From Owenia fusiformis (lineage: Eukaryota; Annelida; Polychaeta; Sabellida; Oweniidae): 64,000 nt of DNA. Positions within the stretch are counted from its first letter, which is position 1, and every line of letters begins with the position of its first letter. Where the stretch lies: positions 15,174,822 through 15,238,821 of the forward strand of contig CAIIXF020000008.1 in assembly GCA_903813345.2 (NCBI GenBank), read 5' to 3'. The translations under genes were made by a program, and so were the position numbers. The notes beneath the pieces are model-generated. The model was not told the origin of the DNA. It searched no databases and was given only the letters and a program-made list of their open reading frames with translations. Shown piece after piece: positions 1 through 64,000 of the stretch.

Positions 1-559
1 GTTGTGAAGTCATGTACACAGTCTTTAAAACAATGTTCTGTCAATTTGTTGTAATTTGATAGAAATTCTTTAAACTGAAATGAAAGAGACAGTTCCATAT
101 TCAACTTATAGTTTTATTTAATGTGCTATAAACTCCAAAATCATTATCACATAAAATTTTATCTTAAACTCTCATATCAGCTTGAGAATATGAAAAAGAG
201 TTGCTTGGAGTTTAAAACCATAATGCCAAATGTATTTCACTGAATAGTATCATACTATGAGTGAGTGAAACAGTATCATACTAGAAATAAGAGAAGAAAT
301 ACCCAAAAATTCATAATTCATCCATGAACTCTGGGTATTGCCCCCTCTTTCTAGAAATTGTGAAATGTAAATCTTCATTCAAGGCAGCCTGAGCATTAGG
401 TCTAAATTACTTGAATATAGAATATCTAGCTTGTCAGTCTTATTGGTATTGATAATTCTATGTTATATTTTGCCCCATATTATGAAATGTTTGTCAAAAT
501 GTAAAATCTTGGATTTGGATTTGCCACCATGCTTCCAGTATTTATCAAAATTAACAACA

Positions 560-925
560 AGTAGTGCAGAGGGGCCATTCAACGATCATGGACCAGTGTC
601 AAAATATATTTAAGTTTGAATATTTCATCAAGACTAACATCTATTTTTATTTTCTTCTACAAAGAAACCCCCTAGATAATCATTATTTCAGCTTATATTC
701 CTCTTGAAACATGGTGGATCTTAAAAATATAGAAGTGGACGTCCCCTTTTTGAAGCTTTGAACTGAAATTACACTTTTTAATGCCGAAATTGATAGTTTA
801 TCCATACACTTTAAGAAAATAGGTATGTCGAAGAAGATGTTAGGCCAACTGTTGCCTTGGTAGCTCAGAAAAAGTTAAAATTTTCCTATTTTCTCTCTAC
901 AAGCCTTATTGCCCCTTTTAATTGT
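560..925 (+). repeat. Dispersed repeat, copy 1 (inverted partner at 3,040-3,345)
   Basis: This block reads from gtgcagaggggccattcaac through a caaagaaaccccct segment to aagccttattgccccttt. The reverse complement of 3,040-3,345 follows the same order with scattered substitutions and small indels. The two copies lie about 2.1 kb apart in opposite orientation. No open frame is shared between them. It is probably a short non-autonomous transposon family; superfamily unknown. Confidence 0.6.
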
Positions 926-3039
926 GAATCAGACTTTCACAAAAATTAGTAGATTAATATCAGCTTATATCCACTTAGATTATAGAACAGAGGTATAGAG
1001 AGGTATAGTAGTACATGATTGAATTACAGTAAAAACTGTATATAGTGAACACCTATGAAGCCACAAAAAGTGTTCAATGTAGGAAGGTGTTCATTAGAGA
1101 GAGGGGGCATCCTTGCTGCAAGGGTATTTTATAAACATAATAAGCATAAATAAAATCATTTGAAGAAGGGTGGAGAGGGTTTTTATACAAGAGTCTTAAA
1201 ATGTGTCTTGAAGTGGTTCACTAAACACAGGTGTTCACTAGAGAGATGTGTTCACTAAGACACGTTTTACTATTATTAATATAGAAATTAAATATGATTA
1301 TGGTATATTGAAAATTATATGCTCAATATACATTTAGCTGCATGCTATAGACTGCTGTAATTTATGGACTAAAACAGTATTTAAGTGTTAACCTTTAAAG
1401 TTAATCTGAGATAGGATAGCTGGAAGTGTCTGTTTTGAAATCAATCTAATTTTCAACTCATTGCCTCTAAGTGTAATGACTTTGGGAATTCAGTCAATAG
1501 ATATACCCAGGCTCTCCCCATTTACCCATCCCAGCAAAATATGTACATTTTACTGTACCTGTAATACTGCTTGCTCATCTGAGGGAGGAACTCCACCTGG
1601 TACCATTCCAGCCATTATAGTATATTCTGCAAAATCAACAAAACTGTAGCCTATAAAAATCCTGCAATATGATTGATAATATATGTAGCTGCATTTGAGA
1701 TACATGTATTTCTTCAACAATTGTAACTGTTTAATTAGTCATAGAAAGTTTTGGTCCAGTACTTCAACTAGTCAAAATAGCTTTACAATGAAACATTGGA
1801 CCATGTTGACCCGACTTCTTGATTTATAGATTCGAAGCTTGATTCAAACAAATCTTGTAAGTTGACAACAAAAGTCATTCCAAGCCTTCTAATTTGTGCC
1901 AAGTTGTGTCTTGCATTTGAACAGCTGAACGAAATAGTGATAGACACACACAATTGATATGTTATTTGAAATAATGGACTGTGTGATAAGCTAAGTCTTG
2001 CAAAATCTGTCCAAGTTCCCTAGTCAGCACAGACTAAACTGGGACTTTCATTGCAGATCTTGACAATAATGGAGAGCATCGTATTTTCGATGGAGCTCTG
2101 ACTCCAGTTCTGCTAGAATAACATATAGACCAGGCTAGGACTAACCATGCCATGGACTTCATTGAGTTGAGGTTGAACAAAATCAGAATTGCATCACCTA
2201 TTTCAAATGGAAGTTTATCTGGAAAGAATTCAAAGAACATACATGACTGCTGTACAAGCGAATGTTTTTATTGTATTTTAAATCGTTTTCATCGATGACT
2301 TACCCTAATAAACAAGAAAATACACAAAAATGTAAAATTTAATTTTTTCTCGTGCCACTTCCGGTATTTCTAAAGAGACTGCCTATTGATGATCACGAAA
2401 TATTTATCACAATATACCCAATCGCCAAATTAGAGTAGGAATAAACATGTACAATTCAAACACGGGGATTAAGTCACCCCTCTCTAATATTCCCTTTATC
2501 CTTACAGAATATAAGAGGGAGGGGTGACCTACTCTCCCGGGGAGAAAAAATCGCCGGAATTGGACCTTGTCACGTTTTTTAAAAGATGTGGATCCATTTT
2601 TAGAGAAAAACTCCTTAGATTTGGATAGATATTTATAGAATCTCAGCGGCATCCCCCTGTATAAAAATGTGACCAGTGTCCCCCACACCCCTGGGCTTAC
2701 TGCCCATGAATTATAATGGTGATCCATCATAGTAGTGCAAACTACTAGGGTGATATCCCGGGGGTGATATATGACCACCTCTGAACTAAGGTTCCCGGAG
2801 CAATACCACCGTTGAAAAGCTGAGTGTGTCAGCTTTTAGAATCTGACATTCATCTGAATTTTGAGTGAATACAACATTAGATTTTAACCCTTTCGTCACC
2901 AATGGGTCATTTACTAATATTATGAAAATCAATTTCAAAATGACAAATTATGCCAGAATGGATTATTTTTAGGTTTAGCCTACATGTACAATGACTAATT
3001 CAAATATTCAATGTCAAAATATTATACTTTGGACAACAT

Positions 3040-3345
3040 TTAAAGGGGCAACAAGGACTGAAGAGAGAAAATTTGAAACTTTTTAGTTTTCCTGTGCTAT
3101 ATATCTGGTCAATGTTTGGCTTCACATCTTCTTTGACATACCTATTTTCTTAAAATGTATGATAACATCAATTTCAGCATTAAGAAGTGTAAATTCAGTT
3201 CATAGCAATGTTCATCCAGGGGGTTTCTTTGTAGATAATGAAAATATGTTAGTCTTGATGAAATATCCAAACTTGAATATATTTTGACACTGGTCGATGA
3301 TCGTTGAATGCCCCCCCCCCCCCCCCTGCACTAATTGTTGCACCT
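3040..3345 (-). repeat. Dispersed repeat, copy 2 (inverted partner at 560-925)
   Basis: Read on the minus strand, this matches the 560-925 block in order, including gaccagtgtcaaaatatatt and aagaaaataggtatgtc. The shared block's left end is marked here by a run of about 17 cytosines (near 3,310-3,326) that is only GGGG in copy 1, so the homopolymer expanded after the copies separated. Confidence 0.6.
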
Positions 3346-4144
3346 TTAGCCCAGATACTGATAGGCTCAGGGCCGGGGTCATTAAGCTTATGTGCAGTGG
3401 CCTCGTATGCAGTACAATAGTCATGCCTTGACTTCTCTGAAACGCCAATGTATTGTTTTATTTTGGTCCAGTTGTACAGTAGCCATAAGGGAATCAAAAT
3501 AAACTGCCATATGTATGTGTGATAAGACATTATTTTAACTGAATGAACTATCAAATCGACACAGACCCACAGAAATCGCCATCATATCGCGTTTTCAATA
3601 CTTTTGTTGAACTTAGTATATGATAAATTAATTTCAAGTTCATTAATCAATCTGAAAAAGTTTTTGAAATAAGCATAAGGAAAATCTTATCAAGTTAACA
3701 CCATTTGGAGTTATCACTAATCAAACATGATAGTAAAGTGGTACTATGAAAATTTCACCAAAGATAACGACCTTTGTGTTCAATTATTAAACTCTGTCTC
3801 AGGTTCATTGTATCTAGTTGTGATATTTATATTAGCAACATAGAGAATAAACAACTAAAGTAGGTGTCCTGAAAGTTGACATAGTTTCGAATCGTATTGA
3901 TGCTTTAAAACCAGGATATGACATTAATTTAACACGACGTATCACATGAAGACATATCTCGGGCAGGGTTGTTGATATTGAATAATCTGACAAATGGATA
4001 TAATAACTACTATTTTTAGACACGTGTGCGTTGCTATGTGAGTAATACACGATTGAAATAACGAAAACAACAATCCCCTCAGCCTGCAGAACAACTTTGC
4101 CCCATTTTAGAAAGGAAAGCATTGAAGTTATACACAACAACAAT

Positions 4145-7100
4145 ATGGCATCTGTCGGCCAAAATGAGGCTAGAGAAATGTCAAACAGCTTCGACAAACA
4201 TTTTGGAGTGAAAGCACCAGAAAGACATAAAGTTCCTGATAGCTTTACGATACCAAAAGATGACCCAACATTTGTACAATATATTAGGGAAAGAGATGAA
4301 GCCAGAGAGGAGTTGAGACTGAAGAACGATGAGTTGACTAAGTATAAAAGTAAAAACTATGATCTGAATAACGAAATTGAAGAACTGAAGAGTCAGGTAT
4401 GGTTCTTGGCTTTGTTTATTTTTTACTCTTCTTGCTTAATGTAGTAGTTGGATAGCTTCTCTATCAGGCTGCTAGAAAAAGCTAAAACGTCATCAAACTG
4501 TTTAAATGCTATATAACATTAACCGGCAGCTCCACCATTCCAGATCAGTACAGAATTAACACAGTACACCTGCAAAAGCACTCGATGCGGAGCCAACGGT
4601 TATTTTAGATTGAAAGCTTGATATTTTGAAAAAAGATCGATTTTGCTTTTTCAGTATGAATACATGCATATCCAGATGTGTATTTGACACAGATGGGAAA
4701 TGGTAAAAATAGGGCAGTTCTTAAGTTAACTTTTTACATATTTACTCGTTTTAGATATCGCTCTTGAAAGAAGAAAAAGAACTAAAAAAGACGGTCACAA
4801 GTGTGACAAAGACGATGACCAAAAAAGCAAAAGGAATGAATAAAAAAGATTCAAACAAGGAAGATGAACAACCATCTGTTAAAAACAAAATAAAGATTCA
4901 AATAACAGCGTCTACCCCGACATCAAATGAGCACCACCCAATCATACCAGGCATGGATCATATAACATCAGATTCATTCACATATTACTCAGTAAGACCA
5001 CCGAAAACATTATTTTATTTTTAAAACTTTATAGGATGGTGACAAATGTTTGTTGGAAATTACTTCTACAAAATTTGCAAGTTTTTTAAAGTTATCTACT
5101 CTCTGTTCAGTGGCACGATGGACCGTAACATTCAATCCTCCTCAATACATATAAGATAACCCATGTACAGTATATAGAAAGAATTCGTTTTAGATCTTAA
5201 AATTAAAAACTTGAAAAATAAGATTAAAACATCCATTTATTTGACTAAGACTTAAACTAGCTGAAAATATCAAATTGCTTTGTAAATCACAATAAAGATG
5301 AAAACGACCAGGGGTCTGGTTAATCAAAGAGTACATTATTAATTAAATGCTGATATGTGTACATCATGATTGTGTTGCAGCATTTGGCGCAACTATTTCC
5401 AAATATGAGACTTTCTGTACTCATTGACGCTGAGAAAAAGTTCTGCAAGGCAGACGAAAATAAAGACGGGGTGAGTAGGGCTTTCAATTAGTTGAGTTAT
5501 CTTTAAAATAGTAGGTTAGCCGGTAGCCGACAGGCGATAGTTACAACGCCTAACGGCTACCGGATTAACCTAGTTACAACGCCTGACGGCTACCGGATTA
5601 GCGTACTATTTTATGACCAACTCATTTAGATATGAATAGAATAGTGGCAGATGCTATTCATATTTAAAGTACTAGTAGGTTAATCCGGTAGCCGACAGGC
5701 GATAGTTGCATTTTCTAATACAAGCTTAGTATGGTTAATAAATATATAATAAATATGGAAAACTTGCTTAAGGAAAACTTGACTTTGTTTGAATAACACG
5801 TACGGGGTGAGCAAAAAAGGTAACCAAACAAATCTAAATAAATAACTCATCAAGCATGGGTTGTTAGTCATATTTGGCACAATTCAACCTTTGTTCAATG
5901 TTCTTTCGTTCAACCAAGTTTCATGGGTCTATTCCAAATGGTCATGACTTTACGGCCATTTTACAAAACATGCTCAAATAGCCACTCTCCTCTTCGGAGG
6001 CAAACATGAACGCATCAGATGAAGTTTTCTGACTACACGCTCATGGATATATCTTGTCGGTAATGGCTCTCATTTTCCTTAATCGTCTTGCTTTAACTCT
6101 TTTATGCTTCAAGGGTTGTTAGTGCACAAGTTTTATTTGAAATGGACACAAAGGAAAAAATGTGGGTGTTCATATTTGGTGATTTTTGGTATGCTATGTA
6201 AAATAACCATAAAATCGTGACTATTTAAAGTAGACCAATGAAACCTGATCGAATGAAGGAACATTGAACAAGGTTCATTTGTGTAAAATTATCAAAATAT
6301 GATTGTATCCCATACTGGATGACTGGATTATTAAGATTTGTTTGGGTTACCTTCTTTTTGGTTCACCCTGTATCATTAAAGATTAGCCACTATTGTTATG
6401 CATGTCGATCTAAGTGTTAAGAATTATAGAGTGATCCCTGGATAAAACTCTATGAGCAGTCTTTGGTTGAATTTATTTATTTTTATTAATTATGATTATT
6501 TAAAACGTGCTCTTGTGAAAATAATTCAAGCAAAATAAGAAGATTTAATTCACTTGTTCCTTTATGCAGGCATAAAACTTCGGCCTACTGGTCTCGATAT
6601 AAGTTTCATGATGTTAACTACCCACAAATCGTCTGGTCCTTGGCTGAGTCTTGAACATTGCTATCGATAAATTGTGCGATCCACAGCAAGTATTACCCTT
6701 TAAAATACTGGCTCATCAAAGCGTTAAGACCGGTATACACCAATGGGGCAAAATCCCACTTGCCCCATCGAGTCCCATCTTGCCCCATCGAATCCCCATT
6801 TGCCCCATCGAACCCGACGAAGTCCTGTGGGACCTTGAGGACTTTGCCCCATCGTGCCCCATGGAGTCCCATCAAGCCCCATGGAGTCCCATCAAATCCC
6901 ACCGTGCCCCATTGGTGTATGTCGGGCTTCACACAACACGTCATATGATCGAAAATCCCACGATGCCCCATGGAAAGAATGAACATGTTCATTCTCGATG
7001 AGACTCCATGGGACTCCGTGGGATTTTGCCCCATCTTGCCCCATCGAGTCCCACCGAGTCCCACGTGGGACTTCATGGGACCTCATGGGACCTCGTGGGA

Positions 7101-7788
7101 CTCGATGGGGCAAGATGGGGCAAAATCCCACGGAGTCCCATGGAGTCCCACTTCATGGGGCAAAATCCCAAAAGGTCCCAAAAGGTCCCATGCAATGTTA
7201 AGTCTATGGAGGTCCCAACTTGCCCCATTGGTCCCAACTTGCCCCATTGGTGTATACCGGGCTTTAGATAAAGTGATACACTGATAAATCAGAGAATGCT
7301 ATCGATATTTCAGACTATAGACTGTAATGAGTTGGAGAAGATGCTTACAACGAGTAGCACAATGTTCACAAAGAAACAGGTACAAGAAATACTTAAAGAG
7401 GTAGACAAAGACAACACAGGGACACTTGACTTCATAGAATCACTCACTGTAAGTATGTTAAAAGTTTAACTGTCAACTGAAGCACAGGGAATGATAATCT
7501 AAGTCAGGCTAAAATAATCTACATCTAGTTCGTTCTAATTGCCGTTTGTTGGCAGAATTGACATTGTGTTTGGTAGAGAACCTGGTCGTCCAGTGTCTCG
7601 ATACCCTGCGCGTCGAACGAATGCAAAGGGTAGTGTCTCGACTGTGCTTGATCATTTTGTTTGATGAAAATTAACAGTTCAGTAATTTCCGTTTTCAGAT
7701 CATAGACAAGCTTTACCAACCAGGAAAAAAGACTAATTTGCCTGCATCTGTAGCCAATAATAAAAGTACAATGTGTCTCATACAATGA
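4145..7788 (+). CDS. Coiled-coil, two-EF-hand protein with C-terminal CaaX box (5 exons, 267 aa)
   Basis: Exons are 4145-4396, 4755-4991, 5381-5470, 7314-7448 and 7699-7788. All junctions are GT-AG and phase 0, giving 804 nt with a TGA stop. The start is the first in-frame ATG (MASVGQ...). Residues about 45-110 are charged and heptad-like, predicting a coiled coil; residues about 95-125 are very Lys-rich. EF-hand 1 (188-199) has D, N, D, G, I and E at loop positions 1, 3, 5, 6, 8 and 12 and is split by intron 3. EF-hand 2 (224-235, DKDNTGTLDFIE) is canonical. The protein ends Cys-Leu-Ile-Gln (264-267), a CaaX box of the type farnesyltransferase accepts. I do not recognise the family. Inference: a calcium-responsive, membrane-anchored protein. 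It converges with the LRR/EF-hand gene about 1 kb downstream. Splice sites and frame are seen directly; expression is not. Confidence 0.8.
5513..5710. repeat. Cluster of short palindromes in intron 3 of the EF-hand/CaaX gene
   Basis: The words ccggtagccgacaggcg and cgcctgacggctaccgg occur in both orientations at 5,519-5,537, 5,546-5,562, 5,579-5,597 and 5,684-5,702. Adjacent copies can pair as hairpins. This is probably a small foldback element or a decayed inverted array. It lies wholly within the intron. Confidence 0.5.
6730..7260. mobile_element. Foldback element with perfect 21-bp terminal inverted repeats
   Basis: The ends are exact inverse copies: ccggtatacaccaatggggca at 6,730-6,750 and its reverse complement at 7,240-7,260. 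The interior consists almost entirely of GGGGCAA/ATGGGACT words and their complements (tgccccatc, gagtccca) in alternating orientation, so the whole 531 bp can fold on itself. A related internal end lies near 6,908-6,930. It sits in intron 3 of the EF-hand/CaaX gene. The several overlapping open frames on both strands are by-products of this repeat. No clear target duplication was found. Confidence 0.8.
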
Positions 7789-7866
7789 TACGACAGTGGC
7801 ACAGCGTTCGAAAAATACAATGTGTCTAATGCAATTGGCGCGACGATGGTACAGGGCGTTCAAAAT
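7768..7866 (+). repeat. Approx. 50-bp tandem duplication spanning the stop codon of the EF-hand/CaaX gene
   Basis: The stretch acaatgtgtctcatacaatg... followed by acgacagtggcacagcgttc is repeated with divergence from about 7,818 as acaatgtgtctaatgcaat... and gacgatggtacagggcgttc. The first copy contains the codons for the CaaX cysteine and the TGA stop. The second copy lies in the 3' UTR. Confidence 0.6.
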
Positions 7867-8818
7867 GTATGGATCATTTTACTAATTATTGTCCCATTGC
7901 TTTATCAAGTTCATGAAGTTTCAAAAGTAAAACATATTTGACCTCATTTTACCACATTTCGTGATAATCAACATACGATGTAATATCAATGGAGTCATTG
8001 TCATTGCCATAGGTCAGAAAAATTAGCAATAATTATACGCCCTGTATACCATCTGCCTAATAATCACCAAGAGATATCCAAACAAATCCATGACAAACAA
8101 ATATGAAAGTGAACTGAACCACTCTGGGTTGGGTGTGATCGACTGCACATGTACACATTTTTTAATAACTAAAAGTATTTATTCAAAGTTCCTTACAAAA
8201 CCATGAAATTGGCAATATATAAACGAGATCTACAGTATTAATAATAAATATAAATGTAGATTTAAAAAATGCGTTACTCATAGAGTATATTTTACACAAT
8301 GCATAAGTAAAATTGTGTTTGCTACACATAACAATAATAAATATCGTGCACATCACTGTACAAAATCCATGACTGCATGATGGGCTAATACTTTGCACCA
8401 AAGAGGGGGAGAAACCCCAGGGTTCAAAGATGACATACGCTTATAATGTAAATCTGTATTGAGATGACATCGTCGCTGATTGGTTTAGCGAGTCGATCGT
8501 TGATTGGTTTAAAACTAGGTCAATTCTTTTTCCTTTATGAAAGTCGTCATTTTGTAAACAAATATACGTACTTCGGGGAAAGGAGGTGCGCGAAGGAGGA
8601 AGTCGTATGTCATCAATTGAATCATGGGGTTTTCCCTCCTCTTTTTTCACCATAATACTAAAAGTCATTACGCCGTGATCGCCATACCGCTCACCCTAGT
8701 TAAAGTCACCACCCTATAAGGGGCAAAAATGATGCACCCAATGATCACATTATGGCAATGGAAAAAATGCAAAACTTGTAATGTGAGTATCACTTTAATG
8801 TAAAAGTTTTGTTTAAGT
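7789..8818. other. Convergent intergenic spacer
   Basis: This separates the 3' ends of the plus-strand EF-hand/CaaX gene and the minus-strand LRR gene. It contains both 3' UTRs. A possible minus-strand ATTAAA polyadenylation signal for the LRR gene reads as tttaat at 8,794-8,799, about 20 nt beyond its stop. I see no other gene or clear repeat. Confidence 0.5.
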
Positions 8819-11800
8819 TCAGTATCGCTGCATAACCTCTAAAGTGTCCCACATAGTATCCTCATTGTCGTCATCAAATGTGCTCTCAATGACTACAAGA
8901 TTATTGTTTGATTTCAGTTTTGGAAGCTTAGCTCTGGCTCGCTCAAGACGTTTGCGTTCCTTTTCAGCAGCAACTAACTTGTTGGCCTTCATCTTTACAT
9001 TGGCATGTTTCCGGTTGATCGCAAGAATCTCCCTAGAAAAATAAGTAAGCGGTTTTTAAAAAATGATAGGAAGGATAATATGCATTTTAGCTTGACCTCC
9101 TACCTCTCCAAAAACTGAAATGAATAAGCATTAATCTATTTTTCAAATTACAAACAACTTTCCTTTAGAAACTAAATTATAAATTTTGTTTCTAAATCTG
9201 TTAAAATACTAAACATATAAGTTTTTGACCATGAATTAAACTGGATTACTGGATTTTAAAGCCATTAGTCTTAACTTCATAACTATCACAAACACAGTGA
9301 CACATATTGGATTGTGGTTTTCTTGTTCTTCGCAAGTCAAGAAATGGGTCTAAATATCTGAGATGATGATGACCACTACAGAGGAATGATTGGTGTACCA
9401 CGTAACATGACAAACAACAGAATAAATGAAAATAAGATATTTACGCAATGTCAACTTCTCCGTTTTTGTCTGTGTCTAATATTTCCATGAGTTCATCTAG
9501 TTGCCCTTCCGTCAATGGGAACTGGACGCTCTGTAAGCCAGTTTTAAACTCATCGCGAGTTAATGAATAATTGTGATCCTTGTCCATGTTCTTAAACAGA
9601 TCAAGAATTCTTAATCCTGAAATCAAAATGTTCTAAAAAGATCAACTCAAGTGGTTTTAAAAATTATAAAAATTCATCAGAAATTCTAACATTGAATAAT
9701 TTAACAGTAAAAAAAGACATAAGATAATGCATATGATAATATGATAGATAATATACCTTGTTCACGCATGAAGATACAAAGTACGAGTAACGGATTCATC
9801 ATATTCACTTTTTCGCGCCACATCCCTTTCGTCTCCTTGGCACGTGACAAGAAACCAACCTTCACTTCAAAATGTCTCCGTAACTGGAGATCTGCGACCC
9901 AGTCCATAAACTCTTGGTGGACAGTCACTTTCTGAAATGAAAATAAAAATTATGCAATAAGATATCTAAAATATGACAAGTGCATTCATTCTTGACTCCA
10001 ACCACTGTACCAAGGACAAAAATTTCGTAAAACATTTTCTATGAATTTAATAACCAGTTTCACAAATGCACATTAACATTGGTGAAATGCATGAATTCAC
10101 TGTATCAGTTTGCAGATATTTTTGGACGGATCTTTTTATTATACACATTGAAATGTTTATTTATGTTTTTCTTCCATGTGTAACATTCTTTCAAATCCCT
10201 TTCTGCAATTTAAAGAAAAATTCATACCGTTAGATCCAGTCTATACACAGTATTCTTGGCACTTGTTGCGATTGCTTTGATTATTGCCACTGCGCCTGTG
10301 AACAAAATTGGATTAATTCCCATCTTGAGTATTTTTAGTCCGGTATTCCTATGTAAGTGCTGGGAAAATACAATAGCTCCACCCGGCGCAATGCGGTTGT
10401 TGGAGAGATCTAGGTCTTCGAGTGTGTTGTTCATCTGTAGAGACTCACCTGTAGCACAAAGGAGATCATTGTATAAGTTACAATACATTATGGTCAAAAC
10501 TTCAACATGTTTAAGAAATTAATTTAACAACTGTTAGTGATTCAGGACCTCTATTATCATCACATTCAGCATGTAAAGTCTATGTATACTAGGTGTTTTT
10601 ATTCCCTATTATGCAAAAAGTTTGAATACCGTACATTTATTGCTACCCTGAAGCCCATGTGCTAATAATTAACGTGTAATGACGTACGAGCACCCTTGGA
10701 GGACAAAATACTAGGTATTAATATTTTGTCTGTGTATACTAACCTATTGCTATAGCACCCTGGTTGGCAAACCCATTGTTGGAAAGATTCAGCACCTTCA
10801 ATACATTGTTGGTCTGAAAATTAAAAACATACCTTAAAACATACCATAAAATACCATTAAAAACATACCTTAAAACATACCATAAAATACCATTAAAACA
10901 TACCTTAAAACATACCATAAAATACCATTAAAAACATACCATAAAAATAATGATAAACTTAACAAACAACGTAATGAATTTGTATTGAATATTGATGAGT
11001 TTCAGAGGCGTGGTCCAAATATGTTGTGTCAATCAAAGTCAGGATCAATTTACGTTACGATACCTTAAGACTGTCAGCGATGATTTCTGCCCCCTTCAGC
11101 CGGATGTGGTTCCAACTCAAGTCTAGATACTCAATGTAACCATTATGAGCTGAAATAAAAGATTACAAATAAAAAATACACGAATTAAACTAGAAATTCA
11201 AATATGCTAAGTGTGTCTTAGCCAATCAGCTTAGAGTATCTCAAAGCCTTAATTCAAGGTATATGTGCAGAAACATTATTTTACAGTGCATTATGGTTTC
11301 ATAATGAACTAAACAGTGCCATTGTTGGTGTATGTTGCATTATGGTTTCATTAAGAACTGGACAATGCTATTTTTATAAAGGAGTGATAGTTTATTTGAA
11401 TTGTTATAAAGACCATTGTATCATCCTTTATTCAATTTATATACTAACCAATCCTGATACTATACTGTGGCTATGCTCTCTTGAATTATGAGAACGGGTG
11501 AGAACATACGCTCATGTTTTTTAAATTTCCAATAAAGAATGATACAGGATTATTTATTCCTTAATTATATTATCTTTGCTTTGACCAATGAGAAAAGGAT
11601 AAATCATTTATTTGATCTTACAATGATGATTTTGCATATCAGTAACCTGGACTTAAATGTTGGTTTGGATAAATCAACTATATGAATTATTGTGAAACTA
11701 GAAAAATGTGTGAGTTTTGAGTTTAGATTATGCACTTTCAAAAGGGTATGTACATTTGACTTTCATAAGGATATGATATATAATTTGTACTTTCATAAAT

Positions 11801-14331
11801 GTATACATATCAATTAAAGAACTCTTACCTATTGCAGGTCCTAGTAATATTGCACCCTCAGAACAAAAGTCATTGTGACTCAGGTTCAACTCTGTAATGT
11901 AGTGGTTGCCCTGAAATAGGATAACAAGGCATTAACAATTACCATGCAAAATGTCAGTACCTACCATTTGTTACAAACTCAGAACGCCAACCACCGAACA
12001 CCGTCCACAAAAAAGTTGGAGACTATATAACAATATGTCACCACGAAGATGCTTCCAACATCATATGATACACAAACTAAAGAAGCGACATTGATTTGGT
12101 TAAATATGTTAAAGTATAATAGACATGTCAAGATAATTCATAATTAATTTTAAGTTAGAAATGTATTGCAATATTGCAATATGGATGTATTATCTTGCAA
12201 TAATTAGATCGTCCCTGGATTATCAACAACAGTGCTTTTTCATTCATAGTGTGAACATTTCATGATAAAAGACTTACTTTTATGATATCGGCAAAATAAT
12301 GTGCTTCTTTGTCCCCAAAGCCATTTCCAGAAATATCCACTTTCTTGAGAATTGTGTTTTCCACAAGTTCATCTCTCAAGAAAATAGCCCCTCTTCTTCC
12401 AATGTTGTTGAATGAAAGATTCTGAAATATTTCATTCATTGTTTTAGTAATAATGTAATCTAATGTATAATATTGTGATAAAATAGAACAAATACAGTAA
12501 TAAAATGGTCATGTAAATATTGCAAAACACGTCGTACATTCACATAATTCATAATATAAAAGTTTCATTGTACAATTTCTAGATATATATTTGTCATGCA
12601 TACATGTATGTTTCACTTACCAATTCTGTTATATTAGTGTTCTCTGTTAACATTGCAGTAAAACATCTTGTTCCTCCTGGTCCCAAACAATTATCTGTCA
12701 GATCTAGTTTTTCAATCTGTTTGTTTAACTGCATAGGAATGGACAATGCTCTCGACCCTTTTCCACCAGGGTAACGATAGCGCAGAGTAAAATCTTTATT
12801 TTTCATATGTCTATAGTAGTAGCTTATAGGTGTCACTCCCACATCCTTACACACTTTTTCATATATAACTTTTTCTGGACTGGGTGGCTTTGGCTCATCT
12901 GGAATAATAAAAAATAATAAAATTCATCTATGTGGATCTATGTGATAAAGTTTCATTGAATATAAACCAAAACAATCAAAATATTGACAAATAGTAGAAA
13001 CTTTTTTACATGGTCTATATAGTATCTGTGTATCGTACATGTATATACACTGCATTGGTATTTTTGTAGTAGATTAGGAATAAGGATTTTTAAACGAATG
13101 CACGAAGTAGACGTTAGGTGATCAAGGGTGGGGACCTGTTAGCATTCATCGTAAGTTGGTCAATTACACTGACTGTGTCAATTTTTGTAATTAAAGGGAC
13201 AAAGTGCGTAAATGAAGTCTCACGTTTGATCTTCATAGTATTTCCAATGGATTAAGATGTACCCGATCTTTCATTTGACACCAAAAAAGCTCAAACAGAC
13301 CACATCAGAGTTGACACTTGATCATGACAAAATATTTTTGATCTATCAATTTATATATGTCAAGTTTTTAGCAATGCCATAGAAAGATGGCATTGTTGTT
13401 TGCATTAATTATCAATTCATTTTTGACAGGATTTTCAAGCATACGCCATCTTTTAATCCAAGAGTTATTTAAAACATACACTATTTGTGAAAAGTGGTAA
13501 TTCACTTTTTTCAATCTCTGAACTTCAAATGCTGTTTTCTATGCAAATATTTTTTTTTCACTTCAGTATTATCCCAAATTAAAGTTTTTATCATATTTGA
13601 TTGACTGTGTGAGTGACATGTCTCAAACAATATTTTGTCTTTTTTCATTCAAAAATAGGCGCATTGCCTGTCACTAATAAAATCTTCCAGTCTTGCGACG
13701 CAGAATGCTCTAGTGTGATAATATGTTGCTAACATAATTTGATAGGATGAGTTACAATTGTTAAAATATGAAATAATTATATATCTGTGGCACAAACCTT
13801 CATCCAAGTCAGTGTCATAATCCGAGTCACTGTCACTGTCTGCCAATTGAGTAATAAGAACTCCTTGACTAAGGCTGCTCAGATTGGACTTCCTTTGACT
13901 ATGTAGCTTAGATGCTGGTGTTCGGACGTACCTAGACCTGGCACTCTGTTTCGGAGTCTTGGTACTCACTCTTGAAATACTCCGCAATATTAGCTCCTCT
14001 TCTTCCTCCTGAAATAATTATATATGTTAAAGAGTATTTTGTTGTCTGCTGTTCTTTCATATTTGTTTGTTCTCAGCCTTGTTATAAATGTACTTTCATT
14101 CCATTAGAGAACTCAATTTAATATCAAATTAATTTATAGCTTCTTCTAGAAACAAATTATGTATTTTGAAATAATTAAACAAATATGTTGAATTAGATTT
14201 AATACTAGAGCAAATTTTAAAATCAAGTGAAGTTATTTGGTGTTTCCAGAATAACAGTTACATTCGGTGTTCAAAATTAATAAGAATATTTATGTAAATG
14301 TATGTTAATAACCTACCTTTAAATCAGTCAT
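8819..14331 (-). CDS. LRRC74-like leucine-rich-repeat protein with C-terminal EF-hands (11 exons, 555 aa)
   Basis: Exons in transcript order: 14331-14317, 14008-13798, 12898-12621, 12421-12278, 11910-11829, 11149-11064, 10813-10744, 10448-10228, 9931-9757, 9616-9445, 9032-8819. They total 1,668 nt, with every phase consistent and a TGA stop. Exon 1 encodes only MTDLK. Residues 6-75 are Ser/Arg-rich, ending in an acidic D/S tract. About eight RI-type repeats fill residues 137-369 (pattern LDLSxNxIxxxGA), mostly one per exon. Two EF-hand loops follow: 439-450, with Tyr at the normal Gly position 6 and so probably weak, and 475-486, canonical (DTDKNGEVDIAE). The tail is Lys/Arg-rich, then acidic. 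The architecture resembles animal LRRC74 proteins, whose biochemical role is poorly defined; orthology is not proven here. Confidence 0.88.
10824..10945. repeat. Short tandem repeat in intron of the LRR gene
   Basis: The unit is about 36-38 bp, reading roughly acataccttaaaacataccataaaataccattaaa, repeated about three times. It begins close to the acceptor of the exon at 10,744-10,813. Read on the gene strand it gives repeated ggtatg/ggtatt words. Confidence 0.7.
11945..12044. mobile_element. TGTCACCAC-family MITE, diverged copy
   Basis: It begins tgcaaaatgtcagtacctacc, passes through the cgccaaccaccgaacaccg core and gttggagactata, and ends at atgtcaccac. It belongs to a family of about 120 bp with at least eight more copies in this window. 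This copy has lost the distal arm of the terminal palindrome. It lies in an intron of the LRR gene. Confidence 0.6.
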
Positions 14332-14947
14332 ATTCACTCAATATCACAAGCTATCAATAAACAACGTTTTCCACAGCTTTATATAAATCCTAGAATCATA
14401 ACTAGATGACAAAAATGTCTGATACAGCTCAGAATTATTTTTCCATGAGGAATGCTAGAGTGAATTTGGCAGGCTGTTGTTTGTCTTGGTCGTCAACACG
14501 GTACATGAACAGGTCTTATACAAATCCAATAAGCCATTGGGTTAATCCCATTCAAATATATACAATGATATAATACATTTGACCTGCACAATCAATTCTA
14601 TAGAATTTCATAGAAATTCATCAATACAATAATTCAGAATCATAAGATTTATAAGAACACGTGATCAGGTGGAAGGAAGAGAACACAAACACGGGGAAAT
14701 TGACTTCTGTAACATTTCTTTTTATGGGGTGGGGGAGTAAAGATAGGATGAAAATAATAAACAGATTTGTTTAAAACTAGCATATATATTTATTCCATCA
14801 GATCAAATGTTTCATGGGAACTTATTGTTTAATATGTACAATATTCATAATGTTTACAGTACAATTTAGTAACGCATGTATATCCCAAAACCTTACTGAT
14901 CTGAACATCTCGAACATGCGTACGCTTTTTGGTTTAAATCGTGTAAC

Positions 14948-15063
14948 TACCCCAACAAATGTGGGGTCTAATTGGCGTTTTTTCTTATATTTTATCATTC
15001 TTTTGGCACTAGAATTTTAAAAAATAAGAAAAACGCCAATTCGACCCCACATTTATGGGGGTA
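14948..15063. mobile_element. 116-bp hAT-like MITE with 8-bp target duplication
   Basis: The inverted termini are about 40 bp: tacccc..aaatgtggggt and its near-complement accccacattt..gggggta. The arms continue through attggcgtttttctta. The element is flanked by cgtgtaac at 14,940-14,947 and 15,064-15,071. The paralogous locus at about 58,940-58,965 lacks the element and carries a single cttgtaac. An 8-bp duplication is typical of hAT elements. No coding capacity. Confidence 0.85.
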
Positions 15064-15187
15064 CGTGTAACATGCATCTCCCATTGATTCACATATTAAG
15101 AAACCTTTTTATGTAAACATCTACTAATCGGAACATATTTTCCCAGTCCAGGTGTGTTTAGATTACAGAAGTTTTACTGCATAGTTA

Positions 15188-15869
15188 CAGGTTGTCCAAA
15201 AAACAGGACAGTAAGAAAGTTGAATAATTTGGTCAATTTTGCATAATTTGCCTTGAAATTTTTAAATTATTTAGTTCATTAGTTTGATGATAATCTGTCT
15301 ATTGTTTCAAAAACTACAGTACCTGGCTTTGAGAAATCCCCAAAGATAAAAATCTGGGGGATTTAGATCTGGCGAATGAGCTGCCCATATAATTTGCGTT
15401 CTGCGACTGATGAGCTGACCCCCAAAGCATTGCCCAAACCATTTCAGTATATCATTTGCAGTGTTGGGGTGGTATTGGCTTGTTGAAACCACTCCTAAGA
15501 TACCCCTTTTGGTGCTTATTGACCTCCAGTCTTCGAACTAAAAAGGACTGATGATTCCATGTTTGCTCATTGCCACCCAGGCAGTGCATTGTTCAGAATG
15601 TAATGGATGCTGTAACACTTCATCAAGAGGATGTAAGCCACAGTAGCAATTGTTCTTGGGATAAACTTGTTCGCCGGATTGAATCATGCATAGAGAGGAG
15701 AGGTGCAGATTTGGCCATGTTTTGACTCAATTGGTAGATTATTATCAAACGTTCACAACAAAATTCACATTGAATGAACTAAATAATCCAGAAATTTCGA
15801 GGCAAACAAAATGTGTAAAATTGACCGAGATATTCAACTTTCTTACGGTCCTGTTTTTTGGACACCCTG
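15188..15869 (-). mobile_element. Mariner/Tc1-like deletion derivative (copy 1)
   Basis: The terminal inverted repeats read cagg(g/t)tgtccaaaaaacagga at the left and the inverse tcctgttttttggacaccctg at the right. TA dinucleotides flank both ends (15,186-15,187 and 15,870-15,871). The 682-bp interior keeps part of a transposase on the minus strand. A paralogous copy is at 59,061-59,757, and a one-ended fragment of the same family ends at 43,536. Confidence 0.8.
15307..15492 (-). pseudogene. Mariner-type transposase C-terminal remnant
   Basis: The minus-strand frame contains WFGQCFGGQLISRRT and then SPDLNPPDFYLWGFLK. The second segment is the hallmark block around the third catalytic acidic residue of mariner-family DD(E/D) transposases (SPDLxPxDFxLWG). 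Only about 60 residues survive, with no N-terminal DNA-binding region. The equivalent frame in the second copy ends at the tryptophan that precedes this block. Confidence 0.75.
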
Positions 15870-16202
15870 TAATATGTACTTATTGAAGTTATTGTAGTCT
15901 TAATTATCCACCAGTTGCATAAGTTACAATACTTAACCAGACTTCATATAGCTTTTTTAATTTTTAAGGAACTATACTTTATACTTAGCTTAGTTGGAGT
16001 TAATATACTTAGAATCATAATCATTGTGCACTAATTGCGCTAGAGGCTATACTATATCAGTTTATATACTTTATACGTGTAATACATTATTTATTAATAA
16101 ATTGCATAAGTTACGATACTTTGTTAGAATTTTATACAGGTATAGTAGTCGAAGAGAAGTGAGTCCATATATACATTTTAATTTAAATACTTATTATAGT
16201 CT

Positions 16203-19200
16203 TTATGCACTTATTGCATTAGGTACAATACTTGGCAAGAGTATTGAATATGTGTTGTCTCTTGTCTTGTTTTTCTCTTTCATTTCTTCCTCAATCTCAG
16301 CTAGCTCTTTGCGAAAACTAAAACAGATGTTTCAATACTCTGATACTCAAAACAAAAACAATTAAACTTAGACTTTTAATTTTTGTTACAACAGTGGGTA
16401 TGTGACTCACACATTTACTCCCTCCAAAATGTTTGGACCACTTTTTAAGCTAGTTTATATTTCTCGATTTGATCAAGATCATAACCTGTTGTAAGTGAGG
16501 AATAAAGTAAAGGTCAAACATTAATTGGGTTTGACACACTATCCAATATTGGAAAGTTCTGTTGCCAAATCTTACGGAGGGGTGTATGTCATACTACATA
16601 TGATTAAATTTCAATACCACTTTTTCATAATGTTTTACCTTTCTAATGCGTTCACTGAGATTGGGTCGTAGTTGAACTGAACCTCAAAGTATCCTAGTGG
16701 GTTCAATCCAGTTCTGCTCAAGAAGTCAGCTAAAAATGCAACGTCTAATACTCGTGTTTTGCTTATCAGGGCGTTTACAAGATCCTGCTCATTTCTTGCT
16801 CTCTAGAAAGTATATGGTACATACTGTATTATACTTTAAGACCTACAGGGTGGGCCAATAAAGATGGCCACATGGAAAGTTCACGGAACGATAGGGTGGG
16901 CAAATAAAGATGGCCACATGGAAAATTCACGGACCGATATGATATACAGTATATATAGTTTGGCCAAACAATAAAATTATGTCAAAGCATGTGCGTATAC
17001 CTTATCTCTTGGAGGGAGGCCTTCCAAATAACTTGGATAGTTTGGTGGATATGCAAATTCATCGTACTGAGAGTAATTCACTGCAGCATGTTGTACACTT
17101 GCTTGAAATACTAATGGTGTCACAATGGCACAGATGTCATCAACTGATGTCAGCTTTTCAGGAAGGCCCTGTGAAACAAATACTTTCGTAAACTTGCGAA
17201 TTTCATTAAAAGTTTGCATTTATTTATAAGATTTCAAAATATTATATTGAAAAACATAAGAATCTAGCTTATACTATACACATAACTAATCCTTCAAGGA
17301 TTCAGGCTGGACTTCAAAGATTAAGACTGGGCCTTATCCTTACAGAAGTCTAAACTTACATTTAATCCAGGTCCTTCTGGTGGTGACATGAGCTCTTGCA
17401 GCCAGTTGTGAACCTCATAATCATCCACAAGTTTTTCAGGAGAATCATAAATCCCTGTAAGAACACTCCTGATGTATTTCTCAATGGCTCTATACAATAA
17501 CATAGCATCATCCCTGTAGTGGTAGTTGGGCAAAGCATTCTCGTCATCTACCTAAAAGCACAAAGCAACCGTGGTAGTCAATTATATCCACGATCTTTTG
17601 TTTGGGTCATCATTGGCTCATACTATAGCACAGGAGCAACAATTTGACAAGTTTTAAGCTTTGGAAATTTCGTGATACTAATACTTTTAAATAATAATTA
17701 AACCTTTACTCTCCTTTATCCCAATCTTAATATTTTGACATTTCAAATTATTGTAAAATTATTCCTTATTAAAGGAAGTTGAAGCGACTCTGGTCGAAGG
17801 CAATCTTCCATCAAAAGTATGCCAAAAAGACACACTTAGAAAAAATATTTAATAGTAATACCAAACGTTGGAACATTGATACATACTCCTCTATCTTGTA
17901 GATCATTTGGTAAAGTTCCCTCAACATTCAGTCTCCATTTAGGCCAGATACGGCTGTTTATTGTGATGAAACCACGAGATCCTGAAGTCAGGTTCTTATC
18001 CATCTCAGACATTAGTCCGGGAATGCCACCTCTGATTATGATATTACAAATCAATTTTCATTCATCATTTGGCATACAATATGCTATATATCTATTCTGT
18101 AACTTATACACGGGGGTAAAGCAGACCCGATGATGCAATGAGCTTGCTCGGCGGTATCATGACTGTGTAACGTGTCTTAATGTATCAGTGTGCTCGGAGG
18201 TAGGTTCAAACAACGCGGATCCTCAAAGCATGTGCTCGTGGTATATTCGTGTTTTAACACCCGTGTTATATCCAGAACAAATGTTTATTTGATATATTAA
18301 TTGTCAACTTTTAATTGGTTCTTTACACTTTAGAAACTAAGAACCTATTCCTTCAGTCAATCTCTCACATTATTATATCGCTGCCTGTCAATCGTATATC
18401 ATTTGTTAAAACCGGTTCACGTGTCATGTTTTATGAGCCGATATTCGCTAGCCGTGAACATATATACTGATACTCGTTCTGCTTTCAACTAGAAATATGA
18501 AAGAAGCTAATATAGAATGCCATGCTTTCTCATGATGGCGCAAATAGTACAAACACTAATAAAAATAGTAAATAAAATACTCACGTATTTATATTCATCA
18601 CGTACAAGAAATGGTTACATAATAGACGGTACAGAGGGTGACTTGGAGACAACTGGCGATTGGTTGCTATGCAAACATACTCCATTAAAATATGAGTGGT
18701 CCCTAAAAAAGATGGAGTTCTATTTATATGAGTTATCAACAGTAAGATGTGTTTGTATGTGGGGGAGGGGCAATGTTTTTTAGTCTGAACCATCCCCACT
18801 AGTGTAACATATTAAAACGCGTGTCATAAACAATGCACCTTTTATGTTTGCGATAAAAAAGCTTTGTATGCTTCTGATCCCAAGCAGTATATTTCACTGA
18901 ATGTTTATTAAATCGAAAATTAAGGTTTAACAATGCATTAACATGCAAAATGTCACCTGCCATTTGTTACAGACGCCAACCGCCGAACACGGATCGTCGA
19001 AAGCCGACCACCATCCACAAAAAGTTGGATACTATATTAATATGTTACCATTTCTGGTGGTGACATAAAAACTAATCTGAAGCCATCCGTCTTCACATCT
19101 CAAGTCATCGATCGTATTTAATATTAGAAGTGTAGCTTAGAATGCTTATGTGATACGTATCTCGGGTATGGCGTATTGTTAAGATGGTCCCTACCTAGAT

Positions 19201-22200
19201 GAGCTATAGACTGATGGTAGTTACCATCTGCGTTGTTGAACCACATTTTGGCCAACAACCAAGTGTATTCAGGGTCAGATGGCAAGAAAACCTGCAATGT
19301 GAAGAACAATGTACAAATATAAATGAGATACAGGTATGTATAGAAATATTAATATCAAATCAAAACCAGCTTGATGTTACAAGAAAATCTAGAAAATAAA
19401 GGTATTGTAATTTATTCTCCAACAACGATAATATGCGACGATCTGGCTTTTTGGGCGCCACGCTATATTTGGAATTCATCGTACCCTTACAGTCACATAT
19501 GACATGTTTTGTATGGTTATAAAACATAACTACTCAAAAATGAGAGATTAATGATAAATAAAAGATTACAAGTATAAACAAGATAATTGGCAAAAGTGCA
19601 TTTGAAAGACTTACTGGATTATTTTCTGAGGGGGTCTGTTCTAGCTGGATGGCAATTGGTAACAATTTTCCTCTGCTATTTACATAAAACAACCCAAGGG
19701 GTGCACATAACTAGAGGACATACAAAGAGATCAATAGCGTTAGTTAAGAATATGGGATTGTATGAAAAAATGGCATAATAAAATTTAAAATGGCAGATAC
19801 AGTAAACGGTATCATGTATGACAAGTTTAAATGTGATATAAGAAACATTGAAATATGTGATTGTGACATCTCTGTCTAGAAACTGTGAAAATGGATACTC
19901 TTTGGGTTCTCCTTTTCGCACTTAATTATGCTTAAATATTGGGCTTATACATACGATAATAATAACGTCATACATATCTGTCATCGTTTTGCATAACACG
20001 ATCAAGAATCTCGTAGTCTACGATGTAGATTTTCTTGTTGCTAAGGCACTCTTCTAGAGTGTGTCCCTCAAGAAAAGGTTCGACAATTTCTGCTGTAACT
20101 GCGAACCTGAAACGTCAAAATGACACAATATCAGTTAGGTTTTTGTTGTAGAAGGAAGAACAGACTTTGCGAAATTTACAATTGTATGCTACCAGGAATA
20201 TTTTTCACTTTGATGTGTTGACAATAGTAAAGTGGGATCTGTAGGTAAACTGTTCACAATAAGTGGAATAACAATAGTGCACATTCTAACCTTATGTTTA
20301 TTAGATTTCAACGATATTAATACAATGGATATCTTACTTGTCTGGTATTTGTTGACATAGTCGTATGACAGAAGGGTTACATCCTTTCAGTCTCTGTGCC
20401 CCAAATGATTCATCTTCCGTCCACCCATGCATTCCCTGTCAATATTTATGCAAATCTGTCAATAAGATCAATATACATGTATCAGTAATTCTCAGCAAAA
20501 AAAGCAACTTTCAAAAAATGTTCTGTAGTGCCGTATCATAGTCTAGAAGTAAATGAACCACATTTTCTTAACGGGAATGTTTTAAGCATAGCCATGCCAT
20601 ATTGATAATGATCATCTCCAATGCTGAGATTTTTATTGTCTTAGTCTTACCTCTGGAATCCTAAACAGTGCGCCGTATATATTTTTCAGATCATCTAAGC
20701 AACTGAACTTTCCAACCATTATATCAAGCAGTTTCGAGGAAAGTTTAGCTTTCACTATATCCATTTTCATACCCCACTGAAATAGAATGAATTAATAAAA
20801 TATGATATAAGCAGAGTTAGTATAGAACTCTTTATTTCATTTTTAATACTAACACCACTGTGAACACGTTACAAAAAAAACAGTAAATCATCCATTTGAA
20901 ATCATTTGGAGGGCATCATCAAATTAGAAGTCATTCATAGTTAATTTTACACATTGACGATCTTCATGAATATTGTCACATTGGCAATATTCATGAAGAT
21001 CGTCAACGTAACAAAAGCTTCTTTCTAGTTCTCTATCTTGTTCTCTAGTATAAATAATTCATTTTCAAGTGACATCTATCAATTGTACCAATAGTTATAG
21101 ACAAGCGAAATACGACGGGTCTTGTCATTAACGGCGTAAAAAGTAATTTTTAACGGCGTAAAAAATAATTTTTAACGGCGTAAAAAGTAATTTTTAACGG
21201 CGTAAACAATCGTTTTTACGGCGTTAAATATTATTTTTGACGCCGTTCAAATTGAATTTTAACGGCGTACAAAATCGTTTTTAACGGCGTAAAAGTAATT
21301 CTTTACGACGTATAAAATCGTTTTTACGGCGTTAAAAGTATGACGATACATTGGTCCAGATGGCCAGCCATAAAAGCGAGGGACTAAATATGTAAACTGC
21401 GTCTTCGTTAATATACCAAACATAGAACCGCGTGCATATTCTCAAACTAAACTATCTTCCTTAACTTTGAGCCAAATTATTGTCCACAACTTGACTTATA
21501 AGTGGTGTAAAATCGAGAAATAAAAATATCTTACCGAAAACGAAGCCCGGAAGTTCTTCCATCTTGCTACGCTGACGTATCGTCAGCGTAACTAGGTGAG
21601 TACCAGTGATAGTTCGAAAATAGTCATAATTCAAGATAGTTAACCATCTAAAATTGTTTGTGATAACCTACATTCCATTGTCAAACCTGAGACATTACCT
21701 CAAAGTCCTTTGTAAAAAGTTCATTCACTGGCAACTGTTTTATCTAAAACAAAACATAACATTTTGTAACCATGAATGTAAACAAAACCAAGATGTAAAG
21801 AATTCTTGCACAAAGTGTCAGCAAAATTATCTCCGAGAAGTGTATCACTCTACTATACCTAACCCCTAGAAATGCATAAGATATTCTGTTTGTCTAAGTG
21901 TATTGTTTGTTATATTTTTGAAGGTACCTTATTAACATCTAACAGCCATCCGATAAACCATTCATAAGGAACAGACACATAAAACAAATAGCATAATCAT
22001 TACTGATAAGCCAAATGGGTTGCTCATGAACACCAAATGCGAGGTATAGTAGAGTGACATGTAAAAAGGTAGAAGGATAGATTGGACATGGTGCTCATAA
22101 GAGAGTTCTAAATGTTTCTTTCCAAATAAGAACCAATACAATGATGTATTCTGGACTGCCAGTGACAGTTATTAATATTCAATGCGAAAAACTGGGTTCG

Positions 22201-24793
22201 AATAAAATTCCAAAACGTTCACAGTTTCTTGCTCTTCATGGTTCATCTCAACGCGATGAAATGTAATATTAACATCAACATAAGAATAACAAGTAAAATT
22301 AACATGTGGTAACACTGTCAATTTACGACGTAAGATTGACATGAAAGTCGAAATCCAACATATATTTAAATATTTTTCGTGATGTTAAACTACAACATCT
22401 AATGTTTTCATATAGATATATAGTTTATATTTAAGAATATTACAAACTCATTTTTCAAAAACAAAATTCAAATTGGTTAAAGTAACTACATTTCGAGGCT
22501 TTAAACTCACTTTAACATTTAGCATAAAAATCGTTCCATAGGTGGGGGAATTTTTGCTAAAATACCTGTGCAAGTCCTCCTTCCAATTTCACTTTAAACT
22601 GATATTCAGTTTGTTTTGTTGCCAGTTCTTGCTTTCGTTGTTCAATCGCAGGGTCTTGTTGTGGTAGTAATGAGTCATATTCCTGGAGTTTGATGGAAAA
22701 GCCTGCTGGAACCCACCGATGTATGGGAAATACACTCCGGTCCTTGTCCTTGAACCTCTCAATCACAATTTTCTCAACATACCTTGCAAAAGTAAAAATC
22801 TCTTCCACTGATACTTGCAAAATCAATATTATCAACATACATTACAAAAAAAATCTCAATATACACCACAACGAAATAATCATTTTCTCAACATACATCG
22901 CAACAAAATAATCATTTTCTCAACAAACATCGCAACAAAATAATAATTTTCTCAACATTCATCGCAACAAAACAATCATTTTCTCAACATACATCGCAAC
23001 AAATCATTTTTCAACATACAAGTCGCAACAAAATAAAAAGTTCTCGTCATACATTGGAAAAGAAATATTCTCAACATACATCTCAAAAAGGTATTACATG
23101 CAAAATGTCACAACCTGTCATTTGTTTGAACTTTTATTATTCTCATTCAAAGGCAAGTACAAATCATTAAATGACTACCATGTAACTCTTTAAACTCTGA
23201 CTGTGCTCAAAATATTTAATTGGTACTTACCAACTATCCTTGCTGTTTGTCTTATCTCTCCAAAGGTCAAGCTGTGTGATGTGTTTGAAATCAGGACAGT
23301 TTTCCAATGGAAACGTATCTGTTTGTCCCAACTCAAAAGAATCCTTCCAACGATCATGAAGCTTAAGATCACTGGACCGTTTTCCATCTTCATCAGTCAA
23401 TGCGATATAAACCTGGAATTATTGGGTATTCATTGCGTGCTTTCGATTATTAGTATATAAATAAATGTCAATAATACCGCGTGACACCAAAAATCCCACC
23501 CACTCACATAATGTTGCATAACTTTTTTTGCCGGAAAAAATTCTGACTTATTTTTGGCACATTGAAACTAGCATCCATGGTGCAACCCCACAAGAAGTTT
23601 TAGATGACTAGCTCAACTAGATGCACATTTATGAGTGGTACAAGATGTGTCATATATTACTTTGCAGGCACTTGGATTCTATTTATGTATTCAGTATCCA
23701 CCTTTTGTAACATAATATTGGAAATAAGTTATAATGATTTTATCTATGACATCTATATCATTTTGTGTTTAATTGAATGGACTTCATTTCTCTGAATGTT
23801 AAAGCAAAAATCATTAGTATTTACAAAGTTATGTTACAAAAGGTAGGTGTTAGAATCCAGGTGTGCCTTCAAAAGAATAGACGATATTTAGTGCAAATCT
23901 TGAAACGCTCATAAAAGTGCATCTAGTTGGGCTAGTCATCTGAAACTTCTTGTGGAGCTTCTCTATGTGCCCAGATGTCATAGAGACAAAACAGTTATTC
24001 AAAATTATGTGGGTGGCATTTTTGTGTCACTCTGTATATAACACATGGAATTAACAAGGTTCATTTTCAAAATAATCTTAATTTCACGGCAGGTAGGTTA
24101 TGAATTTGTAACCGTTGTTTATTTGTGTGGTTTTTGAAATTCGTATATTAGATCTATGCATGATCATGTGGACTTCGAGGATAGACAGCAGCTCTCTGTA
24201 CGTGAAATCATCGATTGTGCTGTTCAATATTAATAGGAGCATATTAATACAATATCTTTAAATTCAACACACATCGCTTAATATTTCAGAAATAATGCTG
24301 ATGTTTGAACATTCAATATCAAGAACTTCTAGGTACTTTTACGTGTATTCATGCCTCTGATTATAATCATAAAGAAGGAATTAACATGCAAAATGTCACC
24401 ACGTGCCATTTGTTAGAGACGCCGATCACCGAACGCCGAACACCAACCGCCGAGCAACATCCATAAAAAAAGTTGGAGAGACTATTAAAATATGTCACCA
24501 CTTGTGGTGGTGTTATAAAAACAATAGATCTTTATCGACAGGCCTTAAAGACAGTAAATGAGCATTTAAAAAACAGTACAAATATTTTACGTATGTTTAA
24601 AAAACAGTACAAATAGTTTACGTGTATCTAAAAACAGTACAATAATTTTACATATATTTAAAAACAGTACAAATATTTTACGTATATTTAAAAACAGTAC
24701 AAATATTTTACATACATTGCCATCAGTTCCTGCTCCCTTCTTATCCCCAGTCTTTACAAAGACATCATAATCACGTGAGCCGCCCTGTCCCAT
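16203..24793 (-). CDS. Lipoxygenase LOX-A, complete (15 exons, 657 aa)
   Basis: Predicted iron-dependent dioxygenase that converts polyunsaturated fatty acids to hydroperoxides. Exons: 24793-24716, 23412-23231, 22782-22566, 21743-21699, 20776-20651, 20435-20338, 20106-19974, 19710-19615, 19291-19195, 18702-18585, 18031-17887, 17551-17360, 17168-17001, 16802-16639, 16317-16203. All introns are GT-AG, phases agree, and the stop is TAA. A PLAT domain fills about residues 8-105; the catalytic domain follows. Iron ligands seen: His351 and His356 (HQSIAH), His536 and Asn540 (QHAAVN), plus the C-terminal carboxylate, here Ala657 where the family normally has Ile. The INTxA stereocontrol position reads Gly399, and the next segment is three residues shorter than in LOX-B. 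The start MGQGGS fits an N-myristoylation consensus. It is the most downstream gene of the tandem cluster. Positional specificity cannot be assigned. Confidence 0.92.
16848..16952. repeat. Tandem approx. 57-bp repeat in LOX-A intron 13
   Basis: Two copies of a unit, gggtgg(g)c(c)aataaagatggccacatgg plus ttcacgga(a/c)cgata, stand head to tail. The paralogous LOX-C intron (60,722-60,826) has the same doublet, so it predates that duplication. The leading cagggtgggcc resembles the terminus of mariner-like elements, but no inverted partner is visible. Confidence 0.6.
18107..18275. mobile_element. LOX-A-specific insert with inverted termini (intron 10)
   Basis: It is absent from the otherwise near-identical LOX-C intron, where ctgtaacttccggaacaaatg is continuous. 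The insert starts near tatacacgggggtaaa and ends near tttaacacccgtgttata, imperfect inverse copies of each other. The exact boundaries and target duplication are ambiguous by a few bases. It is a probable MITE. Confidence 0.6.
18951..19066. mobile_element. TGTCACCAC-family MITE, LOX-A intron 9
   Basis: It begins tgtcacctgccatttgttacag, continues through the ccaaccgccgaacacg core and the gttggatactata block, and ends ggtggtgaca. The same insertion, with the same diagnostic changes such as aatcgtcgaaagc, sits in the homologous intron of LOX-C (63,653-63,767) and, truncated, of LOX-B (48,262-48,349). It therefore predates the duplications that made all three genes. Confidence 0.75.
20954..21006. 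repeat. Perfect 22-bp hairpin in LOX-A intron 4
   Basis: ttgacgatcttcatgaatat and the next two bases (20,954-20,975) are exactly inverse to 20,985-21,006, with a 9-nt loop. Such long perfect stems in AT-rich introns usually mark a small palindromic insertion. No paralogous comparison is available because LOX-C upstream exons lie outside the window. Confidence 0.75.
21125..21345. repeat. Minisatellite with units in both orientations, LOX-A intron 4
   Basis: About ten units of roughly 21-24 bp are built on taacggcgtaaaaagtaattt. The first part reads taacggcgtaaa, some later units read tttacggcgttaaa, then the first orientation returns. The array is therefore partly self-complementary. CpG-containing cores contrast with the AT-rich surroundings. 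Confidence 0.75.
22783..23095. repeat. Minisatellite derived from a LOX-A exon-3 splice boundary (intron 2)
   Basis: Units of about 30-33 bp read ttctcaacatac followed by atcgcaacaaaataatcatt. The first instance of ttctcaacatac belongs to exon 3 itself (its 5' edge at 22,782). The repeats therefore appear to have grown outward from the exon-intron junction, carrying near-copies of the exon's first codons. LOX-B's homologous junction (56,770) has no such array. Confidence 0.75.
24394..24513. mobile_element. TGTCACCAC-family MITE, LOX-A intron 1
   Basis: tgtcaccacgtgccatttgt leads into a run of ccgaacgccgaacaccaacc words, then gttggagagactat, and ends with the near-palindromic tgtcaccacttgtggtggtg. 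Start and end carry inverse TGTCACCAC/GTGGTG words. The distal gaca is degraded to gtta here. Confidence 0.7.
24560..24715. repeat. Minisatellite abutting the LOX-A exon 1 donor site
   Basis: About five units of roughly 31 bp read ttaaaaacagtacaaatatt plus ttacgtata. On the gene strand each unit gives tacgtaaaatatttgtactg. The array runs directly into the exon 1 donor at 24,715, where the transcript reads AAT then gtatgtaaaat. Repeat units thus resemble the authentic donor context. Confidence 0.75.
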
Positions 24794-26409
24794 CTTCCGA
24801 TATTTGTTGAATGGGTAATTCACTCCTTGATATGCGTCAGGTTGAAAATACAATCTCAACAAGTTAAGGGTTCAACACTCACACTGAACTGCTCGACTGT
24901 AAATGGCAATCACCTTTCACCCTCTATTGGTTTCACATTTGGACTGAATGGTTAAATTCCAGAATTCAGTAATCATGTTTTGTAATCTGCTATATCTAGT
25001 CACTGTCAGTGGTGTTTCGATTACATTACTGATATTAAAGCGAACAGCATGCTCGTCACGCTCGCAGTTGTTATAAAGTGGCAAACAGTGGAAGTAAAAT
25101 AAGTTTTTACTAGATGAAGGCTGTGTGTACCATCATTCATTTGGAAATCAAAATAGACGCAAAATACGAAAAAATTATTGGTATAGTACTTAACTTTTCC
25201 CATTTTCCCTAAAATGGCGTCAATCTGTCAATGTGATACATGTAAATAAAGCAATCGTCCAGGATTCGCCTTACTATATTTGCACATAGCCATCTTTAGA
25301 TAGATCTCTCAGGAGATAGCTTTGTGCAAACTAAGTAAGATTCACCATCATTTGCGTTTATGGATATATTGTGTACCACTGTAAGTTCCCCTGTGATTTT
25401 CAGTTGCATCTACCCTGCATGATTTTGACATACTATGTAACAAATATATTGAAAAATATTTGCAAACTTGGGGAACACACCCGGGGAACACATTAGGCCT
25501 ACCTATTGATTCACTTCAGTGTTAGTCGTAAAGATGACCGAATGCTAAATTATTTCAAGGGAAACAACTTATTTCACGTATGATCTGCATTTTTCAATTT
25601 TGCGATTAAGCCACAAATGTACCTTGATTAAGTTTTCATCGCGTTAACTTCCATGTGTAATAAAATCATGGTTCTCGCTTATTTCATTGCTTTTCAGTAT
25701 AGTAAAAAAAACATGGTGACCCCATTTCTTAGAATGTAAGACTTGCTTTCTTAAAAAAAGAACTTTCCTTTTCTCAAAACATAATATCATTATTTATTGG
25801 AAGGGTAAATGTTTTGAAATTTGATTCTGTAAATACTATATGCGTTACTTTCCCATCCGCGAGCCAAGATTGGGGGGGGGTTCAGTGGGTGCGAGGGACC
25901 CACATCTGGCCAAACAATATTTGAAGAGGATTGCTCAGAAGCATTTATTACATTATAAGAGATGTGTGAATATCATTTTATATATTTGTCGTTCAGCTAA
26001 CTTCTCCCATCCGAGGTCTTTAAGAATTCCACACCCGTGTCTGTTCTTATGTCACATTGGATCTCGGCGACAAAAGTACGGTGAACACGTACCTTCCCAA
26101 AATCGAAAGAAATATGCAGCATAAAATATAGGGATAAGCAGTACGATGAAGACTGTAGATCGTCTGTATCGATTTTGTAAAGCTATGGACACCGTACGCC
26201 CCTCGTAAAGCAAATGTACCTGAGTGACACTGGTATTTTTCAAAATGGCCGCCTTCTACCAAGAGTGTCAAGATGGCTGCCATGTGCTTCTTTAATATCT
26301 AGCTTTCTAGCTTTATTAATGTCCTATATATTTTTTTTACATTTAAAACATATTGCTATTACAGTTTTACATATTGCACCTAAATTACTGTAAAATCTGC
26401 ACTAAAATG

Positions 26410-26555
26410 GCCACCATTTTTAAATTAGCGGCAGTTTTAAAAATCGGCTTTCGAGCAGCACTTCTATCCCCATAGGGTATGTGTCCAAAATATGGACAAA
26501 ATCGGGCCAACGGTATTTGAGTTATTGCCCGGACGTACGGACGGAGGTTTTCCTT
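26410..26555. repeat. GGAC-rich dispersed repeat, copy 1
   Basis: The block starts near cgagcagcacttctatcccc, passes through gggccaacggtatttgagtt, and ends in gcccggacgtacggacggagg. The same order recurs at 28,535-28,690 with a longer gac/ggac microsatellite tail. It is a repetitive non-coding block. Confidence 0.6.
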
Positions 26556-26559
26556 ATAT

Positions 26560-27925
26560 GTGAATGCATTTCCTGACTAAAGAGACATGTCAAAGAAAAC
26601 ATTTAAACACAATTTTCATAACTATGAATTGGAGGATCATGGGTCCCTAAAGCTAGCATGGAGACAGTGATGTGAGGATAACCTTTTAAAATTTCAAGAA
26701 GTAGGATTGCAACAGAGACACATTTGTAACCCTACTATCACACCAAACTAGTTCTCACTACGTTCTCGAAAACGGGCTTCAACCGTGTACGAACGGACTG
26801 GACGTACTTAGAACCGTTTGGGGGCTATTCCCAAACTTCATCGCACGTACTCGGACGGGTAGGTCCTCTAGAACTTAGAATATGCTCAAAATTATCTCTT
26901 GGTCGTCAAGTTCTACAATTAGAACGAGTGACAACCTACTAACGACGAGCTGAACGTACTACGAACGGAACCATCGTACTTCAATCCTACTAGGGAGTTT
27001 TTACAGCGAGTTGAACTGTAGTGAGGACGTATTGAGAACGAGGTAGAACTAATTGCAAACGGGTTTAAACTGATTAAGAGCGTATTTATCAACGAGTTAG
27101 CAAAATATAGCTATCACACCAAGCAAGTTGCCACTGCGTTCTTCAAAACTGGTTTTAAACGGTGTGCGAATGGAATGAACGTAGCTACAACGTTTTACGA
27201 CGTTTCGTAGGACTGGCAAGAACGGGTAAGAACTAGTTTGGTGTGAAAGGGGGGTAAAACTCCAAAATTTCCACAAATCATCTTACCTTACCAAGGAACA
27301 TCAAAGGAGCATAGAAATGAATACCTTTTGCATTATTAGAGTAAAATAAAGCTCAAACCATTGTTAATTCTAAATATTTCATGTCCACCATTTTGTTTGC
27401 GGAGACTATTTTCTAGTCCAAAGTAATCCTCACTCATGTATCCATAGTTTATCATTTATAAAGCCTCAATTAAATTCATGTATCTATCGAGATAATTATA
27501 CTGTTATAGATATAATATACTAGTGATAATCCATGCCACTTGTGAAGTCACAAAACTTGTATGAGGATTCATCAAGGATGTTCCGGCAAACAAAATGGTG
27601 GACATGAAATATTTATAAGAAACTATGGTTTGAGCTTTATCATACTCTAACAAAGCAAGAAGTGCACATTTTCATGCTCCTTTGATGCTCCTTGGTAAGG
27701 TAAGATGATTTGTGGAAACTTTGGATTCATGCAAATGTGCGACTGTTGCAATCATACTCGTTGAAACTTTCAAAAGTTAGCCTCATTTCAATTCATGGTC
27801 TTCATGCTAGCTTTGGGGACCCATGCACCTCCAATTTATAGTTATGAAAATGCGTTTAAATGTGAAGTTTCCTTTGACATATCTCTTTAGTCAGGAAATG
27901 CATTCACATATAAGGAAAACCGATT
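26560..27925. mobile_element. Foldback element interrupted by a MITE
   Basis: The left arm (26,560-26,726 plus 27,255-27,420) is inverse to the right arm (27,560-27,925). Matching segments include cttatatgtgaatgcatttcctgac with its inverse near 27,890-27,915, and ttccacaaatcatcttacctta with its inverse at about 27,690-27,712. The arms would be continuous but for the 525-bp MITE in the left one. No coding capacity. Confidence 0.75.
26730..27254. mobile_element. TAA-flanked MITE (Harbinger-like), copy 1
   Basis: The termini are ccctactatcacaccaaact and its near-inverse, agtttggtgtgaaagggggg. Direct TAA copies flank it at 26,727-26,729 and 27,255-27,257. The right arm of the host foldback element supplies the uninterrupted sequence. 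A second copy at 62,044-63,033 is flanked by TTA. A 3-bp TWA duplication is typical of PIF/Harbinger-derived elements; no transposase is present. Confidence 0.8.
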
Positions 27926-28082
27926 TTTGTGACTTTACCAAAAAAATATGGCTGCCGTTTTTTATACTTTTGATTAACTTTAGCTTTACCTTAAACTGAT
28001 TTATAATTTATGATAATAAGCAAAGGCTAGCCTGACTGGGGTTTTAGTAGCACCTGGTTCATAGGCCCGGGAATATGTATAA

Positions 28083-28146
28083 AAAAATCGAGTTGATATA
28101 CCAAGTAAAGGGATTAGAATCTTGGTGTATTCAACTCGATTTTTTC
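28083..28146. repeat. Hairpin with approx. 24-bp arms
   Basis: aaaaaatcgagttgatatac followed by caag pairs with cttggtgtattcaactcgat followed by tttttt across a short spacer, with one mismatch. It lies about 0.7 kb beyond the LOX-B stop and is a small palindromic insertion rather than an obvious RNA gene. Confidence 0.6.
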
Positions 28147-28534
28147 CAGTTCCCGGTGTGAAAGAAATGATGGTCCCCAGGGCTTATGGTCCCCTTTCTT
28201 TACGGACCTTACTTGCCCTAATTGTGTATAACATAATGAGGAAAAGTGTTGTATTTAGGTCACCATATAAATCAATGGAGAGTAGGACCATAATTCCTAC
28301 CCTTTTACACCGGACATATGGCCTGGTTCATGCTAAAGCTGTTTGATGGTTGGTACAGTTGTAATGGATACAAGTTGAACTTGTGTGTGTTTCACAGTAC
28401 GTCTCTTGTCTTTGAAATGCATCCACTTATTTTCTTATTTTTGAAGTCAGATTATTTACATGGTGTTCCCAATTGAGATTTTAAACTAACAATGGTTAAA
28501 CTAAAATTGGCCTACATGTTTCATTTTGAAACGT

Positions 28535-28690
28535 CAAATACAGAACTTCTACCCCCATTGGGTATATGTGTACAAAATGTGAAAAAAATCTGGCCAACGG
28601 TATTTGAGTTATAGCCCGGATGGACAGATGGACTGATGGACGGACGGACGTACGCACAGACGGACGGAGGTGTTCCCTATATCCCTCCGA
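28535..28690. repeat. GGAC-rich dispersed repeat, copy 2
   Basis: It shares ctggccaacggtatttgagtt and a cggatggacagatggac-type tail with 26,410-26,555. The tail is expanded here to a tetranucleotide-like ggac/gacg run, followed by ctccgaactttgttcgat. Confidence 0.6.
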
Positions 28691-28879
28691 ACTTTGTTCG
28701 ATGGGATAATAAACTTGTTACTGCACAGACAAAGCATTGTGTTATGACCTTAAAACATGTTTATCAGTTATTGTAAAAAGCCCATATATTCTTCCAATGT
28801 GTTTTGTACAAATATAAATAGCATTCATGTTTGAGAAAAATCATATAATATTAAGTCCATCAAGATGTTGTCCATGTGG

Positions 28880-31800
28880 TTATACACTTATTGCATTAGG
28901 TACTACACTTGGCAAGAGCAATGAATACTTGTGGTCTCTTGTTTTGTTTCTCTCTTTCATCTCTTCTTCAATCTCAGCTAGCTCTTTGCGGAAACTAAAA
29001 CAGATGTTTCAATATTCATTATATTAGGGAGGTAGGAGAGAAGACCAGTGTAAAAGTGTATAAGCATTTATCTACGGGTCCCCATCCCCATCTATTTAAA
29101 TGTTCATGGTGGCTCAATTTGGATTATCCGTTATGCACAGATGCGACAAAGGAGGTATTCAATACAAAGAAAGAAATTATCTCTTTTACTTTTTGTTTAG
29201 ATATGATTTAAGACAAAGCAGAACTAATGGTCCATCGTTTTTCAATTTGCTAAAGAAATTCTTTCCTAATAATGGGGATTTTATACACTTAAATCTTCAT
29301 ATACTTTTTTGTATTGATATCGATACAGTAGTTGTTATGATTATTGGGATCATAGGATTTTTTCTAGTGTTGTACCTTTGCTTTCTCATTAATGTCAAAA
29401 ATATTATAAAAATAACTAACATATTAGTTTATATTAATTATAATGTACCTTTCCAATGCTTTCACAGACAGAGGGTCATGGTTGTACTGCACCTCAAAGT
29501 GTCCTAGTGGGTTTAATCCAGTTCTGCTCAAATAAGTTGCAATTAAAGCAACTTCTAGTGTTCGAGATTTACTTATAAGAGCGTTCATAATGTCCTGCTC
29601 TTTTCTCACTGCCTAGAAATCATAAAATGATGTATTACAGTATAATGGCAAAGTCAATTGTTATAATAATCCATCATCGTGTATAGGTAAAACACATGTA
29701 TTTACAAAAATTGGGATACAAGGCATTACATGACAAAATGTCACCACCTAATTGCTCATAATATTATGAGTTTAATCTTAAGTCAGATTTGAATTTCTGA
29801 GAACTTGTAGACAGGTAGATGATTTTGGAAAAAATGGTCAATTTGAAGCAAGTTGAAAAAGCCCTTTTTGACCCTGAGAAGGTCATTAAAGGTGAAATCT
29901 CAAATCTAAAGTCAGATTTGAACTTCTGAGAACTTGTAGATGATCTTGAAAAAAAATTGTCAATTTGAAGCAAGATTAAGACCTTTTTGACCTTGAGAAG
30001 GTCATTAAAGCTCCAGTCTTTTTTGACTTTGAGAATGTCATTGAAGGTCAAATCTATAGTCAGATTTGAACTTCTGAGAACTTGTAGATGGTTTTGAAAA
30101 AAAAATGGACAATTTGAAGCAAGTTGAAAAAATGCTGTTTCGACCTTATTTTACCTTGAAAAGATCATTGAAGGTCAAATATTAAATAAAAAGTCAGATT
30201 TGAACTTCTGAACTTGTAGATGATTTTGAAAAAAGTGAAGTCAGTATAAACAGTATTTGTTAAGTTATTGGAAGTTGTAAGAATACCTTTTTTGACCTTG
30301 AGAAGGTCAAATCTCAAATCTATAAAGTCAGATTACAACTTCTGATAACTTGCAGATGATTTTTAAAAAAATTGGTCGATTTGAAGCAAGTTGAAAAAAT
30401 GCTGTTTCGACCTTATTTTACCTTGAAAAGGTCATTGAAGGTCAAATATTAAATAAAAGTCAGATTTGAACTTCTGAACTTGTAGATGATTTTGAAAAAA
30501 ATTGAAGTCAGTATAAACAGTATTTGTTAAGTTATTGGAAGTTGAAAGAATTTGTTACAGATGCAAACTGCCAACCACCAACCGCCAACAATCAACCAAC
30601 AACTGCTGTCAAAAAAACGGAGACCATAACAATATGCCATCACTTTTTGGTGGTGACATAAGGAAAACTGTCATCATATTTTCATTTCGACTCCTAGTGT
30701 ATGTTACCCTTTCCTATTCAGAAACCCTTTAAGATTGATTTATCCAAGTTCAGTAACAATTGCAGTGATTCTTGCATTTAACTCAAAAACATTTAAAAAA
30801 TCAATGCATTATTAAAAGTTTGAATTATTAAAATCATGGAAATCTTTTAGCCCACCCTGTAGAATATGTAAATTGATAGTTTACCTTATCCCTGGGAGGA
30901 AGACCTTCCAAATAAGATGGAAAGTTAGGTGGATATGCATATTCCTCATACTGTGAATAATTCACTGCAGCATGCTGTACGCTTGCTTGAAATACCAATG
31001 GTGTCACAATGGCGCAGATGTCATCAACTGATGTTAATTTTTCAGGAAGGCCCTGTGGAATAAATATGTGCATAAAATTAAAAATTAATTTGAAGTTTGC
31101 ATTTATTCACCATTGTTTCATTATTGTATTGCAGATATAAAAAAAAACATGAGGATCTGCTGTGTGCCTAAGATCTAGACTACCAAAATCATAAGTAAGC
31201 ATATACTCGACTTGTAGTTTAGTTTAAACTGCAATGTTCAATCATTCTGATTTCTTTGATGCTTCAACTTATAACTTATCCCTTTGCCTTCATTCGAATA
31301 ACTGCAGGCCAGTCCGAAGGATTTCCCAAGATGGGGGGGTGACCTTTGCCCCCGGGCCTTTGCCTATAAATGGATTGTGCTACCGACACACCCTCGAAAA
31401 CGTCTAGGGTACTATACACTGTACGTAGCGCCACAAGCTAAGTGTGTCTGGAGACATGTCCCCCAGAAAAAATGTGATTCTGAGTTCTGAGCATATCTGA
31501 GAGTAATATTTGCATCATTAAATACAAATCTCTAAAAAGGGGGATGGTCGCCCCAAACAACCCTCCCCTTTGGACAGGTTTGAAAAACAACAAAGATCCA
31601 TTTCCATCTGTGACTGAATCAAGAATACAGCTTGGCCTGATCAATACTGAAGTTTGAACTTACATTTAATCCAGGTCCTTCTGGTGGAGACCTGAGCTCC
31701 TGCAGCCAGTTGTGAACCTCATAATCATTTACAAGTTTTTCAGGAGAATCATAAATCCCTGTAAGAACAGCCCTGATGTATTTCTCAATGGCTTTATACA

Positions 31801-34800
31801 ATAACATAGCATCATCCCTGTAATGGTAGTTGGGCAAGGCATTCTCGTCATCTACCTTAAATTAGAACAGAAGAAATGTATTACACTTTTTGTTACTAGA
31901 CACAAAAGAAATAATTGCTAACAAATATTAAGTAGGGTGATCAAAAGCATTCTACTACACACATATTAATAATAATTAAACTTTGTTAACCTTTTTAAAA
32001 TTTACTTGGTTATATATAAAAATCTGATAGAGAGCCACTTTAAAAAACAGGACATAACATGAAAGCACAACACACTAACATGCCACATAAATGTAAGCCA
32101 CATACTCCTCTATCTTGTAAATCATTAGGTAAAGTCCCCTCAATATTAAGTCTCCATTTAGGCCAGGCACGGCTGAGTAGTGTGATGAAACCAACGGGGC
32201 CTAATGTCATGTTTTTGTCTATCCAAGCTCCTGGTGCAAGCAGTCTCGTCAAGGCAGATCTATCAATGAAAAAAAATTAACATACAGTACTTTTATCAAT
32301 TTTATACCCTCAAAAATATCTACCCTCAACCCCCTAAATCATTAGCTAGAACATTATCTCTGACTGCAACTCCCGCTGCAACTGCTAATTTTACAGTTTG
32401 GCATTCAACAAGAGTTATTTTTAATAGACTACGGCCCACTCTGATAATTGTAACTCCTTCCTTACATGAAAGGTTACACATTCCAACCTATTTCAAACCA
32501 TCTGTATGATGATACTAGACACTTTCTGGGTAGTTGGACTTTCTATAAGGGTGGCAGACGGCCCTCAGACCAATTTATACCCCTACCCTTAAAAAACCAT
32601 GGGGGTACTTTAATACCACCCAATAAAAAGAATACTAATGCATGTCAGATATTCATTGTTTTATATTGGGTAGGGCATGTTATGGTTAGTAAGTGCCAGA
32701 AATTTCCAATCTCTAACTGATATGGTTACCATAGAAACAGTATTTATATATTGAAATAGTCTCAATTTGACCCCCTCCCAAATGTGTCCTTTTGATCTCA
32801 AAGTGAAATATTTGCAAATCTGTTTGGATTTTATGGCTGCTACTTTGTCAAAAATTGTATCAATATGTATATTTTAACATTTAAACACTGAAAAGTTTTC
32901 ATAATGATCCTATAAATCAATAATATTTATCAAATATGGTCGCACATAGCTGCTTTTAGGGAAAAGTGGGCGTGGCACTTTTTGGTATGTGTGTACTTGT
33001 TGCAGCATTAGACGAAAAATACATATTATACTAACGACAATTGACATTTACTTAGCATCTACTTATGTTGTGTAACATTGTAATATGTTCATTATCATTA
33101 TTAGACACTTTAAATATTTTATATAAGTGTTATCCTGACCCTTCCCTTCATCCCTAAACCCTTCAAGGTGGGCATTACCAATCATGTCAAGTTAACATTT
33201 CTGTTTGATTTATTTTTACCATAGACAAGGTACAAAAGCTTTACCATGACTACTGACCTTATTTGGTGCTAAACTGATGAATGGATAGGTAGATGGCAGC
33301 ACTTGTGCTTGTTGGACTACATGCTAGCATCTACCATAGACACATATTGATTTACCATATTTGTTATTTTGGATTTAAGTAAAACTGCTTTCACATCAAA
33401 CTTAATGAGATTCAGATTGTATTTGAAACTAGATAATCTTCAGATTTTGTGTGAACCTTAAATTCATGACAATCAAAAGAATTCAACATTTAGGAAGTCG
33501 ACATTAAGATTTTTAACATTGTCTCAATGAGAATTTAGCCCGACCTTTTTCAGAAAGTTAAAGATCATAGAAAATTGAATATAATCAAAGTTCCTCAGTA
33601 GAACATTTAACCTCCTAAAATCACATTAAAACTATATCAGCAATATTTCCAAGCTAAATAGTATAAAAACTTCTATCACATCATTTGCAACGTTTTCATT
33701 ATTCGATAGTTCAACCCTATATGAATTATTGATGATTTTAAAAGTGCAAGGAATCTAAATGAATCAGGGAAGCCAGTGATATGTATTTGCCTTATTCATT
33801 GTTGACTTATACAATGAAATAGACTTAGATACAAGTAGAAATAATCTTGCTTTACATCATTAAAAATTCAAAATTCAGTCAAATAAGTGATATCATATTT
33901 GAAATCTTCATGTAGAATTACATTTCTTCATGCAATAAGTTAACCTTTTAGTGAGTAGTTGTGACTAATGTAATCATGTACTTATATACAATTTGTCAGT
34001 AAAAGTTATTTATCCTATACTTAGTGTTAGGTAAATAAAATGCATGAATGTAATTGATACCTTTGGTGAGTGGGGATATACATGTACTGCATATCCCGCT
34101 TTATCCCATACTTGGTCGTGTTTCAGGTACATTATGCAGGTTTGTAAAAACTTATGTTTTCATCAGCAGGCAGATATAGCTTTACGTCCAGCTCCGAGCG
34201 GGCAGATATAGTATATCTGCCCACTCCGTCATAATTGCCCTCAGCCCTCAGGCAGATATATTATATTTGCCTTGGGATAATCCCAATATCCTGAACCTCA
34301 TATAGGATAATCTCTATGTATCGCCAGGTTTATCACCCGCTCAGTAATCCCCTGCAGGAATTTCATTCTGTGCAATTTCTCATATTTTCGTATTTTACTA
34401 TATGATAAATAATTTTGGGTACAAGGTATAACCCTTGGGAAATACAATATTCTACCCTCAACCCCTCGGGGAGGTATATTGTATTTCCCTCAGATATATT
34501 GTATTTCCCTGTATCAAAAACTTCCCATTAATTAAACCTTATACGAGTATATAATGCACACCATTTTAAATATGAATCAAAACTATGAATTAGTGATATC
34601 CATGTTTCTAACGAAAGCATGAATTTGAAAGAAACAAACATTCTACTCATATGGTATAAAGATATTACCAGTTGTGTCCATTTTAGATTTGATTGAAGAA
34701 CTTGAATTAGAGGCAATTTTGAAATTACAATATATTAAAAGAGGCTCTGTTGCTTAGATGGGAGACTCAATTAGCTGCATTGTTCAGTTTGTGACAAAAT

Positions 34801-37800
34801 TGATGTTTAGTGTTACTTTCATGAACACCCATCCTGTAAAATAGCATTTGGAATCTAGTAGTTTGTATATAGATGAATTAGATAAGGCATTGTCAAAGAA
34901 AAATATCCAACAAGATTACTAGTTTGCTCATGAAATTAGGCATACTTTAACTTGAAACAATTTGTAACACTCAATGTTTGGGGTTTGGAGATCAAAGTAA
35001 TAATGATGAAAAACAGGCAATTTTAAAATATTTATGTTTTACCCAAAGAACGAATGGCTATAGACACTCCTGGGGTCACTTAACATTTTTTGAAAAATGC
35101 AATGTCGTTAATATCCTTGATATGTAGGATCAAATTGTAGATAAATATGTATATTTTCAAGAAATAGCAATAAAAAGCATTCAAGATTACTGATATAAGT
35201 ATATTTTGGTTGATTTGGGAGGTATGTATCACTTCCTGTGAAAATGTGAATTTTTAATCAGTCTCAGTAAATGTCTCCAGAATGTATAAACCCAACTTGG
35301 CAGATGTCCCATTGTTTGATTGTGTCACTCTATACACTCATTGGATTAATATTTTGTATATATCAATAGTCATATTTCAATAGTCATTGAGTAGGGGTTA
35401 GTTATGTTTGCAATTGTGTTGACCTACTTCTTTTTAGATAGAGGAAGGTCATGATAAACTCTTGCTTTGTTCATATAACGCTTGATTCTTACCTAGAAAG
35501 TTATATGTATTGAGGGAATAGTGTACTTCTAAGGTACTTCTTGAGATATGTAAAAATCTAGGTAAGGACCAAGCGTTGTGCAAAAATGGAACTTTTCTGC
35601 AATTTTCAGCATGAAATAAAATGATGTCAGCCATTTTGAAAATCCTTAGAATGATTGTGACAGTTGTGTTTTATATATTTGAGTATATTTTCTTTATTCA
35701 TATGATCTTTTCATGAACTAATATGTATGTTTGCACTGGAGCATGACCTCTTGAGAAGCATATATCTTTACCATGGCTCTTAGCAACATAATAACATGCA
35801 ATTCCTTTCAATACATTCATATGAGATGATTGTTGTACAATCATTTTATCTTGATGTTTTGTGTATCAATAATTTTTTTTATATTATCACAGTTCACTGG
35901 CTGATCATACCAATGTTCATATTTAGAAATCCAGCTCAACTTTATTGTGAAGAAGAAATATACTATAAGTTACAATCAGTAAGCTGAAAAACAGCATTTG
36001 CTAATAAAATGCCCAAAGCAAAGGGAACTGCATGAGTGAACTGCAATCTCCCAGTACCCCCTGTATGGAGACAAGAGGGTTACATCTAAATCATAGTAGA
36101 CTCCCTTGAGATCAAGCCAACCAATTTAAATGATGCACAGATGACCATCTTCAAGTAGATTGGAAATATACCATCATTGTTAAAAAAGATACATATGGCC
36201 TAATTTGTGTAAAAGTCCAGTAATCGGTTTGTGTCCTCTAAATCTCATTATACATAGGTGGAGTATAGCCCAGATCCAGATGTATGTAATAGTATTGATG
36301 CAATCACTGGATGGTGTTGTACATGCTTTGTTGGGAGTAGGGTTGTAGGCACAAGGGGTATAAAAGCAAAAAGAAATGCACGAAGTTTGACATTTTAAAA
36401 TCAAAAGATATGTATGAAATGTTGTCATCTGAAGAAGACGATGATAGCTCAGAGAATCTCTTATTAAAATGAACAAACACATGAATGTGCTCATCACCAG
36501 TTATGTAAAGTCCATGTGTTTTCAAATGTTGCTCTTTGTGCTTCCTCACTGTGATGTGAAATAATAAATTCAGTATTTTACTGCCACAAACTGCATATGT
36601 GCAAATGATCTCAAGGAAGCAGATCAATATATCATTGATTGATATGTATTTTTGACTTGTTAATTACTTCATGTGTTTTTAAATGTTGCCCCTTCTTTCT
36701 CATTGTGATGTAAATCAAAAAAATTCAATATTCTTTTCTGACATAGTTTGGCAAACTTTTTTTGTAGACAGTTGTTCTAAATGAAGTATAAAAAAGATCA
36801 CTATTTGATTTTTTTTTGTATTTGTGACTTGTTATATTTTATATGCTTTCAAATGTTGCCCAATATGCTTTGTCACTATTATGTAAGATAATAGGCACAG
36901 GATCAATTAAAAAGTCTTAAATGACTGAAAATAATGATTACTTTGATAATAAATAGAAACATTGACAATAATGATGTGAAAAAAGTGATTTTTCCTTGAA
37001 AAGGTTATTTTATACACGTTAATAGAATGACCTATATTTTGAAATATAAATGTCAGAATGACCTGATTTTTGGATCTGGTTATCAAACAAAGTCTCTTCT
37101 TTGATATCTTGTACAATTTTTTCTAAATATCTTGGGGGCTAATATAGGGTCTTAAAGCCACTCGTCCTTTAAAGATTTTTGTTAGCCTTTGTTTTGTCTG
37201 TTTTATTCTCAAATGTATCATGGTCATCAATTCTAATGTGACATAATCATCATTTACCAATTTTAAAATTAAATATTACTGGTTAGAGAATGTGATTTCT
37301 TACTTTAGGTTATATTTATATCCCGACTTATATGTATAATAATAATTGATGAAGAAGAATAGAGATTATCCTCTATGAGGTTCAGGGTATTGGAATTATC
37401 CCGAGGCCAATATAATATATCTGGCCGAGGGTCGTAGGTCCCTAGGGAAGATATTTTCTATTGGCCAAAGGCCTTAGGTCCAGATATATTGTATTCGCCA
37501 AGGAATAATCCTAATAGCATGAACGGACTATAGGATGATCTGTTTATCCCATATCAATCTTTCTTATCTTGTTCACATTGTTCAATTCGCCAGAGTTAGT
37601 TAGAATTCAACCAAATGAATGTATTCATGTCTAATTTTGTTTTCTTGGCCTTAGGAGGATTCTCCTGTTTTTTTTAAAGTATTCATCCACATATTCTCGA
37701 ATCATTGATTATTAACATATGTATTAAGTATGCTACTTCCCTCATTGCTAATCATACACAAATGATGATTATGACTTAGTGGGCAGGTGTAATAATCTGC

Positions 37801-40800
37801 CCTCTCAGGCCGGGACATTAGCTATATCTGCCCGCTGATGAAAATATTTAAGTATTTATAAACCTGCTATATGTATCTGAAACATGTCCAAGTATGGGAC
37901 AAATGCATCTACTTTTTTTTGATTTCATACACTAAACAGATTTGTTTAGGAATTATTTGAAGTATTTCAAAAACATATACCGAACCACTATTGAAGGAAT
38001 CATTGAAAATACAGCATATCAGAAACATGTGTAAATTGTTTATCTTGCAATTATTTTGCTAAATACTAATATAAATTATACGGTACCTTCCAGAGAATAG
38101 CTTTTTTGTTAACTATGAGCCAATGAATGAATGGATGCATTTTATTATAACTGCAAAATGATGCTCTATGCAATTCATACGAACAATTATTTTTGCCATA
38201 TTAGAATCAAGTATAATCTTTAATCCATTGGATAGATCATGCATTACCTGATGTTGAGGTATTGATAAAAGAATCAGCGAGTGCCTGACAAAATAGATTT
38301 TAGTGTTATGTATTAGGCAAAATATTAGGAAGGGTATAAATGGTCTCCAATCTTTCTAGTTTTGAGTATTACGTCTTCTTGCTTTGATTCAAATTATCCT
38401 CGGTCACTATTTGTAACCCCTCCCTCCTTCCCCATTTAGGCCATGGATATGAAGATGATTTAGAGGTTATGTGAAGGATACTAGGGAAGGGTTAATAGCC
38501 AGAGTTATATTAGTTCATTTAAGTTTAATCATAAATGTTATGCAATTCACACCAGCATCAAATATCATACCAAAAGGATTGAACTGTTCATTACTTTTCA
38601 ATTGCAGTAAACATGGTGAAATGGTTCTAAAAATTGAAGCCTGTTGAACAAGCATATTGATTAATTGTAACTCATAGCTCTAGATGACTTGAAATTATCT
38701 ATTCATATTCAAGGAACAAGTCAATGAATAAGTAAGACTTGACTCTTGACAGACTTAAAAGACTGAAGACCCTATAAGACTTAAACTAAAAGTTCATTTG
38801 ACCATTGATGACCTATGATAGGGAAGGGTCAGGATAACACTTATATAAAATATTTAAAGTGTCTAATAATGATAATGAACATATTACAATGTTACACAAC
38901 ATTAGTAGATGCTAATTAAATGTCAATTATTGTTAGTGTAATCTGCATTTTTCATTTAATGCTGCAACAAGCGCACAAGTACCAAAAAAGTGCCACGCCC
39001 ACTTTTCCCTGAAAGCAGCTATGTGTGACTATATTTGATAAATATTATTGATTTATAGGATCATTATATCAACTTTTAAGTGTTTTAGTGTTAATAAAGA
39101 CATATTATTACAAATTTTGACAAAGTAGCAGCCATAAAATCCAAACAGATTTTGAAATATTTCACTTTGAGAACAAAGGGACACATTTGGGAGGGGGTCA
39201 AATTGAGAATATTTCGAGGTATAAATACTGTTTCTATGGTAACCATATTAGACCGGGTGCTTTTCTGCAAAATGTCTCTCTGTAAAATGTGGTAGGCGTT
39301 TAGTGTTAAAAGTGTTCTGACAAGTGTTTCTTATGTAACTTTTTATGCTGAATCCAAAAAACCATGTTGGCAAGCTGAAATATGATTATTTAACCCTTAA
39401 AATACCATGTTAGTCCCCCTACCCCCAAAATTCACCCCTATCAGGGGGAAAAAATTCTTCAACCTAAAATAACTTTGATTTTATGGTTTTTGTAAGTGAA
39501 ATACATGGACATTGTATAAAATAAACATTTGAAGTATGAATGATACGGATTACCCTTAAGAAGTTTGAATCAAAGCAAAAAGTATGTACCCCAGGGGGCA
39601 AATTTATGACCCATTTTTTACTTTTCGTGTCATAACTTTTTTATTAGACAATGATGGATGCTAAAAAAATCCATGTAAAAGGCATAATACCTGGTCTACT
39701 AATCCTGCAAGAATCAAAGTAATTCCTTTGATAATTGCCTTGAAAAAAATTAGTGAATTTAAGAAAAAATGACATTTTAGCTGGGACTGATTTTATGTGT
39801 GACTATAACTGACCCCTATTGCTTTAACATTTATCCCTCTGTGTTCATATATTTAGCATTTTAGATTAAATCTAAAATATAAAACTTATTTTAGCAAAGT
39901 TTTAGGAAGATTTAAGCTTTTTATCATGTTCAACTATTAAAAATTCATGAAATATGATGTCTAAAATTGATAAGTTATACGTATACCCTTGGAAGACCCT
40001 TATAATTTCTTATTTATGAACATATTTGTACCAATATTAGTTTTCTAGTTTAGAGAAATGATGTATGATATATCCTGGCTTGGCTTTCTGGTGGTTTGAA
40101 CAATCTTTTAAGAGTTATCATTGAAAATTCATTCTTAAATCATAGGTCTGCAATCGATTAAATTCATGTATACCATTAGTATCATTCTACTGGTATGAGC
40201 ATAATTGAACTAGCTATGATTTCATAGTTTAGTTGTTTGATGCATGACATATTCCAAGCTGTCTGTCTGGTGATTTTAACCATCTAAGAGGCTTAATCAT
40301 TGAAAACCATTACAAATAAAGGCCTAAACGGACAGTATTAAGGTAGACTATTAGAACACCCTTATTAATTCCAGGCTTAGAGTATATTGGTACCTACTAC
40401 TGTCTCATAGCTCGGAGGTTTGATATATGACATATTCTGACTAGTTTTTCTGCAGATTTGAACCACCTAACAGGTCTAATCATTGAATATACTTAATATA
40501 CTAGGTCTAAAATTGAAGTATTCAATAGAACCCTCTATGATAAATTCAAAAAAGATTCAGAATGACATTAACCTCAACACTGGATCTGAATCAGAATTAC
40601 AATTCTTCATAGAGCTGAACTAGGAAGACAAGGCTAATTTCATTCTAAGCAGCCTGACAATTGCATGACATGAGAGCAAAAGTACCAATGATTCATACAA
40701 ATCTTCATTTTATGGAGTTTTCTTCCCTGAACAATGTTAAGTCATATTAAAAATCCCCCCCCCCCCCACTGTCCCCATTAACCTTTCTGTGTTACTCTTG

Positions 40801-43800
40801 GCAAATTCTTGACAAATGGCGTATACTCACTTTGACAACATTTTGAATTAGTGGGATGTTTCAGTTAATGAGAGTTTTTGCAGAGTAGCAATTTTTGAAA
40901 TTTAAATCCAATAGGACCATATATGGGAAATTCAAAAAAGATTCAGAATGACATTAACCATAACATTGGATCTGGAAATCAAATAAAGCAACTGATTGAT
41001 GTGATCTCGGATGACTCTTGTAAATCAGAATTACAATCCTTCATGGAGCTGAACAAGGAAGACAAGGATTACTTTTCATTCTGGTAGTAATACATGGACA
41101 TGGTCCAAATCTTGATACGCTTCACCATAGCCCAAAGAAAGGGAAATTGGGAGCTTCATCTCAATGTTTTTCAATGCATGAAACCCTTTTTCATAAGATA
41201 TGACCACCAAAAGTATGCAAGATGGGGCACAGTACACTTCACTGCTGAAGTTTTGCTTCCTTGAAGACTGTGGCCAAATCCTCAGATGTAGATGCAATTG
41301 ATGCTAATTTGTAAGAAGGATCATATATTTGAAATATTACGGTTGGCATTTCAATACCATTTGTTAAACAGTTAAGGAGTAGAGTACATTTGAGTTGGCT
41401 TGAATGTTTCATTCGTCAATGAGAGGGCTATTGGAAAAGACATCAGCTCATGTTTCGTGATTTCATTGATGCCCACAGGTCTGTGGTTTAAGCTTCATAT
41501 GCAGTGATACGATTCTGCAAAACATTCCTGTCTGCCTTAACAACTTTCTGCTCGTTTATATTGGGATTAGGCATATAGTTTAAAAAATGTTGGTGCTTGC
41601 TCAGTAGATCAAGAAATGTTGTGTCTTTCATTTGACCCTGTTGGTATCAACCTCTAAGACACAAAGACATCCAGTTGTTGTTGGCCAAACTGTCGAGCCT
41701 GTTGATTGTTTCTGTGAGTACATCTTTTGTACATATACTTTGGAGATTAAGTAATGGATCTTCTGAAAACATGCCAAACTTCAGCAGCATGTCACATATT
41801 TTATCTTCTTCCAGAGACTGAATACTCTATCTTTTATGAGTACTAGTATCTACAACTATTTTTGATGTTATGAGTATTGGCTATCAATTTTTTCAATTTT
41901 TCTTCTACATGTATTGTAATGACTTCGGTATGAATGAAATGTCCCTTGGTGTTTTGGTCCTGGATTGTGATATTGGTTCTCGATTGGAGGGGGGAGGGGG
42001 ATGTTAGACATTGTTTCTTTTCACGTTAGATTATGGTTTTGGGATATATAGGGTCTACTTTTCTTATGACAGGTTTGCACTTGCGGTTTGCTTTTCTTGT
42101 TGGGTTTCTTTAATGTTTTTAGTCACCCTTTCCTTTGGCATTTGTGCTTATATATCCATAGATTCTTGTTTTGATTTGCAAATTACCACCCCCCCCTCTA
42201 TGGAATCTCAAAACGCAAGTCCAAACATCATTCTTGTTTGGACTCCCCATGTGTGACTTAAGATTATACCCCGGTGCCCATCTGTTCAATGCAGATATTG
42301 TCTTTGAGTTATGCCTACAATTCTGCCACCCTTCTAACCAATAGCATACTGGCATAGGGGTCAATCAACTTGGTTGATTGAATTTGTAGAGCCTTTTACC
42401 ACATAGTTCAATGCAAGAATCCTCGCTCAACTGCAGCAGGTACTATATTCTAATAGTTAGTGCATTTTCTCTAAGTTTACTGTGCCACACCTTCCATAAT
42501 TTTGGTGGTCATGAAATAAGGGATCATGCATTGAAATGCATTGAGATGAAGCTCCTAATTTCCCTTTCTTTGGGCTTGGATGAAGTATAGCAAGATTTGG
42601 ACCAGGTCCAACATCAACACCAGAATGAAGTTATCCTTGTCTTCCCTGTTCAGCTACTATGAAGGATTTTAATCCTTATTCAGATCTAATGTTGAGGTTA
42701 ATGTCATTTTGAATCTTTTTTTATTCTATTGAATACTTCAATTTTAGACCTAGTATATGAAGTATAATCAATGATTAGACCTGTCATTGGTTCAAATCTG
42801 CAGAAAAACTAGTCAGGATATATCATATATTAAACCTCCGAGCTATGAAACAGTAGTAGGTACCAATAAACTCTAAGCCTGGAAATAATTAGGGTATTCT
42901 AATAGTGTACCTTAATACTGTCTGTTTAGACCTTTATTTGTAATGATTTTCAATGATTAAGCCTCTTATATGGTTTAAATAAACAGAGAGTCAGCTCGGA
43001 ATATGTCATACATCAAACTAATCTATGAAATCATAGCTTGTTCATGTTGATTATTTTGGGCAGTCTTGCATATTTTGCTTTAATATTTCAGAATTATTTA
43101 CTTCATTTAATGTGGATTTTGTTGTGAACATTTAATGATGCAGCCACCACTCCAGCCAACGAAGCTGTTGATGACTCTCCTACACATACCAACATGGATT
43201 GCAAAGCTTCTGATGAAGCTATCCACTTAAAATTGAAGAACATCTGAGAATTTGTCTGACACTAGTTTTACTTCTCTAGATAGATTTTAGTCACGCCATG
43301 GACAATTAAACAACTTCCTTCGCCAGAATTGATTGTACATGTAGAGGAGAAGTGGCCACATTGGACATATGTTGTAAAGTGCTGTAGTTTTTTTTACTCC
43401 ACAGGCAGATTATCATGAAATTTTCACAACAAAATTCATATTGAATGAACTGAATAATTCTGAAGTTTTGAGGCAGAATATGCAGGATTGACAAAGTTAA
43501 CTAACTTTTCTTCGGTCCTGTTTTTTGGACACCCTGTACCAGTAGAATGATACTAGGCTAATGGTATACTTGAATTTAATTGATTGCAGACCTATGATTT
43601 AAGAATGAATTTTCAATGATAACACCTAAGATTGTTCAAACCACCAGAAAGCCAAGCCAGGATATATCATACATTATTTGTTTAAGCTAGAAAACTAATA
43701 TTGGTACAAATATGTTCATAAATAAGAAATTATAGGGGTCTTCCAAGGGTATACCTATAACTTATCAATTTTAGACATCATATTTCATGAATTTTTTATA

Positions 43801-46800
43801 TTTTAACATGCTTGAAAGCTTAATTCTTCCTAAAACTTAGCTAAAATAAGTTTTATATTTTAGATTTATTCTAAAATGCCAAATATATGAACACAGAGGG
43901 ATAAATGTTAAAGCAATAGGGGTCAGTTATAGTCACACATAAAATCAGTCCCAGCTAAAATGTCATTTTTTCTTAAATTCACTAATTATTTTCAAGGCAA
44001 TTATCAAAGGAATTACTTTGATTCTTGCAGGATTAGTAGACCAGGTATTAAGCCTTTTACATGGATTTTTTTTAGCATCCATCATTGTCTAATAAAAAAG
44101 TAATGACACGAAAAGTAAAAAATGGGTCATAAATTTGCCCCCTGGGGTACATACTTTTTGCTTTTATTCAAATTTTTTAAGTGTTATCCGTATCATTCAT
44201 ACTTTAAATGTTTATTTTATACAATGTCCATGTATTTCACTTACAAAAACCATAAAATCAAAGTTATTTTAGGTTGACGAATTTTTTCCCCCTGATAGGG
44301 GTGAATTTTGGGGGTAGGGGGACTAACATGGTATTTTATGGGTTAAATAATCATATTTCAGCTTGCCAACATGGTTTTTTGGATTCAGCATAAAAAGTTA
44401 CATTAGAAACACTTGTCAGAACACTTTTAACACTAAACGCCTACCACATTTCCTCTAGATGAAAATGCACCTTGTCTATATAAGTTAGAGATTGGAAATT
44501 TCTGGCACTTATTAACCATAACATGCCCTACCCAATATAAAACAATGGATATCTGTCATGCATTAGTATTCTTTTTATAGGGTGGTATTAAAGTACCCCA
44601 TGGTTTTTGGGGGGTAGTGGTATAAATTGGTCTGAGGGCCGTCTGCCACCCCTATAGAAAGTCCAACTACCCAGAAAGTGTCCAGTATAATCATACAGAT
44701 GGTTTGAAATAGGTTGGAATGTGTAATTCCATGTAAGGAAGGTTGCATTTCTAGAGCACTTCTACAGAACGGGTTACAGTCTATAAGTATAATGTTAGCA
44801 ATATATACGAAATCTGTGTTTATCCCTTGGAATATTATTACCCAGCAAACATTGATCAATGTGTATGAAACTGTGAGAGATTACACACATTACACAATAA
44901 GCAGGAACATGAATAAAAAATAAGTTTTATAATCCCTTCAATACATTACACTCTCCCATGTAGACCGTTCTGTATTTGTGGTCGTGATGACATCAATACG
45001 GAATAAATCATACCATTTCATGAAAAATGGTGACCTTGTCCTACGGAAATTGAGATTATGTTTCACAGCAAGTTCGCACGGCGATACTGTATAGCACATG
45101 CTCTGGGGAATTGATTTTACTTTCTATAGACACCAATCACATCTCTGTTGATAGAATTATAAAAAAGCCTAAGGGTCCCAACCTTCTTTGTTTACATTTA
45201 CAAAAACGTGAAAAAATGACAAAAGTTATGATAACTTTTTAAATCTAAATCTGTTTAAACCGATTTCACTTGCTAGCGACAGATACTTTAGTCTTTCACG
45301 AACCGAACATGTCAGTTTGGTTCGTAATATCTCCAAATAAACGATTCCAACATTTTGAAAAACTCAATGCTTGTCCACGTGTTAATAAGGAATGGGTAAA
45401 CGGTTTCCAAGTGTTAATACGGAATGGGTGTTAAATCGTATACATTCCCAGGAAAATTACAATTTCCACAAAACTTGCAATGATAATTGTTCTGATAGCT
45501 TATTGATGGACATTGGACAGTATCTTATTGCATGCAAATGGCACGTTAACCGACGGTGGCAACACGTCCGTCAATCGCAAGGATTGAATGTACATAAATA
45601 GTGTTCTCTTTTTTCTTAAGTATTAAAAGATAAATTGTACAGCTTTACGCCCATTAAAGATAGGTTTGTTGTACTTTTCTTATTGCATCTAATAGGTAGT
45701 AGTTTACCGACGGCTTCAACGCAGCAGCCTGACGTCCATCAACACCAGATATTGGTTGTTCATAAACATTTTCATTCTTTTTTATTATTGTATGTAACAA
45801 ATAATTTCATCCCTCTATGTAACAGTTTATGTGAGGACGCCAACTGTTTGGCTTGAAACACAATAGAATCTTGCATCTTGTATTACATGTAACCAGACCA
45901 ATTCTTGTGGATAGAATAAACATGATAATAAAAGCACCAAACAAACATCTGAGTGTTTTGTTTGACCCAGTTTACCATGCATTAATCTTGTCAATTAGCT
46001 GTACTAAGTTTATGATCCCGAATTAATCATGCGCTCCTTATTAATCCCCTCAATTATTTACAACGACGTGTGAACTATCCCGCACCGCCACGCCAAAAGA
46101 ACTGCGCGTACACGGATGAGGTATGTTATTTTACGTCTGTTTTCAATTCTTATAAGGATACCAAATCATGTAGGCTGGTCAGGCAAACCTTTTTTCGAAG
46201 CGGTTATCATACTTTCATCAAAAACATGAACCCGCTTTTCAAGATGCCTCGAGAAATTGAGATTGACATTGGGGAAGAGTAGGAAACAGTCTTCTACAGT
46301 TATAACTGATGGCTCCAGTGAAATGGATGGCGATGCAGAGGCAAGTGTATTCCACAATTCAGATACAGACACTTCTGAAACTTCTGGATATGTACACTTG
46401 TTAATTTACTCACCATTTGATGATCGTTGCAACTTGCAAGAGCTCTGTTTTTTGTCCAAAACAATCCCTTTGTAATGTTCACCATTTATATAATCATGTC
46501 CTGGATCCAAGCTAATAAAGCCACGTGTTTGATTTGTATTTAAGAATTGCTATATTCAGGGGATGGTCTCGTATGGGGTATTTCTTGAAGTGCACAAGAA
46601 TACCCCACGAAAGTCCCAGTAGGTGTCATATTATTTGGTACTTTGTGAACGTGTTGAGTTGTTTTCTTACCTGCCGATTCCTCCAACACGTTCGCATTAC
46701 ACCAGAGGATGATTGAAGTGTTAAAAATGGACAGCTAGTCGCATTGTCTTTGTGAAAGTGGGCAAGACCACAACAAAAGTCTTTTGATTTTTCTTCATTC

Positions 46801-49800
46801 AAAAATGTGGATACGCCACATTTTAGAAAGACAATTAGTACCAAATGAGGTTAGCTGTCCATTTGTTCATTTTAATCTAATACAGCAAAACGAAGCTTAC
46901 ATTTTCATATTGTTTCCTTGTGAAATAAAAATTGTAGTATAGTTGTCATTACTTATGTGATATTTTCTATCACCGTGTCTCATGCTGGTACTTAGATGAT
47001 TTTCTTGCGAAGGTTTTGGTACATTCTTCAGACCGGCATGACACTCTTACCCTCTCCATGTCCCCATGATGAATGAAGTTATAATTGAAACTAAATGCCC
47101 ATGCTACTTAAACCCGTATTCAGGGTATTATGTTTCATATCCTGGGTTAAAACAGACTAATATTGTATAACACTACTAATTATTGCTTCATTTCATTCAC
47201 GAGTGCACCGCTTGTTCATTGAGTTTACTTATTGAGTCGACCAATTCCGTATTAACACGGTTTATCTGTGTCACTGACAAGTGAAATCGGTTTCAATAGT
47301 TTAAGATTTAAAAAGTTATGACAACTTTTGTCATTTTTTCACGTTTTTGTAAATGTAAACAAAGGAGGTTGGGACCCTAGGCTTTTTTATTATTCTATCG
47401 ACAGAGATGTGATTGGTGTCTATAGAAAGTAGAATCAATTCCCCAGAGCATGTGCTATACAGTATCACCGTGCGAACTTGCTGTGAAACATAATCTCAAT
47501 TTCCGTAGGACAAGGTAACCATTTTTCATGAAATGGTATGATTTATTCTGTATTAATGTCATCACGACCACAAATACAGAACGGTCTACATGGGAGAGTG
47601 ATTAGTTAGGTAGTTTTTGGTTCAGAAAATGGGGTATATCCTGATAGAAATATAGATATACTGTCGGAATATCAGAGATTTAAAGGTGAGATATCATATT
47701 TCACATTATCCAAAACCTCTAATTAACCTCCCTTATAATATATTGTGTGAAAGCAGTCATGTATACAATGTTAAAGTTCTACTAACGTATTTATTCCAAT
47801 GACGTAGAGGAAATGGTTACATAGTAGACGGTACAGTGGATGACTTGGAGACAGCTGACGATTAGTCACTATGCAAACATACTCCATAAGAATATGCGTC
47901 ATTCCTGTAAATAAAAAATTATAGAAGTATACTTTGCATGATACTTAAAGATGCAGCATTAAATATTGCAGAAGTCATGGACATATGAAATCCTAAATAC
48001 ACTTAATTCATTGACCTTATTTCTAGACCCCTAACACCTAAAATGTCACCACATGCCATTTGTAACAGATGCCGAACCCCGAATGCTGTCTGCTGGATTC
48101 CAAACGCTGAACACCGTCCACAAAAAAAGTTGGGAAACAATATGTCACCACTTGTGTTGGTGACATAAAAACATGAGGTGTGACAACCCGACAAGGCCTC
48201 CATATTTGATCTACCGAAGATATCCCCTTCATAATGACCTACAAATACCAAAATGAGCTACCAACCGCTGAACACGAATCGTCGAAAGCCAACCAACATC
48301 CACAAAAGTTGGATACTATAACAATATGTCACCATTTCTGGTGGTGACATAAAAACTATATTGGAAGCCATCCATCTTCACATCACAAGTCATCGACCAC
48401 GAGTGCAGCTTACAATGATTATGTGATAAGTATCTCGGGTATGCCGTACGTGTTAAGATGGTGCCTACCTAGGTGAGCTATAGACTGGTGGTAGTTACAA
48501 TCTGCATTGTTGAACCACATCTTGGCCAACAACCAAGTGTATTCGGGGTCAGACGGCAAGAAAACCTGAAATGTGAAGAACAATGTACAAATATGAATGA
48601 GATACAGGTATGCATAAAATATTCATATCAAATCAAGACCAGCCTGATGTTACTTGTTTTCCTGAGAGCAAAGAGAAATGTAAAGATGAATTTTTGGCCT
48701 TTTCTTTCATGCAGAAAGCCGAGTTGTTGCAAAGGACTACAATATACATTGTATGAATATTCAACATTTCTGAAAGAAATAATAGTCAATAAAGTGGCTA
48801 CGGACATAAATAACTATAACATTTCAACAAAACATAAATGCTGTCATTGTAAGTATTACATGCCTGTATAGTCTTGCCTCAAGACTGAGTAACCCCCCGT
48901 CCCACCCCCCCATGTGACTTGTACTCCACCTTCCCTTGCGTTGGGGGTAAACATTCTTGAAGCAAGACTAATGCTTGTAATATTAACTTGGGTAGAGCAA
49001 AGGTAGGTGATACAAATACTTACAGGGTTATCATCTGAGGGTGTCTGTTCTAGCTGGATGGCAATTGGTAACAATTTTCCTCTGCTATTCACATAAAACA
49101 ACCCAAGGGGTGCACACAACTACAGAATACATGGCATAGATAGATCAATGGGGAGATTAGGGGACACACGTAGATATGATAAAATTGAAAGTGGCACAAG
49201 TGTGATAATGTGATAATATCTACAGAGATCTATTGACAAGAGTTTATTATACGTATGGCAATACAGGGTGTCCACAAAAAAAGTATACCCAACTTCAAAG
49301 CCAGGATACCAGAATTCTGAGCAATTTTTAAGAAATTTAAAGGCTATAGTATAAAGCCTAGTTTATGTTCCATCAAATGGTACCTAGATCATTATGTAAC
49401 TGTCATGGGTGACTGAGCAATCAAGACTTTTATGAGCGGTGGTAAAATCAGCACTGTGCCAAGTTAGCATTCAAGTAGGATTGACACAATGAATGTTTTT
49501 TTGTGTTTAAAAGATTATTAATGTTCAAATTCAAACTTGTCCCATGTTCTTCAATCTTTCTGCATAATTTTCCATAACTTTTTATTGTTACCTTCCTCTC
49601 GGGAATTGGATCACAAGAGCTTCTTGAACAGCAATGAAACTTCTACTTGATGATATGCAGCCTTGAAGTCAATTATATCCCCCATTTAAGTCAATACACC
49701 CTTGCTGAAATCCTCATTTTCTCTGAAGAACTCAAGTTGATTGAGTCTCAACAAGTAGATTCATGTTGGACAGTATTGCTAGAATCCATTTTCAATAGTA

Positions 49801-52800
49801 AGAATAGGGGTTCTTAAACAGTACCTGGATTTGCTTTTTGTTGGCTCTACTGCTCAGGTGTCAGTTGAACCATGTTTGCAGGCCTATTTTAGAGTAGGTA
49901 TGCTTTTTGCCAAATCTTTTTTTCATAAGAGAGCTACTCAGCCCCCAGTCCAGTTCATTATGAAAGTCCTGTCATCTAACATAATGTAACAGAAAAAGAA
50001 TACTAAGCCAATTACACATCGATTGCCACACAGGAAGATAACTTGGCACAGTGCTAATTTTACCACCTATCAGAATGGTCATGATTGTTCAGTCATACAT
50101 GACAGTTACATAATGATCTAGGTACCATTTGATGGAGGACAAATAAGGCTTTTTGCTGTTACATTTGGATTTCAAAAAGATTGCTCAGGATTCTAGTAAT
50201 TTGGTTTTGAAGTTGGGTATACTTTTTTTGTGGACGCCCTGTATTAACATGAAAACCTTTATGGAACTACATGTCTAAGAATATGGAAGCCATGCAAAGC
50301 TATATATGGCTATGACAGAGACAACAAGGCATAAACATGCAAAATGTCACCACCTGCCATTTGCTACAGATGACAAACTCTGAACGTCTGGATTGAAATT
50401 TATGTCCGAAAGGTTATGTGTTTGATAAGGTTATGTGTAAGATGTACATCAAAACTGAATGAAGCTAAAAAATGATTATAACAAGAATCGTACATATCTG
50501 TCATCTGTTTTTGTGATATCATCCAGTATTTTGTAGTCTATGATGTAAATCTTCTTGGTATCTAAACACTCTTTAAGGGTCTGACCTTCAAGGAATGGTT
50601 CAACCATTTCAGGTGTGACTGAAAACCTGAAATAATAAAATCACTGAGACGGCATATGGCTCAAATAGAAGATACATATACACAGATACATATACATACA
50701 TATGGAGAAGACAGCACCCAACACAAGAGAGATTCACTTGGCATAACCCTTCTTATAAAATACAATGTCGCCTGGACTATTTTTTTGTCTCTAATTTTCT
50801 TGATGATGTCACCGAAGCAGACATACTTACTGCACCTTCTCCAGACCACCTAGCAACAACTCTTACGCTACAAACAAAAGATTACAGAAAACAAGGACCA
50901 GGATTTTGGAAACTAAACACAAGCTTACTACAGGATAAAGAATACCAAGAATGCATCAAAAAACAAATAGAAGAAACAAGGAAAATGTTCAATGAAAAGG
51001 ATGACACTAGAGTTATATGGGATTTTTTGAAAATGGAAATAAGAAAAGCAAGCATAAAATTTTCTAAGAAAAGAGCAAAAGAAAGAAAAGATGAAGAAAA
51101 GAGACTACTTAAGCATGCTTTAGCTTTAGCACAAATTGAAGTTGACAGATTATCATCCCAGGAAAATATTAACAATTTGAACAGATTGAAACTAAAATTA
51201 GAAATGATTCAAGAGCACAAAACAAAAGGAAGTATAATACAGAGTAGAGCAAGGTGGTATGAAGAAGGGGAAAAATCATCGAAATACTTTTTTCACCTGG
51301 AAAAATCTAATTCTGTTAATAAAGTAATAACAAAGTTGAGAACGGCTAATGGGAATGAAATTACAGATCCAAGAGATATATTAACAGCCCAAAAAGAATT
51401 TTATCAAAATCTTTATACATCATCGTACATAGATAAAGATGAAAATATGATCAAACGTGTTACAAATGAGTTTCTAAATCAAGAAGATATACCAAAAATT
51501 AACAATGTTGACAAACTAGAATGTGAAAAGAAAATAAGTCTTGAGGAGTGTTATAAAATGTTGAAATCTTTCAAGAAAGGAAAATCCCCAGGGACAGATG
51601 GTCTTCCATCAGAGTTTTATTTACAATTTTGGGATGAACTTAAAAATGATATTGTTAACACATTTAATCATGCTTTAGTACAAGGAGAATTAAGTTCTAG
51701 TCAGAAAAGAGGTATTATAAGTTTAATTCCAAAAAAGTCAAAAGATCGTTATAATTTAGCAAACTGGAGGCCCATAACACTACTCAATTGTGATTATAAA
51801 CTGTTAACAAAAATTTTAGCACAGAGATTAAGAGGAATACTTCCAAAGATTATCAGCCCGGAACAAACAGGATACGTAATGAATAGATTTATTGGGACAA
51901 ATGTCAGGCTCATCAAAGACATTATGGATTACACAAATAACAATAATCAAAAAGGTCTTCTATTATTTTTAGACTTTCAAAAAGCTTTCGATTCTGTCGA
52001 ATGGAATTTTATTGAAAAAACATTGGAAGCCTTTGGATTTAGCAATATTTTCATTAATTTTTTTTCAAAGTATATATAAAAATTCAAACAGTTGTGTCAT
52101 TAATAATGGTGAGTCCTCTAGCTTTTTTAGAGTTCACAGAGGAGTAAGACAAGGCGACCCCCTGTCAGGATTACTTTTTATAATGGTCATTGAGATTCTC
52201 TGCCTTGCAGTGAAACGAAATACAAATGTTCAGGGTGTTACAATTCAAGATCAGGAAATAAAGGCATGTCAGTACACCGATGATGTTACAGTTATACTTA
52301 AGAATGAAGAATCTGTAACAGAAACAATGAAAATCTTAGAAAAATTCGAAGTTTGTTCTGGCCTTAAATTGAACAAAAATAAATCTGAGCTGATGTGGAT
52401 AGGAAATGCAAAAAACAAAAATGATAGTATCAATGACTTAAAAACAGTTAAACAAGCTAAAGCCCTTGGATATTGTTTTACATATAATGAACAAATTCAC
52501 ATCAAAAATAACATTTTAGATAAAATACAAGTGATGAAGTCAAAACTTAATACATGGAATGGAAGAGATCTAAGTATAAAAGGCAGAATTCTTTTAGTCA
52601 AATCTATTGGTATATCCCAGCTTACTTACATTTCAGCAACTTCAGTGATTCCAGAGAAATATATTAAGGAAATTGATGATGTTATTCTAAAATTTATTTG
52701 GAGGAATAAACCTCCTAAAATCAAGAAGAAAACTTTAATTGGAAATATTTGTGATGGAGGGCTAAAAATGGTTGAATTCAAGCTCATGGATCAAGCCCTA

Positions 52801-55800
52801 AAAGCAGCATGGGTAAAAAGACTGACCAACAAAGAGGCAGGGCTGTGGAAAACCATACCCAACATAATGTTTGCTAATTTTGGAACCAACATCATATTTG
52901 AATCAAATTATGATTATAAATCATTAGACTTATCAAATGTTTCAACCTTTTATCAAGAAATCTTAAAAACATGGAGTATAATTATAGACCAAAAAGTACC
53001 AACTGACAAAGCAAGTGTCAAAGAGCAAATAATTTGGAATAACAGGAACATCCTGATAGGAAATAAACCAGTTTTTTACAAACAGTGGAATGCAAAGTCC
53101 ATTAATAAAATAAAACATCTCGTCGATATGAATGGTCAGTTTATTGAGAAAAATGAAATAGAACAATCATATAAGTTAAAGATAAAAGATATGGAATACA
53201 ACAGCATAAAAATGGCAATACCAATAAAATGGAAAGATATTTTAAGAAAACCAAGTGATTCAAATAATGCAAGTAGTGAGCAAAAGTCGGTGTCTGTTGA
53301 GAATGTAACATGTAAAAAGGCATATGCAATATTAAATCAGAGAGAATTCGAAGCACCCACCTCTTTGTTTAAAATAAAACAATTCATAGATGAGCAGGAG
53401 ATAAAATGGTATTTTCTACTGGCAAACAAAGTTACAAAGGACTCAAATATTCAAATTTTTCAATTCAAAATTCTACACAATACTTTAGTGTGTCAAGATA
53501 AACTATTTAAAATGAATATAGCAGATACAAATCTTTGTCCATATTGTCAACAAAGACACACAATCAAACATATGTTAGTTGATTGCATTAAAGCTCAATT
53601 ACTGTGGAAAGAATTTACAACTCTTATGGTAAGTGATAAGAAAATTAAACTAAGTGACAAAGATATATTATATGGCCATCAACCTAAGGATGATGAATTT
53701 AATGTTTTAAATTTAGCTATTATTTTGATGAAACATTATATATACAGAAGTTTTATTGATAAGATAGATGTAACCTTTGTTGGATTTAAAATATATTTTA
53801 AAGATTATATTACAAAATCAACATTTTTAAGGGAAATTATAAATTACAAGAAATAAATAAAATATTATAAGATTTAACTATATGTAGGTACTGTTCAGTA
53901 AAATTTGGGTGAATGTGTGAATGAGTGAAAATGAATGGCAGAATGAATGAGGTATGAATGCTAAATTGTTTTGCTTCTGTTCATACCACACATATAACAC
54001 AAAACAAATAAATCTGTTACAAATAATACAACTATATATGTACTGGATCACCTAATGATACAAAATACTATTTAAGTTAACATTCTAAGGTGCATACTTT
54101 TTCAGATTACAATATGTTTTAACAATAATTGAATGTATGATGTGAACAAAAATGAAATAAATTGTGAAAAGGAAAAAAAATATATATATACACAGATACA
54201 ATATAATAGATAATAATCTAAAAAACAAACATTAGTACTTGTAAAACAGGATACAATGCCTTTTTGAAAATTGATTTCATTGTGATGTTATTATTAGATT
54301 CCTTACTTGTCTGGTATTTGTTGACATAGATGTATGACAGCTGGGTTGCATCCTTTCAGTTTTTGTGCCCCAAATGCCTCATCGTCTTTCCAGGTATGCA
54401 TACCCTAAATGTGTATGTGGAAGTGACACCATATAAAGAAAATATTAAGCAAAAATACCCATCAAGCCTGAAAGTTTCTCTTTAACTTTTTTATATGGTA
54501 AGATGGTACCATGATTTTTAATAACCTTAAACATTTTGTACCAATTATTTTACATGTATTTTGATTACTTTTTGAAAAAATAACAATTTCTTTTTTGTGT
54601 ATAAGCCACTCTATAGTGATGATAATGGGAGAGAAATAACATATTAAAATTCTGAGCTTAGTTTGTTTATCTGTTTTCAAATTATCATGACGTCAAATCA
54701 ATAATCAGACTTTATACAAAACAGATTAAAAAAAGTCTTAGCACAAAAAACTATCTTTAATACCCAAACTACATGTACATGTATAACTGAAAATTATATG
54801 AAAACATTCATCTGGAATCCTAAACAAAGAACCATAGATATCAATCTACATGTATAAATAAATGAAAATAACCTACATCTGGAATCCTAAACAAAGCACC
54901 ATATATATCCTTCAGGTCATCTAAGCACTCAAACTCTCCCACTATTAGATCCAGTACTTCTGAAGATAGTTTCGCTTTAGCAAGGACAGCCATTAAATTC
55001 CACTAAAATTGGAAATTTATTATGCCAAATATTATTTTGGTTTATTACTTAGTAAAAGAAGAATCAGAAATGGAGAGTACATTTTTAATGCTTTTTTAGA
55101 TCTTAAAAATGCTTTTTGCCATAGATATGTTTTGCTTACCTAACATAAATGTAAAAATTATAAAAATATTTAAAATAATATATTATGATATACATTATGC
55201 TATACATTTTGTACATCATTTTGATTTATCAGAAAAAGAGAGTACATTTTAAATGCTTTTTACCAGATGTTATGCTTACCTGATATTAAAAAAACAGGGT
55301 GGTCCAAAAAAGTGAACCCCTGCAATTGGCTATATTTCCCTTATTACATGCAGGAATCCTTTCATATTTACATGTTGTAGAGGAAGGTCTAAAATTTTAG
55401 ATGGTACCATATATTTTTGTAGTCTTGAAATTTGCAGAAATTATAAGCCCTATCCAAACAGCACTGAAAATCGATAAAATGTGAACATTTGCGATTCTTC
55501 AACCCTTCAACAGTCTTCGTGTAGAAATTGTTTTAGCCGCAGTCTGAGAAACCTAATGTTTTCTGACTTTGTCTGGATTTGAAACCTGCACATTATGGTG
55601 TAAAAATTAGCACCCCGCCTCCGTCAGTTAACAATTTCCATGCATCACATTTGTAAAGTTTTGTACAATATCTAATTTTAGGCATGTTTTTGAAAGTCTT
55701 GTAATTTCTTCAAAATTCAAGACTGCAAATAAATTATGGCATCAACAAAAATGTTAGACCTTTCTCTACAAATGTGATGATACGATCCAATCATGTATTA

Positions 55801-58339
55801 AGGAAAATATAGCCTTTTGCAGGAGTTCATTTTTTGGACCACCCTGTACATAAAAGATATTCAAATTAATACACTTTTAGACTGTTCTGTTTGATTACTT
55901 TTAGATACTGTAGATTTGAGAATCAAACATTACCTCATATTCTTTTGTGAACATTTCATCCACTGGAATATCTTTTATCTAAAAGTACAAAATACCGATT
56001 TTAATTGTCCATTTTATCATACTTCAAAAACTCATCGCCAACAGGCACAATCACTACATTCCTAGGACAGGTCCAAAGCTTGATGAAGCAAGAAGGCATA
56101 AACCATTACTATTGACTGGAGTATATGCATGACAGCAAAAATTGACTTCCAAGGCTAATAGGATTTGCCAAGGGGGGTTCACTTCATGGAAAATTCCCAA
56201 ATCACTTAAAAAATGCTTAGAATGGTGAAAACTGCATGTTTTTGAAAGAATTTTTGTCCAGGGGGAGGGTTGCTAAAGCCCATCGAACGTTCTGGCTACG
56301 GGCATGGGGTTCAATAATGGGTCCAAATAAAACAAGACCAATAAGTCTTGCTTCTGGTCCGAAGAGTAACATTTAAAAATAACTTCAGCTTAATAAAAGA
56401 GCACTGATTTTTGCTGAAAATCACCATTCTCAAAAATACAGTTACAATACAAAGTCTGTGTAAAGTGTAAAGAGACTTTATTGACACCCTGTGGTTCGAT
56501 GTTGACCTATCAATTATTGAATTTCAATAGAAGTAAAAATATTGCTAAAATACCTGCGCTGGCCCCCCTTCCAAGTTCACTTTAAACTGATATTCAATCT
56601 GCTTAGCTTCAAGTTCTCGCTTTCGTTGTTCAAGTTCTGTGTCATGCTGTGGTAACAAAGAGTCATATTCCTTTAGTTTAATGGAAAAGCCTGCTGGAAC
56701 CCACCGATGTATGGGAAATATTGTTTGGTCCTTGTCTTTACATCGCTCAACTACAATTTTCTCAACATACCTGGAAAAAGCATTGTGATAAATAGCAATT
56801 GAATGATTATGCGTTTTGTTTTTAAAAAGAAGATTTAGAAAGATCTTTTTTAAAAAGATCGTTTTTATTTTAGATCCTTTTCATGAATATGTAAACACAC
56901 AAGTGCAAAAAGGGAAAAGACCAATTTACAAAATACAGCAAGAAAAAAAGAAGCAATGTAAAAATATAAGTTCTTGAAAAATATAAAAGGACAAGGATGT
57001 GATTCGAAGCATCACATTTGTTCAGAATTAAATAAACTTTTTTTTGTTTATACCATCTTCAGTCGTGAATCTGAGTGCTGAATAATGGAGTTTCACTTGA
57101 ATGGGACAGCAACTGTGGCCACTTACCAGGTATCATTACTATCTGTCTTATCCCTCCAAATGTCAAGCTGTGTAATATGCTTAAAACCTGAAGAGTTTCC
57201 AACTGAAAATGTATCAGTATGTCCTAACTCAAAGTCATCCTTCAATATCTTATCAAGTTTAAAATCACTGGATCGTTTCCCATTTTCATCGGTCAATGCG
57301 ATATAAACCTGGAACATGAATAGAGTTAGTTGATGGTTCAGGGAAACATTTTTGAAAAAATTGCTATACCTACCCATGTTATTTTTTGGTGCAAAATTAA
57401 GTATGAAGGAATCTGTGTTTTTCCTTGTTTTTTTCAGTTAAGTATCATTACATTGCCTTCTTTTAGTAAAACTGGTAAGCGTTCTATGGAAACTCGAGGG
57501 AATGCCGATATTTCAAGAAAATGGGTACCTTTTCCAAATTTCTTCTCAAAGTTTCTCAAGAACACTAGATTGCTTACAAATCATTTCTAACCCACTAAAC
57601 ATAAGATGCAACAAGGATGCTTTCCAGAGAAAATAAGGATATAAATCATAACTTATTTTGTACCACAAAATAACATGTGTTACCCTTTGCATTCGTTTGA
57701 CTACACTTCTTAAAAGAGAGCTTCGTCTTAACTAGACTCTGCACGCAGGGTAAACATGTGTAGGTTTAGCAATTTTCAAAAATGTTTTCTTGAACATGTG
57801 CATTAGCAACCTAAAGCAAACAGTATATATGTGGAATAAGCACATTTTTAAATGTGAAGCATACACAGACAAGGCATAAACATGCAAAATATCACCACCT
57901 GCCATTTGTTACATATGTCAACCGCCGAACACTAACCGCCGTACACCACACACTGACCACCGAACAGTCCACAAAAAGTTGAAGACAATAACTTACAATG
58001 TTCCAACCAAGTTTAACATATTCTGCCCAAGTATTCAAAACACCATTGGAAAGGTGGGAGTGGCAGTTTTATAGATCTGACCTACTAGTTTGACTATACA
58101 GGAAATTAACAAGTAGACTAATAAGAATTGTAGATAGCAACTAGAGACTACATGTAGACAGACTATTGATCTTGATCCACTGTTCAAATCTTAGAAAATC
58201 TTCAAGTGTGAATTAAGTCACAAAACAAATACCTTGAAAATCTAAAATAATTTTCACTCACATTTCCATCCGTGCCTGCTCCCTTTTTATCTCCAGTCTT
58301 AACAGAGACATCATAATCATTTGAGTTGCACTGGCCCAT
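28880..58339 (-). CDS. Lipoxygenase LOX-B, complete (15 exons over 29 kb, 660 aa)
   Basis: Same fold, predicted activity and exon plan as LOX-A. Exons: 58339-58262, 57308-57127, 56770-56554, 55978-55934, 55002-54877, 54404-54307, 50626-50494, 49119-49024, 48565-48469, 47904-47787, 32259-32106, 31855-31664, 31052-30885, 29612-29449, 28994-28880. Every exon length equals LOX-A except exon 11, which is 9 nt longer; total 1,983 nt, stop TAA, frame intact. Iron ligands are His351, His356, His539 and Asn543, and the C-terminal residue is Val660. The stereocontrol position is Ala399, followed by Leu where many relatives have Arg. The N-terminus MGQCNS fits myristoylation and adds a nearby cysteine. 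Intron 6 carries a LINE, and intron 10 is about 15.5 kb of nested transposons. The coding sequence shows no damage despite these insertions, so selection is probably maintaining it. Confidence 0.92.
29760..30540. repeat. Long-unit tandem repeat in LOX-B intron 13, splitting a MITE
   Basis: About five degenerate units of 150-190 bp carry tcagatttgaacttctgaga, a cttgtagatgattttgaaaa segment and gaccttgagaaggtcattga. The array lies between the two halves of a TGTCACCAC-family MITE (start at 29,739-29,760, remainder 30,552-30,658), which suggests expansion inside or insertion into that element. Confidence 0.75.
32724..39244. mobile_element. 6.5-kb foldback element nested in the palindromic element
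   Basis: Ends are ggttaccatagaaacagtat and the exact inverse, atactgtttctatggtaacc. Arms of roughly 1.6-1.9 kb pair outside-in: 32,724-33,180 with 38,800-39,244, then 34,060-34,340 with 37,360-37,900, where the gggcagatatag/ctatatctgccc words lie. Similarity decays inward. ATAT flanks both sides (32,720-32,723 and 39,245-39,248). The intact opposite arm of the host element near 44,480 shows the empty site (taacttatatagac). No recognisable transposase. Confidence 0.8.
41487..41825 (-). pseudogene. Decayed ORF in the spacer of the palindromic element
   Basis: One minus-strand frame stays open for about 110 codons with a single internal stop (at about 41,653-41,655). It has protein-like composition, for example [20 protein letters not shown] and later [21 protein letters not shown] do not recognise the family. 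Its place at the centre of the inverted arms suggests the remains of the element's own gene. Confidence 0.4.
43053..43536. mobile_element. One-ended mariner-like fragment in the right arm
   Basis: The right end reads cggtcctgttttttggacaccctg, the terminus of the 15,188/59,061 family, followed by TA. The opposite arm of the host palindrome (about 40,170-40,215) lacks the insert, so it was added to one arm only. The left terminus is missing and the left boundary is approximate. Confidence 0.6.
44949..47600. mobile_element. 2.65-kb element with CACT...AGTG inverted termini
   Basis: Inverted arms of about 330 bp start cactctcccatgtagaccgt (44,949) and end acggtctacatgggagagtg (47,600). They continue inward through cgtgatgacat and agtgaaatcggttt words to about 45,282 and 47,268. 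ATTA stands immediately outside both ends, a candidate 4-bp (or TTA 3-bp) target duplication. The interior has short plus-strand frames at 45,392-45,601, 46,070-46,282 and 46,257-46,475 that I cannot assign. CACTA- or Harbinger-type affinity is possible but unproven. Confidence 0.75.
48044..48165. mobile_element. TGTCACCAC-family MITE, LOX-B intron 9
   Basis: It runs from tgtcaccacatgccatttgt to tgtcaccacttgtgttggtgaca, with the gccgaacccc/gaacaccgtcc core. It lies about 100 bp from the older truncated family copy at 48,262-48,349 that all three LOX genes share. LOX-A and LOX-C lack this one, so it inserted after LOX-B diverged. Confidence 0.65.
48262..48349. mobile_element. TGTCACCAC-family MITE, ancestral truncated copy in LOX-B intron 9
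   Basis: It keeps the right part only: aaccgctgaacacgaatcgt, then gttggatactataac and tgtcaccatttctggtggtgaca. The sequence following it (agccatcc.tcttcacatc) also matches LOX-A and LOX-C downstream of their copies, establishing position-by-position homology of the intron. Confidence 0.65.
49264..50241. mobile_element. Tc1/mariner-like non-autonomous element, LOX-B intron 7
   Basis: Terminal inverted repeats of about 40 bp: cagggtgtccacaaaaaaag at the left, continuing tatacccaacttcaaa, and the inverse tttgaagttgggtatac, ending tttttttgtggacgccctg at the right. TA flanks both ends (49,262-49,263 and 50,242-50,243). 978 bp without a recognisable transposase. Confidence 0.8.
50345..50390. mobile_element. 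TGTCACCAC-family MITE, truncated copy in LOX-B intron 7
   Basis: Only the left part remains: tgtcaccacctgccatttgc, then tacagatgacaaactctg. It breaks off before the gttggagac block, and the preceding aaggcataaacatgcaaaa matches other copies. Confidence 0.55.
50676..54200 (+). mobile_element. 5'-truncated L1/Tx1-type LINE with 15-bp target duplication (LOX-B intron 6)
   Basis: atatacacagataca occurs at 50,676-50,690 and 54,186-54,200, bracketing about 3.5 kb of LINE sequence in opposite orientation to LOX-B. Coding begins inside the C-terminal part of an APE-type endonuclease, so the element is truncated at the 5' end, typical of abortive target-primed reverse transcription. The 3' end is an A-rich tract (ggaaaaaaaatatatat) just before the second duplication. 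The perfect duplication argues for a fairly young insertion. Confidence 0.9.
50698..53856 (+). pseudogene. LINE ORF2 fragment: endonuclease end, reverse transcriptase, Cys/His tail
   Basis: The frame opens with the endonuclease tail ([20 protein letters not shown], then [12 protein letters not shown]) and the [12 protein letters not shown] linker. Reverse transcriptase blocks follow: [28 protein letters not shown], motif [27 protein letters not shown], and the catalytic YTDD at about 52,271-52,285. A C-terminal [17 protein letters not shown] knuckle is typical of L1/Tx1 ORF2. Coding shifts frame in a run of eight T (52,058-52,065): the upstream frame ends at 52,079 while the homologous continuation is in the next frame. 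It stops at 53,856. Not a functional gene as read; the shift could be real or a homopolymer error. Confidence 0.9.
55295..55846. mobile_element. Mariner-like non-autonomous element, LOX-B intron 4
   Basis: Inverted termini: cagggtggtccaaaaaagtg followed by aacccctgca, and the inverse tgcaggagttcattttttgg followed by accaccctg. They extend through ggctatatttccctta and its inverse. TA follows the right end; the left flank is an A run, so the target duplication is not clean. 552 bp, no open frame of note. Confidence 0.75.
57890..57990. mobile_element. TGTCACCAC-family MITE, LOX-B intron 1
   Basis: It starts atcaccacctgccatttgtt after aaggcataaacatgcaaaat. An expanded accgccgaacactaaccgcc-type core follows, then gtccacaaaaagttgaagac. 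The distal palindromic arm is missing. A family copy also sits in LOX-A intron 1 (24,394), but internal differences leave it unclear whether the two are homologous insertions. Confidence 0.6.
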
Positions 58340-58514
58340 TCTCCTTTACAAACTTACTGTACAGCAAATACTTAACCAATATGAACATGTAACTATCTCT
58401 ATATTCAAAAAAATGTATAAGCTCGATCAATTTTTTGGCAAGCGCACTTAAATAGGCCAATAATCACAGCCAGATGATGTACATCTCAGCAATCACCCTG
58501 ATCTAATTTATTTC

Positions 58515-58831
58515 TCAAATAATGTATACACTACCACATTTTCAGACAAGCTACTTTTTTGATCTAAGAATTCAGAATTGATTAGTATGGGTATGCTGAG
58601 TAAATTAATTTTTTTATTGCAATTGTATGATTGTGTTGGCCTTATTGGTATACAGTAAACCAGGTCCTTTAGCTTACTACATTCCCTCACTAATTTCAAT
58701 TTAAATTCATTCAATCAATGTTGACTTTCTTTTCATGTACTCAGCATACCCATACTAATCAGTTCTGAATTCTTAGATCAAAAAAGTAGCTTGTCTGAAA
58801 ATGTACATGTGGTAGTGTATACATTATTTGA
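58515..58831. mobile_element. Foldback element upstream of LOX-B
   Basis: Arms of about 90 bp, 58,515-58,603 and 58,738-58,831, are nearly perfect inverse copies (tcaaataatgtatacactac ... catacccatactaatcagtt). About 134 bp separate them. The right arm has a small extra segment (acatgt). Non-coding. Confidence 0.8.
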
Positions 58832-59060
58832 AAAATTTAAAGATCTTTACAATCTAGCTGTTTAGTAACGCCTGAATATCCTAAAACCTTTCTGATCTGA
58901 ACATCTTGATCTTATCTGCACGCTTTTTGGTTCAAATCTTGTAACATGCATCTCCCATTGATTCACATATTAAGAAACATTGTTATTTAAACATCTACTA
59001 ATCGGAACATATTTTCCCAGTCCACGTGTGTTTAGATTAAAGAAGTTTTACTGCATAGTA

Positions 59061-59757
59061 CAGGGTGTCCAAAAAACAGGACCGTAAGAAAGTTGAATAA
59101 TTTGGTCAATTTTGCATATTTTGCCTTGAAATTTTAGAATTATTTAGTTCATTCAATGCGAATTTTGTTCTGAAAGTTTGATGATAATCTGTAGGCCTAC
59201 ATTGTTTCAAAAACTACAGTACCTTACAAAACATGCTCAAAGTGGGCACTTCTCCTCTTATGCACAAATGAATCCTGCAAACAAAATTGTTAATGACCCT
59301 GACCTATACACATCAAAGTGGATGGTACATATTGGGGTACTTATTCACATTGCCCTCTTAAGATTTTAGGGGCCTGTCAGTATACACATTGGCTTTGAGA
59401 AATCCCTAAATATAAAAATCTGAGGGATTTAGATCTGGCGAATGAGCTGCTCATATGGTTTGCGTTCTGCGACTGATGAGCTGACCACATAAGCATTGCC
59501 CAAACCATTTCAGTATATCATTTGCAGTGTTGGGGTGGTATTGGCTTGTTGAAACCACTCCTAAGATGCCCCTCAGAAAGAAGCCGGATTGAATCATGCA
59601 TAGAGAGGGGTGTAGATTTGGGCATGTTTTGTAAGGAAGTGTAGTTTTTGAGTCAATTGGCAGATTACGTATTATCAAACGTTCACAACAAAATTCACAT
59701 TGAAATAATTATGCAAAATTGTCAACTTTCTTACGGTCCTGTTTTTTGGACACCCTG
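59061..59757 (-). mobile_element. Mariner/Tc1-like deletion derivative (copy 2)
   Basis: Paralogue of 15,188-15,869 with termini cagggtgtccaaaaaacagg and its inverse. It carries about 165 bp (59,225-59,390) that copy 1 lacks, and it lacks the transposase SPDLNPPDF block and other interior sequence that copy 1 keeps. TA precedes the left end; the right flank reads tta. A minus-strand transposase frame (59,451-59,678) overlaps the same region. Confidence 0.75.
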
Positions 59758-60065
59758 TTATATGTACTTATCTTCATTATGCACCAGTTGCATTAGTTAC
59801 AATACTTAACCAGACTTCACATAGCTTTTTTAATTTTTAATGAACTATATTTTCATTAGTTTAGTTGGAGTTAGTTAGAATCATAATCATTGGGCACTAA
59901 TTGCGTTAGAGGCCATACTATATCAGTTTATATACTTTATACGTGCAAAACATTATTTATTAATAAACTGCATAAGTTACAATACTTTGTTAGAATTTAT
60001 ATAGGTATAGTAGTCGAAGAGAAGTGAGTCTATATACATTTTTATGTAAATACTTATTATAGTCT

Positions 60066-63000
60066 TTACGCACTTATTGCATTAGGTACAATACTTGGCA
60101 AGAGTATTGAATATGTGTTGTCTCTTGTCTTGTTTTTCTCTTTCATTTCTTCCTCAATCTCAGCTAGCTCTTTGCGGAAACTAAAACAGATGTTTCAATA
60201 CTCTGATACTCAAAACAAAAACAATTAAACTTAGACTTTTAATTTTTTGTTACAACAGTGGGTATGTGACTCACACATTTACTCCCTCCAAAATGTTGTA
60301 ACTTTTGGACCACTTTTTAAGCTAGTTTATATTTCTCGATTTAATCAATATCATAACCTGTTGAAAGTGAGGAATGAAGTAAAGTTCAAACATTAATTGG
60401 GTTTGACACACTATCCAATATTGGAAAGTTCTGTTGCCAAATCTTACGGAGAGGTGTATATGCCATACTATGTATGACTAAATTTCAATACCACTTTTTC
60501 ATAATGTTTTACCTTTCCAATGCTTTCACTGAGATTGGGTCGTAGTTGTACTGAACCTCAAAGTATCCTAGTGAGTTCAGTCCAGTTCTGCTCAAGAATA
60601 AGTCAGCTAGAAATGCAACGTCTAATACTCGTGTTTTGCTTATCAGGGCGTTTACAAGATCCTGCTCATTTCTTGCTCTCTAGAAAGTATATGGTACATA
60701 CTGTATTATACTTTAAGACCTACAGGGTGGGCCAATAAAGATGGCCGCATGGAAAGTTCACGGAACGATAGGGTGGGCCAATAAAGATGGTCACATGGAA
60801 AGTTCACGGACCGATATGATATACAGTATAGTTTTGGCCAAACGATAAAATTATGTCAAAGCATGTGCGTATACCTTATCTCTGGGAGGGAGGCCTTCCA
60901 AATAAGTTGGATAGTTTGGTGGATATGCAAATTCATCGTACTGTGAGTAATTCACTGCAGCATGTTGTACGCTTGCTTGAAATACTAATGGTGTCACAAT
61001 GGCACAGATGGCATCAACTGAAGTCAGCTTTTCAGGAAGGCCCTGTGAAACAATTACTTTCGTAAAATTGCGAATTTCATTAAAAGTTTGCATTTATTTA
61101 TAAGATTTCAAAATATTATATCGAAAAACATAAGAATCTAGCTTATCCCATACATATAACTTATCCTTCAAGGATTCAGGCTGGACTTCAAAAATTAAGA
61201 CTGGGCCTTGTTCTTACAGAAGTCTAAACTTACATTTAATCCAGGTCCTTCTGGTGGTGACCTGAGCTCTTGCAGCCAGTTGTGAACCTCATAATCATCC
61301 ACAAGTTTTTCAGGAGAATCATAAATCCCTGTAAGAACTCTCCTGATGTATTTCTCAATGGCTCTATACAATAACATAGCATCATCCCTGTAGTGGTAGT
61401 TGGGCAAAGCATTCTCGTCATCTACCTAAAAAGCACATAGCAACCGTGGTAATCAATCATATCCACGATCTTTTGTTTGGTTCATCATTGGCTCATACTA
61501 TAGCACAGGAGCAACAATTTGACAAGTGTTAAGCTTTAGGACATTTCGTGATACCATACTTTTAAATCATACTCCTTTATCCCAATCTTGATATCTTGAA
61601 TGGCGATAAAACATTTTAAATTATTGTAAAAGTATCCCTTATTTAAGGAAGTTAAAGCGACTCTGGTTGAAGGCAATCTTCCATCAAAAGTATGCCAAAA
61701 AGACACACTTAGAAAAAATATTTAATAGTAATACCCAACGTTTGAACATTGATACATACTCCTCTATCTTGTAGATCATTTGGTAAAGTTCCCTCAACAT
61801 TCAGTCTCCATTTAGGCCAGATACGGCTGTTTATTGTGATGAAACCATGAGATCCTAAAGTCAGGTTCTTATCCATCTCAGACATTAGTCCGGGAATGCC
61901 ACCTCTGATTATGATATTGTAAATCAATTTTCATTCATCATTTGGCATACAATATGCAATATATCTATTCTGTAACTTCCGGAACAAATGTTTATTTTGA
62001 TATATTAATAATTATCAACTTTTAATTGGTTTTTTACACTTTACCCTACTATCACACCAAACTAGTTCTCACTACGTTCTCGAAAACGGGCTTAAACTGT
62101 GCACGAACGGATTTGACGTACTAAGAACCCACTAAGAACCGTTTGGGATTTGTTTACAAACTTCATGAAACTACTAGAACGAGTAGGTCCTCCAGAACTT
62201 AGAGCATGCTCAAAATTTTCTGGTGAACGTCAAAACGTTGCCGAATCGGTTTTAAACTGTGTGCGAACTGAATGAACGTAACTTCAACGTACGGTCTGTT
62301 TACGAACTTCATGGACTTTCCCGGACGGGGAATCACGCGGTACAAACTTCGACCGTTAATTTGAATTTTTGACCTACCAGATGCTTGAAAATCAAGGATT
62401 GCGAGTCTCATACTGCACCGTTTTTCTTCAAACTTATACCATTAAAAGCAAAACAAAATTGCCTTTCTGTCGGAGCATTACTTTATTGTAAAGAGTCCCT
62501 CGTTCAAGCAGCGTTTTGGTCCCCAGCTGTTAGAAGGCCTTCTTACAGCTGGGGACCAAAATGCCGCTGGAAGTAGGGACTCTGTTTAAGAGAATAATGT
62601 ACCATTAGAAAGGGATTTTTGTGATGCTTTGAATGGAACAAGTTTGAAGAAAAACGGTGCAGTATGAGACTCGTAATCCTTGATTTTCAAACATCCGGTA
62701 GGTCAAAAATGCAAATTAACGGTCGAAGTTTGTACCGCGTGGGAATGTGATTTAGAATTTTGAATCGATTCAAAATTCGATGGCGACCATACCGTTCTGT
62801 AATCAGGTCATGATGACCTTCTAGACTAAGGGACGGTTTATACTACGTTGCACACCGACGTGGTGCGACCTGAACGAACTGCGAATGAGATGAACGTATT
62901 GAAGACTGTTTATGAACGAAGTAGCTAATTATTTTAGACATATATCCCGACCGCAGCCAGATTGAGCCCGTTTTACGACATTTTCGTAGGACTGCCAAGA

Positions 63001-63993
63001 ACGGGTAAGAACTAGTTTCCAACTGATAGGGGGTTAGGTACTAAAAACCTATTCCTTCAGTCAATCTCCCACATTATTATATCGCTGCCTCTCAATCGTA
63101 TATCATTTGTTAAAACCGGTTCACGTGTCATGAATTATCAGCCGATATTTTTTAGCCGTGAACATATATTCTGATATTCTTTCTGCATTCAACTAGAAAT
63201 ATGAAAGAAGCTAATATAGAATGCCATGCTTTCTCATGATGGCGCAAATAGTACAAACACTAATAAAAATAGTAAATAAAATACTCACGTATTTACATTC
63301 ATGACGTACAAGAAATGGTTACATAATAGACGGTATACAGGGTGACTTGGAGACAACTGGCGATTGGTTGCTATGCAAACATACTCCATTAAAATATGAG
63401 TTGATCCTAAAAAAGATGGAGTTCTATTTATATGAGTTATCGACAGTAAGATGTGTTTGCATGTGGGGGGGGCAATTTTTTTTAGTCTGAATCCTCCCCA
63501 CTAGTGTAACATATTAAAACGCGTGTCATAAACAATGTACCTTTTATGTTTGCGATAAAAAAGCTTTGTATGCTTCTGATCCCAAGCAGTATATTTCACT
63601 GGATGTTTATTAAATCGAAAATTAAGGTTTAACAATGCATTAACATGCAAAATGTCACCTGCCATTTGTTACAGGCGCCAACCGCCGAACACGAATCGTC
63701 GAAAGCCGACCACCATCCACAAAAAGTTGGATACTATATTAATATGTTACCATTTCTGGTGGTGACATAAAACTATATTGAAAGCCACCCATCTTCACAT
63801 CACAAGTGATAGACCTAATTTAATACTAGAAGTATAGCTTAGAATGCTTATGTGATACGTATCTCGGGTATGGCGTATTGTTCAGATGGTGCCTACCTAG
63901 ATGAGCTATAGACTGATGGTAGTTACAATCTGCGTTGTTGAACCACATTTTGGCCAACAACCAAGTGTATTCAGGGTCAGATGGCAAGAAAAC
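60066..63993 (-). CDS. Lipoxygenase LOX-C, partial (exons 9-15; 5' half beyond the window)
   Basis: Exons: 63993-63897, 63406-63289, 61904-61760, 61425-61234, 61042-60875, 60679-60513, 60180-60066. They are numbered by homology; the phases match LOX-A and LOX-B and no stop interrupts them. The two-histidine motif (HQSIAH), the QHAAVN motif and the C-terminal Ala of LOX-A are all present, as are Gly at the INTxA position and the three-residue-shorter segment after it. Exon 14 has one additional Leu codon relative to LOX-A. The PLAT domain and N-terminus are not visible because they lie to the right of position 64,000. Nearly identical to LOX-A in exons and introns, so assembly duplication must be excluded, although copy-specific insertions argue for two real loci. 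Confidence 0.88.
62044..63033. mobile_element. TTA-flanked MITE (Harbinger-like), copy 2, carrying a nested foldback
   Basis: It starts ccctactatcacaccaaact, as in copy 1 at 26,730, and ends aagaactagtttccaactgataggggg. TTA flanks it at 62,041-62,043 and 63,034-63,036. The LOX-A intron retains the empty site, ttacactttagaaactaaga (near 18,325). Subtracting the nested insert leaves about 577 bp, comparable to the 525 bp of copy 1. Confidence 0.85.
62334..62741. mobile_element. 408-bp foldback nested inside the MITE
   Basis: Long inverse arms run from cacgcggtacaaacttcgac to gtcgaagtttgtaccgcgtg. They pair to a centre near 62,535 where ttggtccccagctgt faces acagctggggaccaa. GGAAT flanks both sides (62,329-62,333 and 62,742-62,746). 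Transcribed, it would form one long hairpin. Confidence 0.8.
63653..63767. mobile_element. TGTCACCAC-family MITE, LOX-C intron 9
   Basis: tgtcacctgccatttgttac, ccaaccgccgaacacgaatc, gttggatactatatt and ggtggtgaca appear in order, almost identical to the LOX-A copy at 18,951-19,066 at the same intron position. Confidence 0.75.
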
Positions 63994-64000
63994 CTGCAAT

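Follow-up and report, generated by a model that had tools for sequence, protein, structure and literature searches.

Lipoxygenases (LOXs) of both R and S type are known in animals. Coral R-LOXs with a glycine at the stereocontrol (Coffa) switch position are already known (PMC3925239), and the rule by which Ala or Gly at this position steers oxygenation is set out, with its mechanism, in PMC13059375 and also in PMC5437038. The model presented in PMC13059375 ties the switch to the position of oxygenation as well as to chirality, such that a 12S enzyme is paired with an 8R enzyme rather than with a 12R enzyme. Exceptions are described from bony fish, where zebrafish LOX1 and other LOXs carry Gly at the switch and produce mainly 12S-HETE (PMC11593649, PMC10531496); in these rule-breaking enzymes, replacing the Gly with Ala raised the 12S share, and replacing the Arg just before the Gly with Ile raised the 8R share, as reported in PMC10531496. 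In the human 17p13.1 cluster, ALOX15B is placed at 8.04 Mb and ALOX12B at 8.07 Mb by PMC12993299, and the products of the cluster's enzymes are described in PMC8150372.

The window analyzed here (the whole stretch of DNA, 64 kb in length) carries on its minus strand at least three head-to-tail PLAT-lipoxygenase genes, transcribed in the order LOX-C, LOX-B, LOX-A (Table 1). Three sets of LOX-like exons were located by tblastn using a human 5-LOX sequence as the query, and exon boundaries were set by hand at GT-AG sites, guided by comparison of LOX-A with LOX-B. GT-AG sites are present for all 34 introns, and the three models contain neither internal stops nor frameshifts. The same search gave extra matches at 7188-7259 (plus strand, E 2.4) and 39151-39062 (minus strand, E 0.66), both at chance level.

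Table 1. Positions of the LOX genes and of the features around the switch codon, numbered from the first letter of the window
Feature	Position	Strand	Description	Basis
LOX-A	16203..24793	-	657 aa from 15 coding exons; PLAT and lipoxygenase domains	GT-AG exon model, Pfam
LOX-A exon 11	17887..18031	-	145 bp, switch segment at its start	
LOX-A invariant Leu, switch+4	18013..18015	-		
LOX-A switch codon	18025..18027	-	GGC = Gly	
LOX-A exon 10	18585..18702	-	ends ...NINT, donor GTGAGT	
LOX-B	28880..58339	-	15 coding exons, 660 aa	exon model, Pfam
LOX-B exon 11	32106..32259	-	154 bp, switch segment at its start	
LOX-B switch codon	32253..32255	-	GCC = Ala	
LOX-B exon 10	47787..47904	-	ends ...GINT, donor GTTAGT	
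LOX-C	60066..63993	-	exons 9-15 only, gene cut by window end	exon model
LOX-C exon 11	61760..61904	-	145 bp	
LOX-C switch codon	61898..61900	-	GGC = Gly	
LOX-C exon 10	63289..63406	-	ends ...NVNT, donor GTGAGT	

Several other features of the locus were recorded. Exon 14 of LOX-C (60513-60679) has one extra codon (Leu) relative to LOX-A and LOX-B. Intron 10 of LOX-B (32260-47786) has a length of about 15.5 kb, compared with 553 nt for LOX-A and 1384 nt for LOX-C; several of its stretches occur repeatedly in the window, and the tblastn search with 5-LOX found no clear further LOX exon within it. Within LOX-C intron 10, 62334-62741 is an inverted self-complementary stretch (86% over 408 bases) that resembles a small mobile element and has no counterpart in the LOX-A intron. 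LOX-B intron 6 contains a non-LTR-like retrotransposon remnant on the strand opposite to the gene (50631-53853, plus), with RVT_1 in two overlapping frames and a zf-RVT match. At 54780-54900, LOX-B exon 5 is followed shortly afterwards, within the intron, by a short direct repeat of its 3' end (CTTTGTTTAGGATTCCAGATG). Outside the LOX genes, 10225-10518 on the minus strand is a possible exon of a leucine-rich-repeat protein, with a single LRR_6 match slightly below the cut-off; the nearby open stretch at 12597-12923 gave no Pfam matches.

When LOX-A and LOX-B were scanned, PLAT (PF01477) and Lipoxygenase (PF00305) were found above the Pfam cut-offs in both, and the top solved-structure match of each is the coral 11R-LOX 3vf1 (E=1.6e-96 for LOX-A, 4.2e-104 for LOX-B). 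In the alignment, the His/His/His/Asn side-chain iron ligands are intact in all three copies, and the positions corresponding to Leu 368, 373, 414 and 607 of 5-LOX are occupied in each copy by three Leu and one Ile. The C-terminal carboxylate of LOXs is also an iron ligand, and is usually carried on Ile; the C-termini of the copies align in register, with Val as the last residue in LOX-B and Ala in LOX-A and LOX-C, not Ile. The genes form a tandem array of at least three animal PLAT-lipoxygenases, which are apparently functional. A scan of prokaryote genomes with two peptide patterns returned 38 stretches, one of which, from Aureispira, is a relative; a Pfam Lipoxygenase match is present in 5 of the 395 genomes sampled from the class of Aureispira, Aureispira included. 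These relatives are too remote to help interpret LOX-A, -B and -C.

The residues at the switch are encoded across the junction of exons 10 and 11. The intron splits a Thr codon: two of its bases close exon 10 (AC|GTGAGT in LOX-A and LOX-C, AC|GTTAGT in LOX-B), and the third opens exon 11, followed by GGT GGC in LOX-A and LOX-C or TCT GCC in LOX-B. The switch thus comes second among the complete codons of exon 11. The motifs given in the preliminary description (INTGG in LOX-A, VNTGG in LOX-C and INTSA in LOX-B) are therefore borne out across the intron. A MAFFT alignment of seven rows was made from LOX-A, -B and -C, 5-LOX, the coral 8R- and 11R-LOXs and the Aureispira LOX; in the 5-LOX row, residues 356-513 were verified against chain 3o8y. 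We take A410 of 5-LOX to be the switch position. The residue identified earlier does sit at the Coffa switch, aligning with A410 and with the Gly of the coral 8R- and 11R-LOXs, and phmmer likewise pairs the switch Gly of LOX-A with that of the 11R-LOX. The Leu four residues beyond the switch is conserved in all seven rows, the three copies included; a role for this invariant Leu, one helical turn past the switch, is described in PMC13059375. The residue directly after the switch is Ile or Leu in the window copies, as opposed to Arg or Lys in the reference LOXs. The Gly of LOX-A and LOX-C presupposes that the exon 11 acceptor is right; overall, we are fairly confident that the assignment of Ala to LOX-B and Gly to LOX-A and LOX-C is correct.

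Exon 11 is also the site of the only difference in exon length between LOX-A and LOX-B: it is three codons (9 bases) shorter in LOX-A and LOX-C than in LOX-B, while the remaining 14 exons have the same lengths in LOX-A and LOX-B. The loss of three residues had been noted earlier and placed just after the switch; the loss stands, but its best position is five to seven residues beyond the switch, before a DK pair. To locate it, the gap was slid along the switch segment and scored against seven solved LOXs. The score peaks at +15 with the gap behind residue 9 of exon 11, at a distance of seven residues from the switch, and MAFFT gives the same placement; the phmmer match to 3vf1 has the gap behind residue 7, for which the scan gives -20. 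When three-residue deletions were simulated in the seven reference LOXs, this procedure came within two positions of the actual site for 76 of the 77 deletions. A gap before the Coffa site, which would have put another residue at the switch and which the preliminary description named as refuting its reading, scores -63 and one directly after the switch -64, and since the spacing to the invariant Leu would be lost as well, both placements were rejected.

Between LOX-A and LOX-B, divergence is greatest in the segment around the switch. This segment is the lowest-identity ten-residue window of LOX-A against LOX-B over the whole protein, with one of ten residues identical, and across exons 9-15 none of 20000 permutations gave a window that low, a result that depends partly on where the gap is placed. 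The LOX-A and LOX-C version contains one Pro and three Gly. Attempts to establish its homology through peptide similarity failed, as many shuffles score equally well: 3030 of 20000 shuffles of the LOX-A segment did at least as well as its own best score, as did 1980 of the 33723 ten-residue pieces taken from the minus strand of the window. For the LOX-B segment, in contrast, 91 of 20000 shuffles did so, and in a leave-one-out test of the seven reference LOXs the number was 0 to 3 of 5000 for each. A segment that is both the most diverged and not LOX-like by itself means that an error in the splice call, or altered catalysis, has to be weighed.

INTGG is the natural reading at the LOX-A and LOX-C junction, yet it is not secured. 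If the start of exon 11 had been misread in these copies, through use of another acceptor or a small exon, INTGG would not be what the protein contains, and the switch might be occupied by another residue. The unusual peptide is in keeping with such a misreading, as is the weak pyrimidine tract of the two acceptors (0.53, with 6 of the 34 acceptors, these two included, at or below this value). However, phase and GT-AG are satisfied at exon 11 of both copies, and the next upstream AG lies 50 (LOX-A) or 58 (LOX-C) bases away, past an in-frame stop. The start of LOX-A exon 11 also shows a weak resemblance to LOX-B DNA (no more than 15 matching bases in 30, a level attained in 380 of 20000 shuffles). 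A 9-nt microexon common to LOX-A and LOX-C was rejected: the 553-nt LOX-A intron contains no AG-9nt-GT piece, and the eight candidates in LOX-C are without a LOX-A counterpart. Among single stop-free GT-AG pieces with lengths from 12 to 30 nt in multiples of three, one of 12 nt is identical in the two copies; as an exon it would place Ile at the switch, with Gly taking the position of the Leu, and it was rejected by inference. A tblastn search of the window with exon 11 of LOX-A and LOX-B found no second copy of the kind expected of mutually exclusive exons, as the three known sites were the sole matches with E below 1e-15 and the next best hit had E 0.12. We therefore regard a misread junction as unlikely.

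The relationships among the copies provide a context for the shared Gly. LOX-A and LOX-C agree at 319 of 332 residues, against 523 of 657 (about 80%) for LOX-A and LOX-B and 280 of 332 for LOX-B and LOX-C, and the similarity of the first pair extends through introns and the 3' flank. Synonymous divergence (NG86 dS) is 0.06 between LOX-A and LOX-C and 0.47-0.64 for pairs with LOX-B, which identifies LOX-A and LOX-C as the recent pair. The earlier account of two nearly identical copies that both carry Gly thus holds, but its picture of neighboring duplicates that have switched is not supported: LOX-B lies between the members of the recent pair, which share the same switch state, and no direction of change is shown, as the reference LOXs include both Ala and Gly and the alignment cannot decide which came first. 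The Gly common to LOX-A and LOX-C most likely reflects a single event, in either direction. Selection on all three genes is purifying (NG86 dN/dS of 0.188 for LOX-A and LOX-B, 0.266, in a range of 0.24-0.27, for LOX-A and LOX-C, and 0.202 for LOX-B and LOX-C); over the 48 codons of exon 11 alone the ratio is higher, at 0.445 for LOX-A and LOX-B and 0.411 for LOX-B and LOX-C.

These data also bear on whether LOX-A and LOX-C might be LOX-fold enzymes with impaired or altered catalysis, which would make the chirality of the switch moot; such enzymes could be weak dioxygenases or hydroperoxide isomerases, or could have a non-oxygenating role. The presence of Pro and Gly around the switch within its segment, the three residues lost before DK, the C-terminal Ala and the concentration of LOX-A/LOX-B divergence in this one segment would all fit. 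On the other hand, both copies keep the four side-chain iron ligands, the complement of three Leu and one Ile at the checked positions and uninterrupted reading frames, and the pair has evolved under purifying selection. Altered catalysis, whichever of these forms it might take, accordingly seems improbable to us.

We therefore favor a reading in which the array encodes enzymes that differ in how they steer oxygen. The proposal builds on the observed exon models, side-chain ligands, Ala/Gly difference, invariant Leu and purifying selection; what we infer is how exon 11 is spliced, that the enzymes are catalytically active, and the product chemistry in its entirety. LOX-B, which keeps Ala at the O2-steering switch, would most likely form an S-hydroperoxide. 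In LOX-A and LOX-C, the Gly would most likely open the opposite end of the same pentadienyl radical to O2, so that more R-product forms, and at another carbon, as in an 8R/12S-type partnership. The mirror-image hydroperoxides envisaged in the preliminary description are not what the model in PMC13059375 predicts: because that model ties the switch to position, attack would shift to the far end of the pentadiene (the 12S/8R pairing), and the products would not be mirror images at one carbon. Nor can Gly be equated with R as a dependable rule, given the Gly-bearing fish LOXs that are reported to make mainly 12S products.

The fish enzymes raise the alternative that LOX-A and LOX-C, though they carry Gly, yield the same S-product as LOX-B. 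Bony fish LOX1/ALOX15 share the switch Gly with LOX-A and LOX-C and are described as mostly 12S, but theirs is an RG motif, and exchange of its Arg for Ile is reported to have raised the 8R share; LOX-A and LOX-C instead have Gly-Gly and are thus less like the fish exception. We consider a common S-product quite improbable. Classification of LOX-B as S-type and of LOX-A and LOX-C as R-type is plausible but unproven. That LOX-A and LOX-C give mainly R-product is a prediction we would put slightly short of an even chance, while the reading as a whole, of a tandem PLAT-LOX array in which Ala in LOX-B directs S-hydroperoxide formation and Gly in LOX-A and LOX-C gives more R-product at the other carbon, is one we judge moderately probable.

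If the products do differ as the switch rule predicts, paralogues about 80% identical within one array would constitute a natural experiment in the control of position and stereochemistry, and the three enzymes may make different signaling lipids. It would also be informative if LOX-A and LOX-C broke the rule, or had lost activity through the block of Pro, Gly and deletion. A more speculative idea, which we hold to be rather doubtful, is that the 5' end of exon 11 was remodeled at the intron boundary, either in the lineage of LOX-A and LOX-C or in LOX-B, while other parts of the protein were constrained. One short block would then hold the Ala/Gly difference, the Pro, the extra Gly and the three-residue change in length, and remodeling or sliding of a splice boundary would offer duplicated lipoxygenases a one-step route to a new position and stereochemistry of oxygenation.

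Among the papers listed in a literature search that drew mainly on openly accessible work, none was recognized as describing an invertebrate array of R- and S-lipoxygenases. Mixed clusters as such are already known from human 17p13.1, and LOX-A, -B and -C are ordinary paralogues with a testable substitution; what is distinctive is the compact difference between LOX-A/LOX-C and LOX-B that adjoins an intron. The coral 11R-LOX (3vf1) and the 8R-LOX domain of the coral AOS-LOX (2fnq) match the window copies over the PLAT and LOX regions, with the same side-chain iron ligands and, as in LOX-A and LOX-C, a switch Gly. They differ in having Arg after the switch, where the window copies have Ile or Leu; relative to them, LOX-A and LOX-C are three residues shorter near the switch and end in Ala, and LOX-B has Ala at the switch. 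The human ALOX cluster, as described, likewise brings S- and R-type genes close together (ALOX15B, 15S; ALOX12B, 12R; and ALOXE3), but its genes lie on both strands (PMC12993299), whereas the window copies run head-to-tail and include, in LOX-A and LOX-C, a recent pair.
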